From positions 1,240,001 to 1,304,000 of the forward strand of contig NZ_CP126267.1 in the NCBI RefSeq assembly GCF_001864935.2: DNA of 64,000 nt, written 5' to 3'. Positions 1 to 64,000 of the stretch are shown here, piece by piece. Every line of letters begins with the position of its first letter. Within the stretch, counting starts at the first letter, position 1. The notes beneath the pieces were generated by a model that was not told the DNA's origin, did no database searches, and worked only from the letters and a program-made list of their open reading frames with translations. The translations under genes were made by a program, and so were the position numbers. The DNA is from Curtobacterium sp. MCBA15_012 (GTDB taxonomy: Bacteria; Actinomycetota; Actinomycetes; Actinomycetales; Microbacteriaceae).

Positions 1-754
1 GCACCCGGTCGACCCCGGCCTGTCGCAGCCAGCGGGCCATCGTCGCCACGGGGACCCGGTCCTCGTTGCCGCCGTCGAGGTACACCGTCAGGCCCCGCCC
101 GGTCAGCTCGTCGACGGCCTGGCGCAGCAGGTGCAGTCGGTCGGCGCCGAGCCGCTCGCACACGTGGATCTGCGCGATCGAGTCCGGCTCGACCAGGACC
201 ACGGCGTGCGAACCGGCCATCGCCCGCACCGCCGACCGGACCCACGGCAGGTAGTCGCGCTCGGCCGTCCCGCCCTTCGAGAAGCTCCCGCAGTCCCGGT
301 CGGGGATCGCGTACAGGACGAACACCGGGGTGCGGCCCTGCTGCCGGGCGTCCCGGACGACCCGGCGCACGACCTGGCGCGTCGCGGTCTCGTCGGGGTC
401 GGTGAGCCAGGTCGCGACGGGCTGGTCGGCGATCACCGCGAGCCGCCCGGCGGTGCTCGTGTCGCCGGCGGCGCGGGCGTCGGCCTCGCGCCGGCCTGCC
501 TGGTTGTCCTGCACGGGCTGCTGTGCGAGCCCACCCGGGAAGGCGGCCGCCGCGGTGCGCCGCGCGGTGATCGTGCGGTCGTCGTGGTGGTCGGGCGGTC
601 GGACCAGCACGACGGCGGTGACGATCGCGACGACGAGGAGCGCGACGGCGCCGATCCACGCCCACTGTCGGCGCCCGCTGTCCCGACGGGCACCGCGCGT
701 GCGCCCGCCCGGACGTCCGGTGTCGCCCCGGCCGTGGTCCCCTTGCTGCGGCAT
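1..754 (-). CDS. Glycoside hydrolase family 6 protein (cellulase), 3' part beyond window edge
   Basis: Partial gene; 251 codons are visible and the C-terminal part lies beyond the left edge. It reads as a GH6 enzyme, a family that cleaves beta-1,4-glucan with inversion. An Arg-rich tail is followed by one hydrophobic segment (residues about 32-51), so the enzyme is exported or membrane anchored. The core starts near residue 100. YAIPDRDC holds Asp154, LVEPDSIA holds Asp191 (the proton-donor position in the family) and YLDGG holds Asp227, so all three conserved acidic positions are present. The ATG at 752-754 has CAGCAT six bases upstream, matching the leaderless promoter pattern of the window. 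Endo- or exo-action cannot be judged without the missing end. Confidence 0.87.
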   Translation of the reverse strand, partial: MPQQGDHGRGDTGRPGGRTRGARRDSGRRQWAWIGAVALLVVAIVTAVVLVRPPDHHDDRTITARRTAAAAFPGGLAQQPVQDNQAGRREADARAAGDTSTAGRLAVIADQPVATWLTDPDETATRQVVRRVVRDARQQGRTPVFVLYAIPDRDCGSFSKGGTAERDYLPWVRSAVRAMAGSHAVVLVEPDSIAQIHVCERLGADRLHLLRQAVDELTGRGLTVYLDGGNEDRVPVATMARWLRQAGVDRV

Positions 755-886
755 GCGTCCATGCTGGCAGGTCGAGCGCCGGGGGACCACTGCACGACGT
801 CGGGTCACAGGCTCGGCGGTCGGTCCGTTCAGGGTCGCCGGGCGTCCGCACAGCCCGGACGCCGGGTCCTGCCAGGCGTGCACCCC

Positions 887-892
887 GATACT
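887..892 (+). promoter_or_regulatory. Candidate -10 (GATACT) for leaderless VanZ-like gene
   Basis: GATACT ends six bases before the ATG at 899. The same NANNNT-N6-start arrangement recurs across the window. No clear -35 is visible. Confidence 0.4.
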
Positions 893-898
893 TGCCGG

Positions 899-1345
899 AT
901 GTTCCGGAAGGCCCTGCTCCTCGCCACCACCGTCGGCTACGGCTGGGTGATCTGGCGGATGACGCTGACCCCGCGGGTCTTCTCGCACGCCCAGGACGCG
1001 CTGGTCCTCCGGGCGATCGCCTGGGTGCAGCAGCTGCCGCACGGCACGTGGTTCACCTACGACCGGGTCGAGTTCCTCGCGAACATCGCGATGTTCGTCC
1101 CCGTCGGCGTGCTCGCGGCCCTCTGGCTGCCGCGGCGCTGGTGGGTCCTCGGCGCCGTCGTCGCGGTGGGCCTGTCGACCGGCATCGAGCTGGCGCAGGC
1201 CGCCTTCCTGCCGTACCGCGTCGCCGACCCCCGCGACGTGCTGTCGAACGGTCTCGGCGGACTGCTCGGGGCGACGCTCGTCGGCCTCGTCCGGAGCCTG
1301 CTGCCGGCGCCGCGCCGCCGCCGGCTCCGCGTCCGCACGGTGTGA
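899..1345 (+). CDS. VanZ-like family membrane protein
   Basis: Protein of 148 residues with about four hydrophobic segments (near residues 5-22, 62-80, 82-104 and 120-138) and a basic C-terminus ([10 protein letters not shown]). The pattern [12 protein letters not shown], a Glu in the third segment (TGIELAQ) and [12 protein letters not shown] near the end is the VanZ-like signature. Its founding member raises teicoplanin resistance, but the role of chromosomal members is mostly unknown. The frame stays open well upstream of 899. I chose ATG 899 because the hydrophobic domain starts directly after it and a -10-like GATACT lies six bases before. It is divergent from the GH6 gene. Confidence 0.8.
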
Positions 1346-1389
1346 CCGGCGGCGTCGGCGTGCCCGATCTCTGGTAGTCTCGTCCGGTT

Positions 1390-1444
1390 GCCGTCGAACG
1401 GCCGCGGACAAAGAGCGCTCGTGCATCAGGCACGGGCACCGCGC
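1390..1444 (+). promoter_or_regulatory. Structured 5' leader of rpsO
   Basis: Two hairpins lie between the putative -10 (TAGTCT, 1374-1379) and rpsO. The first has arms 1390-1394 and 1398-1402. The second has arms 1418-1424 and 1430-1436, with an outer GCGC/GCGC helix at 1415-1418 and 1441-1444 that competes for one base. In other bacteria S15 represses its own mRNA through leader structure, so these may do the same. This is inference from position and pairing. Confidence 0.35.
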
Positions 1445-1466
1445 AACGGACAGAGAGGGGATCACC

Positions 1467-1736
1467 ATGGCACTTGACGCGAAGGTCAAGCAGGAGATCA
1501 TCGAAGAGTACGCGACCCACCCGGGCGACACCGGATCCCCCGAGGTCCAGGTCGCCGTTCTGACGCGTCGCATCAACGACCTGAACGAGCACCTCAAGGA
1601 GCACAAGCACGACCACCACTCGCGTCGTGGTCTGCTGCTCATGGTCGGTCAGCGTCGCCGTCTCCTCGGGTACCTCTCCGACGTCGACATCAGCCGCTAC
1701 CGTGCGCTCATCGAGCGCCTCGGCCTGCGCCGCTAG
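1467..1736 (+). CDS. rpsO: 30S ribosomal protein S15
   Basis: Protein of 89 residues, the normal length of S15, which binds 16S rRNA early in assembly of the small-subunit platform. The sequence is canonical: [11 protein letters not shown] near residues 22-32, the basic [12 protein letters not shown] stretch, and the C-terminal [13 protein letters not shown] purine-rich GAGAGGGGAT site lies just before the ATG. The gene is followed by its own perfect-stem terminator. In many bacteria rpsO directly precedes pnp; here two genes on opposite strands lie between them. Confidence 0.98.
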
Positions 1737-1762
1737 TCGTCTCGCAGACACTGCTCGACCGG

Positions 1763-1800
1763 ACGCCCCGGTCCTCCTCGTGAGGACCGGGGCGTTCCTC
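1763..1800 (+). terminator. Terminator of rpsO
   Basis: Arms 1763-1776 and 1782-1795 pair perfectly (14 bp) around a 5-base loop, followed by TTCCTC. It starts 26 bases after the rpsO stop codon. Confidence 0.85.
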
Positions 1801-1849
1801 GTTCCCACCCGGCGCGGACGGAGGTGCTCCTCGTCCGCACCGGGAATGG

Positions 1850-1877
1850 TTGCGTCCGCCTCCCGGTTCGGTAGGAT
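1850..1877 (+). promoter_or_regulatory. Promoter of the FMN reductase gene
   Basis: TTGCGT (1850-1855), a 16-base spacer and TAGGAT (1872-1877) predict a start near 1884 and a leader of about 28 bases. This is one of the few clear two-element promoters here. Confidence 0.5.
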
Positions 1878-1911
1878 GTTCATGCAAACGCATCGAAAGA
1901 CAGGACGCACC

Positions 1912-2580
1912 ATGACCACCATCGCCGTCGTCTCCGCCGGGCTCTCCGAGCCCAGCTCCACGCGCCTGCTCGCCGACCGCCTCGCCGAGGCCACGGTCGC
2001 CGCCGTCGCGGCCGACCAGGCATCGGCCGGCCCGACGACGGCCGACCGGACGACGGGTGACGGCCGGGGAGGCGCGGTGCAGGTCCGCCACGTCGAGCTG
2101 CGTCCGATCGCGCACGAGATCGTCGACGCGATGCTCACCGGGTTCGCCGCGCCCGCGCTCGCCGCCGCGCAGGCGACCGTCCTCGAGGCCGACGCGGTCG
2201 TGTTCGTCACGCCGGTCTTCACGGCCGGGGTGAGCGGCCTGGCGAAGAGCTTCCTCGACGTGCTCGACAAGGACGCGCTCGTCGACGTGCCCGTGCTCCT
2301 GGCGGCCACGGGCGGGACCGCGCGGCACTCGCTCGCGATCGACCACGCGCTGCGGCCGGTCTTCGCCTACCTCCGTGCGGCGGTCGTCCCGACGGGCGTC
2401 TTCGCCGCGACCGACGACTGGGGGAGCGCCGCCGACTCGGCCGCGCTCGACGCGCGCATCCGCCGGGCCGGGGTCGACCTGGCCTGGGCGATCCGCGCCT
2501 CCCGGCGGACGCCGCAGCGGGCCGACGCCCTCCCGGAGACGGTCGACTTCGCGTCCCTGCTCGGCGGCCTCGGCCACTGA
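1912..2580 (+). CDS. NADPH-dependent FMN reductase-like flavoprotein
   Basis: Protein of 222 residues with the flavodoxin-like fold of the NADPH-dependent FMN reductase family (CE1759-type branch). The N-terminus MTTIAVVSAGLSEPSSTRLL is the phosphate-binding beta-strand and loop. VFVTPVFTAGVSGLAKSFLD near residues 98-117 is the family flavin and dimer motif, and a second flavin loop (LLAATGGTARHS) follows. The variable stretch around residues 36-55 is a Pro/Thr-rich insert. The likely role is reduction of FMN or quinones in the cytosol; the physiological substrate cannot be read from sequence. ATG 1912 is preceded by GACAGGACG and lies downstream of a good promoter. It is convergent with the next gene. 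Confidence 0.8.
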   Translation: MTTIAVVSAGLSEPSSTRLLADRLAEATVAAVAADQASAGPTTADRTTGDGRGGAVQVRHVELRPIAHEIVDAMLTGFAAPALAAAQATVLEADAVVFVTPVFTAGVSGLAKSFLDVLDKDALVDVPVLLAATGGTARHSLAIDHALRPVFAYLRAAVVPTGVFAATDDWGSAADSAALDARIRRAGVDLAWAIRASRRTPQRADALPETVDFASLLGGLGH

Positions 2581-2617
2581 GCCGAGGGGCCGGCCGACCG
2601 ACGGTCCGGTGGGCCCG

Positions 2618-3814
2618 TCAGTACCAGTGCGGGTTGACGCTCATCTCGTGGTGCCACGCGCCGCACGGCGACCCGTAGGCGTCCCGGATGTACGCCAGGC
2701 CCCAGTCGACCTGCGTCGCCGCGTTCGTGCGCCAGTCGGCCCCGGCCACCGACATCTTGTTCGCGGGGAGTGCCTGCGGGATGCCGTAGGCCCCGCTCGA
2801 CGCGTTGAGGGCGTTCGCGCGCCACCCGGACTCCTGCGTCCACAGCGACACGAGGCACGAGTACTGGTCGGAACCCCAGCCGTAGCTGCCGAGCCGGCTC
2901 TGCGCGTACGCCTTGGCGCCCGCCGGGTCGACCGCGACGCCGTCGGTGCTCGGGTAGGCGTTCCCGCCGCCCGACGACGCCGACGATCCCGACGACCCCG
3001 CCGCCTGTCGTGCCTGCTCCGCCAGGGCGGCGGCCTGCGCGGCGCGGGCCTGTGCGGCGGCCTGTGCCGCGACCGCCTGGCCGACGGCGTACTGCTGCTC
3101 GGTCGCCGCGGTCGTGTCCTTGAGCGCCGCGAGCTGTGCGTACAGCTCGTCGCTGTGCTGCTGCGTGCTGTCGACCGCCTGCTGCGCGGCGTCCGACGCG
3201 GACGTGGCGGCGTCGGACTTCTGCTCCGCCGCCGCGGCCAGCGCGGTCCGCTCGTCCTCGGCGCGGAGGGCCTGCTCGTGCAGGGACGACGCCGTGTGCG
3301 CTGCGACGGACGCGTCGTCGAGGACGTCGGTCCAGGTGCCGGTGAGCTGGTCGAGTGCGCCGAGCTGGTAGAGCAGCTCGTCCGGGTCGTGGGCGCTCGC
3401 GATGCGGGTGGTCATCGCGCCCTGGTTGCCGTCCCGGTACAGGCTCGCCGCCAGTTGGCCGGCACGGGTCTTCGCCCGGTCGGCGGTCTGCTGCGCCTCC
3501 GTCGCCTGGGCCTGGAGGCTCGTGGCGGTCTGGGTGGCCACGGTCAGGTCCGCCTCGGCGCGGTCGGCGGCCGCGGACGCGTCGAGCGCGGCCTGCGACT
3601 TGGTCGCGGCGTCGGCCTGTGCCGCGTGCAGGGCGTCCTGGATCGTGGCGACCTCGGCCTGCTTCGCCTGCTCGTTGCCCTTCGCGGCCTCGACGTCCTG
3701 CCACGACGGGTAGGTGGTGGCGCTGGCGGGGACGGCGGTGACGACCGGGGCGACGAGCGCGCCGGCGACCAGGGCCACCGCGACGAGCACCGCCCGCGAG
3801 GGAGAGGAGCGCAT
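2618..3814 (-). CDS. Secreted coiled-coil protein with C-terminal transglycosylase-like domain
   Basis: Protein of 398 residues. A signal peptide with hydrophobic residues about 8-26 ends in PASAT. Residues about 35-270 are an Ala/Gln/Glu-rich coiled coil, as in peptidoglycan hydrolases of the NlpC/RipA/EnvC type. A short Ser/Gly linker follows. The last 100 residues form an aggregation-promoting-factor/SLT-like domain with [13 protein letters not shown] and [10 protein letters not shown]; the Glu in QESGW is the expected catalytic acid of lytic transglycosylase-like domains. Six bases before its ATG, TAACCT (3821-3826) is a candidate leaderless -10. It probably acts in the cell wall; enzymatic activity is inferred from the fold only. 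Confidence 0.82.
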
Positions 3815-3820
3815 GGCGGC

Positions 3821-3826
3821 AGGTTA
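3821..3826 (-). promoter_or_regulatory. Candidate -10 (TAACCT) for leaderless transglycosylase-like gene
   Basis: On the minus strand TAACCT ends six bases before the ATG at 3812-3814, in the same arrangement as other leaderless candidates here. Confidence 0.4.
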
Positions 3827-4103
3827 CCGGGGACACGCCCGTTCGCCACGAGCCTCGCCGTCCGGCGCCCGAGGGCTGGTAAAGTCCTCATCGTCCAGGG
3901 ACCGATCCCCGGACGTCACACACGCTGTGACACCACAACATCGCGCAGACCGGGCACGGAGCTGGTCATCGGTGGTGGTTCGCGGGCCGTCCGGAGTCCC
4001 GAGTGCTTCTACTGCTGGCCAGACATGCGCCCCGACACATCGGCGCGCACGCACCACGAGTGCCGTCGCCCAGGTCTGCCGAACACGTCAAGGAGGCACC
4101 CTT

Positions 4104-6377
4104 TTGGAGGGTCCCGAGATCAAGTTCGCCGAGGCTGTCATCGACAACGGCCGCTTCGGCACGCGCACCGTCCGGTTCGAGACCGGTCGGCTCGCACAGC
4201 AGGCCCAGGGCGCGGTTGCCGCGTACCTCGACGAGGAGACCATGCTCCTCTCGGCCACCAGCGCCGGCAAGCACCCGCGTGAGGGCTTCGACTTCTTCCC
4301 GCTGACGGTGGACGTCGAGGAGCGCTCGTACGCCGCCGGCAAGATCCCCGGTTCGTTCTTCCGTCGCGAGGGCCGCCCCTCGACCGAGGCGATCCTGGTC
4401 TGCCGTCTCATCGACCGGCCGCTGCGCCCGTCGTTCGTCGACGGTCTCCGCAACGAGGTCCAGATCGTCATCACCGTCCTGAGCATCGCGCCGGACGAGT
4501 TCTACGACGCGCTCGCGATCAACGCCGCGTCGGCGTCGACGCAGATCTCCGGTCTGCCGTTCTCCGGCCCGATCGCCGGTGTGCGCCTCGCGCTCATCGA
4601 CGGCCAGTGGGTCGCGTTCCCGAAGGCGTCGCAGCTCGCCGAGGCCGTCTTCGACCTCACCGTCGCGGGCCGTGTCGTCACGGACGAGGCCGGCAACGAG
4701 GACGTCGCGATCATGATGGTCGAGGCCGAGGCCACCGAGCACAGCTGGGACCTCATCCAGGCCGGCGCGACGAAGCCCGACGAGGCCGTCGTCGCGCAGG
4801 GCCTCGAGGCGGCCAAGCCGTTCCTCAAGGTCCTCGTCGAGGCGCAGGCGAAGATGGCCGCGCAGTCGGCCAAGGAGATCCAGGACTACCCGGTCTTCCC
4901 GCCCTACGCCCCCGAGGTCTACGACGCCGTCGAGGCGATCGCCCTCGACGAGCTCAAGGACGTCTACCAGATCGCCGGCAAGATCGAGCGTCAGGACAAG
5001 GACGACGCCCTCAAGGCCCGCGTCAAGGAGGCCATCGCCGCCAAGGTGACGGCAGGCGAGCTCCCCGAGAGCGCCAACGGCCAGGTCAGCGGCGCCTACA
5101 AGTCGGTCACGAAGAAGGTCGTCCGCGGCCGCATCCTGACCGAGCAGGTCCGCATGGACGGTCGCGGCCTCGCCGACATCCGTCCGCTCGACGCCGAGGT
5201 CGCCGTGATCCCGCGCGTCCACGGTTCGGCGGTGTTCCAGCGCGGCGAGACGCAGATCCTCGGCGTCACCACGCTGAACATGCTCAAGATGGAGCAGCAG
5301 ATCGACTCGCTGTCGCCCGTCACGAAGAAGCGTTACCTGCACCACTACAACTTCCCGCCGTACTCGACCGGTGAGACCGGTCGCGTCGGGTCGCCGAAGC
5401 GTCGCGAGATCGGGCACGGCTTCCTCGCCGAGCGCGCCCTCGTGCCGGTGCTGCCGTCGCGTGACGAGTTCCCCTACGCCATCCGCCAGGTGTCCGAGGC
5501 GCTGAGCTCCAACGGCTCGACGTCGATGGGCTCGGTCTGCGCGTCGACCCTGTCGCTCCTCAACGCCGGTGTGCCGCTCAAGGCCCCGGTCGCGGGCATC
5601 GCGATGGGCCTCGTGTCCGACACCGTCGACGGTCAGACCCGCTACGCGGCGCTGACCGACATCCTCGGTGCCGAGGACGCACTGGGCGACATGGACTTCA
5701 AGGTCGCCGGCACGGCGGACTTCGTCACGGCGATCCAGCTCGACACGAAGCTCGACGGCATCCCGTCGTCGGTCCTCGACGCCGCGCTCAAGCAGGCGAA
5801 GGAGGCCCGCTCGGCCATCCTCGGTGTCCTCAACGAGGCCATCGACGGACCGGACGAGATGGCCGACACCGCCCCGCGTGTGATCTCGGTGCAGATCCCC
5901 GTCGACAAGATCGGCGAGCTGATCGGCCCGAAGGGCAAGACGATCAACGGGATCCAGGACGAGACCGGCGCCGACATCTCCATCGAGGACGACGGCACCG
6001 TCTACATCGGCGCCGTCGACGGCCCGTCGGCCGAGGCCGCCCGTGCCCAGGTCAACGCGATCGCGAACCCGACGAACCCGGAGATCGGGGACCAGTTCCT
6101 CGGCACGGTCGTCAAGATCGCGACCTTCGGTGCCTTCGTGTCGCTGCTCCCGGGCCGCGACGGTCTGCTCCACGTCTCCGAGGTGCGCAAGCTCGCCGGT
6201 GGCAAGCGTGTGGAGAACGTCGAGGACGTCCTCGGCGTCGGCCAGAAGATCCTGGTCGAGGTCACCAAGGTGGACGACCGCGGCAAGCTCTCGCTCGCGC
6301 CGGTCGTCGCCGACGAGGTGGACACCGAGGGCCGCGAGGGTCACGAGAAGCACGCCGAGGCTCCGGCCGAGGGCTGA
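4104..6377 (+). CDS. pnp: Polyribonucleotide nucleotidyltransferase (PNPase)
   Basis: Protein of 757 residues that degrades RNA phosphorolytically from the 3' end. Two RNase PH-like domains are joined by an all-helical region; the first begins near residue 10 ([18 protein letters not shown]). A KH domain (about residues 592-650, with [11 protein letters not shown]) and an S1 domain (about 665-735, with [16 protein letters not shown]) follow. The start is a TTG, chosen because AAGGAGG lies seven bases before it and the family N-terminus begins there, although the frame stays open upstream. The leader from 3838 is long; TAAAGT (3880-3885) is a possible -10. The gene ends before a 19-bp terminator. 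Confidence 0.97.
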
Positions 6378-6395
6378 ACCCCAGCGCGCTGACAC

Positions 6396-6440
6396 ACGGA
6401 CGGCCGCCACTCCCCGCCGGGAGTGGCGGCCGTCCGTCGT
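6396..6440. terminator. Bidirectional terminator between pnp and the YbhB gene
   Basis: Arms 6396-6414 and 6419-6437 are perfectly complementary (19 bp) with a 4-base loop. The genes on either side converge, so the hairpin can serve both. Confidence 0.85.
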
Positions 6441-6459
6441 TCGTGGTCCGGTCCCGCCG

Positions 6460-6987
6460 TCAGGAGGCGGGGGTCTCCTGCGTGCCGGTGAGCTGCGCGC
6501 GCCCGAGCAGGTGCTCGCGCAGCAGGAACCCGACGACCGCGGGCGTGGCGTCGGCGGGTGCCTCGAGGACGGGGACGTCGAGCGCGCTCACCGTGAAGAC
6601 GTAGCGGTGCGGTCCGTGTCCGGCGGGCGGTGCGGCGCCGAGGAAGGTGTCGGTGCCGTACTCGTTGCGGCGACGCAGCGCCTCGGCGGGCAGCAGCGCG
6701 TCGTCCGTGCCGGCGCCGCGCTCGAGCGACGTGGTCGACGCGGGGAGGTCGGTCAGGCTCCAGTGCCAGAAGCCGGAGCCGGTCGGGGCGTCGGGGTCGT
6801 ACACCGTGAGCACGTAGCTCTGCGTGCCCTCGGGCGCCCCGGTCCACTCGAGTGCGGGGGAGCGGTCCTCGCCACCGGCGTCGCCGCCGCGTGCCCAGTC
6901 GGGCAGGACGCCGCCGTCGGCGAAGTCGGGACTCGTCAGGGTGAACGTGGGGACCTCGGGGAGGTTCCAGTTGGGGTCGTTGGCCAT
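6460..6987 (-). CDS. YbhB/YbcL family (PEBP-like) protein
   Basis: Protein of 175 residues with no signal peptide. It has the phosphatidylethanolamine-binding fold signatures of the bacterial YbhB/YbcL family: SPALEWTGAPEGTQSYVLTVYDPDAPTG near residues 43-70, WHWSLTDLPAS, and GPHRYVFTVSALDV. These residues line the small anion pocket of the fold. Bacterial members are sometimes called Raf-kinase-inhibitor-like, but their role is unknown. The start ATG (6985-6987) gives MANDPNWNLP; no strong ribosome-binding site is visible. It lies between the pnp terminator and the palindrome at 7027-7070. Confidence 0.88.
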   Translation of the reverse strand: MANDPNWNLPEVPTFTLTSPDFADGGVLPDWARGGDAGGEDRSPALEWTGAPEGTQSYVLTVYDPDAPTGSGFWHWSLTDLPASTTSLERGAGTDDALLPAEALRRRNEYGTDTFLGAAPPAGHGPHRYVFTVSALDVPVLEAPADATPAVVGFLLREHLLGRAQLTGTQETPAS

Positions 6988-7026
6988 GGGACCAGCCAAC
7001 ACCCGCGCCCTGTCCCGGGGATGGGA

Positions 7027-7070
7027 CGGACGGGAGGCGCGTGGCGGGCCCGCCACGCGCCTCCCGTCCG
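7027..7070. terminator. 44-bp perfect palindrome downstream of tetR
   Basis: Bases 7027-7048 are the exact reverse complement of 7049-7070, a 22-bp stem with no spacer. It lies just after the tetR stop codon and contains the recurrent word GGGAGGCGCG, so it likely ends tetR transcription. Confidence 0.7.
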
Positions 7071-7087
7071 GGACGTGGACCGGTCGG

Positions 7088-7756
7088 TCAGGCCGCGATG
7101 ACGCGGTCGACCACGCGACCGAGCGCCGCCGTCGCGGCGATCGCGTCGCCCGCGTAGGCGCCGGACATCGCGCCGTCGCGCGCGAGCATGAGCTCGTCGG
7201 CACCGTCCCCCGGCAGCGGGTGGCCGGCGCGCTGCAGCAGGGCGAACAGTTCCTCCGTGTACCAGTCACGGTGGCTGGCGACGACCTCGCGCACGGGGTG
7301 CCGGGGGTCGTGGTACTCCGCGGCGGCGTTGAGGAACGCGCACCCGCGGAACTCGGCCCGGCTCACCTCGCCGGAGACGGCGGCGACCCACGCGCGGACG
7401 GCCTCGGTGGGGGTCTCGGCCTCGGCGACGAGCTGTTCGAAGCCGGCGCGGACGCGCTCGTGCTGGGCGTGCACGTAGGCGAGGATCAGGTTGTCCTTCG
7501 AGCCGTAGTGCTTGTAGAAGGTGGCCTTCGTGACGCTCGCGGCCGAGATGAGCCGGTCGACGCCGACGCACTGGATGCCCTCCTCGTAGAAGAGCCGCGA
7601 CGCGGTGTCGAGGATGCGGACCTTCGCGCCGCCGGAGCGGGGAGTCGGGGGGACGCTCGACCCGTCCGGCGACGCGAGGTTCGTGCTCGGGCCGGGGAGA
7701 CGCTGGACGGCCGGTTGGGGGGAATCGACCGTCACAGCGTTGCTCCTCGGACTCAT
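7088..7756 (-). CDS. TetR/AcrR family transcriptional regulator
   Basis: Protein of 222 residues. The helix-turn-helix lies near residues 45-90: AKVRILDTASRLFYEEGIQ, then VDRLISAASVTKATFYKHYGSKDNLI, the standard TetR signature with the YxHYxSKD recognition segment. The C-terminal ligand domain includes FRGCAFLNAAAEYHDPRHPVREV, as in regulators of the YcdC/QacR-like class; its ligand is unknown. The frame is open back to 7921, but ATG 7754-7756 is preferred because it follows GGAG and places about 45 residues before the HTH. A 9-bp inverted repeat at 7814-7842 just upstream is a plausible operator, suggesting autoregulation. The M16 peptidase gene is divergent. Confidence 0.88.
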   Translation of the reverse strand: MSPRSNAVTVDSPQPAVQRLPGPSTNLASPDGSSVPPTPRSGGAKVRILDTASRLFYEEGIQCVGVDRLISAASVTKATFYKHYGSKDNLILAYVHAQHERVRAGFEQLVAEAETPTEAVRAWVAAVSGEVSRAEFRGCAFLNAAAEYHDPRHPVREVVASHRDWYTEELFALLQRAGHPLPGDGADELMLARDGAMSGAYAGDAIAATAALGRVVDRVIAA

Positions 7757-7813
7757 CGGCTCCGCGGGGGAGTGGGGGGACTCCGCCGCGCAGGACTGAT
7801 GTCCCGAGCCACC

Positions 7814-7842
7814 GGGTCGGAATCTAGGGGGGCTTCCGACCC
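7814..7842. promoter_or_regulatory. Inverted repeat, candidate TetR operator
   Basis: GGGTCGGAA (7814-7822) and TTCCGACCC (7834-7842) are perfect inverted repeats with an 11-base spacer, between tetR and its divergent neighbour. A second small dyad, AGAC-GA-GTCT, lies at 7876-7885. Confidence 0.5.
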
Positions 7843-7967
7843 GATGAGAAGAACTGTACCACAGTGAGGACAGACAGACGAGTCTTTCTATCCTCCACAG
7901 ATGTACCCCAGTTTGAGGCACGTGGCGTGTGGCTGGGGAAACTGGGCGGCGCGCTCGTGCGGATCAG

Positions 7968-7973
7968 TAGGCT
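7968..7973 (+). promoter_or_regulatory. Candidate -10 (TAGGCT) for the M16 peptidase gene
   Basis: TAGGCT ends eight bases before ATG 7982, placing the transcription start at or next to the start codon. Confidence 0.45.
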
Positions 7974-7981
7974 CTCCTGCG

Positions 7982-9316
7982 ATGAACCAACCAGTGCCGT
8001 TGCCGCTCGAGGCCCCTGACACGTCGTTCCTGACGTCCGGTGGTGCATTCGTCCGTCGAACCGTGCTGCCGTCCGGTGTGCGGGTCCTCACCGAGACCGT
8101 CCCGGGGGCCAGCTCGACGAGCCTCGGCTTCTGGGTGGGCGTCGGGTCCCGCGACGAGCGCGAGGGGCAGTACGGCTCCACGCACTTCCTCGAGCACCTG
8201 CTCTTCAAGGGCACCGAACGTCGCAGTGCGCTCGACATCGCGATCTCCTTCGACTCCGTGGGCGGCGAGCACAACGCGGCGACGGCGAAGGAGTACACCT
8301 GCTACTACGCCCGTGTCCGGGACACCGACGTCCCCATGGCGGTCGAGGTGATCGGTGACATGGTCACCGGATCCGTGCTCGAGGCCGAGGCGTTCGACGT
8401 CGAGCGCGGCGTCATCCTCGAGGAACTCGCGATGGCGGCCGACGACCCCGCCGACGTCGCGGGCGAGGCGTTCTTCGCCGCGGCCTTCGGCGGGCACCCC
8501 CTCGGTCGCCCGATCGGCGGCACCCCCGAGAGCATCCGCGCGGTCGGACGCGACGAGGTCCTGTCCCACTACCGCGAGCACTACGCGCCGAACGGCATCG
8601 TCGTGACCGCGGCCGGTGCCGTCGACCACGACCGCTTCCGCGAGCTCGTCGAGCAGGTCTTCCGCGACGCCCCAGACGCCGCACCGCTCGCCCGCCGGAC
8701 CCCGAGCGCGGCGGCCGACCCCGCGGTCTCCGAGCTCACGGTCACGCACCGGCCGACCGAGCAGGTCAGCATGCTGCGCGGCTCGCAGGGGCTCGACCTC
8801 CGCGACGACCGCCGCCCGGTGCTCAGCGTGCTCAACGCCGTGCTCGGCGGCGGCATGAGCTCGCGGCTGTTCCAGGAGGTCCGCGAGCGTCGCGGCCTCG
8901 CCTACGCCGTGTCGTCGTTCGCGCCGGCCTACCTCGACAACGGTGCGTTCGGCGTGTACGCCGGGTGCGCGCCGGACAACGTCGCCGGGGTCGTCGAGAT
9001 CATCGACGCCGAGTTCCGCCGCATGGTCGACCACGGCATCACCGAGGACGAACTGCGCCGCGCCAAGGGCCAGATCGAGGGCGCGCTCACCCTGTCGCTC
9101 GAGGACTCCGACGCCCGGATGACCCGGCTCGGCCGATCCGAGCTCGGCACCGGGGAGTTCACCGACCTCGGCACCGCCCTGCAGCGCGTCGACCGGGTCA
9201 CGCAGGTCGACGTCCTCGAGCTGGCGCGCGACCTGCTCACCCGTCCGACGATCACCTCGGTGGTCGGTGCCGTGCAGCAGTCCGAGCTGGCCGCGGCCCT
9301 CGGCGTCGAGGGGTGA
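7982..9316 (+). CDS. M16 family zinc metallopeptidase (pitrilysin/PqqL-like)
   Basis: Protein of 444 residues with no signal peptide. The inverted zinc motif HxxEH is at residues 68-72 (HFLEHLLFKGTE), and the distal zinc ligand is expected in the VERGVILEEL segment. A second, catalytically inactive M16 repeat fills the C-terminal half (about residues 215-430), so this is the compact two-domain bacterial form that acts as a dimer. It lies close to pnp and dapB, as is usual in actinobacteria; the physiological substrate is not established. The chosen ATG follows TAGGCT by eight bases. The following phosphatase gene begins within a few bases. Confidence 0.92.
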   Translation: MNQPVPLPLEAPDTSFLTSGGAFVRRTVLPSGVRVLTETVPGASSTSLGFWVGVGSRDEREGQYGSTHFLEHLLFKGTERRSALDIAISFDSVGGEHNAATAKEYTCYYARVRDTDVPMAVEVIGDMVTGSVLEAEAFDVERGVILEELAMAADDPADVAGEAFFAAAFGGHPLGRPIGGTPESIRAVGRDEVLSHYREHYAPNGIVVTAAGAVDHDRFRELVEQVFRDAPDAAPLARRTPSAAADPAVSELTVTHRPTEQVSMLRGSQGLDLRDDRRPVLSVLNAVLGGGMSSRLFQEVRERRGLAYAVSSFAPAYLDNGAFGVYAGCAPDNVAGVVEIIDAEFRRMVDHGITEDELRRAKGQIEGALTLSLEDSDARMTRLGRSELGTGEFTDLGTALQRVDRVTQVDVLELARDLLTRPTITSVVGAVQQSELAAALGVEG

Positions 9317-9321
9317 CGGAC

Positions 9322-9924
9322 GTGTCGCACTACCTGTACCTCGTCCGCCACGGTGAACACCAGGACGCCGAGCACGGCCTCCGCGACGGCAAGCTCTCCG
9401 AGCGCGGGAAGCGGCAGTCGATGCTCGTCGCCGACCGCCTGGGCGGCGTGCCCTTCGACGGCGTGTACCACTCGCCGCTCGACGCCCCGAGCGAGACCGC
9501 GTCGTTCCTGGCGAAGCGCCTGCCCGCGATCCAGCCGCAGCCGTCGACCCTGCTGTTCGACTGCATCCCGTCCGGACCGACCCCGGACATGCCGCACGCC
9601 TACCAGGGCTGGTACGGCGGCGTGACCGAGGAGGAGATCGTCGCCGGTCAGGCCCAGATGGGCGACGCCGTCGCGGAGTGGTTCACGCCCGCGCGCGAGG
9701 ACCGGCACGACCTGCTCATCACCCACAACGCCGTCATCGGGTGGTTCGTCCGCGAGGCGTTCCAGGCACCCGAGTGGCGGTGGATGGGCACGAACGTCGC
9801 GCACACGGCACTGACGATCATCCGCATCCGCAGCGCCAAGCCCGCCGAGGTGGTCACGCTGAACGACCTCGCGCACCTGCCGGTCGAGCTGCGCACGGGC
9901 CTGCCGGTCGACCAGCCCGTCTAA
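9322..9924 (+). CDS. Histidine phosphatase superfamily protein
   Basis: Protein of about 200 residues. LYLVRHGEHQD carries the catalytic RHG motif near the N-terminus. LSERGKRQSMLVADRL, VYHSPLDAPSETASFLA and LLITHNAVIGWFVRE (second catalytic His) complete the phosphoglycerate-mutase-like pattern. The substrate is unknown; related proteins act on small phosphoesters. I chose GTG 9322 because GAGGGG (9308-9313) is well spaced; GTG 9313, overlapping the peptidase stop codon, is an alternative that adds three residues. It is translationally linked to the M16 gene and ends in a 4-base overlap with the convergent GNAT gene. Confidence 0.87.
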   Translation: MSHYLYLVRHGEHQDAEHGLRDGKLSERGKRQSMLVADRLGGVPFDGVYHSPLDAPSETASFLAKRLPAIQPQPSTLLFDCIPSGPTPDMPHAYQGWYGGVTEEEIVAGQAQMGDAVAEWFTPAREDRHDLLITHNAVIGWFVREAFQAPEWRWMGTNVAHTALTIIRIRSAKPAEVVTLNDLAHLPVELRTGLPVDQPV

Positions 9925-10409
9925 CGGCTCCCGTCCGCGAGCGGCAGCCGGTACCAGGCGGTCGCGTTCGGGTTGTCGTTGAACGGCTCCGTCCGCCGGT
10001 AGCCACGACCGCGGTACATCGCCCCGGCCGCGACGAGCGAGTCGTTCGTGTCGAGCACGACGCCCGTCGCCCCGGCGTCGCGGGCCGCGGCCTCGAGGGC
10101 GTCCATCACGGCCGTGGCGACGCCCCGTCCGCGACCAGCGGGGGAGACGTACACGTGCTTCACCTCGAAGCGGACGTCGTCGCCGTCGTCCGCGATCCGC
10201 CGGAGCCCACCGCAGCCGACCGGGACGCCGTCGTCGTACGCGACCACGAAGGTGCCGCGCGGTGCCGTGAACTCGACCGCCGGCGTGCGCTTCCGTGCGT
10301 ACGTCCCCTGCGCACTCGGGAAGGTCGCCTCGCGCTCGTCGAGGTACGCGTCGAGCAGCACGTCCACCTCGGGTGCGTCCGCGGGCACGGTCCTGACCTG
10401 GAGCGTCAT
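9921..10409 (-). CDS. GNAT family N-acetyltransferase
   Basis: Protein of 162 residues. The acetyl-CoA-binding motif A is VKHVYVSPAGRGRGVATAVM (about residues 83-102), followed by a helix ending in AARDAGATGVVLDTND and a motif B-like AGAMYRGRGYRRTEPF. These are the normal GNAT elements, and the length is typical. The substrate cannot be inferred. The start codon lies six bases downstream of TAGGAT on the minus strand (10416-10421), so the mRNA is probably leaderless and shares its -10 palindrome with dapB. Confidence 0.9.
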   Translation of the reverse strand: MTLQVRTVPADAPEVDVLLDAYLDEREATFPSAQGTYARKRTPAVEFTAPRGTFVVAYDDGVPVGCGGLRRIADDGDDVRFEVKHVYVSPAGRGRGVATAVMDALEAAARDAGATGVVLDTNDSLVAAGAMYRGRGYRRTEPFNDNPNATAWYRLPLADGSR

Positions 10410-10415
10410 GCGTCG

Positions 10416-10425
10416 ATCCTAGGAT
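10416..10425. promoter_or_regulatory. Palindromic -10 shared by divergent GNAT and dapB genes
   Basis: ATCCTAGGAT is a perfect palindrome that gives TAGGAT on both strands. On the minus strand it ends six bases before the GNAT ATG (10407-10409). On the plus strand it ends seven bases before the dapB ATG (10433). Both transcripts would start at their start codon, and the two promoters cannot both be occupied. Confidence 0.6.
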
Positions 10426-10432
10426 GGGAGCC

Positions 10433-11179
10433 ATGGTCACTCCCGTCGCCGTCGTCGGCGCCACCGGTCGTCTCGGAGGCCTGGTGTCCTCCGTCGTCGA
10501 GTCGCTCGAGGGCTTCGAGCTCGTCGCGTCGCTCTCGTCGCGGGACGGCGCCCACGAGGCACCCCCGTCGGTGTTCGGCGGTGCCGCGCTCGTGGTCGAC
10601 GTGACCGTCCCCGCGCTGAGCCCCGCGATCGTCGACAACGCACTGGCGAGCGGTGCGAACGTGCTCGTCGGCACGTCCGGCTGGTCCGCCGCACGGCTCG
10701 CGACGCTGCGCTCCGGGCTCGAGGACCGCCCCGAGCAGGGTGTCCTCGTGGTGCCGAACTTCTCGATCGGATCGGTGCTGGCGACCCACCTCGCGACGAT
10801 CGCCGCGCCCTGGTTCCCCTCCGCCGAGATCGTCGAGACGCACCACGCCGGCAAGGTCGACTCGCCCTCGGGCACCGCGGTGCGCACGGCCGAGCTCATC
10901 GCCGAGGCCCGCCGCGACGTCGGTCCGGTCGAGGCCCCGCACGTCGACCAGCGGGCCCGCGGGCAGCAGGTCGCGAGCGTGCCGGTCCACTCGCTCCGTC
11001 TGCCCGGGGTGAAGGCCGTGCAGGACGTCGTGCTGAGCGGGCCGGGCGAGACCGTCACGATCCGGCACGACACGAACGACGACGTCGCCTACGTCGCCGG
11101 CATCCGGGCCGCGCTGGCCGCCACCGTCGGAGCCCGCGGGCTCACGGTCGGCCTCGGCAGCGTGCTGGGCATCGCGTGA
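10433..11179 (+). CDS. dapB: 4-hydroxy-tetrahydrodipicolinate reductase
   Basis: Protein of 248 residues that reduces HTPA with NAD(P)H in the diaminopimelate/lysine pathway. VAVVGATGRLGGLVSS is the Rossmann dinucleotide loop at the N-terminus, VLVGTSGWS and VVPNFSIGSVL are conserved core segments, and ETHHAGKVDSPSGTA (about residues 140-154) is the catalytic signature with the HH and K residues. An ATG at 10424 is also possible, but 10433 fits the leaderless -10 and the family N-terminus. dapA (14478) and dapF (30423) are also in this window. A small membrane-protein gene overlaps its stop codon by four bases. Confidence 0.96.
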   Translation: MVTPVAVVGATGRLGGLVSSVVESLEGFELVASLSSRDGAHEAPPSVFGGAALVVDVTVPALSPAIVDNALASGANVLVGTSGWSAARLATLRSGLEDRPEQGVLVVPNFSIGSVLATHLATIAAPWFPSAEIVETHHAGKVDSPSGTAVRTAELIAEARRDVGPVEAPHVDQRARGQQVASVPVHSLRLPGVKAVQDVVLSGPGETVTIRHDTNDDVAYVAGIRAALAATVGARGLTVGLGSVLGIA

Positions 11180-11646
11180 CCGAGCGTCCGTTCCTCCGGG
11201 CCGTCCGCTCCCCGTTCTGGGGCGCCGCGCTCATGGCCGTCCTGCTCGCGCTGTACATCGTGCTCGTCGGGCAGCGCGCGGTCGCGTTCGTCGCCACCGG
11301 GCAGCCGATCGGGATCGGCATCGGGGTCGCGCTCGTCGTCGTCGCCGTGATCGGCGCGCTCCTGCTCGTCCTCGAGTTCCGCTTCGGCATCCGGATCACC
11401 CGGCTCGGCGCGCGCCTCGAACGCGAGGGCGGGACGCCGCAGGAGGTCGTCGCGCTCCTGCCGAGCGGTCGCCCGGACCGTGCGGCCGCCGACGAGCTGT
11501 TCCCCGCCCACCGCGACGCGGTCGAGGCGGACCCGGATGACTGGCGGGCGTGGTTCCGCCTCGGCGTCGTCTACGACGCCGCCGGCGACCGCAAGCGCGC
11601 CCGAGCGGCGATGCGGACCGCGCTCGCCAAGGCGAGCACGCGCTGA
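11176..11646 (+). CDS. Membrane protein with soluble TPR-like tail, function unknown
   Basis: Protein of 156 residues, coupled to dapB by a GTGA overlap. There are two hydrophobic segments (about residues 14-32 and 45-70), then a cytosolic tail with DDWRAWFRLGVVYDAAGDRKRARAAMRTAL (about 122-151), which resembles one tetratricopeptide-repeat helix pair. I do not recognise a named family. Coupling to dapB and the TPR-like unit suggest a protein-protein contact role at the membrane, but no function is claimed. It is followed by a hairpin at 11645-11684. Confidence 0.7.
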   Translation: MTERPFLRAVRSPFWGAALMAVLLALYIVLVGQRAVAFVATGQPIGIGIGVALVVVAVIGALLLVLEFRFGIRITRLGARLEREGGTPQEVVALLPSGRPDRAAADELFPAHRDAVEADPDDWRAWFRLGVVYDAAGDRKRARAAMRTALAKASTR

Positions 11647-11684
11647 CGGGAGGCCCGTGGCGGGCCCGGCCCGCGCCTCCCGTC
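11645..11684. terminator. Hairpin terminator with GACGGGAGGC arms
   Basis: GACGGGAGGC (11645-11654) pairs with GCCTCCCGTC (11675-11684), with partly pairing GC-rich sequence between. It lies between convergent genes and belongs to the recurrent GGGAGGCGCG-type sequence family. Confidence 0.55.
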
Positions 11685-11785
11685 CGGCGCCGCGCCGGTC
11701 AGGAACGGACCAGCGGGGCTGACCCGCGCCTCCCGTCCGCAGCGCCGAGTGTCGGCACGCGACCTGCGTCGGGACGCGACCTGCG

Positions 11786-12697
11786 TCAGAACGCGGCGTC
11801 GACCGCGTCCTCGGCGCGCTCGTACCGGAACCGGTACCCGGTGTCGAGGAGCTTCCTCGGCACCATCCGCTGGTTCGACAGGAGCATCTCGTCGGCGGCC
11901 TCGCGCAGCAGTGCCTTGAGCGCGAACGCGGGCACGTTGACGAGGTAGGGGCGGTGCAGGTCCTCGGCGACGCGCTTCGTGATGCGGTCGGCGACGGCGG
12001 GCTCGGGTCCGGCGAGGTTGACCGGGCCGCGGACCTCGGCGGCGTCCGGGCTGGTCGCGAGGTGCACGATCGCGCCGACCTCGTCGTCGAGTCCGATCCA
12101 CGGCCACCACTGGCCGCCGGTGCCGAGCTTGCCGCCGAGGCCGGCCTTCGTGAGCGGGACGAGCGGTGCGAGCGCGCCGCCGCCCTGGCCGACGACGACG
12201 CCGGTGCGGAGCAGCACGACGCGGACGCCCTCGGGTGCGGCGGTCGCGGCGGCCTCCCACGCGGTGCAGACGTCGGCGAGGAAGCCCCGGCCGGCGGCGG
12301 CGTCGTCGTCGAGCACGTCCGCGGGGCGGTCGCCGTACACGCCCGAGGCGGACCCGGACAGGAAGAGCGCGGGCGGGGTGGGGGCCTTCCGCATGGCCGC
12401 GACGAGCGTCTCGGTCGCCTGCACGCGGGAGTCCAGGATCTGTCGCTTGTAGGACTCGGTCCACGGGAGATTGCCGATGCTCGCGCCCGCCAGGTTGACG
12501 ACCACGTCGGCACCGTCGAGGACGGCCGGGTCGAGCGGGCGGGAGCCGGGCGACCAGCGGAACTCCGACGCGGTGCGCGGCTCGCGTCGCACGAGCGTCG
12601 TCACGTGGTGTCCGGCCTCGCGCAGGGCACGGACGAGGGGGGTCCCGATGAAGCCGGACGCACCGGCGACGAGGATCGAGAGCGGCTCTGGCGTCAT
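11786..12697 (-). CDS. TIGR01777 family NAD-dependent epimerase-like protein
   Basis: Protein of 303 residues. ILVAGASGFIGTPLVRAL (about residues 8-25) is the GxxGxxG dinucleotide-binding loop of extended short-chain dehydrogenases. VVNLAGASIGNLPWTESYKRQIL and the SGSASGVYGDR segment, in place of the YxxxK catalytic pair, are typical of the TIGR01777/SDR39U1 group. Its C-terminal DUF1731-like domain ends in DTGYRFRYERAEDAVDAAF. Members are linked loosely to cell division (YfcH/SulA-like), but substrates are unknown. TAACGT (12705-12710, minus strand) ends seven bases before its ATG. Confidence 0.88.
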   Translation of the reverse strand: MTPEPLSILVAGASGFIGTPLVRALREAGHHVTTLVRREPRTASEFRWSPGSRPLDPAVLDGADVVVNLAGASIGNLPWTESYKRQILDSRVQATETLVAAMRKAPTPPALFLSGSASGVYGDRPADVLDDDAAAGRGFLADVCTAWEAAATAAPEGVRVVLLRTGVVVGQGGGALAPLVPLTKAGLGGKLGTGGQWWPWIGLDDEVGAIVHLATSPDAAEVRGPVNLAGPEPAVADRITKRVAEDLHRPYLVNVPAFALKALLREAADEMLLSNQRMVPRKLLDTGYRFRYERAEDAVDAAF

Positions 12698-12704
12698 GCC
12701 GTCG

Positions 12705-12710
12705 ACGTTA
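12705..12710 (-). promoter_or_regulatory. Candidate -10 (TAACGT) for the TIGR01777 gene
   Basis: On the minus strand TAACGT ends seven bases before ATG 12697, in the leaderless arrangement. Confidence 0.45.
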
Positions 12711-12749
12711 CTCAGCCAGCTGACGGGAGGCCCGGTGCGCGTCCGGTGG

Positions 12750-12803
12750 TCGGCTCGCCGTGGCGGCGGCGCGCGTCCCGCGCTCGGCTCGCCGTGGCGG
12801 CGG
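12750..12803. repeat. 34-bp-period direct repeat upstream of thyA
   Basis: TCGGCTCGCCGTGGCGGCGG occurs at 12750-12769 and again at 12784-12803, a period of 34 bases, between two divergent genes. Confidence 0.6.
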
Positions 12804-12811
12804 AGCGCGTC

Positions 12812-12817
12812 TAGGCT
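12812..12817 (+). promoter_or_regulatory. Candidate -10 (TAGGCT) for leaderless thyA
   Basis: TAGGCT ends six bases before GTG 12824. Confidence 0.5.
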
Positions 12818-12823
12818 GCTGGC

Positions 12824-13654
12824 GTGACCGACAGCGTGACCGTGCAGCCCGACCCCACCGTCCCGACCCCGTACGAGGACCTGTTGCGCCGGGTGCTCGA
12901 GGAGGGCGCGCCGAAGGGCGACCGCACCGGGACCGGCACGCGCAGCCTGTTCGGCGCGCAGCTGCGGTACGACCTGTCGCAGGGCTTCCCCCTGGTCAGC
13001 ACGAAGCGGGTGCACTTCAAGTCGGTCGCGTACGAACTGCTCTGGTTCCTGCGCGGCGACGGGAACGCCCGCTGGCTGCAGGAGCACGGCGTCCGGATCT
13101 GGAACGAGTGGGCGGGTGAGGACGGTGACCTCGGCCCGGTGTACGGCGTGCAGTGGCGCTCGTGGCCGACGCCGTCCGGGGAGCACGTCGACCAGATCGC
13201 CCAGGTCATCGAGCAGATCCGCACGAACCCGGACAGCCGACGGCTCATCGTCTCGGCGTGGAACGTCGCCGACGTGCCGGACATGGCGCTCGCCCCGTGC
13301 CACGCGTTCTTCCAGTTCTCCGTCAACGACGGCAGGCTCTCGTGCCAGCTGTACCAGCGGAGCGCGGACATGTTCCTCGGCGTCCCGTTCAACATCGCCT
13401 CGTACGCGCTGCTGACCCACATGGTCGCGGCGCAGACCGGGCTCGAGGTCGGCGACTTCGTCTGGACCGGCGGCGACTGCCACGTGTACGACAACCACGT
13501 CGAGCAGGTCCGCGAGCAGCTCACCCGGACCGCGTACCCGATGCCCCGGCTCGAGCTCGCGCCGCGCGACTCGATCGACGACTACGTCTACGAGGACATC
13601 ACGGTCGTCGGGTACGAGCACCACCCGGCGATCTCGGCCGCGGTCGCGGTCTGA
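12824..13654 (+). CDS. thyA: Thymidylate synthase
   Basis: Protein of 276 residues, the folate-dependent enzyme that methylates dUMP to d[23 protein letters not shown] (near residues 36-56) is the conserved N-terminal loop. APCHAFFQF holds the catalytic Cys159, and [21 protein letters not shown] and HVYDNHVEQ are the dUMP-binding segments. The GTG start lies six bases after TAGGCT, so the mRNA is likely leaderless. Its stop codon overlaps the folA start by one base. The two enzymes are functionally paired, because thymidylate synthase oxidises tetrahydrofolate to dihydrofolate and DHFR restores it. Confidence 0.98.
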
Positions 13655-14196
13655 TGCCGGAGGCCCCCTCGACCGACCCCGTGCGGACCGACCCGACGTG
13701 GACCGAGCCGGCGCGCGGCGTCGGGCTCGTCTGGGCACGCACGGCCGCCGGCGTGATCGGCGCCGACGGCGGGATCCCGTGGCACCTGCCCGAGGACCTC
13801 GCGCACTTCCGGCGGGTCACCGGCGACGGCGTCGTCGTCATGGGGCGCCGCACCTGGGACTCGCTGCCGCCGCGGTTCCGGCCGCTGCCCGGACGCCGCA
13901 ACGTCGTGCTCACCCGGGACGCGACCTGGTCGGCCCCCGGCGCGGAGGTCGTCCACGACCTGGCGACCGCGCTCGACACCGACGAGCCCGTGTGGGTGAT
14001 CGGCGGGGGAGCGGTGTACGCCGACGCCGTGCCGTTCGCCGACCGGGTGTCCGAGACGATCGTCGACCTCGAGGTGCCGGGCGACACCCGGGCGCCCGAC
14101 CTCGGCGACGGGTGGACGCTCGTCGAGGACGGGCCGTGGCAGGAGTCCCGCGTGGACGGCACCCGCTACCGCTTCCGGGAGTGGCGCCGCGCCTAG
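13654..14196 (+). CDS. folA: Dihydrofolate reductase
   Basis: Protein of 180 residues that reduces dihydrofolate with NADPH. A 20-residue Pro/Thr-rich N-terminal extension precedes the core. VGLVWARTAAGVIGADGGIPWHLPEDLAHFRR is the canonical beta-strand and Met20 loop region, with the catalytic acid in the LPEDLAHF helix. VVVMGRRTWDSLP binds NADPH, GRRNVVLTRD follows, and VIGGGAVYADAVPFADRV is the second cofactor loop. ATG 13654 overlaps the thyA stop codon, so the pair is translationally coupled. The stretch after it up to dapA contains only repeats. Confidence 0.96.
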   Translation: MPEAPSTDPVRTDPTWTEPARGVGLVWARTAAGVIGADGGIPWHLPEDLAHFRRVTGDGVVVMGRRTWDSLPPRFRPLPGRRNVVLTRDATWSAPGAEVVHDLATALDTDEPVWVIGGGAVYADAVPFADRVSETIVDLEVPGDTRAPDLGDGWTLVEDGPWQESRVDGTRYRFREWRRA

Positions 14197-14235
14197 GGCC
14201 CGATGCACGCCGCGGTCGCGGCGCGACGTGCTCGC

Positions 14236-14295
14236 GCACAACCGGAAGCACGTCGCACCACGCGATCCCGCGGCGCGACGTGCTTCCGGTTGTGC
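14236..14295. repeat. Long palindromic repeat, copy A
   Basis: Arms 14236-14256 and 14275-14295 are perfect 21-bp reverse complements around an 18-base centre that pairs partly. The arm begins GCACAACCGG and ends AGCACGTCGC. A 15-base piece of the right arm (GCGGCGCGACGTGCT) also occurs just before it at 14219-14233. Four other full copies are at 33833, 49999, 50131 and 50327. Confidence 0.85.
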
Positions 14296-14330
14296 ACGGC
14301 GCCAGTCCCGGTCGCGAGCCGAGCACCGGG

Positions 14331-14435
14331 CGTGACCACGCGCCTCCCGGCCTGGACCGTCCGGGCGCGACCACGCGCCTCCCGGCCTGGACCGTCCGGG
14401 CGTGACCACGCGCCTCCCGGCCTGGACCGTCCGGG
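14331..14435. repeat. 35-bp tandem repeat, three copies
   Basis: Copies at 14331-14365, 14366-14400 and 14401-14435 are nearly identical. Each contains CGCGCCTCCCGG, the complement of the recurrent GGGAGGCGCG word. The repeats end about 30 bases before the dapA -10. Confidence 0.9.
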
Positions 14436-14464
14436 CGGACTGCGGAGCGGACGCACCGGGCCGG

Positions 14465-14470
14465 TACGCT
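14465..14470 (+). promoter_or_regulatory. Candidate -10 (TACGCT) for leaderless dapA
   Basis: TACGCT ends seven bases before GTG 14478. Confidence 0.45.
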
Positions 14471-14477
14471 GGTCGGC

Positions 14478-15455
14478 GTGTCCCAGCGTGAGAATCCCTT
14501 CGGTCAGGTCCTCGTCGCCCTCGTGACGCCGTTCACGGCCGACGGCGAGGTCGACTGGCCCGGCGTCGAGCAGCACATCGACGACTGCATCACCGCCGGC
14601 GCCGACGGCATCGTCGTGACCGGCACCACCGGCGAGACGAGCACCCTGACCGACCCGGAGAAGCTCCGCCTGGTCGAGGTCGGCAAGTCCGTCGCCGCGG
14701 GCCGCGCGAAGATCATCACGGGCGGTGGCTCGAACGAGACCGCGCATGCGATCCACCTGTACAAGCAGAGCGAGCGGGCCGGCGCGGACGGCGTCATGAT
14801 CGTCACGCCGTACTACAACAAGCCGACGCAGGCCGGCGTGCTCACGCACTTCCGGATGATCGCGGACGCCACCGACCTGCCGGTGATCCTGTACGACATC
14901 CCCGGACGCACCGGCATCCCGATCACGTACGAGACCATCGTGCGCGCGTCGAAGCACCCGAACATCCTCGCCGTGAAGGACGCCAAGGGCGACTTCGCCG
15001 AGGTCTCGCGCGTGCTCAACAACACCGACCTCATGTACTTCTCGGGCGACGACACGAACGTCCTCCCGCACCTGTCGATCGGTGCCACGGGGCTCATCGG
15101 CGTCACCGCGAACATCACGAGCACGCCGTACCGCACCATCGTCGACGCCGTGAACCGCGGCGACCTGGCGACCGCGACCGCCGAGCACAAGCGCGTCGAA
15201 CCCCTCGTCCGTGCGATCATGACCCACGTCCCCGGGACCGTCGCCGCGAAGTACGTGCTGCACGGGCTCGGCCGGATCGGCAGCCCGCGCGTGCGGTTGC
15301 CGCTCGTCGGCCCCGAGGACAGCGAGGCGTACGCCATCGAGACCTCGCTCGAAGCGGTCCGGGACGTCCCCGGCGCCGACTTCTCGAACTTCCGTCCGGA
15401 CCGCAACGCAGCGGCGGGCGGCGCACTGCCGAAGGTGCCAGGCACCACACGTTAG
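14478..15455 (+). CDS. dapA: 4-hydroxy-tetrahydrodipicolinate synthase
   Basis: Protein of 325 residues that condenses pyruvate with aspartate semialdehyde, the first committed step of diaminopimelate/lysine synthesis. It is a TIM barrel of the DHDPS/NAL family: VTGTTGETSTLT (pyruvate-carboxylate loop), VTPYYNKPTQAG with the catalytic Tyr, and ILAVKDAKG with Schiff-base Lys167. The GTG start follows TACGCT by seven bases, so it is probably leaderless. About 30 residues at the C-terminus extend past the barrel. rnj follows after 47 bases, as commonly in actinobacteria, and may be cotranscribed. Confidence 0.97.
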   Translation: MSQRENPFGQVLVALVTPFTADGEVDWPGVEQHIDDCITAGADGIVVTGTTGETSTLTDPEKLRLVEVGKSVAAGRAKIITGGGSNETAHAIHLYKQSERAGADGVMIVTPYYNKPTQAGVLTHFRMIADATDLPVILYDIPGRTGIPITYETIVRASKHPNILAVKDAKGDFAEVSRVLNNTDLMYFSGDDTNVLPHLSIGATGLIGVTANITSTPYRTIVDAVNRGDLATATAEHKRVEPLVRAIMTHVPGTVAAKYVLHGLGRIGSPRVRLPLVGPEDSEAYAIETSLEAVRDVPGADFSNFRPDRNAAAGGALPKVPGTTR

Positions 15456-15502
15456 GAAGACCGCGGCGCGCTGGTGGCGCGTCGCACGACAGTCAGGACC
15501 GA

Positions 15503-17179
15503 ATGCCCACCCAGATCTCCACACCGCAGCCGCTCGAACCCGGAACCCTCCGCGTGATCCCCGTCGGGGGTCTCGGCGAGATCGGTCGCAACATGACCGT
15601 CTACGAGTTCGAGGGCAAGCTCCTCGTCGTCGACGCCGGCGTGCTGTTCCCCGAGGAGCACCAGCCCGGTGTCGACCTCATCCTCCCGGACTTCTCGCTC
15701 ATCCGGGACCGCCTCGACGACGTCCTCGGCGTCGTGCTCACCCACGGGCACGAGGACCACATCGGCGCGGTGCCGTACCTGCTCAAGCTCAAGGGCGACA
15801 TCCCGCTGATCGGCTCGACGCTGACCCTCGCGCTCGTCGAGGCGAAGCTCAAGGAACACCGGATCAAGCCGTACACGCTCGTCGTGGCCGAGGACCAGAC
15901 CGAGCAGCTCGGCCCGTTCCACCTCGAGTTCGTCGCCGTGAACCACTCCATCCCGGACGCACTCGCCGTCGCGATCACGACCCCCGCGGGGCGCGTGCTG
16001 CACACGGGTGACTTCAAGATGGACCAGCTGCCGCTCGACGACCGGATCACGGACCTCCGTGCCTTCGCGCGCCTCGGCGAGCAGGGCGTCGACCTGTTCC
16101 TGCCCGACTCGACCAACGCCGACGTCCCGGGCTTCACCGCCCCGGAGCGCGACATCGGCCCGGTCCTCGAGAGCATCATCTCGAAGGCCCGCAAGAAGGT
16201 CGTCGTCGCGAGCTTCTCGTCGCACGTGCACCGCGTGCAGCAGGTCCTCGACGCCGCCGCGGCCGCGAACCGCAAGGTCGCGTTCATGGGCCGCTCGATG
16301 ATCCGCAACATGACGATCGCCGCCGAGCTCGGGTACCTGCGGGTGCCGGAGGACGTGCTGATCGACACGAAGAAGGCCAAGAACGTCCCCGACGACCAGG
16401 TCGTCTACATGTCGACCGGCTCGCAGGGCGAACCGATGGCTGTCCTCGCGCGCATGGCGAACCTCGAGCACCAGATCGAGATCGGCGAGGGCGACACCGT
16501 CATCCTCGCGTCGAGCCTCATCCCGGGCAACGAGAACGCCGTCTACCGCGTCATCGACGGGCTGACGAAGCTCGGCGCGAAGGTCGTCCACAAGGGCAAC
16601 GCGAAGGTGCACGTCTCGGGCCACGCATCGGCTGGCGAGCTGCTCTACTGCTACAACATCCTCCGCCCGAAGAACGTCCTCCCCGTGCACGGCGAGCACC
16701 GCCACCTGTACGCGAACGCCGACCTGGCGATCCAGACCGGTGTCCCGCCGCGCAACGTGATCCTCGGGCAGGACGGCATCGTCGTCGACCTCAAGGACGG
16801 CGCCGTCACGGTGGCCGGCCAGCTCGACATCGGCTACGTCTACGTCGACGGGTCGACCGTGGGCGAGATCACCGACGCCGACCTCAAGGACCGCCGGGTC
16901 CTCGCGGAGGAGGGGTTCATCTCGGTCTTCTGCGCCGTCGACTTCACCACGGGCCAGTGCGTGGTCGGGCCGGAGATCCAGTCGCGCGGTTTCGCCGAGG
17001 ACGACTCGGTCTTCGACAGCGTCCGCCCGCAGATCACCAAGGCCATCGCCGAGGCGGCGGCGAACGGCACGCGCGACGCGCACGCCTTCAGCCAGGTCGT
17101 CCGGCGCACCGTCGGCCGCTGGGTGAACACGAAGCACCGTCGGCGCCCGATGATCGTCCCGGTGGTCATCGAGGCGTAG
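15503..17179 (+). CDS. rnj: Ribonuclease J
   Basis: Protein of 558 residues, a metallo-beta-lactamase/beta-CASP ribonuclease with endo- and 5'-exonuclease activity. LTHGHEDHIGAVPYLL places the zinc-binding HxHxDH at residues 81-86. VNHSIPDALAV, LHTGDFKMD and the beta-CASP segment with VVASFSSHVHRVQQVLDAA follow. HVSGHASAGELL and LPVHGEHRHLYANADLA complete the core, and the C-terminal domain ends in KHRRRPMIVPVVIEA. A strong hairpin (17210-17262) closes the dapA-rnj unit. With pnp, the window encodes two main RNA-decay enzymes. Confidence 0.97.
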   Translation: MPTQISTPQPLEPGTLRVIPVGGLGEIGRNMTVYEFEGKLLVVDAGVLFPEEHQPGVDLILPDFSLIRDRLDDVLGVVLTHGHEDHIGAVPYLLKLKGDIPLIGSTLTLALVEAKLKEHRIKPYTLVVAEDQTEQLGPFHLEFVAVNHSIPDALAVAITTPAGRVLHTGDFKMDQLPLDDRITDLRAFARLGEQGVDLFLPDSTNADVPGFTAPERDIGPVLESIISKARKKVVVASFSSHVHRVQQVLDAAAAANRKVAFMGRSMIRNMTIAAELGYLRVPEDVLIDTKKAKNVPDDQVVYMSTGSQGEPMAVLARMANLEHQIEIGEGDTVILASSLIPGNENAVYRVIDGLTKLGAKVVHKGNAKVHVSGHASAGELLYCYNILRPKNVLPVHGEHRHLYANADLAIQTGVPPRNVILGQDGIVVDLKDGAVTVAGQLDIGYVYVDGSTVGEITDADLKDRRVLAEEGFISVFCAVDFTTGQCVVGPEIQSRGFAEDDSVFDSVRPQITKAIAEAAANGTRDAHAFSQVVRRTVGRWVNTKHRRRPMIVPVVIEA

Positions 17180-17209
17180 CGCGCACGGCGCGCTGCGCGC
17201 CGCATTGCC

Positions 17210-17262
17210 GGCCAGGAGGCGCGGTGCACCTCCGTCAGGAACGTGCACCGCGCCTCCTGGCC
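17210..17262 (+). terminator. Terminator of the dapA-rnj unit
   Basis: Arms 17210-17229 and 17243-17262 are perfect 20-bp complements around a 13-base loop. The stem contains GGAGGCGCGG, a variant of the recurrent intergenic word. Confidence 0.75.
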
Positions 17263-17358
17263 GTCCACCGTCCGTGGTCCGTCGGCCGACGGCGGTCCCG
17301 TCCCACAGGCCAACCTGGTTCATCCCACAGGATGATGCTCCCTCGGTATGTCAGCCAA

Positions 17359-17364
17359 TACCGT
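17359..17364 (+). promoter_or_regulatory. Candidate -10 (TACCGT) for the efflux adaptor gene
   Basis: TACCGT ends six bases before GTG 17371. This spacing was the main reason to prefer that start. Confidence 0.35.
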
Positions 17365-17370
17365 CCAGAG

Positions 17371-18408
17371 GTGACCGTCCTGCGACGCTGGGTGTGGCCC
17401 GGCCTGAAGTTCCTCGTGTTCGCCGCCATCGCGGTGGCCCTCGTCCGCCTCGCGTTCTTCGCGGCCCAGCCCGACGGCGAGGAGACCACGCCGACCGCGC
17501 AGCTCGAGGACCCGACGGTCGCGGTGACCACCGGCGACGTCGTCAACGACGTCGAGGCGACCGGGACCGTCGAGTCCGTCCCGTCGACCGCGGTGCGCGC
17601 CACGGCCGAGGGCACCGTCAACCGGGTGTTCGTCGCGAACGGCACCGCCGTGCAGCAGGGCACGCCGATCCTCGACCTGCGCGTCGAGACGCCGTCCACC
17701 GCGACCGCCGAGGACGGCTCCGCGCTGCCGCCCAAGGTGACGTTCGCCACCGTCGTCGCACCCGCGGCCGGGAAGGTGTCCGGCCTCGACCTCGTGGCGA
17801 AGCAGCCCGTCGCGATCGGTGACACCGTGGCGCGGGTCGCCCCGGACGCCTACCGGGTGTCCGCGACGCTCGCCGCGGCGCAGCTGTACCGTCTGACCGC
17901 GCGCCCGTCCGAGGCGACGGTCACGGTCACCGACGGCCCGGCCCCGTTCACCTGCACGAACCTCACGTTGACGAGCGCCGGCCAGGACGCCGGCTCACCC
18001 GGGTCCGCCGCGGGCGGGTCGCAGTCGGGCGACCAGGGCGCGGGCACCGGCACCGGGGGCGGCGCCGGGACCTCCGGCGGCACGCAGCTGCAGTGCGACG
18101 TCCCGGGCGACGTCACGGTGTTCCCCGGGCTCGAGGTGAAGGTCGCCGTCGCGGCGGGTTCGGCGAAGGGCGTGCTGACCCTGCCCACCACGGCCGTGCA
18201 GGGCACCGCGCAGCAGGGCGTCGTGACGGTCGTCGACGACGAGGGGAAGCGCAGCGAGCGCACCGTACAGCTCGGCCTGAACGACGGCGAGACCGTCGAG
18301 GTGCGCGCCGGCGTGGCCGAGGGCGACACCGTGCTGCAGTTCGTGCCGGGCAAGCAGGAGCAGCCCGAGGACGACGCGACCGAGGGCGGGACGGTGACGG
18401 GCGGATGA
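17371..18408 (+). CDS. HlyD/MacA-like membrane-fusion (adaptor) protein
   Basis: Protein of 345 residues. One N-terminal membrane segment (about residues 9-28) anchors an extracytoplasmic adaptor. VEATGTVESVPSTAVRATAEGTVNRVFVANGTAVQQGTPI is the lipoyl-like beta-barrel half, VVAPAAGKVSGLDLVAKQPVAIGDTVARV the second half, and the C-terminal barrel ends with LGLNDGETVEVRAGVAEGDTV. A Gly/Ser-rich insert (about 204-238) lies between two cysteines (FTC and LQC). The gene overlaps the ATPase gene by four bases. ATG 17332 is an alternative start adding 13 residues. With its neighbours it forms a MacAB-like ABC exporter; the substrate is unknown. Confidence 0.82.
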   Translation: MTVLRRWVWPGLKFLVFAAIAVALVRLAFFAAQPDGEETTPTAQLEDPTVAVTTGDVVNDVEATGTVESVPSTAVRATAEGTVNRVFVANGTAVQQGTPILDLRVETPSTATAEDGSALPPKVTFATVVAPAAGKVSGLDLVAKQPVAIGDTVARVAPDAYRVSATLAAAQLYRLTARPSEATVTVTDGPAPFTCTNLTLTSAGQDAGSPGSAAGGSQSGDQGAGTGTGGGAGTSGGTQLQCDVPGDVTVFPGLEVKVAVAAGSAKGVLTLPTTAVQGTAQQGVVTVVDDEGKRSERTVQLGLNDGETVEVRAGVAEGDTVLQFVPGKQEQPEDDATEGGTVTGG

Positions 18409-19154
18409 GCCTCGTCCACGTGCGCGGGCTCCGGAAGTCCGTCCCGCTGCCCGACGGGTCGACGCTGGAGATCCTGCGCGGGGTCGACCTCGACGTCGAG
18501 GCGGACAGCCGCGTCGCGATCGTCGGTCGCTCCGGCTCGGGGAAGTCCACGCTGCTCAACGTCCTGGGGCTGCTCGACACCCCGACCGACGGGCTGCACG
18601 AGTTCGACGGACGCGACGTCGGGCGTGCCGGTTCGGTGCGCCGCGACGGCATCCGGGGCGCCGACGTCGGCTTCGTGTTCCAGCAGTTCAACCTGCTGCA
18701 GGGCCGGACCGCGGTCGAGAACGTCGAGGTCCCGTTGCTGTACGCGAGCGGGCGTACCTTTTGGACGCGCCGCCGTGCCGCCCTCGAGATGCTCGACCGC
18801 GTCGGGCTCGCCGACAAGGCCGACACCCAGCCGCACCGGTTGTCCGGCGGTGAGCAGCAGCGGGTCGCGATCGCCCGGGCGCTCGTGCGCGGGCCCCGGC
18901 TGATCCTGGCCGACGAGCCGACCGGCGCGCTCGACGTCGACACCGGACGCGTCGTGATGGAGCTGCTCGAGACGGTGGCGTCGGAGACCGGAGCGGCGCT
19001 CGTCACGATCACGCACGACCCCGCGGTGGCCGCACGGGCGGACGTGGTGCACACGATCGACCACGGGGTGGTCGTGGACGGGCCGGTCCCGGACGGGGGC
19101 GGCGCGGGTCCCACCGAGGACGTGCGCGTCGCCGGTGCGGGGGTCGTCGCGTGA
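18405..19154 (+). CDS. ABC transporter ATP-binding protein (MacB/LolD type)
   Basis: Protein of 249 residues, the cytosolic ATPase of the exporter encoded here. IVGRSGSGKSTLLNVLGLL is the Walker A, VGFVFQQFNLL the Q-loop, LSGGEQQRVAIARALV the ABC signature, LILADEPTGALD the Walker B, and VTITHDP the H-loop. The sequence is typical of the MacB/FtsE/LolD clade, whose members drive efflux or mechanotransmission. ATG 18405 overlaps the adaptor stop codon, and the permease start overlaps its own end, so the three genes are coupled. The last 25 residues are a Gly/Pro-rich tail. Confidence 0.94.
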   Translation: MSLVHVRGLRKSVPLPDGSTLEILRGVDLDVEADSRVAIVGRSGSGKSTLLNVLGLLDTPTDGLHEFDGRDVGRAGSVRRDGIRGADVGFVFQQFNLLQGRTAVENVEVPLLYASGRTFWTRRRAALEMLDRVGLADKADTQPHRLSGGEQQRVAIARALVRGPRLILADEPTGALDVDTGRVVMELLETVASETGAALVTITHDPAVAARADVVHTIDHGVVVDGPVPDGGGAGPTEDVRVAGAGVVA

Positions 19155-20407
19155 ACCGGCTGCTCACCACCGTGGTCGGGACGTTCGTCGAGTCTTGGCA
19201 GGAGCTCCGCGTCCACCGGGGACGCGTCGTCCTCAGCCTGGTCGGCGTCACCATCGCGGTCGCCTCGCTCGCGGTCGTCGTCGGGTTCGGCTCGCTCGCG
19301 GAGCGCGTCACCGCCGCCTACAGCGAGCAGTACGGCGGCCGGGCGGCGACCTGGACCTTCAGCGGGACCTCCCCGGCCTCGTCCGGGACCGGGACCGGGA
19401 CCGGTCCCGCGGCCGTCGCGGACGCCGCCGCACTCGACCGGGAGCTCCGGGCCGGGGCCGAGCGCTACCGCGTGCGGTACGTCACCGAGGCGACCTACCT
19501 GCAGCGCGACGTGCAGTTCCCCGACGGCGTCGCCTCGGTGTCCGGCACGACGGTCGACCCCGCCTACGCCGAGATGCACCGGGTGCGCCTCGGCGCGGGG
19601 GAGTGGTTCACCGAGGCGGACCGGGACCGACTCGCCCCTGCGATCGTCGTGAACCAGGCGTTCCTCGACCGCATCGGGAACCCCGACATCAGCACCCACC
19701 CGACCGTCCGGCTCCCCGGGAGCCCGGCCGTCACCGCGGTGGTGATCGGGTCCGTCGTCACGTCGGAGTACGACACCGACCCCACGATGTTCCAGCTCGC
19801 GAACTCCGTCGCCACCGCGAACGCGACGGCGTCCCCCGACCTCGGGACCCAGCGCGCCTTCGAGGTCTGGGTCCCGGAGGCCGACGGCAAGGCGGTCGCG
19901 AAGCGCATGGCGTCCGACGCGGAGCGCGCGCTCGGCCCCGGGTGGACGGTCGAGCCCTCGCGCTCGGACGCCGGTGGCTCGGTGGGCGGCGACCCGCTCG
20001 GTGCGCTCCGCTGGGTGATCGCGGGCACCGCCGTCCTGGTCCTGGTGCTCGGCGGCCTCGGGCTCCTCAACGTCTCGCTCGTCAGCGTGCGACAGCGCAT
20101 CCGCGAGATCGGCATCCGGCGCGGGGTCGGCGCGACCGCGGGCCGCATCTTCGTCGCGGTGCTGCTCGAGAACGTGCTGGGAACCCTCGTCGCCGGCGGG
20201 ATCGGCGTCATGGTCGGCGCCGCGGTGCTCGGCAACGACACCGTGCGCGGGCTCATCACCGACGGTGTCGAGATCGGCGGGGCACCGTTCCCCGTCGAGG
20301 CGGCGCTCGTCGGGGTCGGTTCGGCGGTGCTCGTCGGGGCGCTCGCCGGCTTCCTGCCGGCGCTCGTCGCGGTCCGGGTCAAGGTGATCGACGCGATCCG
20401 GTACTGA
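19151..20407 (+). CDS. ABC transporter permease (MacB/FtsX-like)
   Basis: Protein of 418 residues. A membrane helix near residues 27-50 (VVLSLVGVTIAVASLAVVVGFGSLAERVTAAY) is followed by a large extracytoplasmic MacB-PCD-like domain (about 55-285). Three helices then form the FtsX core: ALRWVIAGTAVLVLVLGGLGLLNV, IRRGVGATAGRIFVAVLLENVLGTLVAGG, and the last near residues 380-405. The VRQRIREIGIRRGVGAT motif between helices two and three is the coupling region to the ATPase. The topology matches MacB permeases where ATPase and permease are separate chains. It is transcribed with the adaptor and ATPase. Confidence 0.92.
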   Translation: MNRLLTTVVGTFVESWQELRVHRGRVVLSLVGVTIAVASLAVVVGFGSLAERVTAAYSEQYGGRAATWTFSGTSPASSGTGTGTGPAAVADAAALDRELRAGAERYRVRYVTEATYLQRDVQFPDGVASVSGTTVDPAYAEMHRVRLGAGEWFTEADRDRLAPAIVVNQAFLDRIGNPDISTHPTVRLPGSPAVTAVVIGSVVTSEYDTDPTMFQLANSVATANATASPDLGTQRAFEVWVPEADGKAVAKRMASDAERALGPGWTVEPSRSDAGGSVGGDPLGALRWVIAGTAVLVLVLGGLGLLNVSLVSVRQRIREIGIRRGVGATAGRIFVAVLLENVLGTLVAGGIGVMVGAAVLGNDTVRGLITDGVEIGGAPFPVEAALVGVGSAVLVGALAGFLPALVAVRVKVIDAIRY

Positions 20408-20442
20408 TGGCGGGGCATCCACGGAATGTCCCGGCCGGGGAT

Positions 20443-20448
20443 TAGGGT
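20443..20448 (+). promoter_or_regulatory. Candidate -10 (TAGGGT) for leaderless ftsK
   Basis: TAGGGT ends seven bases before ATG 20456. Confidence 0.5.
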
Positions 20449-20455
20449 CGACGCC

Positions 20456-23419
20456 ATGGCCGGAGGCACCAAGTCGACCACGCGCTCGCGCGCGTCCACG
20501 TCGTCCCGCGGGAGCGGGTCGCGCGGGACGTCGCGCACGCAGGCGACCACGAAGAAGCTGCCGCAGGCCACCCCGACACCGGTGTTCCGCGAGCAGAACC
20601 CGCTCGTCACGGCGTGGCTCGGCATGGCGCACGGCGTCGGCGCGCTGTTCCGCCTGCTCGGCAAGGAGTCCCTGGCCGCCGACGAGCGGCGCGACGGCTT
20701 CCCGTTCCTGCTGTTCGTGCTCGCGCTCGCCGGTGGCGTCGTCGAGTGGCTCAACCCGACGAACCCGGTGTCGATCGCCCTCGACGCGTACACGTTCGGC
20801 GGGATCTTCGGCCGTCTGGCGTTCGCGCTCCCGGTCATCATGATCGTCTTCGCGGGGTGGCTCTTCCGGCACCCCGCCTCGGTGCACGACAACACCCGGA
20901 TCGGGATCGGCCTCGGGCTGCTCCTGGTGTCCATCGCCTCGCTCTGCCACGTGTTCGGCGGGCAGCCGAGCGCGGCCGACGGCATGGTCGCGCTCGCGTC
21001 CGCCGGTGGTGTCCTCGGCTGGGTCGTGATCAGCTGGCTCGTGGCGGTGGCCACCGTGTGGGTCGCGGTCCCGGTCGCCGTGGTGCTCCTCGTGCTCTCG
21101 CTCTTCATCATCACCAAGACGCCCCCGAACAAGACCGGCCGACGGCTGCACGAGCTCTACGCGTACCTGTTCGGCGCCCCGGCGCCCGCGGACACCGAGG
21201 ACGTCGACGAGCCGGCCGCCCCGGCGCAGCCGACGCCGCGCACCAAGGGGTCGCGTCGGACGAAGCAGGACGGACCCGAGCTCCAGCTGTTCGACGACCT
21301 CGGGTTCGACGAGCAGGGCGACCCCGAGGCGGCCGACGCCGAGGGCAGCACCGTGCCCTGGTGGCGGCGGAACAAGTCCGGCCGCGAGGAAGACCCGGCG
21401 TACGACAGCCCCGTGCTGCCGGCCGCCGCGACGCAGCAGGCACCGCCCGTGCCGCCGACGGTCGCCGCGCCCGCGGTCTCGCCGAACGGCGGAGCCGCCG
21501 CCGGTCTCGTCGACCACACCCCGGCCGTGCCCGCCTCGGTCAACCTCAACGACTCGGTCGAGCAGGACGTCGAGCACGACCTCGACGTCGCCGAACAGGC
21601 GCTGCGCAACTCCGGGGTCGCCGTGCCCGAGCGGCCCGCCCCACCCGTCGTCCGTCCCGACGCGGGTGTCTCGCCGGTCGTGTCGGCCTCGGCGCCCGAG
21701 CCCGACGACGCGGGACCGCTCGCCGCGACGGACGCCGACGAGGACCCCGCCGCGCCGTACCGCCTGCCCGCCGCGACGACCCTGAGCGCCGGCACGCCCT
21801 CGGTCGCCCGCAGCCAGGCGAACGACGACATCGTCGCCGCGATCACCGGCGTGCTCACCGAGTTCAAGGTCGACGCGAAGGTCACCGGCTTCTCGCGCGG
21901 CCCGACGGTCACGCGCTACGAGATCGAGCTCGGCCCGGGTGTGAAGGTCGAGCGCGTCACGGCGCTGTCGAAGAACCTGTCGTACGCGGTCGCGTCGAAC
22001 GAGGTCCGGATCCTGTCGCCGATCCCGGGTAAGAGCGCCATCGGCGTCGAGATCCCGAACACCGACCGCGAGGTCGTCTCGCTCGGCGACGTCCTGCGTT
22101 CGAACGCGGCGACCAAGTCGAAGCACCCGATGACCATCGGCGTCGGCAAGGACGTCGAGGGCGGCTTCGTCGTGGCGAACCTCGCGAAGATGCCGCACAT
22201 GCTCGTCGCGGGTTCGACCGGCTCCGGCAAGTCGGTGTTCATCAACTCGATGATCACCTCGCTGCTCATGCGCGCGAAGCCGTCCGAGGTCCGGATGGTC
22301 CTGGTGGACCCGAAGCGCGTCGAGCTCTCGATCTACGCCGGTGTCCCGCACCTCATCACGCCCATCATCACGAACCCGAAGAAGGCGGCCGAGGCGCTGC
22401 AGTGGGTCGTGAAGGAGATGGACATGCGGTACGACGACCTCGCGTCGTTCGGGTTCCGTCACGTCGACGACTTCAACAAGGCCGTGCAGAACGACGAGAT
22501 CATCCTGCCCGCGGGGAGCGAGCGGAAGCTCAAGCCGTACCCGTACCTGCTCGTCGTCGTCGACGAGCTCGCGGACCTCATGCTCGTCGCGCCGCGTGAC
22601 GTCGAGGAGTCGATCGTCCGCATCACGCAGCTGGCACGTGCGGCCGGCATCCACCTCGTGCTCGCGACGCAGCGTCCGTCGGTCGACGTCATCACCGGTC
22701 TCATCAAGGCCAACGTGCCGTCGCGCATCGCGTTCGCGGTGACGAGCGTCACCGACTCGCGCGTCATCCTCGACCAGCCGGGAGCCGACAAGCTCATCGG
22801 GCAGGGCGACGCGCTGTTCCTGCCGATGGGGTCCTCGAAGGCCGTGCGCGTGCAGGGCGCCTGGGTGCAGGAGAGCGAGGTCGCCGAGGTCGTCGCGCAC
22901 GTCACCCGGCAGGCCCGCCCCGAGTACCGCCAGGACGTCCAGGCCGTGGTCGAGCGCAAGGAGATCGACGCCGACATCGGCGACGACCTCGAGCTCCTGC
23001 TCGCGGCCGTCGAGCAGGTCGTGTCGACGCAGTTCGGCTCGACGTCGATGCTGCAGCGCAAGCTCCGCGTCGGGTTCGCGAAGGCCGGACGGCTCATGGA
23101 CCTCATGGAGTCCCGGGACATCGTCGGGCCGTCCGAGGGGTCGAAGGCGCGCGACGTCCTCGTCACCCCGGACCAGCTCCCCGGTGTGCTGGCGAAGCTG
23201 CGCGGCGAGGACCCGCCGGCCGCTGCCGCTGCCGCTCCTGCCGTCGGTGCGGCGTCCGACGGCATCGGTGGCGCCGCGGGTGCGGCGGGCGGTGCGGTGT
23301 CGTCCGACGGTGACGACGACCGCTACGGGGCCGACCCGGTGGCGGACATGACCCGTGGGTACCCTGAGGAGGACGAGGGGCCGGACGAGGACGCGTGGGG
23401 GTTGACGGGTCGTGACTGA
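20456..23419 (+). CDS. ftsK: DNA translocase FtsK/SpoIIIE
   Basis: Protein of 987 residues that pumps DNA at the division septum. Membrane helices fill about residues 85-225. A long acidic, Pro/Ala-rich linker spans about 230-440. The motor starts with [24 protein letters not shown]. Walker A is [15 protein letters not shown] (about residues 586-594), Walker B is [13 protein letters not shown], and [25 protein letters not shown] is the family RecA-like core. The C-terminal gamma winged helix ([28 protein letters not shown]) reads polarity sequences on the chromosome. ATG 20456 follows TAGGGT by seven bases; an earlier in-frame ATG lies at 20426. pgsA overlaps its end. Confidence 0.97.
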
Positions 23420-24077
23420 CGGACGAGGGACGGGTGCGATGAGCGGGACGGGCAGCAGCCGCAGCGCGGCACGGTTCCCCTGGCGGGGCCGCGTGCTGCG
23501 CAAGGGCCCGGGGCCGGCGTCGACCGCGAACGTGGCGAACGTCATCACCGTCGTGCGCATCCTCATGGCGCCGCTGTTCTTCGTCATGCTGCTGACCGAC
23601 GACGGGCAGGACACGTCGCTGCGCATCTGGGCGGCCGTCGTGTTCGTCGTGGCGATCGTCACGGACAGCGCCGACGGGATCATCGCCCGCCGACAGGACC
23701 TCGTCACCGACTTCGGCAAGCTCGTCGACCCGATCGCCGACAAGGTGCTCATCGGCGGCGCGCTCGTGGCGCTGTCGATCCTGGGCGAGCTGCCCTGGAT
23801 CGTGACGGTGCTCATCATGGTCCGCGAGATCGGCATCACGGTGTTCCGGTTCGCGGTGCTGTCCGACCGCGTCATCCCGGCGAGCCGCGGCGGCAAGGTG
23901 AAGACCGTGCTGCAAGCCGTCGCGATCACCCTGGCGCTGTTCCCGTGGTGGAACCTCGTCGGCGACCTCGCGCACTGGGTGAACGGCATCCTCATGACCG
24001 CGGCCCTCGCGGCGACCGTCCTGAGCGGTGTGGACTACCTGTGGCAGGCCTGGAAGCACAACCGGACCACGTCCTGA
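23412..24077 (+). CDS. pgsA: CDP-diacylglycerol--glycerol-3-phosphate 3-phosphatidyltransferase
   Basis: Protein of 221 residues that makes phosphatidylglycerol phosphate. A basic N-terminal tail is followed by about five membrane helices. The CDP-alcohol phosphatidyltransferase motif [24 protein letters not shown] (about residues 76-99) has all the conserved DG-AR-G-D-D residues. The GTG start lies inside the last codons of ftsK, and the stop codon overlaps the cinA ATG, so the three genes form one coupled unit. An internal ATG ten codons in is a possible shorter start. The ftsK-pgsA-cinA order is frequent in actinobacteria. Confidence 0.95.
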
Positions 24078-24709
24078 TGGCGACCGACCCGGGGGCGCAC
24101 GACGCCCCGGCGACGCGGGTCGCGCCTCCCGGCCCGTCGTCCGGCGACCACGTGCCGGACGTGCCCGACCAGTCGGAGCCGACCGGCCAGGCGGAGCCGA
24201 CCGCCCGGCCGGACGCGACCGTCGGGGTGGCCCGGGCACTCGTCGCGGCGCTCACCGAACGCGGCGAGACCGTCGCGGTCGCCGAGTCCCTGACCGGGGG
24301 CCTGGTCGTCGCGACGCTCGTCGGGGTCCCCGGTGCGAGCGCCGTCGTCCGCGGTGGGGTCGTGGCGTACGCGACGCCCGTGAAGCACACCGTGCTCGGG
24401 GTCGATGCAGCGCTCCTCGCGGCGAACGGCGCCGTGGACCCGGAGGTCGCACGGCAGATGGCGAGCGGCGTCCGCACCGCGCTGGCGGTCGACGGCGAGC
24501 CCGCGACGTGGGGGATCAGCACGACGGGTGTCGCCGGTCCGGACCCGCAGGACGGCAAGCCCGTCGGCACCGTCTTCGTCGGCATCGCGTCGGCCGACGG
24601 GGCCCGGGCGGTCGAACTGCACCTCGACGGCGACCGCGGGGCAATCCGGGACGCGACCGTCTCCGAACTCCTGACACGGATGTCGGCGACGGTGCACGAG
24701 GGGGAATAG
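24077..24709 (+). CDS. pncC: CinA C-terminal-like nicotinamide-nucleotide amidohydrolase
   Basis: Protein of 210 residues. The first 50 residues are a Pro/Thr-rich extension with no visible domain. The rest is the CinA C-terminal (PncC) domain: GETVAVAESLTGGLVVATLVGVPGAS, VVAYATPVKHTVLGV, MASGVRTAL, and GISTTGVAGPDPQDGKPVGTVFVGI. PncC converts NMN to nicotinate mononucleotide in pyridine-nucleotide salvage; the long CinA N-terminal domain is absent. ATG 24077 overlaps the pgsA stop codon. The ESLTGG segment contains the serine-containing active-site region. In many actinobacteria this gene lies just before clgR and recA, as here. Confidence 0.92.
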   Translation: MATDPGAHDAPATRVAPPGPSSGDHVPDVPDQSEPTGQAEPTARPDATVGVARALVAALTERGETVAVAESLTGGLVVATLVGVPGASAVVRGGVVAYATPVKHTVLGVDAALLAANGAVDPEVARQMASGVRTALAVDGEPATWGISTTGVAGPDPQDGKPVGTVFVGIASADGARAVELHLDGDRGAIRDATVSELLTRMSATVHEGE

Positions 24710-24861
24710 GCCTCGTTACCGCTGGGTTACATCCCACGCAATCTCCAGCAGGACGGCAGGCAGCGTCGCTAGCATGCTGCGATCGGCAACGTCACTGTTG
24801 CAACCCGACCCCGGTCACCCGGACCAGGCGGGCGCGGAGACGACAGGAAGGAGGAGTCCAC

Positions 24862-25170
24862 ATGGTTCTCGTTCGTCAGGAGATCGGCGACGTGCTTCGG
24901 GACTTCCGCTTGCAGAAGGGCCGGACCCTCCGTCAGGTCGCGTCCAAGGCCAGCGTCGCGCTCGGTTACCTGAGCGAGGTGGAGCGTGGGCAGAAGGAAG
25001 CCAGCTCCGAGATCCTCGCCTCGGTGGCCGACGCACTCGACACCCCCATCTCGACCATCATGCGAGAGGTCGGAGACCGTCTCGCCGTCGTCGAGGGACT
25101 CACCCCGGTCCCCGACACGCTGCCCGATGACCTCGTCGCCGAGTTCGACAACGACCTCGCGGTGCGCTGA
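24862..25170 (+). CDS. clgR: ClgR-like XRE family transcriptional regulator
   Basis: Protein of 102 residues, close in layout to actinobacterial ClgR. The N-terminus VRQEIGDVLRDFRLQKGRTLRQV leads into a Cro/CI-type helix-turn-helix; ASVALGYLSEVERGQKEASSEIL (about residues 31-53) is the nearly invariant ClgR recognition region. In Corynebacterium, Streptomyces and Mycobacterium, ClgR activates clp protease genes under stress. A strong GGAAGGAGGAG ribosome-binding site precedes ATG 24862. TAGCAT (24770-24775) could be the -10 of a leadered transcript. Its position between cinA and recA is the usual one. Confidence 0.9.
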   Translation: MVLVRQEIGDVLRDFRLQKGRTLRQVASKASVALGYLSEVERGQKEASSEILASVADALDTPISTIMREVGDRLAVVEGLTPVPDTLPDDLVAEFDNDLAVR

Positions 25171-25260
25171 CCCGTCCCGCCACGACACGTGACGCCCCTG
25201 CCGACCACGGCGGGGGCGTTCGTGCGTCCGGGGGTGTGCGTGCGGCCGTGGCAGGTCGTG

Positions 25261-25310
25261 CTCCCGGCGGTGCTGGTGCGCTCCCGGCGGTGCCGGTGCG
25301 CTCCCGGGAG
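25261..25310. repeat. 20-bp tandem repeat, about 2.5 copies
   Basis: CTCCCGGCGGTGCTGGTGCG at 25261-25280 is repeated with one change at 25281-25300 and begins again at 25301, just upstream of the DUF3046 promoter. Confidence 0.75.
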
Positions 25311-25336
25311 TGGGGGAGGCGTGGCTGCGACCTCGG

Positions 25337-25342
25337 TACGCT
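25337..25342 (+). promoter_or_regulatory. Candidate -10 (TACGCT) for leaderless DUF3046 gene
   Basis: TACGCT ends six bases before ATG 25349. Confidence 0.5.
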
Positions 25343-25348
25343 GGACGG

Positions 25349-25573
25349 ATGCGGGTGAGTGAGTTCTGGCGGGCCGTCGACCAGGTGTTCGGTGCGGCCT
25401 ACGGTGCCGTCGTCACCCGGGACGTCGTGCTCGAGGAGCTCGGCGGCCGGTCGGCAGCCGAGGCCCTGGACGCCGGGGTCGACACCCGACGGGTCTGGGA
25501 CGCCCTCTGCGAGTCGCAGGACGTCCCGCTCGACAAGCGGCACGGCAAGGGGCTCGCCGAGCCGCACGACTGA
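25349..25573 (+). CDS. DUF3046 family small protein
   Basis: Protein of 74 residues with the DUF3046 signature: MRVSEFWRAVDQVFGAAYG at the start, then VLEELGGRSAAEALDAGVD and WDALCESQDVPLDKRHG. The family is restricted to actinobacteria and typically lies between clgR and recA. Its function is unknown. ATG 25349 was chosen because the family begins there and TACGCT ends six bases upstream, implying a leaderless mRNA. There is no signal peptide or membrane segment; the protein is predicted to be small, helical and cytosolic. The recA control region begins after its stop codon. Confidence 0.9.
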   Translation: MRVSEFWRAVDQVFGAAYGAVVTRDVVLEELGGRSAAEALDAGVDTRRVWDALCESQDVPLDKRHGKGLAEPHD

Positions 25574-25667
25574 CCGGGCGCGGGCGCGGGCTCGCTGGCG
25601 GACGCGGGCGGGGGCTCGCTCGCGGGCATCGGTGCTCCGGTGCCGGGCTCGTCGCGGGGCGCCGCGC

Positions 25668-25683
25668 CCGAACGTGTGTTCGG
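25668..25683. promoter_or_regulatory. LexA (SOS) box 1 upstream of recA
   Basis: CCGAACGTGTGTTCGG is a perfect palindrome matching the core CGAAC-N4-GTTCG of the actinobacterial SOS box. Its centre is 24 bases from that of box 2. Confidence 0.8.
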
Positions 25684-25691
25684 CGTGTTGC

Positions 25692-25707
25692 TCGAACGCG
25701 TGTTCGA
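25692..25707. promoter_or_regulatory. LexA (SOS) box 2 upstream of recA
   Basis: TCGAACGCGTGTTCGA matches the actinobacterial/Bacillus-type SOS consensus exactly. It covers the expected -35 position for a -10 at TACGTT (25715-25720). The rest of the 340-base gap between DUF3046 and recA is a GC-rich stretch before the boxes and a recA leader of about 185 bases in which I see no other clear signal. Confidence 0.93.
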
Positions 25708-25914
25708 TCGGTGCTACGTTCCTCCACAACGGCGCTGTTCCAGAAGCTCGTCCACAGGACCCGCGGTCGTCGGCAGTGATGTCGGTGGCCCGCCCTAGGT
25801 TCGAGTCATCGGGAACAGCCCGAAGCCTTGTCGCACAGCACCGGCCCTGCACCACCGGCCGGGGTGGACGCGACAGCCTACAGGCGGCCGACATCGAGCA
25901 CGAAGGAGCACCCC

Positions 25915-26976
25915 ATGCCATCACCGGCAGACCGCGAGAAGGCCCTGGAGACCGCACTCGCACAGATCGACAGGCAGTTCGGCAAGGGCACGGTCATGCG
26001 CCTCGGCTCGGACGACCGGGCACCCGTCGCCACCATCCCCACCGGGTCCGTCGCCCTGGACGTCGCACTCGGCATCGGCGGCCTGCCCCGCGGCCGCATC
26101 ATCGAGATCTACGGCCCGGAGTCCTCCGGCAAGACGACGCTGACGCTGCACGCCATCGCGAACGCCCAGCGGGCCGGGGGCATCGCAGCCTTCATCGACG
26201 CCGAGCACGCGCTCGACCCCGAGTACGCCAAGAAGCTCGGCGTCGACATCGACGCACTCCTCGTGTCGCAGCCCGACACCGGTGAGCAGGCGCTCGAGAT
26301 CGCGGACATGCTCGTCCGCTCGGGCTCGATCGACCTCATCGTCGTCGACTCCGTCGCGGCGCTCGTGCCCCGCGCCGAGATCGAGGGCGAGATGGGTGAC
26401 TCGCACGTCGGTCTGCAGGCGCGACTCATGTCGCAGGCGCTCCGCAAGCTCGCGGGTGGCCTGAACCAGACCCAGACCACAATGATCTTCATCAACCAGC
26501 TGCGCGAGAAGATCGGTGTGTTCTTCGGCAGCCCCGAGACCACCGCGGGCGGCAAGGCGCTGAAGTTCTACGCCTCGGTGCGCCTCGACATCCGTCGCAT
26601 CGAGACGCTGAAGAGCGGCACCGACGCCGTCGGCAACCGCACGCGCGTCAAGGTCGTCAAGAACAAGATGGCCCCGCCCTTCAAGCAGGCCGAGTTCGAC
26701 ATCCTGTACGGCACCGGCATCTCCCGCGAGGGCTCGCTGCTCGACTTCGGCGTCGACCACGGCATCGTGAAGAAGTCGGGCGCCTGGTACACGTACGACG
26801 GCGACCAGCTCGGGCAGGGCAAGGAGAACTCGCGCTCGTTCCTCATCCAGAACCCGGACATCGCCGCTGACATCGAGGGCAAGATCCTCGTGAAGCTCGG
26901 CGTCGGTGGGGCGAAGGAGACGGACGCGAAGGTCGAGCCGATCGCGCCGAAGATCGCGGAGCGCAAGGGCGCGTGA
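25915..26976 (+). CDS. recA: Recombinase RecA
   Basis: Protein of 353 residues, the strand-exchange ATPase and co-protease that triggers LexA cleavage. The Walker A is GPESSGKT (residues 67-74), [12 protein letters not shown] is the Walker B, and [23 protein letters not shown] and the L2 region [20 protein letters not shown] are canonical. A GAAGGAG site precedes ATG 25915. Two LexA boxes lie about 210-245 bases upstream of the start, so it is SOS controlled through a long leader. recX overlaps its stop codon by four bases. No intein is present. Confidence 0.99.
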
Positions 26977-27848
26977 CGGACGAGCACGACCACGGCGAGG
27001 GTCTCGCACCGGTCACCGACCTGTTCGGTGCGCGGTCCCGCCGTGGTCGCCCTCGCACGGACGACACCGCGGGAGCAGGTGCCGCCGGGGGTGCAGCGGG
27101 CGTCGATGACGGACTGTCGGTCGCCGCACAGGACTCCTGGGCGGACGACCGTGGCGAGGACGGCGCTCCCGCTCCGGCCGAGTGGCTGTCCCCGGTCGTC
27201 GGTGACGGCACCGGGCGCAGCGCCCGTGCCGAGCTCGACGGCTACGACAGCGACACCGCGGACGCGGCCGGCGCGTCGGTCTTCGCCATCCACTCCGGCG
27301 AAGCGCTCGACCCGGCGGATGCGCCGCGACCGATCGAGGAACAGCGCGCGGACGCCGAGCGACTGAGCATGCGCGCGCTGGGTCGCAAGGGCGTCAGCGA
27401 GTCCGAGATGCGTCAGGTGCTGACCAAGCAGGACCTCGACCCCGACGTCGTCGAACACGAGGTGGCACGCCTGACGCGCGTCGGTCTGCTCGACGACGTC
27501 GCCCTCGCGACCGACCTCGTGGACCGCCTGCACGACCGCAAGGGCCTCGGCCGGCAGGGCGTCGTCGCGGAACTCCGCCGACGGGGCATCGACCAGGCGG
27601 CGATCGAAGCCGCGCTCGACGCCGCTGCCGACGACGCGGACGACGAGTTCGTCCGCGCGATCGAGCTCGCCGAGAAGCGCGCCGGGCAGATGCGCGGACT
27701 CGACCGGGCGACCGCGGAACGACGACTGAGCGGCTTCCTCATGCGCAAGGGCTACGGCTCGGGCGTGGTGCGGGTCGCGGTGGCCCGGGCGCTCGACGGC
27801 GGGCCTCGGCGCCCCTCGCCGGGTGGCGGCGCGGTCCGCTTCGAGTAG
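26973..27848 (+). CDS. recX: Regulatory protein RecX with long N-terminal extension
   Basis: Protein of 291 residues, longer than typical RecX (roughly 150-220). The RecX core occupies the C-terminal part: [71 protein letters not shown], and [19 protein letters not shown] are the three helical repeats. The first 125 residues are Asp/Ala/Gly-rich and probably disordered. RecX caps RecA filaments and limits recombination. The GTG start overlaps the recA stop codon, so expression is coupled and SOS controlled. The role of the extension is unknown. Confidence 0.94.
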
Positions 27849-27989
27849 CGGCGCGGGGCGGTCCGAGGGGTGGCCGGCGGGGCGCGCCGCTGCATCCCGG
27901 TGCATGCGCCCCGACGGCCGGACGGGGTGTGCCTGAGCGCCTCGGACCGGGCCCGGCGGCCGCGCCGTCAGACCTACACTGGGACGATC

Positions 27990-29486
27990 ATGGCCACCGT
28001 CGCAGCGCCCACGCGCACCTACGAAGTCCGCACCTACGGGTGCCAGATGAACGTGCACGACTCGGAGCGGCTCAGTGGTTCGCTCCAGGCCGCCGGGTAC
28101 GTCGCGGCGGACGGTGAGCAGGCCGACGTCGTCGTCATCAACACCTGCGCGGTGCGCGAGAACGCGGACAACCGACTCTACGGCAACCTCGGGCAGCTCG
28201 CGGGCATCAAGCGGGAGCACCCCGGCATGCAGATCGCCGTCGGCGGGTGCCTGGCGCAGAAGGACAAGAACGTCATCCTCGAGAAGGCGCCCTGGGTGGA
28301 CGTCGTCTTCGGGACGCACAACATGGGATCCCTGCCGACGCTGCTCGAGCGTGCGCGGCACAACGACGAGGCGCAGATCGAGATCCTCGAGGCGCTCGAC
28401 GTGTTCCCCTCGACCCTGCCGACGAAGCGCGACTCGACGCACAGCGGCTGGGTGTCGATCTCGGTCGGCTGCAACAACACCTGCACGTTCTGCATCGTGC
28501 CGTCCCTGCGCGGCAAGGAGAAGGACCGCCGGCCCGGTGACGTCCTCGCCGAGATCCAGGCGCTCGTCGACGACGGCGCGATCGAGGTCACGCTCCTCGG
28601 GCAGAACGTCAACTCGTACGGCGTCGAGTTCGGCGACCGCCAGGCCTTCGGCAAGCTGCTGCGAGCGGCCGGTGCGATCGAGGGCCTGGAGCGCGTGCGG
28701 TTCACGAGCCCGCACCCGGCCGCCTTCACCGACGACGTGATCGACGCCATGGCCGAGACGCCGAACGTGATGCCGCAGCTGCACATGCCCCTGCAGTCCG
28801 GCTCCGACCGGGTGCTCAAGGCGATGCGCCGCAGCTACCGCAGCGAGCGGTTCCTCGGCATCCTCGACCGGGTGCGCGCGAAGATCCCGCACGCCGCGAT
28901 CTCGACCGACATCATCGTGGGCTTCCCCGGCGAGACCGAGGAGGACTTCCAGGACACCCTCCGCGTCGTCGAGCAGTCCCGGTTCGCCTCGGCGTTCACG
29001 TTCCAGTACTCGATCCGACCCGGGACACCGGCCGCGACGATGGACGAGCAACTGCCGAAGGCCGTCGTGCAGGAGCGGTACGAGCGACTCGTCGCGCTGC
29101 AGGACCGGATCACCGCCGAGGAGCACGCGAAGCAGGTCGGCCGCACGGTCGAGGTGCTCGTCGCCACCGGTGAGGGCAAGAAGGACGACGCCACGCACCG
29201 GCTGTCCGGCCGCGCCGAGGACTCCCGCCTCGTGCACTTCGCGGTGCCGCAGGGCTCCGCGGTGCCACGTCCGGGCGACGTCGTCACGGTCGAGGTCACC
29301 CGGGCCGCCCCGCACTTCCTCATCGCCGACGGCGACGCACCGCTCCGCATCCGCCGCACACGCGCCGGCGACGCATGGGACCGCGCCCAGGCGGAGAGCT
29401 GCGGGGTCCCCGCTGCGCCGACCCCCGCCGCGAACGGCCCGCGTCCCGTCTCGCTCGGCCTGCCCACGCTCCGTGTCGGACGCTGA
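27990..29486 (+). CDS. miaB: tRNA-2-methylthio-N6-dimethylallyladenosine synthase
   Basis: Protein of 498 residues, a radical-SAM methylthiotransferase acting on i6A37 of tRNA. The N-terminal UPF0004 domain starts [18 protein letters not shown] and carries further Cys residues ([16 protein letters not shown]) for the auxiliary cluster. The radical-SAM Cys triad is at residues 161, 165 and 168 (CNNTCTFC). A TRAM domain lies near residues 380-450, followed by a 45-residue tail. TACACT (27975-27980) ends nine bases before ATG 27990. miaA overlaps its end by 14 bases, and the two enzymes act in sequence on the same tRNA base. Confidence 0.96.
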
Positions 29487-30426
29487 GCCCGCGACCCACG
29501 CCGCTGCCGTCGACCTGATCGCCGTCGTCGGCGCGACGGGGACCGGGAAGTCCGAGTTCGCACTCGCGATCGCCGAGCAGCTCGCGCGGTCCGGTCGCGC
29601 GGCGGAGATCGTCAACGCCGACGCCATGCAGCTGTACCGCGGCATGGACATCGGGACCGCCAAGCTCGACGTCGCGGAACGGCGGGGTGTGCCGCACCAC
29701 CAGCTCGACGTGCTCGACGTCACCGACGAGGCCAGTGTCGCGGCCTACCAGCAGGAGGCCCGCGCCGACGTCGAGCGGATCACGGCGTCGGGGTCCGTGG
29801 CGCTCCTCGTCGGCGGCAGCGGGCTCTACGTGTCGTCGGTGCTGTTCGACCTCGCGTTCCCGGGCACGGACCCCGAGCTGCGCGCACAGCTCGAGCGCGA
29901 GCACGCCGAGCTCGGACCGGGCGTGCTCGTCGAACGGCTGCGCGCCCTCGACCCCGCGGCCGCAGCCGACGTCGACCAGCGCAACCCGCGGCGGTTGATC
30001 CGGGCACTCGAGATCGCGAGCCGGTCCGAGGTCGTGACCCCGCGCCTCCCGTCCGCGCCCCGCGCCTGGCGACCCGCCCGCGTCCTGCACCTGCACCGCG
30101 AACGGACCGCCCTCGTCGAGTCGCTGCACGCGCGCGCAGCGCGCATGTTCGACCGGGGGCTCGTCGACGAGGTGGCCGGCCTGCGAGCGCGGGGACTCGA
30201 GCAGGGCCGGACCGCCCGGGCCGCGATCGGCTACTCGCAGGCGCTCGACGTGCTCCACGGGCGGGCGACCGTCGACGAGGCCGTCGAGGCGACCGCAGTC
30301 GCGACCCGCAAGTACGCGCGGCGACAGGTGTCCTGGTTCAAGCGCTACGCCGACGCCGAGGTGCTCGACGTCACCGGGGCCGACGTCGCGGGGCTGCAGG
30401 AGGCGGCCCGTAGGATCGTCCCGTGA
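29473..30426 (+). CDS. miaA: tRNA dimethylallyltransferase
   Basis: Protein of 317 residues that adds dimethylallyl to A37 of UNN-reading tRNAs, supplying the substrate of Mia[18 protein letters not shown] (about residues 18-34) is the P-loop. [19 protein letters not shown] is the prenyl-donor region, [14 protein letters not shown] follows, and [15 protein letters not shown] and [16 protein letters not shown] are the tRNA-binding signatures. The GTG start lies within the last codons of miaB. The CGCGCCTCCCGTCC word found between genes also occurs inside this gene near 30043, encoding PRLPS. dapF begins four bases before its end. Confidence 0.95.
30411..30416 (+). promoter_or_regulatory. Candidate -10 (TAGGAT) for dapF inside miaA
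   Basis: TAGGAT lies in the last codons of miaA and ends six bases before GTG 30423, so dapF may have its own leaderless promoter as well as readthrough. Confidence 0.45.
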
Positions 30427-31313
30427 CCGAGCTGCACTTCACCAAGGGCCAGGGGACCGGCAACGACTTCGTCCTGTTCGCCGACCCCGACGCGACGGTC
30501 GACCTGACCCCCGAGCGCGTCCGCGCCATCGCCGACCGCCGGTTCGGTGTCGGCGGCGACGGCGTCATCCGCGCGGTCCGCTCCGAGGCGCTGCCCGAGG
30601 GCCGTCCGCTGCTCGCCGTCGCACCCGAGGCGACGTGGTTCATGGACTACCACAACGCCGACGGCTCGATCGCGGAGATGTGCGGCAACGGCATCCGGGT
30701 GTTCGCGCGGTACCTCACCGAGTCCGGGCTCGTCGACCTGGCGCCCGGCGAGACGCTGACCGTCGGCAGCCGGAAGGGGCTCGTCGACGTCCAGCGCACC
30801 ACGAACGGCTTCTCGGCCGACCTCGGACGGTGGGGGCTCGGCATCGAGGGCGGCGGTGCGAACGACGTGCTGGTCCGTGCCAGGGAGCTCGACGGCGCAC
30901 GACCGGGCCTGGGGATCGACGTCGGCAACCCGCACGTCGTCGTCGCGGTCGCCACCGAGGACGAACTGTCCGGTCTCGACCTGACCTACATCCCGGTCCT
31001 CGACCCCGCACCGGAAGCCGGGGCGAACGTCGAGTTCGTCCTGCCCGGCGACCCGCTCGTCAAGGACGGCGTGGGCGAGATCACCATGCGCGTGCACGAG
31101 CGGGGGAGCGGCGAGACGCTGTCCTGCGGGACCGGGGCGGTCGCCGCCGCCCTGGCGACCCGGTACTGGGCCGGACCGTCCGCGCCGGACACCTGGCGCG
31201 TGCGCGTCCCCGGTGGCGTCGTCACCGTGCGGATGTTCGCGGCCGAGGACGGCGAGCACGTGGCGCTCGCGGGGCCGGCGGAGCTGGTGTTCTCGGGGGA
31301 CCTGACCGTCTGA
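30423..31313 (+). CDS. dapF: Diaminopimelate epimerase
   Basis: Protein of 296 residues that interconverts LL- and meso-diaminopimelate, the last step before cell-wall DAP and lysine. [14 protein letters not shown] is the N-terminal signature. [12 protein letters not shown] carries the first catalytic Cys in the [12 protein letters not shown] motif, and [12 protein letters not shown] the second. RRFGVGGDG is the conserved substrate loop. The two-fold pseudo-symmetric fold is complete and of normal length. GTG 30423 overlaps the miaA stop codon, and a TAGGAT six bases upstream lies inside miaA. It is convergent with the methyltransferase gene. Confidence 0.97.
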
Positions 31314-31314
31314 G

Positions 31315-31331
31315 CGGCGGGCATCCCGCCG
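31315..31331. terminator. Small hairpin after dapF
   Basis: CGGCGGG (31315-31321) pairs with CCCGCCG (31325-31331) over a 3-base loop just after dapF. The motif CATCCCGCCGG recurs at 31348. It is a weak candidate for a terminator between convergent genes. Confidence 0.35.
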
Positions 31332-31385
31332 GACGGTCACGATCGGACATCCCGCCGGTCGGGCGGCGGGGCGGCTCGCGGCCCG

Positions 31386-32000
31386 CTACTCGGCGGTGCG
31401 GTGCACCCGGATGACGCGGAACCCCTTGGCCGTCGACGCCCGGCTGACCACGAACGCGCCGCCGAGCGTGTCCGCGAGCCACTTCTGCAGCGAATCCCCA
31501 CCGAGGTCCTTCGACACGACGAGCCAGGCGTCACCGCCCACCTCGAGCCGCGGCAACCACGTCGTGAGGATGGTGTGCAGTTCGTCCTTGCCGACGCGGA
31601 TGGGCGGGTTGGACCAGATCGTGCGGAAGCGGAGGTCGGCGGGGACGTCGTCGGGGAGGGCGACGGTGACGTTCTCGGTCCCCGCGGTCTGCGCGTTGGC
31701 GCGGGCGAGTCCGAGCACGCGCTCGTTCACGTCGACGCCCCAGACCTGGGCGTCCGGGGACTCGAGCGCCATCGTGATCGCGATCGGGCCCCAGCCGCAG
31801 CCGACGTCGAGGAGGGCGCCCTCGGTCGCGGGCGGTGGCACGGCGCCGAGCAGGACGCGGGTGCCGCGGTCGATCCCGTCCGGGCTGAAGACGCCCGCTG
31901 CGGTGCTCAGGGTGAGGTCGCGGCCGGCGAGCGTGACGTGCACCTGGCGTTGACGCTCCTCCGACGACGGGTTCGCGGAGAAGTAGTGGTCGTTCGCCAT
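31386..32000 (-). CDS. Class I SAM-dependent methyltransferase (RsmC/RlmG-like)
   Basis: Protein of 204 residues. A substrate-side segment (GRDLTLSTAAGVFSPDGIDRGTRVLLG) is followed by LLDVGCGWGPIAITMALE, the SAM-binding motif I. The motif SNPPIRVGK (NPPI) identifies the N6/N2 rRNA-methylating RsmC/RlmG-type subgroup. The C-terminal WLVVSKDLGGDSLQKWL and GFRVIRVHR finish the MTS domain. The likely target is a guanine in ribosomal RNA, but the exact base cannot be assigned. TACGGT (32007-32012, minus strand) ends six bases before its ATG. It is divergent from hflX with overlapping control sequences. Confidence 0.88.
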   Translation of the reverse strand: MANDHYFSANPSSEERQRQVHVTLAGRDLTLSTAAGVFSPDGIDRGTRVLLGAVPPPATEGALLDVGCGWGPIAITMALESPDAQVWGVDVNERVLGLARANAQTAGTENVTVALPDDVPADLRFRTIWSNPPIRVGKDELHTILTTWLPRLEVGGDAWLVVSKDLGGDSLQKWLADTLGGAFVVSRASTAKGFRVIRVHRTAE

Positions 32001-32006
32001 GGAAGA

Positions 32007-32012
32007 ACCGTA
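32007..32012 (-). promoter_or_regulatory. Candidate -10 (TACGGT) for the methyltransferase gene
   Basis: On the minus strand TACGGT ends six bases before ATG 32000. The divergent hflX -10 candidate TACCCT lies 35 bases away at 32047-32052. Confidence 0.45.
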
Positions 32013-32061
32013 CCGGCCCACCCGTGTGTCCCGGGCGTGGCGGCGGTACCCTGTGGAGAAG

Positions 32062-33600
32062 ATGACGGAAACGAACATGAACGACGGACGGTCCGACGAC
32101 AGCGCCGAGGGTGTCGTCGAGCGGGTCCTCCGCAACGCGGACTCCCGAGCCTCCTCGGCGATCTTCGCACCGGCCCAGGCGATCCAGACGCGCTCGGTCG
32201 ACGACCACGGCTGGACCGGCGACGGCGACCAGTACGACCGTGAGGACCGGGCCGCCCTGCGCCGGGTCGCCGGTCTCTCCACCGAACTCGAGGACGTCAC
32301 CGAGGTCGAGTACCGGCAACTCCGGCTCGAGCAGGTCGTCCTCATCGGCGTGTACCCGCAGGGCGATGCGCAGGACGCCGAGAACTCGCTCCGTGAGCTC
32401 GCGGCGCTGGCCGAGACGGCCGGTGCGGTGGTGCTCGACGGGCTGCTGCAGCGACGACCCACGCCCGACCCCTCGACCTACCTGGGGAAGGGCAAGGCCG
32501 CCGAGCTCGCGATGGTCGTCAAGGCCACCGGCGCCGACACGGTCATCGCGGACACGGAGCTCGCGCCCTCGCAGCGTCGTGCGCTCGAGGACGTCGTGAA
32601 GGTCAAGGTGATCGACCGCACGGCCGTGATCCTCGACATCTTCAGCCAGCACGCCTCCACCCGCGAGGGCAAGGCGCAGGTCGAGCTCGCACAGCTCCAG
32701 TACCTGCTGCCGCGTCTGCGCGGTTGGGGTGAGTCGATGTCCCGGCAGGCCGGTGGTCAGGTCTCCGGCGGTGCGGGCATGGGTTCCCGTGGTCCCGGTG
32801 AGACGAAGATGGAGCTCGACCGCCGGAAGATCCACACCCGGATGGCCAAGCTCCGTCGGCAGATCGCCGGGTTCACCCCGGCGCGTGAGGCCAAGCGTGC
32901 CGACCGCGCCCGCAACGAGGTGCCGAGCGTCGCGATCGCGGGCTACACGAACGCCGGCAAGTCCTCGCTGCTGAACCGGCTGACGAGCGCGGGCGTGCTG
33001 GTGCAGAACCAGCTGTTCGCGACGCTGGACGCAACGGTCCGCCGGACCGAGAGCACGAAGGGCCGCGAGTTCACGTTCGTCGACACCGTCGGGTTCGTGC
33101 GCAACCTGCCGCACCAGCTGGTGGAGGCGTTCCGGTCCACGCTCGAGGAGGTCGGCCAGGCCGACGTCATCGTGCACGTCGTCGACGGCTCGCACCCTGA
33201 CCCCGCGGCCCAGCTCGCGACGGTCCGAGAGGTCATCGGCGACGTGGGCGCCCGGGACATCCCCGAGGTGGTCGCGTTCAACAAGGCCGACCTGATCGAC
33301 GAGTCGCAGCGGCTCGTCCTGGTCGGGCTCGTCCCGGACGCGGTGTTCGTCTCGGCGCGCACCGGCGAGGGCGTCCCCGAGCTGCTCGCCGCGATCGAGG
33401 AGCGACTGCCCGAACCGGACGTCGACCTCACCGTGGTGATCCCGTACGACCGCGGCGACCTGGTGTCGTCGCTGCACGACTCCGGCGCGGTCGAGTCGAC
33501 GGAGTACGTCGAGGACGGCACACGTCTGCGGGTGCGCGTCTTCCAGCGCCAGGTCGCGGAGCTCGACCCCTACGTGGTCGCGCCGGTCGCGGCCGGCTAG
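32062..33600 (+). CDS. hflX: GTPase HflX
   Basis: Protein of 512 residues, a ribosome-associated GTPase that splits stalled 70S ribosomes after stress. The HflX N-terminal domain includes LLQRRPTPDPSTYLGKGKA and the glycine-rich GGAGMGSRGPGETKMELDRR segment with an RRKIHTRMAKLRRQI coiled coil. The G domain has GYTNAGKSSLLN (G1), ATLDAT (G2), DTVGFVRNLP (G3) and NKAD (G4). The short C-terminal domain ends in VFQRQVAELDPYVVA. ATG 32062 is preceded by GTGGAGAAG and by TACCCT (32047-32052). Its upstream region is shared with the divergent methyltransferase gene. A perfect 21-bp terminator follows. Confidence 0.96.
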   Translation: MTETNMNDGRSDDSAEGVVERVLRNADSRASSAIFAPAQAIQTRSVDDHGWTGDGDQYDREDRAALRRVAGLSTELEDVTEVEYRQLRLEQVVLIGVYPQGDAQDAENSLRELAALAETAGAVVLDGLLQRRPTPDPSTYLGKGKAAELAMVVKATGADTVIADTELAPSQRRALEDVVKVKVIDRTAVILDIFSQHASTREGKAQVELAQLQYLLPRLRGWGESMSRQAGGQVSGGAGMGSRGPGETKMELDRRKIHTRMAKLRRQIAGFTPAREAKRADRARNEVPSVAIAGYTNAGKSSLLNRLTSAGVLVQNQLFATLDATVRRTESTKGREFTFVDTVGFVRNLPHQLVEAFRSTLEEVGQADVIVHVVDGSHPDPAAQLATVREVIGDVGARDIPEVVAFNKADLIDESQRLVLVGLVPDAVFVSARTGEGVPELLAAIEERLPEPDVDLTVVIPYDRGDLVSSLHDSGAVESTEYVEDGTRLRVRVFQRQVAELDPYVVAPVAAG

Positions 33601-33614
33601 GACCGGACCAGAGG

Positions 33615-33660
33615 ACGGACGGGAGGCGCGGTGCCGGCTGGCACCGCGCCTCCCGTCCGT
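33615..33660. terminator. Terminator of hflX
   Basis: Arms 33615-33635 and 33640-33660 are perfectly complementary (21 bp) with a 4-base loop. The stem carries GACGGGAGGCGCGG, the recurrent intergenic word. Confidence 0.85.
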
Positions 33661-33832
33661 CCGTCGTCGCGTCGGACGCGAGCCGGCCAGGTCGCGTCGG
33701 TTCGGCGCGGCGCGGCCGCTCCGTGCCTGCACCGCGGCGCGTCCCGCGCCCGCGCTGTGGGGCGGCACCGCTGCGCGCCGCACGCTCGTCGCGTCCGCTC
33801 GTCGCGCACGCGCGTTGCGCGAGACGCGGGCG
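33661..33832. other. GC-rich spacer without recognisable gene
   Basis: This part of the 374-base gap between convergent hflX and lexA holds CGCG-rich sequence with no convincing start, ribosome-binding site or coding bias. The gap also contains the hflX terminator and the palindromic repeat at 33833. Confidence 0.5.
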
Positions 33833-33900
33833 CGCCGCACAACGAGAGGCACGTCGCACCACGTGATCACGTGGCGCGACGTGCCTCTCGTTGTGCGGCG
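33833..33900. repeat. Long palindromic repeat, copy B
   Basis: Arms 33833-33857 and 33876-33900 are perfect 25-bp complements, and the centre 33859-33874 is itself a perfect 16-bp palindrome. The 68-bp element is therefore self-complementary except at one base pair. It lies between convergent hflX and lexA and shares its AGGCACGTCGCACCACG core with the other copies. Confidence 0.9.
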
Positions 33901-33974
33901 GTACCGCGAGCCGCGCGCAGACCGCCGCGGCCGCCCACGGCGGTCCGCGACCGCGATCGCCTGCGGCGACGCGG

Positions 33975-34619
33975 CTAGATGGAGCGGAGGACCGCGACGA
34001 CCTTGCCGAGCACGGTCGCGGCGTCGCCGAGGATCGGCTCGAACGCCGAGTTCCGCGGGAGCAACCACGTGTGCCCGTCGCGCTGGCGGAAGACCTTGAC
34101 GGTCGCTTCCTCGTCGAGCATCGCGGCGACGATGTCCCCGTTGTCCGCGGTCTGCTGCGAGCGGACGACCACCCAGTCGCCGTCGCAGATCGCGGCGTCG
34201 ATCATGGACTCGCCGACGACCTTGAGCATGAACAGGTCACCGGTCCCGACGAGCTGCCGGGGGAGCGGCACGAGTTCGTCGACGTGCTGCTCGGCGGTGA
34301 TCGGCACACCGGCGGCGATGCGGCCGACGAGCGGCACGAGGGTCGTCGCGTCGACGTCCGGGGTGTCGACGTCGGGCGTGGGCTCGTCGACCAGGACCTC
34401 GAGCGCACGGGGGCGGTTCGGGTCGCGGCGGATCCAGCCGCCGAGCTCGAGCTGGCCGAGCTGGTGGGAGACGCTCGAGAGCGAGGACAGGCCGGCCGCG
34501 TCGCCGATCTCGCGCATGCTCGGCGGGTAGCCCCGGTTCGCCACCGACGCACGAATCGCGTCGAGGATCGCCTGCTGCTTCGCCGTCAGCGGCTTCTGGC
34601 TCCGCAGTTCGTCCGCCAC
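33975..34619 (-). CDS. lexA: LexA repressor
   Basis: Protein of 214 residues, the SOS repressor. The winged helix at residues about 11-70 includes [33 protein letters not shown] holds the self-cleavage site Ala103-Gly104. [11 protein letters not shown] holds catalytic Ser138 and EATVKVFR the general-base Lys175. GTG 34617-34619 was chosen because the conserved protein begins there, although the frame is open to 34832. The promoter is TTGTCC-N17-TACTGT on the minus strand, with an SOS box over its -35, so lexA represses itself. It is divergent from a LysM gene, also under an SOS box, and no nrdR gene is adjacent. Confidence 0.97.
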
Positions 34620-34700
34620 GTCGTCTCGCCCTTCGTCGGTGCCGGAGCCGGTCGGCGGGAATGTCGGTGGTCCCCGCTTGACTCGTCCCAGTCGATCGAA

Positions 34701-34741
34701 ACAGTATCCGACCGCTCCAGGCCGGACAAACACCTGTTCGA
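34701..34741 (-). promoter_or_regulatory. lexA promoter with overlapping SOS box
   Basis: On the minus strand, TTGTCC (34724-34729), 17 bases and TACTGT (34701-34706). The sequence at 34726-34741 has a perfect right half GTTCGA and a left half two bases off the SOS consensus. Confidence 0.7.
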
Positions 34742-34782
34742 GCGTGTCGGCAGAAAATCCCGCAGAAATCTCTCCCTGGGAC

Positions 34783-34814
34783 TTGTGCGGGCGCCGGTTC
34801 GAAACTATGTTCGG
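34783..34814 (+). promoter_or_regulatory. LysM-gene promoter with overlapping SOS box
   Basis: TTGTGC (34783-34788), 17 bases and TATGTT (34806-34811). An SOS-like palindrome (TCGAAACTATGTTCGG, 34799-34814) covers the -10, a position where LexA would block RNA polymerase. Confidence 0.7.
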
Positions 34815-34855
34815 TACACGACTTCGGTCCACCCGAACGGGAAGGCAAGAACGAC

Positions 34856-35233
34856 ATGAGCACCATCGCCATCGCTGACCACCAGCGCTCCGCGACGACC
34901 GCCGTCCGTACGCGCCTGCGTCTCACGCGCCGCGGACGCATCGTCTTCACGACCCTCGCCGCGATCCCCCTGTTCGCCGCAGTGGCCGTGGCCGTCCTCA
35001 ACGGTGGACAGGCCTCCGCCGGTGACGCCTCGCGCGCCGGGTCGACGGTCCACTTCGCGACCGTCACCGTGCAGCCGGGGGAGACCCTGTGGCAGCTCGC
35101 CGAGGAGACAGCGCCGCAGGCAGACCCCCGCGACTTCGTGCAGGACGTCGTCAGCCTGAACGCGCTCGACGGGTCGTCGCTGCAGGCGGGCGAGCAGATC
35201 GCCATCCCGGCGAAGTACACCCACGGCGACTGA
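34856..35233 (+). CDS. LysM-domain membrane protein, probable SOS cell-division inhibitor (YneA/ChiZ-like)
   Basis: Protein of 125 residues: a basic cytosolic N-terminus (about 35 residues), one membrane segment (about 36-56, [18 protein letters not shown]), and an extracellular LysM domain (about 72-119, [18 protein letters not shown] to [13 protein letters not shown]). A small, SOS-boxed LysM gene divergent from lexA is the arrangement of yneA in Bacillus and Rv2719c/chiZ in Mycobacterium, which delay septation after DNA damage. Sequence identity to those was not tested; the assignment rests on architecture, position and LexA box. GGGAAGG precedes ATG 34856. Confidence 0.8.
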
Positions 35234-35249
35234 GTCGGAGCGTCGGCCC

Positions 35250-35330
35250 GCGGGCCGCTCGACCGGCTGGCATGACGGGCAGCGCGGGCCGCTCGGCCGG
35301 CTGGCATGACGGGCAGCGCAGGTCGCTCGA
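35250..35330. repeat. 34-bp tandem repeat, about 2.4 copies
   Basis: Copies at 35250-35283 and 35284-35317 differ at one base; a partial third copy follows to 35330. It lies between the LysM gene and hisC and has no coding potential that I trust. Confidence 0.85.
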
Positions 35331-35397
35331 CGGCAGTGTGACCGTTCGCCCGTCAGTCACCGTCCGGACGGCCTGGGGCATGCAGCCCCCGTCGGCC

Positions 35398-35403
35398 TAC
35401 GAT
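35398..35403 (+). promoter_or_regulatory. Candidate -10 (TACGAT) for leaderless hisC
   Basis: TACGAT ends six bases before GTG 35410, the first gene of the his cluster. Confidence 0.5.
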
Positions 35404-35409
35404 GGATCG

Positions 35410-36516
35410 GTGGCAACCTCGCTCGACGACCTCCCCATCCGCGACGACCTCCGCGGGCAGAGCCCGTACGGCGCTCCTCAGAAGCACGTGCGTGTGCAGC
35501 TCAACGTCAACGAGAACACGCATCCCGTGCCGCAGGACGTCGCCGACGACATCGTCGCCTCCATCCGGCAGGCGCTGACCACGGTCAACCGGTACCCCGA
35601 CCGCGAGTTCACGGAGCTCCGCGAGTCCCTGGCCGCGTACCTCGGCCACGGACTCACCGCGGAGCAGCTGTGGGCAGCGAACGGCTCGAACGAGGTCCTG
35701 CAGCAGCTCCTGCAGGCGTTCGGGGGCCCGGGTCGCTCGGTGCTCGGCTTCCCGCCCACCTACTCGATGCACTCGATCCTCGCGGCCGGCACCGGGACGA
35801 CCTGGATCCCGGCAGAGCGTGACGACGAGTTCCGGATCTCGCCGGAGACCGTCGTCGCGGCGATCCGGGAGCACCAGCCCGACATCGTGTTCCTCTGCGG
35901 GCCGAACAACCCGACCGGGACCCCGCTGTCGATCGACACGATCCGTGCCGCCTACGACGCGACCGACGGCATCGTGATGGTCGACGAGGCGTACGCCGAG
36001 TTCATGCCCGTCGACGCCCCGAGCGCCGTGACCCTCCTGCCGGGACGCGAGCGCCTCGTGGTCTCCCGGACGATGAGCAAGGCGTTCGCCTTCGCGGGCG
36101 CCCGCGTCGGGTACATGGCCGCCGACCCCGCCGTGGTCGACGCGGTCCGGCTCGTCCGCCTGCCGTACCACCTGTCCGCCCTGACGCAGGCTGCCGCCGT
36201 CGCCGCGCTCCGCCACGCCCCGGAGATGCTCGCGATGGTCGACGACATCAAGGAGCAGCGCGACCGCATGGTGACCGAACTGGCCGCGATGGGCTACCGA
36301 ACCTACGAGACGTGGTCGAACTTCGTGTTGTTCGGTGGCGTCGCCGATCCGAATGCGGCGTTCGAGGCCCTGCTCGAGCAGGACGTCATCGTCCGGGACC
36401 TCGGGATCCCGAACCACCTGCGGGTGAGCGCCGGTACCGAGGAGGAGACCACCGCGTTCCTCGAGGCCATGCGCCGCGTCGCCGTCGACCAGCCCCCGGT
36501 TAGGGTTGCAGCATGA
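35410..36516 (+). CDS. hisC: Histidinol-phosphate aminotransferase
   Basis: Protein of 368 residues, a class II PLP aminotransferase that makes histidinol phosphate. [13 protein letters not shown] is the N-terminal substrate loop, [16 protein letters not shown] follows, [17 protein letters not shown] is the cofactor-phosphate region, [11 protein letters not shown] and [10 protein letters not shown] are family motifs, and [17 protein letters not shown] carries the PLP lysine. The GTG start is six bases after TACGAT, so the his transcript is probably leaderless. hisB overlaps its stop codon by four bases. A second -10-like TAGGGT in its last codons may serve hisB. Confidence 0.97.
36501..36506 (+). 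promoter_or_regulatory. Candidate internal -10 (TAGGGT) for hisB
   Basis: TAGGGT lies in the last codons of hisC and ends six bases before ATG 36513. Confidence 0.4.
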
Positions 36517-37115
36517 CCGCCCGTACCGCCGCCATCAGCCGGAGCACGAGCGAGTCGAGCATCGAGCTGTCGCTCGACCTGGACGGCACCGGCTCGTCCG
36601 ACGTCTCGACGAGCGTGCCCTTCTTCGACCACATGCTCACGGCGTTCAGCAAGCACTCGCTGATCGACCTCCGCGTCCGGTCGACGGGTGACACCGACAT
36701 CGACGTGCACCACACGGTCGAGGACACCGGCATCGTGCTGGGGCAGGCGATCAAGCAGGCCCTCGGCGACCGGTCCGGCATCGGCCGGTACGGTGACGCC
36801 CTCGTGCCGCTCGACGAGGCGCTCGCGCAGGCGGTCGTCGACGTGTCCGGCCGCCCGTACCTCGTGCACACCGGAGAGCCCGAGGGCTTCGCGTTCCACC
36901 GGATCGGCGGGCACTTCACCGGCTCGATGGTCCGCCACGTCTTCGAGGCGATCACGGTCAACGCGGGCATCACCGTGCACGTCCGGGTGCTCGGCGGTCG
37001 CGACCCGCACCACATCGCCGAGGCCGAGTTCAAGGCGTTCGCCCGGGCGATGCGTCGCGCGGTCGAGCTCGACCCCCGCGTCGACGGCATCCCGTCCACC
37101 AAGGGAGCACTGTGA
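36513..37115 (+). CDS. hisB: Imidazoleglycerol-phosphate dehydratase
   Basis: Protein of 200 residues, the monofunctional dehydratase without the phosphatase domain found in enterobacterial His[33 protein letters not shown] and [16 protein letters not shown] carry the His/Glu ligands of the two manganese ions. It acts after the HisF/HisH step and before HisC. ATG 36513 overlaps the hisC stop codon, and its stop overlaps the hisH GTG, so hisC-hisB-hisH are translationally coupled. The enzyme length is normal. hisF and hisG are not in this window. Confidence 0.97.
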
Positions 37116-37762
37116 CCGAGCTGCTGACCGGCGCGAAGCCGGACGTCGTCGTCCTCGACTACGGGTCCGGCAACGTCCACTCGGCCGCCAAGGCGCTCGA
37201 GCGCGCCGGGGCGAACGTCACCCTCACGGCCGACAAGCAGGCCGCGCTGCGCGCGGACGGTCTCCTGGTCCCCGGCGTCGGCGCGTTCGCCGCGGTCGTC
37301 GACCAGCTCGAGGGGGTGCGGGGCGGCGAGATCGTCGACCACCGCCTGGCCGGCGGACGCCCGGTGCTCGGCATCTGCGTCGGCATGCAGGTGATGTTCG
37401 CGCGCGGGATCGAGCGCGGGGTCGACGTCGAGGGCCTCGGGCAGTGGCCGGGCACGGTCGAGCAGATCGAGGCCGACGTCCTGCCGCACATGGGGTGGAA
37501 CACGGTCGAGGCCCCGGCCGACTCGGTGCTCTTCGACGGCCTGCACGACGAGCGGTTCTACTTCGTGCACTCCTACGGCGTCACCGACTTCCCGCTCGAT
37601 GCCTACGGTCCCTTCCGTGCGCCGGGCCTGACCTGGGCCGAGCACGGGCAGCGGTTCGTCGCGGCGGTCGAGAACGGCCCCCTCACGGCGACGCAGTTCC
37701 ACCCCGAGAAGTCGGGCGAGCCGGGCATCCGGCTCCTCCGGAACTGGGTGCAGTCGCTCTGA
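37112..37762 (+). CDS. hisH: Imidazole glycerol phosphate synthase, glutamine amidotransferase subunit
   Basis: Protein of 216 residues, a class I glutamine amidotransferase that supplies ammonia to His[23 protein letters not shown] is the N-terminal motif. [10 protein letters not shown] carries nucleophile Cys89, and [12 protein letters not shown] carries the catalytic His and Glu. The oxyanion region ([11 protein letters not shown]) is intact. GTG 37112 overlaps the hisB stop codon by four bases. After the gene comes a 300-base low-complexity spacer before hisA/priA, so cotranscription with the next gene is less certain. Confidence 0.97.
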
Positions 37763-38063
37763 TGCCCCGGCTCGGCGCCGCGTCGGCTCGGCTCGCTACG
37801 AGATGGCGCCTGCGCCGCGGACGCTCCCGGCGCGTGACCGCCGACCAGCCCCGCAGCGCCCGCGCGACCACGCGCAGCGGACGGTGACCAACCGCCCACG
37901 CGACCGCCGCGACGAGCGCGACCCGCGCCTCCAGACCGACACCAGCCCGACCGCCGCGACCAGCACGACCGCCACGACCAGCCCGACCGCCGCGACCAGC
38001 CCGACCAGCACGACCACCGCGACCACAGCCACCGACCCCCACCGCACCGGAGCCGACAGGACC
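37763..38063 (+). repeat. Low-complexity spacer between hisH and hisA
   Basis: About 300 bases with no convincing gene. The part from about 37905 to 38055 is built from variants of GACCAGC, GACCGCC and ACCACCGCGACC. The frame upstream of hisA stays open through it and would encode a Thr/Ala/Ser-rich stretch, but there is no ribosome-binding site or conserved sequence. I see no promoter that I would trust. Confidence 0.6.
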
Positions 38064-38810
38064 ATGACCGACCTCACCGCGACCCCGCCCCTCGTCCTGC
38101 TCCCCGCCGTCGACGTCGTCGACGGCCAGGCCGTCCGCCTCACGCAGGGCGAGGCCGGCAGCGAGACGTCGTACGGCGACCCGGTCGCCGCCGCCCGCAC
38201 CTGGCGCGACCAGGGCGCGGAGTGGATCCACCTCGTCGACCTCGACGCGGCGTTCGGCCGTGGCGACAACCGCCGCCTGATCGCGAAGGCGGTCCGCGAG
38301 GTCGAGGGCGTGTCGGTCGAGCTCTCCGGCGGGATCCGCGACGACGCCTCGCTCGAGGCGGCCCTCGCGACCGGGGCGGCCCGGGTGAACCTCGGCACCG
38401 CGGCGCTCGAGGACCCGGCGTGGGCGGCCCGGGTGATCGGTGAGTACGGCGACCAGATCGCGGTCGGCCTCGACGTCCGCGGCACGACGCTCGCGAGCCG
38501 CGGCTGGACCGAGGACGCCGGTGACCTGTGGGAGGTGCTCGACCGCCTCGAGGCCGCCGGCTGCTCGCGCTACGTCGTGACCGACGTCACGAAGGACGGC
38601 ACGCTCCAGGGCCCGAACGTCGACCTGCTGCGCGAGGTCTGCGACCGCACCGACCAGCCCGTCGTGGCCTCGGGTGGCATCTCGACGCTCGACGACCTCC
38701 GGGCGCTGCGCGAGCTCGTGCCGCACGGCCTCGAGGGCGCCATCATCGGCAAGGCGCTCTACTCGGGCGCGTTCACCCTGCCGGCCGCCCTCGACGTCGC
38801 CGGGGAGTAA
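38064..38810 (+). CDS. priA: Phosphoribosyl isomerase A (bifunctional HisA/TrpF type)
   Basis: Protein of 248 residues, a (beta/alpha)8 isomerase. [29 protein letters not shown] carries the first catalytic Asp and the Arg typical of Pri[42 protein letters not shown] and [17 protein letters not shown] (second Asp) closely follow actinobacterial PriA, which performs both the HisA step and the TrpF step of tryptophan synthesis. Whether this strain lacks trpF cannot be checked here, so HisA-only activity remains possible. ATG 38064 follows GGAG and ACAGG. sseB begins four bases after its stop codon. Confidence 0.93.
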
Positions 38811-38814
38811 CGCC

Positions 38815-39687
38815 GTGGCGGGTATCTCGAACGGCCGCGGCACCGGTCCCGACGCCGGCGCGGACGCATCGGGGACCGCCGCCGGCGCGGACGCACCGGG
38901 GGCCGCCGCACCGGACGACGCGCACACGCCCGGTGGTGCCGGCGACTCGGCCGGGAACCCGTGGGCCGGTCGGACGTTCGACCACCACGACGAGGCCTAC
39001 GCCGACGACGACGGCCTGGCCGACCCCGCCGTGGTCGCCGCGGTCCTCGCGTTGCAGCAGGGCGCGTCGCAGCGGGGCGTGGTGGACGCGCTCCGCTCGG
39101 CCCGGCTGCTCATCCCGCTCGTCGCGCAGGCCGGCGACGTCGGGCACACGCCCGACGGTCGGCTCGTCGACAAGACCCAGGAGCTGTCGATCGTCACGGT
39201 CGCCGGTCCCGACGGCCGCAGCGTCATGCCGGCGTTCACCTCGGCCGAGGCGATGCGGTCCTGGGACCCCGCCGCCCGTCCGGTGCCCGCGGACTCGCGG
39301 CGCGTGGCGATGGCCGCGGCGAGCGAGGAGACGCAGCTCGTCGTGCTCGACCCGACCGCGCCGACCGAGTTCGTGCTCCGCCGGCCGGCCGTGTGGGCGA
39401 TCGGGCAGGACCTGCCGTGGACGCCCTGCTTCGAGGACCCGGAGGTCGCGCAGGCGTTCGCGGACTCGATCGTCGGCGAGGACGCCGTCGCCCGTGTCGA
39501 GCTGTCGCCGGGGGACCCGCTCGGCCGGTTCGCGGGTGCCGAACTGACGGTCGGGCTCGCGCTGCGGCCGGGGCTCGACCAGACGGCGGTGCAGCAGCTC
39601 GTCGGCCGGCTGCAGGAGCGTTGGACGGCGGACGCCGTCATCGCCGACCGGGTGGACAGCATGCGGGTGGCCCTCCGCCCTGCCTGA
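38815..39687 (+). CDS. SseB family protein
   Basis: Protein of 290 residues, not membrane bound. The first 60 residues are Ala/Gly/Asp-rich and likely disordered. The SseB N-terminal domain follows: VVAAVLALQQGASQRGVVDALRSARLLIPLVA, KTQELSIVTVAGPDGRSVMPAFTSAEAMRSW and VVLDPTAPTEFVLRRPAVWAI. The family, named from a Salmonella gene, has no firmly known biochemical role; actinobacterial copies often lie next to hisA, as here. The GTG start lies four bases after the priA stop codon, so the two are likely cotranscribed. Tandem repeats start at its stop codon. Confidence 0.87.
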   Translation: MAGISNGRGTGPDAGADASGTAAGADAPGAAAPDDAHTPGGAGDSAGNPWAGRTFDHHDEAYADDDGLADPAVVAAVLALQQGASQRGVVDALRSARLLIPLVAQAGDVGHTPDGRLVDKTQELSIVTVAGPDGRSVMPAFTSAEAMRSWDPAARPVPADSRRVAMAAASEETQLVVLDPTAPTEFVLRRPAVWAIGQDLPWTPCFEDPEVAQAFADSIVGEDAVARVELSPGDPLGRFAGAELTVGLALRPGLDQTAVQQLVGRLQERWTADAVIADRVDSMRVALRPA

Positions 39688-39789
39688 CGGCCGGCGCGGG
39701 TCGCCTCCGGTGGACGGCTCGCTTGACCGTCGGCGCGGGTCGCCTCCGGTGGACGGCTCGCCTGACCGCCGGCCGGGAGGCGCGGGTCG
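39685..39789. repeat. 39-bp tandem repeat, about 2.5 copies
   Basis: Copies at 39685-39723 and 39724-39762 differ at a few bases; a degenerate third copy reaches about 39789 and contains GGGAGGCGCG. The first copy overlaps the stop codon of the SseB gene. Confidence 0.85.
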
Positions 39790-39882
39790 TCCCCGGCGGA
39801 CCGGCTCTGGTCGGCAGGTGGTGCCGTCCGGTGCGCGTGCGGACGCCCCGGCGGTGCGCCCGGCGCGGTGCCGGGTCGCCGG

Positions 39883-39888
39883 TACCAT
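39883..39888 (+). promoter_or_regulatory. Candidate -10 (TACCAT) for leaderless parA
   Basis: TACCAT ends six bases before GTG 39895. Confidence 0.5.
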
Positions 39889-39894
39889 GACGGG

Positions 39895-40773
39895 GTGAGC
39901 ACGAACCCGACGACCAGGCCCGGAACCGGCGATCCCGCGGTCGGCCCCACCGGCCGTCCCCGCCGCGAGTTCCCGGTGCCCGAGGAACTCGACGGCCACG
40001 GCCCGGCTCGCATCATCGCGCTGTGCAACCAGAAGGGCGGCGTCGGCAAGACCACGACGTCGATCAACCTCGGTGCGGCGCTCGCGGAGTACGGCCGCCG
40101 CGTCCTCGCCGTGGACTTCGACCCGCAGGGCGCGCTCTCCGCGGGGCTCGGGGTCCGGACCCACGACATCCCGACGGTCTACGACCTGCTGATGGGTTCC
40201 GTGAAGGACCCGAACCAGATCATCCAGCCGACGAACACGCCGGGGCTCGACGTCATCCCGGCGAACATCGACCTGTCCGCGGCCGAGGTGCACCTGGTCA
40301 ACGAGGTCGCCCGCGAGCAGATCCTGGCGAGCGTCCTCCGCAAGGTCTCGAACGACTACGACCTGATCCTCGTCGACTGCCAGCCCTCGCTCGGGCTCCT
40401 CACCGTGAACGCCCTGACCGCGGCGCACGGTGTGCTCATCCCGCTCGAGTGCGAGTTCTTCGCGCTGCGCGGTGTGGCGCTGCTCATCGAGACGATCGAC
40501 AAGGTGCGCGACCGGCTCAACCCGGCGCTCCGGCTCGACGGCATCCTCGCCACCATGTACGACTCGCGCACACTGCACTCGCGCGAGGTCATGGAGCGCG
40601 TCGTCGAGACCTTCGACGACCGCGTGCTCGACACGGTCATCAACCGCACCGTGAAGTTCCCGGACGCCACGGTGTCGGCGCGCCCGATCACCCAGACCGC
40701 GCCGGACCACGCCGCCGCGCACGCGTACCGGCAGTTGGCGCGGGAGCTCGTCCAGCGTGGCGCCGTCGCCTGA
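39895..40773 (+). CDS. ParA/Soj family ATPase
   Basis: Protein of 292 residues. After a 45-residue Pro/Arg-rich tail, IIALCNQKGGVGKTTTSINLGAAL is the deviant Walker A with the signature Lys. LAVDFDPQGALSAGLG is the Walker A', and YDLILVDCQPSLGLLTVNAL the Walker B region. The sequence is that of chromosomal ParA-like ATPases that lie directly before scpA and scpB in many actinobacteria, a copy distinct from the parAB genes near the origin. Its partner is unknown. The likely role is in chromosome organisation with condensin. It ends in a 17-base overlap with scpA. Confidence 0.94.
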   Translation: MSTNPTTRPGTGDPAVGPTGRPRREFPVPEELDGHGPARIIALCNQKGGVGKTTTSINLGAALAEYGRRVLAVDFDPQGALSAGLGVRTHDIPTVYDLLMGSVKDPNQIIQPTNTPGLDVIPANIDLSAAEVHLVNEVAREQILASVLRKVSNDYDLILVDCQPSLGLLTVNALTAAHGVLIPLECEFFALRGVALLIETIDKVRDRLNPALRLDGILATMYDSRTLHSREVMERVVETFDDRVLDTVINRTVKFPDATVSARPITQTAPDHAAAHAYRQLARELVQRGAVA

Positions 40774-41608
40774 CGCCGCCTCCGCTCGGTCGGCCGACGC
40801 GCCGGCCGGCACCACGACGGCGCCCGGGTTCCGGGTGCGGCTGCGCAACTTCGACGGCCCGTTCGACCTGCTGCTGTCGCTCATCACGAAGCACGAGCTC
40901 GACATCACCGAGGTGTCGCTCGGCGCCGTGACGGGGGAGTTCATCGCCTACGTGCGCCAGGCGGAGTCGGCGGACGAGCTCGACGAGGCCAGCGAGTTCC
41001 TCGTCGTGGCCGCGACCCTGCTCGACCTGAAGATCGCCGGCCTCCTGCCGCAGGGCGAACTCGTCGACGCCGAGGACGTCGCCCTGTTGGAGGCCCGCGA
41101 CCTGCTGTTCGCACGACTGCTGCAGTACCGGGCGTTCAAGCAGGCGGCCGAGTGGTTCGGCGAGCGGTGGCTGACCGAGTCCCGCCGACACGTCCGCCGG
41201 GTGCGCCTGGAGGAACGGTTCCGCGCCCGGACGCCCGAGCTCGTGTGGACCCTGTCGGTGCAGGACTTCGCCGCGATCGCGACGCTCGCCTTCGCGCCGC
41301 GCGAGCTGCCGACCGTCGGGCTCGACCACCTGCACGCACCGCTCGTCAGCATCCGCGAGCAGGCCGCCATCGTCGTGTCGATCCTGCGGACGCGCGCCGA
41401 CGAGGACGTCCCGTTCCGCGAACTGGTCGCGGGCGTCTCGGAGACGGGTATCGTGGTGGCTCGCTTCCTGGCGATCCTGGAGCTGTACCGGAACGCGTCG
41501 ATCTCGTTCGAGCAGTTCGAACCGCTGGGGGAGCTGACACTCCGGTGGACCGCCGAGGACTGGTCCGACGAGAGCCTCGCCGACCTGGGAGCCGACTATG
41601 ACGGATGA
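40757..41608 (+). CDS. scpA: Segregation and condensation protein A
   Basis: Protein of 283 residues, the kleisin subunit of the SMC-ScpAB condensin. FRVRLRNFDGPFDLLLSLITKHELDITEVSL is the N-terminal SMC-neck contact region. SADELDEASEFLVVAATLLDLKIAGLLP is the central helical segment that binds ScpB, and the C-terminal winged helix contains EDVPFRELVAGVSETGIVVARFLAILELYRNASISFEQFEPLGELTLRW. The GTG start at 40757 lies inside parA, and scpB starts before its end, so parA-scpA-scpB are coupled. A 20-residue Ala/Thr-rich tail precedes the conserved domain. Confidence 0.96.
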   Translation: MAPSPDAASARSADAPAGTTTAPGFRVRLRNFDGPFDLLLSLITKHELDITEVSLGAVTGEFIAYVRQAESADELDEASEFLVVAATLLDLKIAGLLPQGELVDAEDVALLEARDLLFARLLQYRAFKQAAEWFGERWLTESRRHVRRVRLEERFRARTPELVWTLSVQDFAAIATLAFAPRELPTVGLDHLHAPLVSIREQAAIVVSILRTRADEDVPFRELVAGVSETGIVVARFLAILELYRNASISFEQFEPLGELTLRWTAEDWSDESLADLGADYDG

Positions 41609-42347
41609 CGCCGTGCCGCACGACGCGGCTGCCGTCGCGCGCCACGGCGGCGCCGGTGCCGAACCCGGGGGAGCGGACGAGGTCGCCGACGCCGCCGCGC
41701 TCGAGCACGAGCTGCGCGCGGGGGCCGATGCCGCACCCGAGCCGGACCCCGACGAGGGCCGTCGTGCGCCCGTCGACGTCCCCGTCGACCGGCAACTCGA
41801 GGCGATCCTGATGATCGCCGACGAGCCGCAGTCGCCCGTCGCCCTCGCGGCCGCGGTCGGCGCACCGGTCCCGGTCGTGCGCCAGGCCCTCGAACGGCTC
41901 GTCGCCGACTTCGACGGCGTCGACGGCACCGTCCGACGTGGCTTCGAGCTGCGCGAGGTCGGCGGTGGCTGGCGCTTCTACGTGCGCGAGGAGCTCGACG
42001 CCGTCGTGGAGCAGTTCGTCGAGGCGGAGCGCCCGGCGCGGCTGTCCCAGGCGGCGCTCGAGACCCTGGCCGTCGTGGCCTACAAGCAACCGATCACCCG
42101 GTCACAGATCGCCTCGATCCGGGCCGTGAACGTGGACGGCGTGGTCCGCACGCTCGTCGCGCGCGGCCTCATCGAGGAGTCGTTCACCGACGCCGAGACC
42201 GGCGCGATCAACTACATCACGTCCGGGCTGCTGCTCCAGCAGCTCGGAATCAACTCGCTCGACGAGCTGCCGCTGATCTCTCCACTCCTGGAGGACGGAA
42301 CGGGCGGCTTCGGGCAGGACGAAGGGATCCCCGATGGCCGCGTTTGA
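41598..42347 (+). CDS. scpB: Segregation and condensation protein B
   Basis: Protein of 249 residues, the winged-helix dimer that stabilises ScpA on SMC. The conserved part begins near residue 65 ([22 protein letters not shown]) and includes [65 protein letters not shown] and [26 protein letters not shown], the second winged helix. The first 60 residues are acidic and Ala-rich with no domain. It overlaps scpA by 11 bases and the pseudouridine-synthase gene by 14, so four genes are coupled. Confidence 0.96.
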
Positions 42348-44583
42348 GGACGGACGACGAGGTGGGCCGCGCGGCGGCTCCGCAGGACGGTCGGGAGGCG
42401 CGCCCCGCGACCGCGACGGCGGCTCCGGTCGGTCGGGTGGCCGGCCCGGTGAGGACCGTGGCGGGTACCGCGGACGCGACGAGCGGTCCGGTGGCGACCG
42501 TGGTGGGTACCAGGGTCGCGACGACCGGTCCGGCGGTGGCTACCGCGGTCGTGACGAGCGTCCCGCCGGTGGTGGCTACCGGGGTCGTGACGAGCGTCCC
42601 GCCGGTGGCGGGAACCGCGGTCGTGACGAGCGTCCCGCCGGTGGCGGGTACCGGGGTCGTGACGAGCGTCCCGTTGGTGGCGGGTACCGGGGTCGTGACG
42701 AGCGTCCCGCTGGTGGTGGGTACCGCGGTCGTGACGAGCGTCCGACCGGTGGTGACCGTGGTGGGTACCAGGGTCGGGACGACCGCTCCGGTGGCGGCTA
42801 CCGCGGGCGCGACGAGCGTCCCGCCGGAGGTGGGTACCAGGGTCGGGACGACCGCTCCGGCGGTGGGTACCGCGGACGTGACGAGCGTCCGGCCGGTGGT
42901 GGCTACCGGGGTCGTGACGACCGTTCCGGTGGCGACCGTGGTGGGTACCAGGGTCGTGACGACCGCTCCGGCGGTGGGTACCGCGGACGTGACGAGCGTC
43001 CGGCCGGTGGTGGCTACCGGGGTCGTGACGAGCGTCCGGCCGGTGGAGACCGTGGTGGGTACCAGGGCCGGGACGACCGTTCCGGCGGTGGGTACCGCGG
43101 CCGTGACGAGCGTCCGGCGGGTGGTGGCTACCGGGGTCGGGACGAGCGTCCGTCCGGTGGCGACCGTGGTGGGTACCAGGGTCGGGACGACCGTTCCGGT
43201 GGCGGCACCCGCGGTCGTGACGACCGGTCCGGCGGCGGCGACCGCGGTCGCTTCGTCGGCCGTGAGGACGACCGACGCGGTGGTGACCGTGGTGGCTTCG
43301 TGCGCCGCGAGGACGACCGTGGCGGGTACCGGGGTCGTGACGACCGTTCCGGTGGCGGTGACCGTGGTGGGTACCGGGGTCGGGACGATCGTTCCGGCGG
43401 CGGTGACCGTGGTGGGTACCGCGGCCGTGACGAGCGTTCCGGTGGCGGTGACCGTGATGGGTACCGCGGCCGTGACGACCGCGGCGGCGACCGTCGCCCC
43501 ACGGGCGGCCGCGACGACCGCCGTGACGACCGCCGGGACCCGGCCCGCGAGGACCGTCGCACGCCCGACGGGCGCCCCAGCACGGTCTGGCACAACGGCC
43601 GCCGGTACGTCGGCGGCACCACGACGGCGCGCAACGGTGACCGCCAGGGCGCCTCGGCGCAGCGCGACACCGCCCGCCGCACGACGCCGCGCCCGGAGGG
43701 CGCCCGCGACGAGCACGGACTGCCGGTCGAGGGCACGCCCGAGCGGCCGCTGATCCCGGACTGGGACGCGTCCGAGGCGACGTCGACCGCCGGGGGCGAG
43801 GCGAGCCTCCAGGCCGACGGTGAGCGCCTGCAGAAGGTGATCGCCGCTGCGGGCGTGGCGTCCCGACGCGTCGCGGAGAACCTGATCGTCGAGGGCCGCG
43901 TGACGGTCAACGGCGAGGTCGTGGACGCGCTCGGCCGCCGGGTCGACCCGGCAACCGACGAGATCGCCGTCGACGGTCTGCCGGTGCAGATCGACTCCTC
44001 GCGACGGTACGTGCTCCTCAACAAGCCGACCGGCATGGTGTCGAGCCTGCAGGACGAGCGCGGCCGACGCGACCTGTCCGAGTACGTCGACCGCTACGAG
44101 GAGCGCCTGTTCAACGTGGGTCGCCTCGATGCCGAGACGTCGGGCCTCCTGCTGCTGACGAACGACGGCGACCTGGCACACGTGCTCGCCCACCCGTCGT
44201 TCGGCGTCGCCAAGACCTACATCGCGAAGGTGCACGGCAACGTGAACCCTGCCGTCGTGCAGCGGCTGCTCGAGGGCGTCGACCTCGAGGACGGGCCGAT
44301 CGCGGCGGACAAGGTGCGGCTCATCGAGTCGTCCCGCGGCGAGTCCTTGGTCGAGGTCACGCTGCACTCGGGCCGCAACCGGATCGTCCGGCGCATGTTC
44401 GAGGCGGTCGACCACCCGGTCATCGAGCTCGTCCGGCGGTCGTTCGGTCCGCTCCAGCTCGGGTCGCTGCCGATCGGCAAGACGCGCGAGCTCTCCAAGG
44501 TCGAGCTCGGGGGACTGCTCCGCATGGCCCGCGAGGCGAAGGGGACGGCGCAGGACGACGCAGACGAGGAGTCGACGGACTGA
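42334..44583 (+). CDS. RluB/RsuA-type pseudouridine synthase with long RGG-like repeat arm
   Basis: Protein of 749 residues. The C-terminal 255 residues are a normal RluB/RsuA enzyme: S4 domain from about residue 495 ([23 protein letters not shown]), then [22 protein letters not shown], the catalytic [17 protein letters not shown] with its Asp near residue 595, and [14 protein letters not shown]. It isomerises a uridine in rRNA. The first 490 residues are a disordered, highly repetitive Gly/Arg/Asp/Tyr arm with units such as [12 protein letters not shown], resembling eukaryotic RGG/RGYR RNA-binding tails. The gene starts inside scpB. Normal homologues have a much shorter extension, so the arm is the unusual part. 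Confidence 0.93.
42460..43500 (+). repeat. Coding tandem repeats (36-bp and related units)
   Basis: A series of units encoding [12 protein letters not shown] (36 bases) and variants such as [11 protein letters not shown] and [10 protein letters not shown] runs through most of the N-terminal arm of the pseudouridine synthase. Unit lengths stay multiples of three, so the main frame is preserved. Two other frames are also free of stop codons over much of it, as expected for repeated GC-rich codons. Confidence 0.9.
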
Positions 44584-44590
44584 CGCTCGG

Positions 44591-44596
44591 TAGGCT
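44591..44596 (+). promoter_or_regulatory. Candidate -10 (TAGGCT) for leaderless tyrA
   Basis: TAGGCT ends six bases before GTG 44603. Confidence 0.5.
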
Positions 44597-44602
44597 GGCG
44601 GG

Positions 44603-45721
44603 GTGACCGACACCCCCGCCGTGCCCGCCGACGTCGACCGACGCCTCCGCGGACCGGTCCGGATCGTCGGCGCCGGCCTGCTCGGGGCGTCGATCGGCCT
44701 GGCGCTCCGCGAGAAGGGCGTGGACGTCGTCCTCGACGACGTCTCGCCCGCAGCCCTCGCGCTCGCCGTCGACTACGGCGCCGGCCGACGCCCCGCCGAC
44801 GGCGACGACCCCGAACTCGTGGTCGTCGCCGTGCCCCCGGACGTCGTGGCGACGGTCGTCGAACGGGAACTCGCGGCCTGGCCCCGCGCGATCGTCACCG
44901 ACGTCGCCAGCGTCAAGACGGGACCGCTCGAGCGGCTGCTCGCCGCCGGAGCCGACGTCGGCCGGTACATCGGCTCGCACCCGATGGCCGGACGCGAGCG
45001 GAGCGGTCCGACCGCCGCCCGCGCCGACCTGTTCGTCGGACGCCCCTGGGTGATCGCCGGGCACGACGCGATCTCCTACCAGCGTGCGGCGGTCGTCGAG
45101 GACCTCGCGCTCGACGTCGGTGCGACGGTCGTGCCGATGGACCCCGAGGCGCACGACCTCGCGGTGGCGTACGTGTCCCACGCCCCGCAGCTCGTCTCGA
45201 CGCTCATGGCGGCGCGGCTGCAGGCGGCACCGGACGGGTCGCTCGACCTGGCCGGCGGCGGGGTCCGCGACGTCACCCGGATCGCCGCGAGCGACCCCGG
45301 CCTGTGGGTGCAGATCATCGGCGCGAACGCGGGGCACATCCGCCCCGTGCTCACCGACCTGCGCGACGACCTCGACCGGGTGATCGCGGCGCTCGGCGAC
45401 CCGGACGCCGCGGGCGCGCCCCGAGCGATCGCCGAGACGATCGCCGCCGGCAACCGCGGGGTCGAGCGGCTGCCCGGCAAGCACGGCACCACGAAGCGCT
45501 TCGCCCGGGTGGTCGTCCTCGTCGACGACACCCCGGGCCAGATCGCCGCGCTCCTCGCGTTCATCGGGGAGATCGGCATCAACCTCGAGGACATGCGCCT
45601 CGAGCACTCACCGGGCGCACCGATCGGCATCGTCGAGGTGTCGGTCGTGCCCGAGCAGGAACAGCGACTCGTCGAGGAACTCGAGGGTCGCGGATGGAGG
45701 ATCGCAGCAGCATGGGCCTGA
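44603..45721 (+). CDS. tyrA: Prephenate dehydrogenase with ACT domain
   Basis: Protein of 372 residues of the tyrosine pathway, oxidatively decarboxylating prephenate. [20 protein letters not shown] is the NAD(P)-binding loop near the N-terminus. [28 protein letters not shown] and [17 protein letters not shown] are the active-site motifs with the conserved His residues. The C-terminal ACT domain (about residues 298-372: [36 protein letters not shown]) suggests amino-acid feedback control. The GTG start is six bases after TAGGCT. cmk overlaps its end. Confidence 0.94.
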
Positions 45722-46587
45722 ACAACGAGACGACCCCGACCGCGCACGACTCCGGCGTCACCGGCGGTCCGGACGGGCCCGACACCGGGCTGCCGACGCC
45801 GGGGAACTCCACCGGGCCGCTCGGCGGCGGCGACGTCGCCGGTGGGCTGGACGGGCAGGGCGGCGGCGAGCCCGGCTCGACGAGCGCCCCGGTCCCGTCC
45901 GGGTTGCCCGCGGGTGCCTTCGTCGCGAAGACCGTCATCGCCGTCGACGGCCCGGCCGGCAGCGGCAAGTCGAGCGTCTCCCGTGCGGCCGCACGCGTGC
46001 TCGGCTTCGGCTACCAGGACACCGGGGCCGCGTACCGCGCCCTCGCCTGGCACGCGCTGCAGCAGCGCGTCGACCTGGACGACCCGGCGGCCGTCCTCGC
46101 GAGCTGGGACACCTTCGACTACGCGATCGGCACCGACCCCGACGACTACTTCGTCCGCGTGGGCGACACCGACGTGACCGACGCGATCCGCACGCCCGAG
46201 GTCACCGCAGCCGTCGCCCACATCGCGAAGCTCCCGGAGGTCCGTGAGCGGCTCGTCCAGCTCTTCCGCCAGGTCATGCGGAAGGCCGACGCGCAGGGCA
46301 TCATCACCGAGGGACGCGACATCACGACCGTCGTCGCACCCGACGCCGAGGTCCGGATCCTGCTGACCGCCGACGAGTCGGTTAGGATGGCCCGACGCTC
46401 GGCTGAGGTCACGACCCAGTCGGCCGCCGAGACCTCCGCCGCACTCGCCCGACGCGACGCGGCGGACGCGAAGGTCGTCGACTTCATGAACGCCGCGGAC
46501 GGTGTCACGACGCTCGACTCCACCGACCTCGACTTCGACCAGACCGTCCAGGCGGTCGTCGACCTGGCCCGAGCGGCCACGCACTGA
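45712..46587 (+). CDS. cmk: Cytidylate kinase with N-terminal extension
   Basis: Protein of 291 residues that phosphorylates CMP and dCMP. The kinase core starts near residue 72: [21 protein letters not shown] holds the P-loop (about 80-87), [19 protein letters not shown] the CMP-binding region, and [33 protein letters not shown] the LID region. The first 70 residues are a Gly/Pro/Asp-rich disordered extension, since typical cytidylate kinases are about 225 residues. ATG 45712 lies 11 bases after GGAGG and inside tyrA; ATG 45694 is an alternative six codons earlier. der follows after a repeat-bearing spacer. Confidence 0.93.
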
Positions 46588-46605
46588 CGTGAGACCGGGC
46601 GCCGT

Positions 46606-46686
46606 CCGGTCACCACGACCGGGCAGCCGGTCACCAGGACCGGGCAGTCCGGTCACCAGGACCGGGCAGCCGGTCACCAGGACCGG
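46606..46686. repeat. 21/22-bp tandem repeat, about four copies
   Basis: Units CCGGTCACCAGGACCGGGCA start at 46606, 46627, 46649 and 46670, with one-base changes and one 22-base unit. The unit contains CCGGTC/GACCGG dyads, so it can also form hairpins. It fills the cmk-der spacer. Confidence 0.85.
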
Positions 46687-46769
46687 TTCCCCGGCCACCA
46701 CGGCCGGGGGACCGGCCCGGCCGGGAACGGCCACCGACACCGCGGCCCGACCGCACACGAGGAAACGAC

Positions 46770-48293
46770 ATGGCCCAACAGGACAGCCCCGACAACGACG
46801 ACTTCCCGGAGTACGACGACGCCCTGGGTGAGCGGCTCGCCGGTCTCGACGAGGCCGAGGCCGACCAGCGGGCGAACGCGCTCCGCGCCGGCCTGGACGA
46901 GTACGAGCTCGACGACGAGGACGTCGCGCTCCTCGACGCCGGCACCATCGGCGAGGACGGCCTGCACTACCTGCCGGCCTACCCGGTGCTCGCGATCGTC
47001 GGACGGCCGAACGTCGGCAAGTCCGCGCTCGTCAACCGCATCATCGGTCGCCGCGAGGCCGTCGTCCAGGACGTCCCCGGCGTCACCCGCGACCGCGTCT
47101 CGTACAAGGCCGAGTGGAACGACAAGCGATTCACCCTCGTCGACACCGGCGGGTGGGAGCCCGACGCCCGCGGCATCAACGCCTCGGTCGCCGCCCAGGC
47201 CGAGGTCGCGGTCGACCTCGCCGACGCCGTCCTGTTCGTCGTCGACGTCACGGTCGGCATCACCGCGACCGACGAGCACGTCGTGAAGATGCTGCGCGGC
47301 ACCGACCGCCCGGTCATCGTCGCCGCCAACAAGGCCGATGACGACCGTCGCGACCTCGACGCGTTCGAGCTCTGGAACCTGGGTCTCGGCGAGCCGCACC
47401 CGGTCTCGGCGCTGCACGGCCGCGGCGTCGCGGACCTGATGGACCTCATCATCAAGACGCTCCCCGACACGTCGGCCGTCGCCAAGCAGGAGGTCGGCGG
47501 GCCCCGACGCGTCGCCATCCTGGGCCGCCCGAACGTCGGCAAGAGCTCGCTGCTCAACAAGGCGGCGGGCGAGGAGCGCGTGGTCGTCAACGACCTCGCC
47601 GGCACCACCCGCGACCCGGTCGACGAGCAGATCGAGCTCGGCGGCAAGATCTGGCGCTTCGTCGACACCGCGGGCATCCGCAAGCGCGTGCACCTGCAGC
47701 AGGGCGCCGACTTCTACGCGTCGCTCCGCACCACCGCGGCGCTCGAGAAGGCCGAGGTCGCGGTCGTCGTGCTCGACGTCACCGAACCCGTGTCGACGCA
47801 GGACCTCCGCATCATCGACCTGGTGCTCGAGTCCGGCCGGGCACTCGTCCTGGCCTACAACAAGTGGGACCTGCTCGACGACGACCGCCGCCGCTACCTG
47901 GAGCGCGAGATCGAGCAGGACCTGGCGCACGTCGCCTGGGCCCCGCGCGTGAACATCTCCGCACGCACCGGACGCCACCTCGAGAAGCTCGTCCCGGCCC
48001 TCGAGACCGCGCTCGAGTCGTGGGACACGCGCATCCCGACCGGCAAGGTCAACGCCTTCATCGCCGAGCTCGTGCAGGAGCACCCGCACCCGGTCCGCGG
48101 CGGCAAGCAGCCCCGCATCCTGTTCGGGACCCAGGCGTCGAGCCAGCCGCCGACGTTCGTCCTGTTCACGTCGGCGTTCCTCGACCCGCAGTACCGCCGC
48201 TTCATCACGCGCCGCCTGCGCGAGGTGTGGGGCTTCTCGGGTACCCCGATCAACGTGAACATGCGGGTGCGCGAGCGCCGGAAGCGCACCTGA
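46770..48293 (+). CDS. der: GTPase Der (EngA)
   Basis: Protein of 507 residues, the double-G-domain GTPase needed for 50S assembly. Domain 1 has [14 protein letters not shown] (about residues 76-89), [17 protein letters not shown] and NKAD; domain 2 has [33 protein letters not shown] and NKWD. The C-terminal KH-like domain contains [18 protein letters not shown] and [36 protein letters not shown]. An acidic, about 70-residue N-terminal extension precedes domain 1, as is common in actinobacteria. ATG 46770 follows GAGGAAACGAC. Confidence 0.97.
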
Positions 48294-48466
48294 TCCGAGC
48301 GGATCCGGACGAGACACGGCGAGTCGCGGTCATCCCGTCACTCGCCGTCGTCGTCCGGGCGGCGGGCGGTGGACCGCGGTCGTCTGCGTGGTCTGCGAAC
48401 GTCGGGTGCGCGGCGGACGGGAGGCGCGGTGTCGGACCGCCCCGCCGGATGCGGCACCATGGACTC

Positions 48467-48991
48467 GTGCGTCTCCCCGTCCTCGCCGACCGTCTGTGGT
48501 GTCGGCTGCACCTCGACCGCCTGGCCGGCGGTCGCCAGGCCGCGTACGTCATCCGCGAGGACATGCTCGCCCACCCCGACACCGTGCGGTCGTTCCGGTG
48601 GATCCGCTGGCTGCTCGTCGGTGAGACCGTCGTCGGGCTCGCCGCCATCGTGATCGCCGTGCTGCTCACCCGTGCGGGTGAGACCGTCGCATGGGCGGTG
48701 TGGTTCCGCGCGACCGTGGTGCTGCTCATCACCCTGACGCTCTACGTGTTCGCGTGGCGCGCGCAGTTGGGCTACTACTGGGCGTACCAGCGACTGCGGC
48801 TCTTCAGCCGGATCTTCCCGATCGTGACGCTCGTCGTCGCAGCGATCCCCGGGCTCTACCCGTTCTGGATGGTCATCGAGCAGATCGTCTTCTCGCTGCT
48901 CATGATCGGGATCGGCGACGTCCTGACGAGCGACCACATGCGATCGACGTTCCCGAAGCCGGACCGCGCGCGGGTGACGGGTCGGCACTAG
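48467..48991 (+). CDS. Small multi-pass membrane protein, function unknown
   Basis: Protein of 174 residues with about four hydrophobic segments (near residues 45-65, 75-98, 118-135 and 138-158). The N-terminus (VRLPVLADRLWCRLHLDRLAGGRQAAYVIREDMLAHPDTVRSF) is polar and basic. I do not recognise a named family. GTG 48467 is preferred because CACCAT ends six bases before it, the pattern seen at parA; ATG 48449 would add six residues. It lies downstream of der and may be transcribed with the aldo/keto reductase gene that follows. No catalytic motif is visible. Confidence 0.65.
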   Translation: MRLPVLADRLWCRLHLDRLAGGRQAAYVIREDMLAHPDTVRSFRWIRWLLVGETVVGLAAIVIAVLLTRAGETVAWAVWFRATVVLLITLTLYVFAWRAQLGYYWAYQRLRLFSRIFPIVTLVVAAIPGLYPFWMVIEQIVFSLLMIGIGDVLTSDHMRSTFPKPDRARVTGRH

Positions 48992-49070
48992 TCGTCCCGG
49001 AGCACTCCCGCGACGACCAGGGGACAACGGGAGCCAGGTGGGTCCGAGGCGCGCGGAGCAGGGTCGACGC

Positions 49071-49940
49071 ATGACGAACGACACGCTCCCCGGGGGCACG
49101 TACGACCTCGGCGACCTCGAGGTCACCCGCTTCGGCTACGGCGCCATGCAGCTCGCCGGCCCGCAGGTCTTCGGACCGCCCGAGGACCGCGACGAAGCCG
49201 TCCGGGTCCTCCGCACCGCCGTCGAGCTCGGCATCACGCACATCGACACCGCGGACTTCTACGGCCCGCACGTCACGAACGAGATCATCCGCGAGGCCCT
49301 GCACCCGTACCCGGGCGACCTCCACATCGTCACGAAGGTCGGCAGTCGGCGGAACGCGAAGGGACAGTGGCCGCCCGCGCGGAAGCCCGAGCAGCTGGTC
49401 GAGGACGTGCACGCCAACCTCGAACGTCTCGGCGTCGAGCAGCTCGACGTCGTCAACCTCCGCGTCGGCGGCTTCGACGCGCCCGAGCCCGGCAGCATCG
49501 CGCCGCAGTTCGAGGCGCTGGCCGAACTCCGGCAGCAGGGGCTCATCCGGCACCTCGGCCTGTCGACCGTCACCGGTGCGCAGCTCGTCGAGGCGCTCGC
49601 CATCGCCCCGGTCGTGTGCGTGCAGAACATGTACAACGTCGCGCAGCGAGCCGACGACGACCTGGTCGACCTGACCGCGGCCGAGGGGATCGCCTTCGTG
49701 CCCTACTTCCCGCTCGGCGGGTTCTCGCCCATCCAGTCGAGCGCGCTCGACGCCGTCGCGGAGCGCGTGGGGGAGTCGCGGCTGTCGGTCGCGCTCGCCT
49801 GGCTGCTGCAGCGCTCGCCGAACATCCTGCTCATCCCGGGCACGTCGTCGGTCGAGCACCTGCGCGCGAACGTCGCCGGTGCGGGCATCACCCTGCCGGC
49901 GGACGCGCTCGCCGAGCTGGACGCCATCGGCGCCGCCTGA
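49071..49940 (+). CDS. Aldo/keto reductase
   Basis: Protein of 289 residues, an NADPH-dependent TIM-barrel oxidoreductase. FGYGAMQLAG, ITHIDTADFYGPHVTNEIIREAL (catalytic Asp and Tyr), LHIVTKVGS (catalytic Lys) and the C-terminal cofactor motif LLIPGTSSVEHLRANVAG are intact. It belongs to the oxidoreductase branch that includes YdbC-like proteins acting on aldehydes; the substrate is unknown. ATG 49071 follows GGAGCAGGG. The frame is open upstream to 49038, which adds 11 residues. The gene is convergent with the RecQ-type helicase gene, with three long palindromes between. Confidence 0.9.
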   Translation: MTNDTLPGGTYDLGDLEVTRFGYGAMQLAGPQVFGPPEDRDEAVRVLRTAVELGITHIDTADFYGPHVTNEIIREALHPYPGDLHIVTKVGSRRNAKGQWPPARKPEQLVEDVHANLERLGVEQLDVVNLRVGGFDAPEPGSIAPQFEALAELRQQGLIRHLGLSTVTGAQLVEALAIAPVVCVQNMYNVAQRADDDLVDLTAAEGIAFVPYFPLGGFSPIQSSALDAVAERVGESRLSVALAWLLQRSPNILLIPGTSSVEHLRANVAGAGITLPADALAELDAIGAA

Positions 49941-49998
49941 CGCGTCGGCCGCCGGCGCCGGTCGCCTGCGCCGGTGCGGAACGGCCTGGTGCCGACGT

Positions 49999-50062
49999 CC
50001 GCACAACCAGAAGCACGTCGCACCACGCGATTCCGTGGTGCGAGGTGCTCCCGGTTGTGCGG
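49999..50062. repeat. Long palindromic repeat, copy C
   Basis: A near-perfect palindrome of 64 bases. Its left half starts CCGCACAACCAGAAGCACG, its centre is CACCACG-CGATTC-CGTGGTG, and the right half has a few mismatches. It is the first of three copies between convergent genes. Confidence 0.85.
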
Positions 50063-50130
50063 GAGCACTCCGCGCCGCGGGACGGTCATGACGGTGCGCG
50101 GGGGCGGTACGCACGGCCGTGCGGACGTCT

Positions 50131-50190
50131 GCACAAGCGAAAGCACGTCGCGCCACGCGATTCCGTGGTGCGACGTGCTCCCGGTTGTTC
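50131..50190. repeat. Long palindromic repeat, copy D
   Basis: Starts GCACAAGCGAAAGCACGTCG and ends with CGGTTGTTC. It shares the CGATTC loop with copies C and E and about 14 bases of 5' flank with copy E. Confidence 0.85.
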
Positions 50191-50326
50191 GGAAGTATTC
50201 CGCGCCGCTGAAGAGCGGGACGGCCGCCGGGCCGACGTGGGATCGAAGGACGGCGGGACGGCGGGAGCGGTCCGGCGGTCACGGGGCGGCGGTCGCCGGG
50301 CGGCGCATGCGGCCGTGCGGACGTCC

Positions 50327-50386
50327 GCACAAGCGAAAGCACGTCGCACCACGCGATTCCGTGGTGCGACGTGCTTTTCGTTGTTC
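50327..50386. repeat. Long palindromic repeat, copy E
   Basis: Starts GCACAAGCGAAAGCACGTCG and ends CGTTGTTC. The 5' flank (CCGTGCGGACGTC) is nearly the same as that of copy D, so the duplicated unit is longer than the hairpin. The 526-base gap 49941-50466 holds copies C, D and E and no gene that I can support. Confidence 0.85.
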
Positions 50387-50466
50387 GGGAGCATCCCGCG
50401 CCGGGGGACGGCGAGGACCGCGGGTGGCGCGCTGCCACGGGTGGGGTGCCGCAGGGGCGGCCGGGG

Positions 50467-52596
50467 TCAGGCCACCGTCGCGAGGGCGAACGGCAGCACG
50501 GCGTCCGCTCCCGCCCGCCGGAGCTCGCGGCCCGCGACCGTCACGGTCCAGCGGCTGTCGACCAGGTCGTCGACCAGGAGCACCGGGCCCTCGTGCGCCT
50601 GCAACGCCGATGCCAGTGCGGGGTCGACCACGAACGTGTCCCAGACGCCGGACAACCGGTAGGCGCTGTTCGTCGCACCGTCCCCGCGCGGCTCACCGCC
50701 GTTGCGCCCGAGCGTCCCGAGGAACTGCAACCGCCCGATCGAGGACAGTGCCTGCGCCAGGGACCCGACGAGCTCCGGCCGGGACCGCGAGCTCATCGCG
50801 ACGACGCCGGTCGGGCGCACGGCCCACGGCCAGTCCTTGAGCGCCCGGATGCAGCCGTCGACGAGTTCGCGCGACACCGGGGCGTCGGGTGTCGACGGCG
50901 AGAACAGCGCACGCAGCGGGCCGCCCCAGCCGAGGTCGGTGAGCCTGGCGACGGCACGCCCGGGTTCGACGAGTTCACCGGCCGGGATGCGGCCCTTCAC
51001 CGGGACGCCGAGGGACGCCATGCCCGACGGCCACTGCGCCCGCGGTGCGATCTCCACGCCCACGGTGTCGAGCGCCGCGGCCGCTCCCGAGGCGTCGGAG
51101 TCGGACACCGCCGTCGGGAACCAGACCCCGGCGCAGTTGTCGCACCGCCCGCACGGTTCCGCCGACGGGTCGTCGAGGTCCTGCTGCAGGAGCTGCATGC
51201 GGCACGCCGAAGTCGACTCGTAGTCGAGCATCGAGGCTGCCTCGGCCTCGCGCGCCGCGGCGACCCGCTGGTACCGGGCGGCGTCGTACTCCCACGGTTG
51301 CCCGGTCGCGACCCAGCCGCCGGCGACCCGTCGCACCGCGCCGTCGACGTCGAGCACCTTGAGCAGGAGTTCGAGCGTGGACCGCTTGATGTCGACGAGC
51401 CCTTCGAGCGCGACGGTCGACATCGCCGAGTCGGTCGACAGTGCGCCGAGGACGGCGGCAGCGCGGGACTCGGTCGGCATCGACGCGCTCGCGAAGTACT
51501 GCCAGATCTCACGGTCCTCGCGCCCGGGCAGCAGCAGGACGTCGGCGTTGTCGGTGGCGCGGCCGGCGCGACCGATCTGCTGGTAGTAGGCGACCGGCGA
51601 CGACGGCGCCCCGACGTGCACCACGAAGCCGAGGTCGGGCTTGTCGAAGCCCATGCCGAGCGCGCTCGTGGCGACGAGGGCCTTCAGCTCGTTGCCCTTG
51701 AGCTGCTGTTCGAGCTGCTCGCGTTCCTCGGTGTCGGTGCGGCCCGTGTACGCCCGCACCGCGTACCCGTTGTCGCGCAGGAGGCGGGCGATGTCCTCGG
51801 CCGCCGAGACGGTGAGCGTGTAGATGATGCCGCTGCCCGGCAGGTCGCCGAGGTGCGCGAGCAGCCACCCGAGCCGCTGGCGGGCATCGGGCAGGGTCAG
51901 CACGCCCAGCCGCAGCGACGACCGCGCGAGGGACCCGCGGATCGTGAACACCGGGTCGTCGGGGCCGGCGGTGAGCTGCTCGGCGACGTCCTCGACCACG
52001 CGCTCGTTCGCGGTCGCGGTCGTCGCGAGGACGGGCACCCCGTGCGGCAGCGACCGGATGAGCTCGGCGAGCCGGCGGTAGTCGGGTCGGAAGTCGTGCC
52101 CCCAGTCGGAGATGCAGTGCGCCTCGTCGACCACGAGCATGCCCATCCGCGCGATCAGCGTCGGGAGTTGTTCGTCGCGGAACCGCGGGTTGTTGAGGCG
52201 TTCCGGGGAGACGAGCAGCACGTCGACCTCGTCACGGGCGAGCGCCGCCTGCGTGTCGGACCATTCGTGCGCGTTCGCGGAGTTGATCGACACCGCACGG
52301 ACGCCCGCGCGTGCTGCGGCGGCCACCTGGTCGCGCATGAGCGCCAGGAGCGGCGAGACGAGGACGGTCGGGCCACCCCCGCGGCGCCGCAGCAGCAGCG
52401 TGGCGAGGAAGTACACGGCGGACTTGCCCCACCCGGTGCGCTGCACGACGAGGGCCCGCTGCCGGTGCTCGACGAGGGCCGAGATCGCCTCGAGCTGTCC
52501 GGGGTGGAACACCGCGTCGGCGCGGCCGGTGAGCGCCGCGAGCGCCTGCTGGGCCTCGGCGGCGATGTCTGCGGAGGGCGGGGCGGTCGGTTCCAT
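50467..52596 (-). CDS. RecQ-family ATP-dependent DNA helicase with phosphoribosyltransferase-like C-terminus
   Basis: Protein of 709 residues. RecQ core: QRTGWGKSA (Walker A, residues 52-60), the DEAH box at 157-160 (VVDEAHCISDWGHDFRPDYRR), LATTATAN, and the motif VI region YYQQIGRAGRATDN. A RecQ zinc-binding Cys cluster follows (CRMQLLQQDLDD then CGRCDNC). No HRDC domain is present. Instead, the last 130 residues contain HEGPVLLVDDLVDSRWT near residue 672, the PRPP-binding-like loop of phosphoribosyltransferases, as in ComF. The domain may be catalytically inactive; its role in the helicase is unknown. CAGCAT ends six bases before its ATG. Three long palindromes lie just downstream. Confidence 0.9.
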   Translation of the reverse strand: MEPTAPPSADIAAEAQQALAALTGRADAVFHPGQLEAISALVEHRQRALVVQRTGWGKSAVYFLATLLLRRRGGGPTVLVSPLLALMRDQVAAAARAGVRAVSINSANAHEWSDTQAALARDEVDVLLVSPERLNNPRFRDEQLPTLIARMGMLVVDEAHCISDWGHDFRPDYRRLAELIRSLPHGVPVLATTATANERVVEDVAEQLTAGPDDPVFTIRGSLARSSLRLGVLTLPDARQRLGWLLAHLGDLPGSGIIYTLTVSAAEDIARLLRDNGYAVRAYTGRTDTEEREQLEQQLKGNELKALVATSALGMGFDKPDLGFVVHVGAPSSPVAYYQQIGRAGRATDNADVLLLPGREDREIWQYFASASMPTESRAAAVLGALSTDSAMSTVALEGLVDIKRSTLELLLKVLDVDGAVRRVAGGWVATGQPWEYDAARYQRVAAAREAEAASMLDYESTSACRMQLLQQDLDDPSAEPCGRCDNCAGVWFPTAVSDSDASGAAAALDTVGVEIAPRAQWPSGMASLGVPVKGRIPAGELVEPGRAVARLTDLGWGGPLRALFSPSTPDAPVSRELVDGCIRALKDWPWAVRPTGVVAMSSRSRPELVGSLAQALSSIGRLQFLGTLGRNGGEPRGDGATNSAYRLSGVWDTFVVDPALASALQAHEGPVLLVDDLVDSRWTVTVAGRELRRAGADAVLPFALATVA

Positions 52597-52725
52597 GCCC
52601 CCATGCTGTCAGGACCCGCCGACGCGACGCGTGTCGCGCCTCCCGGCTGTGGACGGAACCGACCACCCACCGAGCTGTGGAGGACGCCGCTGCCGAACCA
52701 ACAGCCGAAGCCGCGGCTGCACCCC

Positions 52726-53460
52726 TCAGAGGTGGAAGCCCGCCCGCTCCAGGTCCGCCCGGAACGTCGCCGCGAGCACCTGCTGCCCGGCGACCGTCGG
52801 GTGCTCGCTGTCCGCCTGCAGCCAGTCGGCGTGCCCGGCGAGCGGCTGCCCGACGTCGATGAAGGTGCCACCCACGCTCGTCACCGCCTGTTGCAGCGCC
52901 GAGCTCGTCTGGGCGACCTCGGCGGGCACGTCGCCGGGCTGGTCCCACAGGGTGCTGAGCCCGACGATCGTGGCGCCCGGCATCGCCTGGTGGATCTGCG
53001 CGACGGTCTGCTGCGTCGCCTGTGCGACCGTCGTCGGGTCGGAGTCGAAGTCGTTGTCGGAGGACTGCACGACGACGAGCTCGGGCTTCGCGGTGACGGC
53101 GCGCGGCACCAGTCCGGCGAAGTCGGTGCCGCAGTCGCCGACCGAGACGAAGCCAGCGCCGCTGCACGAGTCGTTCGCGACCTGCGCGCCGGTCTGCTGC
53201 CCGAGCACCGCCGGCCAGGCGTCCGCGGCGTCGTCGAGGCCGTACCCGGCCATGATCGAGTCGCCGATCACCACGACGTCGGAGTCGATCGTGAAGGGCG
53301 CGAGGGTCGGGGTCGGTGACGCCGTCGGGCTCGCCGAGGCGATGCGCTCCGCGGACGCGGCGGCGACGTGCCCCGAGGCGGCGTGCCAGCCGACCACGCC
53401 GAGCACGGACACCGCGACCGTGACGACCACGGCGGCGAGGAACGGACGGGTGAGGGGCAC
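52726..53460 (-). CDS. Secreted SGNH/GDSL family hydrolase
   Basis: Protein of 244 residues. A signal-anchor helix (about residues 4-24, TRPFLAAVVVTVAVSVLGVVGW) is followed by a Ser/Thr/Pro-rich linker. VVVIGDSIMAGYGLDDAADAWP carries the GDS nucleophile serine, then VANDSCSGAG, VVVQSSDNDFDS (oxyanion region) and SEHPTVAGQQVLA with the catalytic DxxH-like pair. The likely role is an extracellular esterase or lipase; the substrate is unknown. GTG 53458-53460 is chosen because TACAGT ends seven bases upstream on the minus strand. It is divergent from the EEP-family gene. Confidence 0.87.
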   Translation of the reverse strand: MPLTRPFLAAVVVTVAVSVLGVVGWHAASGHVAAASAERIASASPTASPTPTLAPFTIDSDVVVIGDSIMAGYGLDDAADAWPAVLGQQTGAQVANDSCSGAGFVSVGDCGTDFAGLVPRAVTAKPELVVVQSSDNDFDSDPTTVAQATQQTVAQIHQAMPGATIVGLSTLWDQPGDVPAEVAQTSSALQQAVTSVGGTFIDVGQPLAGHADWLQADSEHPTVAGQQVLAATFRADLERAGFHL

Positions 53461-53467
53461 GTCATCG

Positions 53468-53473
53468 ACTGTA
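53468..53473 (-). promoter_or_regulatory. Candidate -10 (TACAGT) for the SGNH hydrolase gene
   Basis: On the minus strand TACAGT ends seven bases before GTG 53460. Confidence 0.4.
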
Positions 53474-53600
53474 GATGCGTGTGCGCGCCGGTGCCCGGCT
53501 CCTGTGACGACTGCTGGGAGCCTCTGACCTGCGTCATGGGGAGCGGGGGACACGCGGCGGTCCTGGGAACGCGACGGTGGCCGTCTCGTAGACAGGGAGC

Positions 53601-54449
53601 ATGCAGGACGCCCCCGTTGCCTCGGACGCCCCGGTCGACCCTCCGGTCATCGGGCCGGTCGACGCGCCCGCCGTGCACTGCGTGACGCTCAACCTGCGCC
53701 GCCGCGTCCCGCGGCCGGCCGGGCACCCGGACGCATGGGAACGACGACGGGACGCGGTGGCCGCGCTCGTCACCTCCGAAGCGCCCACCGTCCTCGCCGT
53801 CCAGGAGGCGCTGCCCACCCAGGTCGCGGACCTCACGGCCCGCACGGGGTCGCGCTGGGAACCGGTCGTCGTCGGGCGCGGTGCCCGTGGTGGCGGCGAG
53901 GCGGTCGGGCTCCTGACCGACCGCGAGCGCGTCCGCGTCGTCGAACAGCGTACGTGGGCACTGTCCCGCACGCCCTCGCGGCCCGGGTCTCGTTCGTGGG
54001 CCACGGCCTTCCCGCGGCACGCCGTCGGCGCCGTGCTCGACGACCTGGCGACCGGGACCCGGTTCCTCGCCGTCGCCACCCACCTCGACGTCGTGTCACC
54101 GTGGGCGCGGCTGCGCGGCGCGCAGCTGCTCGGGCGGATCGTGCGGGACGGCGGCCTGCCCGCCGTCGTGATGGCCGACTGGAACTGCCCGGCCGGTTCC
54201 GCGCCCTGGCGGGCACTGGCGGAGGCGGGCGTCACGGACACCTGGAGCCGCGCCTCCCGGCCGGTCACCGAGCCCTACGGGACGTACCCGCACTACGGGA
54301 GTCCCCGCGTCGGCGGGCCGCGCATCGACGGTGTGCTGGCGACCGGCGACGCCGTCGTCGAGCGCGCCGCGGTCTCGACGCGGCGACCCGGCGGCGTCTG
54401 GCCGTCCGACCACGCCGCCGTGCACGCCGTCCTGCGGTGGACCCCGTGA
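53601..54449 (+). CDS. Endonuclease/exonuclease/phosphatase (EEP) family protein
   Basis: Protein of 282 residues with the DNase I-like fold. VHCVTLNLRRRVPR is the N-terminal Asn strand, VLAVQEALPTQ carries the metal Glu, LAVATHLDVVSPWARLRGAQL the His-rich segment, VMADWNCPAGS the Asp/Asn pair, and WPSDHAAVHAVL the C-terminal SDH. All metal and phosphate residues are present. Substrate class (nucleic acid, lipid or sugar phosphate) is not determined; there is no signal peptide. ATG 53601 is preceded by GGGAG. The downstream membrane-protein gene starts inside its stop codon (GTGA), so the two are coupled. Confidence 0.87.
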   Translation: MQDAPVASDAPVDPPVIGPVDAPAVHCVTLNLRRRVPRPAGHPDAWERRRDAVAALVTSEAPTVLAVQEALPTQVADLTARTGSRWEPVVVGRGARGGGEAVGLLTDRERVRVVEQRTWALSRTPSRPGSRSWATAFPRHAVGAVLDDLATGTRFLAVATHLDVVSPWARLRGAQLLGRIVRDGGLPAVVMADWNCPAGSAPWRALAEAGVTDTWSRASRPVTEPYGTYPHYGSPRVGGPRIDGVLATGDAVVERAAVSTRRPGGVWPSDHAAVHAVLRWTP

Positions 54450-55201
54450 TCGCGACGCTCGGCACGACGTTCCTGCGCCCGAGGTTCCTGCCCGCCGACG
54501 TCGTGCGCGCGCTGACCCTGGTGAGCCTGCCGATCGCGACGATCGGGTGGGGGAGCACGTCGTTCGCGGTGATGTCGCTCGCGCTGTTCGGGGTCGTGCT
54601 GCCGCGGATGCTCGGCCTGCGACAGGCGTTCGACGTCGCGGTGTGCCTGCTCGTGCTGCTCGCCGGGTGGTCGAGCGCGCTCGAGTGGTACACCTCGGTG
54701 TTCCTGTGGGACAAGTTCGTGCACGTCGTGCTGACCGGGCTGCTCGCGGCCCTGCTCGCGGTCATCGCGGCCGACCTGCGGCTCGTCCCGCACGCGCCCG
54801 ACGCCGGCCGGGTCCCGGTGGCGCTCCTGGTGTTCTCGGCCGGGCTCGCGATCGGGGCGGTGTGGGAGATGGGGGAGTGGCTCGGGCACAACTACGTCGA
54901 CTCGCGGATCTACGTCGGGTACGACGACACGATCGGTGACCTGGCGGCGGACGGGCTCGGTGGGTTGCTCGTCGGGTTCGCGCTGCCGTGGTTGGCGGAC
55001 CGGCGGGAGGTCGTGCGGCCTGCCGCTGGGTCTGGCGCGGGGCCTGCCGGGCCTGCCGGGCCTGCCGCGTCCGCCGGGCCTGCCGCGTCCGCCGGGTCTG
55101 CCGGGTCTGCCGGGCCTGCCGGGCCTGCCGGGTCTGCCGGGCCTGCCGGACGGCCTGGTGCGCGGCCCGTCACGCGGTCGGAGGGCTCGCGGCGGGGGTG
55201 A
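54446..55201 (+). CDS. DUF2238/YjdF-like membrane protein with collagen-like tail
   Basis: Protein of 251 residues with about six membrane segments in the first 190 residues. WDKFVHVVLTGLLAALLA, GAVWEMGEWLGHNYVDSRIYVGYDDTIGDLAADGLGGLLVGF and the conserved E, DT and D residues match the DUF2238/YjdF family, whose function is unknown. Residues about 194-240 are a tract of AGP and AGS triplets followed by Arg-rich residues, a collagen-like low-complexity tail in the cytosol or at the surface. The GTG start overlaps the EEP gene stop codon by four bases. Confidence 0.8.
   Translation: MIATLGTTFLRPRFLPADVVRALTLVSLPIATIGWGSTSFAVMSLALFGVVLPRMLGLRQAFDVAVCLLVLLAGWSSALEWYTSVFLWDKFVHVVLTGLLAALLAVIAADLRLVPHAPDAGRVPVALLVFSAGLAIGAVWEMGEWLGHNYVDSRIYVGYDDTIGDLAADGLGGLLVGFALPWLADRREVVRPAAGSGAGPAGPAGPAASAGPAASAGSAGSAGPAGPAGSAGPAGRPGARPVTRSEGSRRG
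55029..55151 (+). repeat. Coding 9-bp repeats (GCCGGGCCT type)
   Basis: Repeats of CCTGCCGGG and CCTGCCGCG-type units encode the Gly-Pro-Ala and Ala-Gly-Ser triplets at the end of the membrane protein. The units are multiples of three bases and likely vary in number between strains. Confidence 0.8.
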
Positions 55202-55249
55202 GCGGGGTGCCCGCGACGCGCCGTGGCGCGGAGGGGCTCCGGGGTCCGC

Positions 55250-55255
55250 TATGCT
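55250..55255 (+). promoter_or_regulatory. Candidate -10 (TATGCT) of the tRNA-Pro gene
   Basis: TATGCT lies about 80 bases before the tRNA. It is the most AT-rich hexamer in the region; no clear -35 is visible. Confidence 0.4.
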
Positions 55256-55333
55256 TGACGGGCTGCTCACGCTCCGGTCGGACGTGGGTGGTGGAGCCCC
55301 ACTCGTGGGGTTCCGGGTCCGCTTGCGGACCTA

Positions 55334-55407
<74 letters not shown>

Positions 55408-55433
55408 CCGGAAGGTGTCGTGAGACACCGCAA

Positions 55434-55475
55434 CGACGAGAGGCCCGCAGCCGGATGGCTGCGGGCCTCTCGTCG
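55434..55475 (+). terminator. Terminator after tRNA-Pro
   Basis: Arms 55434-55452 and 55457-55475 are perfect 19-bp complements with a GGAT loop. A smaller hairpin (GGTGTC/GACACC, 55414-55429) precedes it. Confidence 0.85.
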
Positions 55476-55555
55476 TCCACGGGACTTGCGGGCTGCAGTG
55501 TGGTCGAGCGGTGCATGCCGCCGACGGGCGTCCGCGCCGGTTCGTCCGAGCGCGG

Positions 55556-55772
55556 TCAGCGTCGCGAGAAGCGGTGGTCCGGTTCCGGCTTGTCCGTCGT
55601 GCCCGTGGAGAACCCGAGCGAGAAGGTATTCGCGGTGAAGCCGTCGAAGTCCCGGTACGCGACGGCGAAGAGGTGCCCGTCGCTTCCCGGTGGGCGTGCC
55701 GGCACAGGCGACGAGCGCCACCGAGGCCAGGAGGATCGTGAGGACCGCCAGCGTCGTCTTGCGCCTCAGCAC
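55556..55772 (-). pseudogene. Small lipoprotein gene with apparent frameshift
   Basis: From GTG 55770-55772 (after GGACGGAGA) the frame encodes a lipoprotein signal: KTTLAVLTILLASVALVAC with an LVAC lipobox, then AGTPTG. After about 29 codons that frame turns to Arg/Leu-rich shadow sequence. Near 55685 a shift of one base continues into a protein-like stretch (SDGHLFAVAYRDFDGF, then FSLGFSTGTTDKPEPDHRF) ending at the TGA at 55556-55558. The two parts fit a lipoprotein of about 71 residues broken by a one-base indel. A sequencing error would give the same picture. I do not recognise the family. Confidence 0.5.
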
Positions 55773-55853
55773 GTGGTCGTCTCCGTCCTGGCGCACTCGC
55801 GGTCCGCTCTCGTCGCAGCACGATAGCCGCCGTCGAGATCGAACCGTGCCGGG

Positions 55854-56906
55854 TCAGTGCGGCCGGTCGAACGACCGGATGCCCTGCGGCACCGCCGACA
55901 CCGAACCGCGAACCCGGACGGGCATCGGCACGAGGTGCTCGTCCGGCGCCATGTCCGGCTGCAGCAGCAGGCGGACGGCCAGGGCGCCCATCTCTTCGTA
56001 CGGCAGGGCCGCCGTCGTCAGGGTCGGTTCGAGGTAGAGCGCGATGTCGTCGTCGTCGAACGAGACGACCGAGACCTCGTCGGGGACCGAGATCCCGGCC
56101 TCGGCCAGGGCGCGGTACACCCCGAACGCCAGACGGTCGTTGAGCGCGATGACGGCCGCCGGGCGCCGACCGCCGGCGAGCAGGTCCCGCATCGCGACGT
56201 ACCCGTGGTCGGGGTCCCACGGGTGGCAGTCGACCTCGGCGACGGGGACGACCCCGTAGGCGTCGAGCGCGGTCGTGATCCCGTCCAGACGTCGCTCGAT
56301 CGCGGCGGTGCTCCACTCGACCGAGCTCGCACGGTCGCGACCGATCACGACGACGTCGTCGGTGTGGCCGGCCCCGAGGAGCAGGCGGACGATCTCCTCG
56401 CCACCGGCGCGCTCGTCGGCGAGCACGGTCGTGGTGGGGCGGGTGGCGACGGCGTTGAGCATCACGGTCGGGATGCCGCCGCCGACGTCGGGCAGGTCGA
56501 CCGGGTGCGGGCGGATGGAGGCGTACACGAGGCCGTCGACCTGGTGGTCGATGAGCACGCCGAACGCCGCGGCCATCGCGTCCTGCTGGTCCTCGGTCTC
56601 GGTGATGAACAGCACGTGGCCCTGGCGCTTCGCCTCGGCCAGGGCACCGCGGATCATGCCGCTGCCGAAGCGGTCGGTGGTGATCGCCTCGGACACGAGT
56701 CCGATGACGCCCGACCGCCGGGTCGTGAGCGAGCGGGCCGTGAGGTTCGGGCGGTACCCGAGTTCGCCGGCCGCAGCTCGGATGCGCGCTGCCGCGTCGG
56801 CGGAGACCCGTGACGCGGGGTGGTCGTTCAGGACCTGGGAGACCGCGGCCTTCGACAGGCCGACCTGCTGCGCCACGTCGGAGAGCGTGACGCGTCGCGC
56901 ACTCAC
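55854..56906 (-). CDS. LacI family transcriptional regulator
   Basis: Protein of 350 residues. VTLSDVAQQVGLSKAAVSQVLNDHPASRVS (about residues 6-35) is the LacI helix-turn-helix, AAAGELGYRPNLTARSLTTRRSGVIGLV the hinge, and the periplasmic-binding-protein-like domain extends to the end with IALNDRLAFGVYRALAEAGISVPDEVSVVSFDD. It is divergent from the GH32 operon and likely represses it until a sugar signal arrives. Its own promoter (TTCACC-N17-TATGAT, minus strand) overlaps operator 1, so it is probably autoregulated. The start GTG (56904-56906) follows GGAAG. The inducer is not known; a fructoside or sucrose derivative is a guess from the neighbouring GH32. Confidence 0.93.
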   Translation of the reverse strand: MSARRVTLSDVAQQVGLSKAAVSQVLNDHPASRVSADAAARIRAAAGELGYRPNLTARSLTTRRSGVIGLVSEAITTDRFGSGMIRGALAEAKRQGHVLFITETEDQQDAMAAAFGVLIDHQVDGLVYASIRPHPVDLPDVGGGIPTVMLNAVATRPTTTVLADERAGGEEIVRLLLGAGHTDDVVVIGRDRASSVEWSTAAIERRLDGITTALDAYGVVPVAEVDCHPWDPDHGYVAMRDLLAGGRRPAAVIALNDRLAFGVYRALAEAGISVPDEVSVVSFDDDDIALYLEPTLTTAALPYEEMGALAVRLLLQPDMAPDEHLVPMPVRVRGSVSAVPQGIRSFDRPH

Positions 56907-56938
56907 GGCACTTCCGCGGACTGTTTGCGCATTCGCTC

Positions 56939-56999
56939 ATCATACGGGCTTGACAGCAGGTGGTGAACCGGTACACCATTCGTGATCAACCGGTTCACC
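56939..56999. promoter_or_regulatory. Divergent promoters and two LacI-type operators
   Basis: For lacI (minus): TTCACC (56962-56967), 17 bases, TATGAT (56939-56944). For the operon (plus): TTGACA (56950-56955) with a -10 near 56972-56979 (TACACC or CACCAT). Two operators with an AACCGG core, GGTGAACCGGTACACC (56962-56977) and TGATCAACCGGTTCACC (56983-56999), are 22 bases apart centre to centre, about two helix turns. Binding would block both promoters. Confidence 0.75.
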
Positions 57000-57015
57000 A
57001 ACGCAGGTGCAACCG

Positions 57016-57101
57016 ATGACGACCTCGATGAAGAGTGGTGCCGAGCAGTGACTGACCTCCTCCTGACCGACAGCGTCCGTCCGTGTGGTGCGACGTGCTG
57101 A
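57016..57101 (+). other. Leader with two tiny overlapping open frames before GH32
   Basis: ATG 57016-57018 opens an 11-codon frame ending at TGA 57049-57051. GTG 57048-57050 overlaps that stop and opens a 17-codon frame (VTDLLLTDSVRP and beyond) ending at TGA 57099-57101, inside the GH32 gene. Either these are coupled leader peptides or the second is the original N-terminus of the GH32 gene, now out of frame. Confidence 0.4.
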
Positions 57102-58090
57102 GGGTCCCCGACCACTGGGTGTGGGACTTCTGGTTCGCCGACGACGGTGCGCAGCACCACGTGTTCTTCCTGCAGGCGCCGACCTCCCTCGGTGACGAGG
57201 GGCGCCGCCACCGCGCGGCCCGCATCGGCCACGCCACGAGCACCGACCTCGTGCACTGGGAGCCGACCGAGCAGCCGTTCGGACCCGGGTCCGCCGACGA
57301 CTTCGACGCGACGACCACCTGGACCGGCAGCGTCGTCCGTGGCGACGACGGCCTGTGGCGGATGTTCTACACGGGCACCCGGTTCCTGGCGGACGAGCCG
57401 GACCACACGAACGTCGAGACCGTCGGCGTCGCCGTGTCGGAGGACCTCCGCACCTGGCACAAGCGTCCCGGTCCGGTGACCCGTGCCGACGCACGCTGGT
57501 ACGAGACGCTGGGCGCCGCTCCCGACGCCGAGGGTGCGGTGTTCCGCGAGGAGGCCTGGCGCGACCCGTGGGTGTTCCGCGACCCGTCGGGCGACGGCTG
57601 GCACATGCTCGTCACCGCGCGGACGAACGACGGCACGCTCGACGAGCGCGGCGTCGTCGGTCACGCGGTCTCCCCGGACCTCGAGCACTGGGAGGTCCGG
57701 CCGCCGCTGAGCACGCCCGGCTCCGGCTTCGTGCACCTCGAGGTCCCGCAGGTCGTCGAGGTGCAGGGGCAGTGGTTCCTGCTGTTCTCGTGCCCGCAGG
57801 AGGCCCTGAGCCCCGCGCACCCCGCCGTGCACTCGACCCCGGGCACCTGGTCGATGCCGATCGACGACCCCACCGGCCCCTTCGACGTCACCCGTGCGGT
57901 ACCGCTGACCGACGCGACCCGGTACTCCGGGCGCCTGGTGCAGCACCGCGGCGGGTCGTGGGCGCTCGTGACGTTCGAGAACGGCCCCGCCGGCGGCCCC
58001 CTGCCGGGTGTGCTGACCGACCCGGTCCCCGTGGACGTCGTCGACGGACAGCTCGCCCTGCGCGCTCCCGCCGTCGCCACCACCCCCTGA
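57083..58090 (+). CDS. Glycoside hydrolase family 32-type beta-fructosidase
   Basis: Protein of 335 residues without a signal peptide, so an intracellular fructosidase. The five-bladed propeller motifs are visible: PDHWVWDFWFADDG near residues 9-22 takes the place of the WMNDPNG nucleophile region, WTGSVVRGDDGLWRMFYTGTR follows, and WRDPWVFRDPSGDGWHMLVTAR carries the RDP stabiliser. VPQVVEVQGQWFLLFSC probably holds the general acid position. The enzyme likely hydrolyses sucrose or fructo-oligosaccharides imported by the adjacent ABC transporter. The start is uncertain: GTG 57083 begins inside a 15-base match to the long-palindrome family, and an upstream frame would join the conserved part if 14 bases were removed. 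Confidence 0.82.
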   Translation: MWCDVLRVPDHWVWDFWFADDGAQHHVFFLQAPTSLGDEGRRHRAARIGHATSTDLVHWEPTEQPFGPGSADDFDATTTWTGSVVRGDDGLWRMFYTGTRFLADEPDHTNVETVGVAVSEDLRTWHKRPGPVTRADARWYETLGAAPDAEGAVFREEAWRDPWVFRDPSGDGWHMLVTARTNDGTLDERGVVGHAVSPDLEHWEVRPPLSTPGSGFVHLEVPQVVEVQGQWFLLFSCPQEALSPAHPAVHSTPGTWSMPIDDPTGPFDVTRAVPLTDATRYSGRLVQHRGGSWALVTFENGPAGGPLPGVLTDPVPVDVVDGQLALRAPAVATTP

Positions 58091-58139
58091 TCCCGCGGCG
58101 AACCCGCGCCACCCCGAAGAACCCTTCCCGAGGAGAACC

Positions 58140-59465
58140 ATGAACACCAAGCTCACCGCCCGCCGAGCGGGGGTGGCCGTCGCGATGCTCGCGGTCGCCG
58201 CTGCCGCCCTCACCGGTTGCTCCGCCGGTTCCGGATCCGGCAGTGCTGCCGGCGACGGCACCGGGGACATCGTCGTCTGGGGCCACCAGGGCCAGGACAG
58301 CGAGGTCAGCGCCATCCAGGACACCGTCAAGTCGTTCAACGCGTCGCAGAAGAAGGTGCACGTCACCCTCAAGCTGATCTCCGGTGACACCTACACGAGC
58401 ACCGTCACGAACACGCCCACGAACAAGCTGCCCGACGTGCTCGAGATGGACGGGCCGACGCTCGCCAGCTACGCGTACAACGGCAAGCTCGCGCCGCTGA
58501 CCGGCTCCGTGTCGAAGTCGACCGTGTCGAACGCGACCGACGGCTCCATCGCCGAGGGCACGTACGACGGCAAGCTCTACGGCCTGGCCCAGTACAGCTC
58601 CGCGATGGGCCTGTACGGCAACAAGAAGATGCTCGAGGCGGCCGGGGTGTCCATCCCCAGTTCGCCGTCCGAGGCGTGGACCCCGGACCAGTTCTCGGAC
58701 GCGCTGAAGAAGCTCGCCGCCGCGAACGCGTCGGGCAAGTCGCTCGACCTGTCCGAGTCGGCCCTGAACGGCGAGTGGGGCACGTACGGCTTCTCGCCGA
58801 TGCTGCAGTCCGCCGGGGGCAACCTCGTCAAGGGCGACAAGGCGTCGGGCGTGCTCGACTCGTCCGACTCGGTCAAGGCCCTCGAGGACATCGCGTCCTG
58901 GAAGCCCTACGTCGACTCGAACACCGACGGCAACGCCTTCCCGAACGGCCGTGTCGCGCTGAGCCTCAGCGGGCACTGGAACTACCCGACCTACTCGAAG
59001 GCGGTCGGCAGCGACCTCGTCGCCCTGCCGCTGCCGAACTTCGGTGACGGCGAGAAGGTCGGCGCCGGTTCCTGGACCTGGGGCATCGGTTCCGCGACGA
59101 AGCACGGCAAGGCCGCCGGTGCCTTCCTCGACTACCTGCTGAACGACGCGAACGTGAAGGCCATCACCGACGCCAACGGCGCACCCGCGGCGACCAAGTC
59201 GGCGTTCACCGCGCAGAGCGTCTACCAGTCGGGCGGCGCGCTCGCCCTCTGGGGCAAGCAGCTCGAGGCGTCCTGCCCGGCGACCGCGATCACGAAGGAC
59301 TGCATCGCCGTCTACCGTCCGGTGACCCCGGGCTACCCGGTCATCACGTCGAAGTTCTCCAGCGCCCTGTCGGCGGTCTGGGGCGGCGCCGACGCGAAGG
59401 AGCAGCTGACCACCGCTGCGAAGTCGATCGACCAGGCCTACTCGGACAACAACGACTACAAGTGA
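58140..59465 (+). CDS. ABC transporter sugar-binding lipoprotein (CUT1 family)
   Basis: Protein of 441 residues with a lipoprotein signal: ARRAGVAVAMLAVAAAALTGC gives an LTGC lipobox near residue 29. The mature part has the family-1 solute-binding fold: GDIVVWGHQGQDSEVSAIQDTVKSFNAS, PDVLEMDGPTLASYAYNGKLAPLT, YDGKLYGLAQYSSAMGLYGNKKML, and WTWGIGSATKHGKAAGAFLDYLL. It delivers a sugar to the two permeases that follow. No ATPase gene is in the cluster, so a shared MsiK-type ATPase elsewhere probably powers it, as in many actinobacteria. AGGAGAACC precedes ATG 58140. Confidence 0.94.
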   Translation: MNTKLTARRAGVAVAMLAVAAAALTGCSAGSGSGSAAGDGTGDIVVWGHQGQDSEVSAIQDTVKSFNASQKKVHVTLKLISGDTYTSTVTNTPTNKLPDVLEMDGPTLASYAYNGKLAPLTGSVSKSTVSNATDGSIAEGTYDGKLYGLAQYSSAMGLYGNKKMLEAAGVSIPSSPSEAWTPDQFSDALKKLAAANASGKSLDLSESALNGEWGTYGFSPMLQSAGGNLVKGDKASGVLDSSDSVKALEDIASWKPYVDSNTDGNAFPNGRVALSLSGHWNYPTYSKAVGSDLVALPLPNFGDGEKVGAGSWTWGIGSATKHGKAAGAFLDYLLNDANVKAITDANGAPAATKSAFTAQSVYQSGGALALWGKQLEASCPATAITKDCIAVYRPVTPGYPVITSKFSSALSAVWGGADAKEQLTTAAKSIDQAYSDNNDYK

Positions 59466-59538
59466 TCGGCCGTGGCGGCGTCGGACCTCGGCGCCGCCAC
59501 CCCGGTCCTCCCGCAGAACCAGGAGACCAGGAGTCCTC

Positions 59539-60525
59539 GTGACCACCACGACCACCCCGCAGCCGGCCGCGCCGGCAGCACCGTCCGCCGAACGGCGCCG
59601 TCGGGCACCCCGGCAGCTCCGCCGGCAGCGCAGCGACCTCGTCGCCGGTCCGCTCATGGCCCTGCCCGCGATGGCCGGCATCGTCCTGTTCATCGCGGTG
59701 CCGTTCGCCGCGGCCATCGGGCTGTCCTTCTTCAACGTGCAGCTCGGCTCCCCGCGTCCGCCGACGTTCGTGGGGATGAGCCAGTACGTCCGGCTGTTCA
59801 CGGACCCGGTCGAGGCGCCCCAGTTCCTCCGGGCCCTCGGGAACAACCTGTTCTTCGCGGCGGTCGTCATCCCGCTGCAGACAGGGCTCGCCCTGGTCTT
59901 CGCCGTGCTGCTCAACCAGCAGCTCAAGGGCATCCGGTTCTTCCGCACCTTCTTCTTCATGCCCGTCGTGTTCCCGATGGCGCTCGTCGCGGTCATCTGG
60001 CGCGTCATCCTCGACCGCAGCGGCAGTGGCCTGCTGAACAGTGCCGTCGACGCGGTCACCGGGGGAGCGGTCGGTCCGCACGACTGGCTCGGCTCCGGCG
60101 CGACCGCGATGCTGTCCGTCATCGCGCTGTCCGTCTGGCAGGGCGTCGGGTTCCAGATGGTGATCATCCTCGCCGCGCTGCAGGAGATCCCCGAGGAACG
60201 CTACGAGGCGGCCCGGCTGGATCGGGCGAACGGCTTCCAGCAGTTCGTGCACATCACCGTCCCTGGCGTGCGCAACACCCTGATCTTCGTGGTGTTGCTC
60301 ACCACGATCTTCGCGTTCCGCGTCTACGACCAGGTGTACATCCTGATCACCACGGCCGGGGGCAACGAGAACGCCCTGCGCACCGTCCTGTACCAGGCCA
60401 CGAACGCGATCATCACCGAGAACAGCGTCGGCCGTGCCACCGCGATCTCCGTGGTCCTGTTCGTGATCATCGTCGTCATCGCGCTGGTCCAGCGGGCCGT
60501 GCTCCGACAGAGGAGTGAGAGTTGA
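59539..60525 (+). CDS. ABC sugar transporter permease (MalF-like)
   Basis: Protein of 328 residues with six membrane helices after a 45-residue Pro/Arg-rich cytosolic tail. ALPAMAGIVLFIAVPFAAAIGLSFFNV is the first helix. The EAA loop is EIPEERYEAARLDRANGFQQFVHITVPGVRNTLIF, which docks to the ATPase. The family is the binding-protein-dependent CUT1 permease, MalF side. GTG 59539 is used as start. The MalG-like gene begins four bases before its end, so both are translated together. The substrate is set by the binding protein and GH32 context, probably a fructoside (inference). Confidence 0.94.
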   Translation: MTTTTTPQPAAPAAPSAERRRRAPRQLRRQRSDLVAGPLMALPAMAGIVLFIAVPFAAAIGLSFFNVQLGSPRPPTFVGMSQYVRLFTDPVEAPQFLRALGNNLFFAAVVIPLQTGLALVFAVLLNQQLKGIRFFRTFFFMPVVFPMALVAVIWRVILDRSGSGLLNSAVDAVTGGAVGPHDWLGSGATAMLSVIALSVWQGVGFQMVIILAALQEIPEERYEAARLDRANGFQQFVHITVPGVRNTLIFVVLLTTIFAFRVYDQVYILITTAGGNENALRTVLYQATNAIITENSVGRATAISVVLFVIIVVIALVQRAVLRQRSES

Positions 60526-61370
60526 CCACCATCCGCCCGCGCCGTCTGGCGTCCAAGACCGGCTCCTACGCGATCCTGATCGTCCTCTCGGCGCTCATGT
60601 TCGCCCCCGTCTACTACCTGCTCCTCGGCAGCTTCAAGCCGAGCGGCGAGGTCCTCGACGGGTTCACCGGCTTCCTGCCGACCCACCTGTCGCTCGACAA
60701 CTACCGCGGCGTGTTCGCGGCGCTCGACTCCGACGCCACCGGGTACTTCTGGCAGTTCATGACGAACTCGGTGCTCATCTCGCTCGTGGTCGTCGTCGGC
60801 GGGCTCGTCGTGAACGCCATGGCCGGGTACTCGTTCGCGCGGCTGCAGTGGAAGGGCAAGAACGCCGTGTTCCTGCTCGTGGTGCTGCTCGTCATCGTGC
60901 CGTTCGAGTCGGTCGCGGTGCCCCTGCTGTACCTGCTGAACGGTCAGCGCGACACCCTGGTCGTGCAGATGATCCCGTTCATCGCGAACGCCTTCTCGAT
61001 CTTCCTGTTCTACACGTTCTTCCTCAACCTGCCGAAGAGTGTCGAGGAGGCCGCACGGCTCGACGGACTCGGGGCCTTCGGCACGTTCGTGCGCGTGGTC
61101 GTGCCGAACGCCCGCCCGGTGTTCGCGACGGTCGCGATCCTGACGTTCCTCAGCTCGTGGGGCTCGTACCTGTGGCCCTCGATCGTCACCTCCGACCCGA
61201 CCGCCCGCCCGCTGCCGCTCGAGATCAGCGTGTTCTCGGGCCAGGAGCCCGTCGACTGGGGCCAGACGTTCGCGTTCGGCACGCTGCTCGTGCTGCCCGT
61301 CTTGATCGTCTTCCTCGCCTTCCAGCGGTACTTCATCCAGAGCGTCGCCGGCTCGGCCGTCAAGGGATGA
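60522..61370 (+). CDS. ABC sugar transporter permease (MalG-like)
   Basis: Protein of 282 residues with six membrane helices. The first helix is YAILIVLSALMFAPVYYLLLGSFKP, the substrate-facing MAGYSFARLQWKGKNAVFLLVVLLVIVPFESVAVPLL region follows, and the EAA loop is LPKSVEEAARLDGLGAFGTFVRVVVPNARPVFATVAIL. It forms a heterodimer with the preceding MalF-like permease. The start overlaps the previous stop codon by four bases, and its own stop overlaps the hydrolase start (ATGA), so the whole sugar operon is tightly coupled. Confidence 0.95.
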   Translation: MTTIRPRRLASKTGSYAILIVLSALMFAPVYYLLLGSFKPSGEVLDGFTGFLPTHLSLDNYRGVFAALDSDATGYFWQFMTNSVLISLVVVVGGLVVNAMAGYSFARLQWKGKNAVFLLVVLLVIVPFESVAVPLLYLLNGQRDTLVVQMIPFIANAFSIFLFYTFFLNLPKSVEEAARLDGLGAFGTFVRVVVPNARPVFATVAILTFLSSWGSYLWPSIVTSDPTARPLPLEISVFSGQEPVDWGQTFAFGTLLVLPVLIVFLAFQRYFIQSVAGSAVKG

Positions 61371-62341
61371 CGCCGGACCCGGTGACGCCCGACCCGACGA
61401 CGCTCGACCCCCAGGTCGTCGCCCTCCTCGCGCGGCTCGCCCGCGACCCGTCCGGAGGGGGAGCCGGCGGGCCCGCGACGGTGGCCGGCCAGCGCGCGCA
61501 GGCCGTCCGGTTCGCGGCGCTCGCCGGACCCGTGGTCGCGGTCGGGATGGTCGAGGACCGGACGCTCCCGACGGCGCACGGCGACGTCCCGGTCCGCCTG
61601 TACGTCCCGGACGCGGTGGAGGCCCGTGGCCCGCTGCCCGTCACCGTGTTCCTGCACGGTGGCGGGTGGGTGCTCGGCGACCTCGACAGTCAGGACCACA
61701 TCGCCCGGGTCGTGTGCGCCCGGGCACGGTGCCTAGTCGTGTCCGTGGACTACCGGCTCGCGCCCGAGCACCCCTTCCCGGCGGCGGTGGACGACGCGGA
61801 GGGCGCCGTGGCTTGGATCCTCGACCACGCCGACCAGCTCGGCGGCGACCCGGAGCGGGTCGTCCTGTTCGGCGAGAGCGCCGGAGCGACCCTCGCGGCG
61901 GTCGCGGCCCGTCACGCTCGCGACCGCGGCGGCCGACAGCCGGTCCTGCAGGTCCTCGTCCACCCGGTGACCGACCACGCCGACGACTCCGGTTCGATGC
62001 GCACCTTCGCCGACGGCCCGGTCCTCACCGCGGCGCAGATGCGGTGGTTCTGGGACACGTACCTCGGCGACGCGGACGGGTCCGACCCGCGCGCGTCACC
62101 GATCCGCACCCCCGACCTGCACGGCGTCGCCCCGGCCATGGTCGTCTCGGCCGCGGTCGACCCGCTGCTCGACCAGGGTGTCCGGTACGTCGAGGCCCTG
62201 CGCGCCGCCCGGGTCCCGGTCCGCCACGAGGTCGTGCCCGGCGTCCCGCACGCCTTCCTGTCGTTCACCGGAGAGGTCGAGCGGTCGGCCGCGACCCTCG
62301 ACGCGATCGCCGACGCGATCCGGACGGCTGTCCGCCGCTGA
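61367..62341 (+). CDS. Alpha/beta hydrolase, hormone-sensitive-lipase type
   Basis: Protein of 324 residues. VTVFLHGGGWVLGDLDS carries the HGGG oxyanion motif, VVSVDYRLAPEHPFPAAVDDAEGAVAWI follows, and VVLFGESAGATLAAVAA holds the nucleophile in GESAG. SAAVDPLLDQG places the Asp and GVPHAFLSF the His of the triad. It is an esterase of the HSL family (bacterial EstE/LipH-like) acting on short acyl esters. Coupling to the sugar operon suggests it may remove acyl groups from imported sugars, which is inference. ATG 61367 overlaps the permease stop codon. Confidence 0.93.
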   Translation: MTPDPVTPDPTTLDPQVVALLARLARDPSGGGAGGPATVAGQRAQAVRFAALAGPVVAVGMVEDRTLPTAHGDVPVRLYVPDAVEARGPLPVTVFLHGGGWVLGDLDSQDHIARVVCARARCLVVSVDYRLAPEHPFPAAVDDAEGAVAWILDHADQLGGDPERVVLFGESAGATLAAVAARHARDRGGRQPVLQVLVHPVTDHADDSGSMRTFADGPVLTAAQMRWFWDTYLGDADGSDPRASPIRTPDLHGVAPAMVVSAAVDPLLDQGVRYVEALRAARVPVRHEVVPGVPHAFLSFTGEVERSAATLDAIADAIRTAVRR

Positions 62342-62389
62342 CGGAGGGTCGGGGTGCCACGGAGCGGACACCCGTTCCCCGTCCCACTA

Positions 62390-62395
62390 CCATCA
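62390..62395 (+). promoter_or_regulatory. Candidate -10 (TACCAT) of the lipoprotein gene
   Basis: TACCAT lies about 100 bases before GTG 62498, so this transcript would have a leader, unlike the leaderless class. GGGGAGGG precedes the start codon. Confidence 0.35.
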
Positions 62396-62497
62396 GCCCG
62401 TACGGGGGTACCCACAAGTAGTGGACGCGCGCATCGTCGCCGCCGGGAACACGGGCGATCGGCCTGAGGACCTCCACGACGGGGAGGGCAGGTCGCA

Positions 62498-63238
62498 GTG
62501 ACGCGGTACCGACGACCAGCACTCGGCGTCGCCACGGTGCTCACCGCGGCGCTCGTCGCGGGTCTGCTCGCGGGCTGCTCGGGTCCGCTCCCCGGTGGGG
62601 CCGGCGGCTCGACCGGCACCGGACACGGAAGCGAGTCCCGCGTGATCCACCACGGACCGACCCCGACCGCGATGCGCCACGAGGACGGCGTCGAGGTGTG
62701 GGACCTCACCGGACCGCCGACCGTCGAGGCCTTCGGCATCGACACCCGCGGGCGCGCGCCGCTTCGCGGCGCCACCGGGGCCTACAGCTCGACCCCGGAG
62801 CGGCAGGTCCGGCTGCTCCTGCCCGGCGGGCGGTCCGTCGACCTCGCGGCGGGGGAGGTCATCTTCGAGGCGTCGGACTCCGAGGAGGCGGTGACCGACC
62901 CGGACAGCGGCGAGGTGATCATCCCCCAGGGGCGCCGGTTCTTCCTGCGCGTCGACGGCGTCACCGAGGAGGGCGTCGACGCCGGGGTCGGTGCCTTCCG
63001 CGACGCGCTGCAGCGAGCCGACCTGCCGACGACGAAGGCGGACGAACTGCGGGACCGGGCGACCGAGCCCGCCGCGACGGCCGACACGATGAGCACGAAG
63101 CGCATCGGCGAGAGTGTCGAGGTCCCCGGCGTGCAGGGCGCGACGGCGTCCGTCAGCTCGTCGTTCGGGCCCCGGCCCGACGTGCTCGTCTTCCAGCTGC
63201 AGGTCTCCGTCGCGTGGGACCCGGTCCCGATCCCCTGA
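62498..63238 (+). CDS. Lipoprotein of unknown function
   Basis: Protein of 246 residues. YRRPALGVATVLTAALVAGLLAGC is a lipoprotein signal with an LAGC lipobox near residue 27. The mature protein begins SGPLPGGAGGSTGTGHGS, a linker, and then has two beta-rich parts: ERQVRLLLPGGRSVDLAAGEVIFE and GRRFFLRVDGVTEEGVDAGVGAFRDALQRADL, ending DVLVFQLQVSVAWDPVPIP. I do not recognise a family. It is likely anchored outside the membrane. It does not overlap either neighbour and may be a single-gene unit. Confidence 0.75.
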   Translation: MTRYRRPALGVATVLTAALVAGLLAGCSGPLPGGAGGSTGTGHGSESRVIHHGPTPTAMRHEDGVEVWDLTGPPTVEAFGIDTRGRAPLRGATGAYSSTPERQVRLLLPGGRSVDLAAGEVIFEASDSEEAVTDPDSGEVIIPQGRRFFLRVDGVTEEGVDAGVGAFRDALQRADLPTTKADELRDRATEPAATADTMSTKRIGESVEVPGVQGATASVSSSFGPRPDVLVFQLQVSVAWDPVPIP

Positions 63239-63240
63239 AC

Positions 63241-63380
63241 GCCCGCGACCGCGACCACAGCCGCGACCACGGCTGCGACAGCGACAGCGACCGCGACCAC
63301 AGCCGCGACCGCGACAGCGACAGCGACGGCGACCACAGCCGCGACCACGGCTGCGACCGCGACCACGGCCCGCGCCCGCG
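63241..63380 (+). repeat. Low-complexity GCGACC tract
   Basis: About 140 bases built from GCGACC, GCGACA and CACAGC units, similar in kind to the hisH-hisA spacer. No start or ribosome-binding site is evident. Stop-free frames across it are an effect of the repeat. Confidence 0.75.
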
Positions 63381-63510
63381 CCGCCGCCCTGCGGGAAGTC
63401 GCACCTCTGCGCGGCTTCCCGCACCCCCCGGCCCCTGCCGTCCGCCCGTCTCCGGCGTCGAGTTAGCGTCACATGACCGACCGACCCGCAGCACGGTGAA
63501 CAGGGGCCCC

Positions 63511-64000
63511 ATGCTCATCTCGACCGACACGACCGCAGCCGCTCCCGCGCAGCCGCCGCGGTCGGCACCGCACCCCTTCGACGTCACGCTGCTCGACGGC
63601 CTCGCCGCCGTCGCCGAGCGACTGCCCGACGCCCTCGCCCTGACCGACGAGCACACGTCGTTCACGCACGCGGAGCTGGACCGCACGGCCCGGGCGCTCG
63701 GCGCGCTCCTGCACGAGCAGCTCACGCCGGACGACCACAGCGGTCGCGGTGTCGGCGCCGAGCCCGGGGGAGCGTCGGTCCCGGTCGGGGTGATGGTCGC
63801 GCACGGTCACGGCTCGGTCGTGGCGCTGCTCGGGCTCGTGCACGCCGGACGGATCATCGTCGCCCTCGACCCGTTCCTCCCCGAGGCCCGGCTGCAGCAC
63901 GTGATGGCGCTCGCCGGGATCGTCGACGTCGTCGCGGACGACGAACACGCCGACCGTGCGCGCGAGCTCGTCGCCGCCCAGGGCCGGGGCGGCCGGGTCC
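63511..64000 (+). CDS. AMP-binding (adenylate-forming) enzyme, 3' end beyond window
   Basis: Partial gene with 163 codons before the right edge. After a 20-residue Ala/Pro-rich start, FDVTLLDGLAAVAERLPDALALTDEHTSFTHAELDRTARALGALL is the typical start of an ANL-superfamily adenylation domain, followed by VPVGVMVAHGHGSVVALLGLVHAGRIIVALDPFLPEARLQHVMALAG. These are the early core segments of acyl- or amino-acid-activating enzymes; the ATP motif lies beyond the edge. It could be a stand-alone ligase or the start of a peptide synthetase. ATG 63511 follows AGGGG. Confidence 0.8.
   Translation, partial: MLISTDTTAAAPAQPPRSAPHPFDVTLLDGLAAVAERLPDALALTDEHTSFTHAELDRTARALGALLHEQLTPDDHSGRGVGAEPGGASVPVGVMVAHGHGSVVALLGLVHAGRIIVALDPFLPEARLQHVMALAGIVDVVADDEHADRARELVAAQGRGGRV

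What the first reader, a model, noticed from the sequence alone, without database searches (positions are those of the whole stretch)
14236..50386. Family of 60-68 bp near-perfect palindromes between genes
Five full copies (14236-14295, 33833-33900, 49999-50062, 50131-50190, 50327-50386) share an outer GCACAAC...GTTGTGC arm and a core close to AAGCACGTCGCACCACG with its complement. All are intergenic, four of five between convergent genes. Copy B is self-complementary over 68 bases except one pair. The arms differ between copies by compensating changes (for example CCGGAAG/CTTCCGG against CGAGAGG/CCTCTCG), which suggests selection for pairing. They look like REP/BIME-type elements, but I do not know a described family with this core.
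Basis: partly seen in the sequence, partly recalled or inferred. Interest (0 to 1): 0.7.

Follow-up and report, generated by a model that had tools for sequence, protein, structure and literature searches.

The report
Scattered hairpin repeats between Curtobacterium genes
A small hairpin-forming piece of DNA, about 80 letters long, is scattered through the genome of a plant- and soil-type bacterium, nearly always just after gene ends; it looks like a tiny mobile element, but the enzyme usually thought to move such elements was not found.

Summary
In detail: all five palindromes are where stated, intergenic, four of five between convergent genes. They belong to a dispersed family with 74 copies in this 3.58 Mb genome (Curtobacterium, judged by HflX similarity) in 52 spacers: 33 convergent, 17 tandem, 2 divergent; none inside a predicted gene. 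Conservation stops at both ends, and two copies one base apart lie in unrelated flanks, so it has spread as a discrete unit. Related copies occur across the genus (45 of 60 genomes at E<=1e-9), present or absent at the same spacer in different species. Arms A and B covary; C does not follow them. The Y1 transposase domain of RAYTs was found in 0 of 60 Curtobacterium genomes. Best reading: a REP/REPIN-like non-autonomous repeat, outside the GTAG and CGTC classes and without a RAYT, at gene 3' ends, where its strong hairpin (A-rich 5' arm, U-rich 3' arm) plausibly stops or insulates converging transcription. Mobility is inferred, the enzyme unknown, the terminator role untested.

The parts
14217..14296 (-). 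Copy 1: palindrome 14235-14296 with clear half C on its left (14217-14234); tandem spacer
33836..33897 (.). Copy 2: palindrome, near-perfect (self-complementary to 33833-33900); half C not recognisable (best score 11 of 15, at another offset); hflX-lexA convergent spacer
50000..50079 (+). Copy 3: palindrome 50000-50061 plus half C (score 12 of 15); convergent spacer 49941-50466
50130..50209 (+). Copy 4: palindrome 50130-50191; half C degenerate (9 of 15)
50326..50405 (+). Copy 5: palindrome 50326-50387; half C degenerate (10 of 15)

Best explanation
A non-autonomous, REP/REPIN-like dispersed repeat of Curtobacterium. The unit is about 80 bp and asymmetric: half A (CGCACAACNGGAAGCACGTCGCRCCACG), 6-base loop, inverted half B, and a third direct half C (GGAGCACGTCGCRCCACG). 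Shown: 74 discrete copies, ends visible in the alignment, near-identical copies in unrelated flanks, presence or absence at one spacer between species, placement after gene ends, covariation of A with B, slower change than the flanks within the species, no Y1 domain found in 60 genomes of the genus. Inferred: the unit spread by duplicative insertion through an unidentified non-Y1 activity, multiplied locally into arrays, and persists at gene 3' ends because it is harmless or useful there. The most likely local effect is a very stable RNA hairpin with A-rich 5' arm and U-rich 3' arm on either strand, which would terminate or insulate converging transcription.
For: 74 places with R1; relative entropy falls to background outside about -2 to +79 in 52 copies, one per spacer, and copies 969158/3348454 differ at 1 of 62 bases, stay alike through half C and then diverge. 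Half C at one fixed offset in all 42 copies where it scores 12 or more of 15, against 1 of 74 per side at such a score further out. 33 of 52 occupied spacers convergent against 17 of 140 unoccupied in the same stretches (p 6e-12). Copies in 5 of 30 congeneric AKR spacers, none matched in 25. Element 29/2227 changed against flanks 179/4194. PF01797 0 of 60. Folding -51 to -64 kcal/mol; T 51% at positions 49-58, A 49% at 3-12.
Against: No insertion event, target duplication or enzyme was seen; the only same-species comparison could not show empty sites. Half C is not clear in 32 of 74 copies. The U-tract is interrupted. The terminator scan scored three of the four window copies in its range, and only on the minus strand. 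10 of 20 further AKR spacers have no scored palindrome, so termination there does not need one. A RAYT too divergent for Pfam is not excluded.
Confidence: 0.6

Rival explanations
1. The copies are simply bidirectional intrinsic terminators of convergent genes, alike through shared function and gene conversion and not through movement.
For: 33 of 52 spacers convergent, median 77 bp after a stop codon; hairpin with A-rich and U-rich arms; slower change than flanks; other palindromes occupy the same hflX-lexA spacer in many congeners (by eye).
Against: Asymmetric unit with half C and defined ends, arrays of up to 6, loop-for-loop identical copies at distant loci, and related spacers without the element or any scored palindrome (that scan also missed two true copies, L338 and L341).
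Confidence: 0.2
2. True RAYT-driven REPINs whose RAYT was lost from the genus or is too divergent for Pfam.
For: REPIN-like doublets and positions (abstract of PMC3116915).
Against: PF01797 0 of 60 in the genus, 2 of 249 in the family, 5 of 14 controls positive; no GTAG tag in the consensus.
Confidence: 0.1
3. Binding sites of a chromosome-organising or regulatory protein.
For: Outer CGCACAAC and inner CRCCACG boxes stay constant between species while the stem varies.
Against: A protein site need not keep the variable stem paired, yet it covaries; presence is patchy between species at the same spacer.
Confidence: 0.07
4. Recombination sites related to integron attC sites (outer AAC/GTT ends; motif recalled).
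For: Palindrome with conserved outer 7-mers and variable stem.
Against: Sites lie between separate gene pairs, not in cassette arrays; integrase not searched.
Confidence: 0.03

Closest known systems
REPIN/REP elements with RAYT (GTAG superfamily)
   Same: Short extragenic palindromic units, inverted doublets that fold, dispersed, grouped copies, downstream of genes (PMC3116915 abstract; PMC3733652 abstract and section 15)
   Different: No Y1/RAYT domain found in the genus; no GTAG tag; no exact solo half-sites (28 of 28 fall in copies); a third half-site; longer, near-perfect stem
CGTC-tagged REPs (PMC3733652, sections 6 and 15 and passages read)
   Same: REP-like and reported to lack a dedicated transposase; between convergent and unidirectional genes
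   Different: They have an unpaired CGTC tag and 8-9 bp stems; here CGTC occurs only inside the paired stem and is not kept across the genus
Bidirectional intrinsic terminators
   Same: Convergent gene ends, GC-rich stem, A-rich 5' and U-rich 3' arm
   Different: A repeated family with asymmetric unit and arrays; tract interrupted; function untested
MITEs
   Same: Small, non-autonomous, dispersed, hairpin-forming
   Different: Ends are not terminal inverted repeats of each other, no target duplication seen, no parent transposon found

Membership tests
REPIN/RAYT system | Two REP units inverted, forming a hairpin | tested here: met
   halves A and B in all 74 copies
REPIN/RAYT system | Cognate Y1 tyrosine transposase (RAYT, PF01797) | tested here: not met
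   0 of 60 genus genomes, 2 of 249 family genomes and none of the carriers among them
REPIN/RAYT system | GTAG tag at one end of the unit | tested here: not met
   absent from the consensus of 74 copies and its ends
CGTC REPs | Unpaired CGTC (or TGTC/CCTC) at one end, 8-9 bp stem | tested here: not met
   CGTC lies in the paired stem here and is replaced in other species; stem up to 28 bp
MITE | Terminal inverted repeats and target-site duplication | tested here: inconclusive
   the 5' end (CGCACAAC) and 3' end (CRCCACG) are not inverted repeats of each other; spacers unalignable, so no duplication could be judged
Intrinsic terminator | Stable hairpin followed by a U-rich tract at a gene 3' end | tested here: inconclusive
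   hairpin and position met; tract 51% U, interrupted; simple scan positive at 3 of the 4 window copies in its range, minus strand only
Intrinsic terminator | RNA 3' ends at the site | not testable with these tools
   no expression data

The most novel reading that the evidence does not exclude
A further superfamily of REP-like elements in Microbacteriaceae (with a sister family in at least one other genus, G316), built from three half-sites and dispersed without any Y1/HUH transposase, by an unknown enzyme or by replication template switching that also keeps its arms matched.
Probability: 0.35. Interest if true: 0.65.

Novelty: new variant of a known kind. Interest (0 to 1): 0.45.

Why it matters
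Much of REP/REPIN biology rests on RAYT transposases. A genus with up to 74 counted copies of a REP-like unit, visible unit ends, presence or absence between species and no Y1 domain found in 60 genomes is a good setting to ask what else can disperse such elements, a question that PMC3733652 left open for CGTC repeats. If the hairpins also end transcription, they would explain part of the 3'-end signals of these high-GC genomes.

Tried and rejected
RAYT mobilisation: no support in the genus and nearly none in the family. A neighbouring gene as mobiliser: 10 proteins next to or between copies scanned in Pfam and 10 in NCBIfam (4 in both sets), giving ordinary functions, regulators, transporters or no hit; most other neighbours of the 52 spacers were not scanned. 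The unassigned 317-aa protein between copies 2385624 and 2386819 (P0002) looks to me like an AbiEi-like protein with a nuclease-like C-terminus (recalled, no call bears it). Phage or plasmid origin: no viral contigs match for one exact half-site pattern, no plasmid match for one 121-bp query. Known RNA family: only a tRNA in the window; relaxed matches at the array are miRNA families and one sRNA, all far below their cut-offs. Integron attC: considered, not pursued; no integrase search. Loss within the species: not testable as done, because the G058 stretches were chosen for holding an R1 match; 10 of 74 copies had no G058 partner, some because draft contigs end there. Target duplication: spacers unalignable. 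Terminator alone: kept as a rival.

Full report
Observation. All five palindromes exist at the given coordinates. The core pattern hits the window 4 times against 0 in 100 shuffles. The window is bases 1240001-1304000 of a single 3,577,139-bp contig.

Copy number. A covariance model R1 from 31 copies gives 149 hits in the genome: both strands of 74 places plus one weak hit at E 0.12. 150 of 7159 candidates were scored; the drop from 4e-9 to 0.1 suggests that the list is nearly complete. 43 copies are alone in their spacer and 31 lie in nine arrays of 2-6.

Anatomy. Reading all 74 copies shows more than a palindrome. A third copy of the half-site (C) follows half B on one side, at the same offset in all 42 copies where it scores 12 or more of 15; at such scores the control stretch further out has 1 of 74 on each side. 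In the other 32 copies C is degenerate or not recognisable, and one copy (2448630) has such a half on both sides. One copy per spacer (52) gives relative entropy near background outside about -2 to +79, apart from a single G at -6, so the unit is about 80 bp. Copies 969158 and 3348454 differ at 1 of 62 bases, loop included, stay alike through half C (9, 7 and 8 of 10 in successive tens) and then become unrelated; the other side is unrelated at once. That is what a copied discrete unit would leave. The next-closest copies in different spacers differ at 4 or more of 62 bases, so recent copying is rare. All 28 exact half-sites of the genome fall in the 74 copies.

Position. With my own simple ORF caller, 0 of 74 copies lie inside genes; 51 are in convergent, 21 in tandem and 2 in divergent spacers. 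By spacer: 33, 17 and 2, against 17, 81 and 42 copy-free spacers in the same stretches (Fisher p 6e-12 for convergent, 4e-5 for divergent). These stretches were chosen for holding copies, so this is not a genome-wide rate. The median distance from a stop codon to the nearest copy is 77 bp (83 gene ends). In 17 tandem spacers half C points downstream in 11, upstream in 5, and one is mixed, a weak trend.

Pairing. In the first 31 copies, chosen by a fixed core, the five measures were reached by 56, 130, 5, 417 and 26 of 500 shuffles, with several arm columns unpaired in 13 of 31. In 73 of the 74 copies (one with an indel left out) the percentage paired (90.1), the cells with double changes (102 against 55.5) and the score were reached by 0 of 500 shuffles, but the number of pairs with double changes by 62 and the pair types by 28 of 500. 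Arrays hold related copies, which inflates such counts. In the best copies from 25 of 29 other genomes (one of the same species), 97.7% of cells pair and 15 of 28 pairs change on both sides, 0 of 500 shuffles; those rows were picked by a model that rewards pairing. The stem of A equals that of B in 50 of 74 copies; the stem of C equals A in 12 of the 42 copies with a clear C. Between G000 and same-species G058 one copy (1661393) differs by four bases in one arm that make it match the other arm, and one (1273836) differs at 3 bases but at only 1 after inversion. Pairing rises in some of the changed copies and falls in others. Template switching can do both kinds of change (PMC8794818, abstract and opening; PMC8604942, start of the abstract in the listing), so covariation alone does not prove selection for pairing.

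Evolution within the species. 64 of 74 copies pair with a G058 copy by their flanks; 29 are identical; in an earlier pass 61 matched on both sides. In 36 single-copy pairs the element differs at 29 of 2227 bases and the 60-bp flanks at 179 of 4194 (p 1e-11). Only sites with a recognisable copy in both strains enter, and flank indels can mislead, both of which favour this result. The G058 stretches were picked for holding a match, so empty sites could not appear.

Across species. The fixed core with up to 2 mismatches finds 41 copies here, 1 in G015 and 0 in the 37 other relatives. R1 matches 59 of 60 congeners at E 0.01 and 45 of 60 at 1e-9 (at most 65 candidates scored per genome). Weak matches can be other hairpin families, as L225 and L247 show. 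The 29 best copies that I read (one per genome) share CGCACAAC-like outer ends and CCACG-like inner boxes with different stems. Of 80 named Microbacteriaceae loci around hflX, only C. flaccumfaciens JUb65 has a clear match; C. pusillum, the other Curtobacterium there, has none, and a weak one in Compostimonas (E 5e-4) does not look like the family. Of 249 Microbacteriaceae genomes 10 match at E 0.001: 4 of the 5 listed Curtobacterium, G316, and five others at one weak place each. G316, of another genus, carries a sister family, CGCACCACGATCGGGACTCGGCACCACG and its inverse.

Same spacer, different species. hflX-lexA (30 loci): R1 matches 10 at E below 1e-6, 8 of which I read as this family; by eye most of the other 22 carry a different palindrome. 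Spacer after the aldo/keto reductase gene, window 49941-50466 (30 loci): three copies each in G000 and G058, one each in G070, G071 and G015; no match in the spacer of the other 25 (one, L364, has a weak match elsewhere in its locus). G017, G052, G055 and G042 have short spacers, and a palindrome scan found nothing there; the same scan also missed the true copies in L338 and L341, so it is not proof of absence of weaker hairpins. In L344 (G016) another sequence follows. Of the remaining 20 loci, 10 have a scored palindrome of another kind and 10 have none.

Mobiliser. PF01797 gives 0 of 60 in the genus and 2 of 249 in the family, with 5 of 14 control genomes positive. Di Nocera et al. (PMC3733652; abstract, passages, sections 6 and 15 read) report that CGTC REPs also lack a dedicated transposase and that REPs lie mainly between convergent and unidirectional genes, so a RAYT-less REP-like family has precedent; this one has neither tag, and the word Actinobacteria does not occur in that main text. 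Neighbours scanned gave, among others, FUSC, histidine phosphatase, rRNA adenine dimethylase, epimerase, aldo/keto reductase and MFS families, and no transposase.

Function. The 62-nt palindrome of copy 2 folds at -57.8, and 81-nt units of copy 3 and of copy 969158 at -51.4 and -64.0 kcal/mol (z -11.9, -5.9, -9.4); the alternative B-C hairpin alone gives -24.5 (z -2.3). Positions 49-58 are 51% T and 3-12 are 49% A, against 10% T in the upstream flank: the layout of a bidirectional terminator with an interrupted U-tract. The simple terminator scan of 33400-50600 found 6 sites (1.9 expected), all at the three clustered copies and all on the minus strand, none at copy 2. This is inference from sequence.

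Verdict. A genus-wide REP/REPIN-like repeat with an unusual third half-site and no Y1 transposase found; probably mobile in the past and probably acting as a 3'-end hairpin. Paper searches showed me no description for Curtobacterium; the one full-text look at a Curtobacterium genome note (PMC4698388, two passages) mentions only CRISPR repeats.

Noticed in passing
window 7027-7070, 17209-17263, 33613-33662: A second palindromic family (GGACGGGAGGCGCGG... and a CGGCCAGGAGGC variant) at gene ends, also present in several congeneric spacers.
   Followed up: partly
L221, L224, L225, L229, L232, L233 (hflX-lexA spacer of congeners): Another palindrome family of similar layout, CGAACCACGGAACCGACRTCGAACCAG and its inverse, near lexA (by eye).
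   Followed up: no
L329-L334 (genome G316): Sister family CGCACCACGATCGGGACTCGGCACCACG with nearby extra half-sites in another Microbacteriaceae genus.
   Followed up: partly
L117:4056-4730: Protein P0004 between copies 585891 and 588957 resembles the SdpC toxin family, below its curated cut-off.
   Followed up: no
L075:1710-2663: 317-aa protein P0002 without Pfam or NCBIfam match, with a copy on either side within 160 bp.
   Followed up: partly
window 42418-43534, 55028-55157, 63228-63382: Dense short-period repeats overlapping long open reading frames.
   Followed up: no
window 55334-55407: A tRNA gene, the only Rfam match in the window at gathering scores.
   Followed up: no
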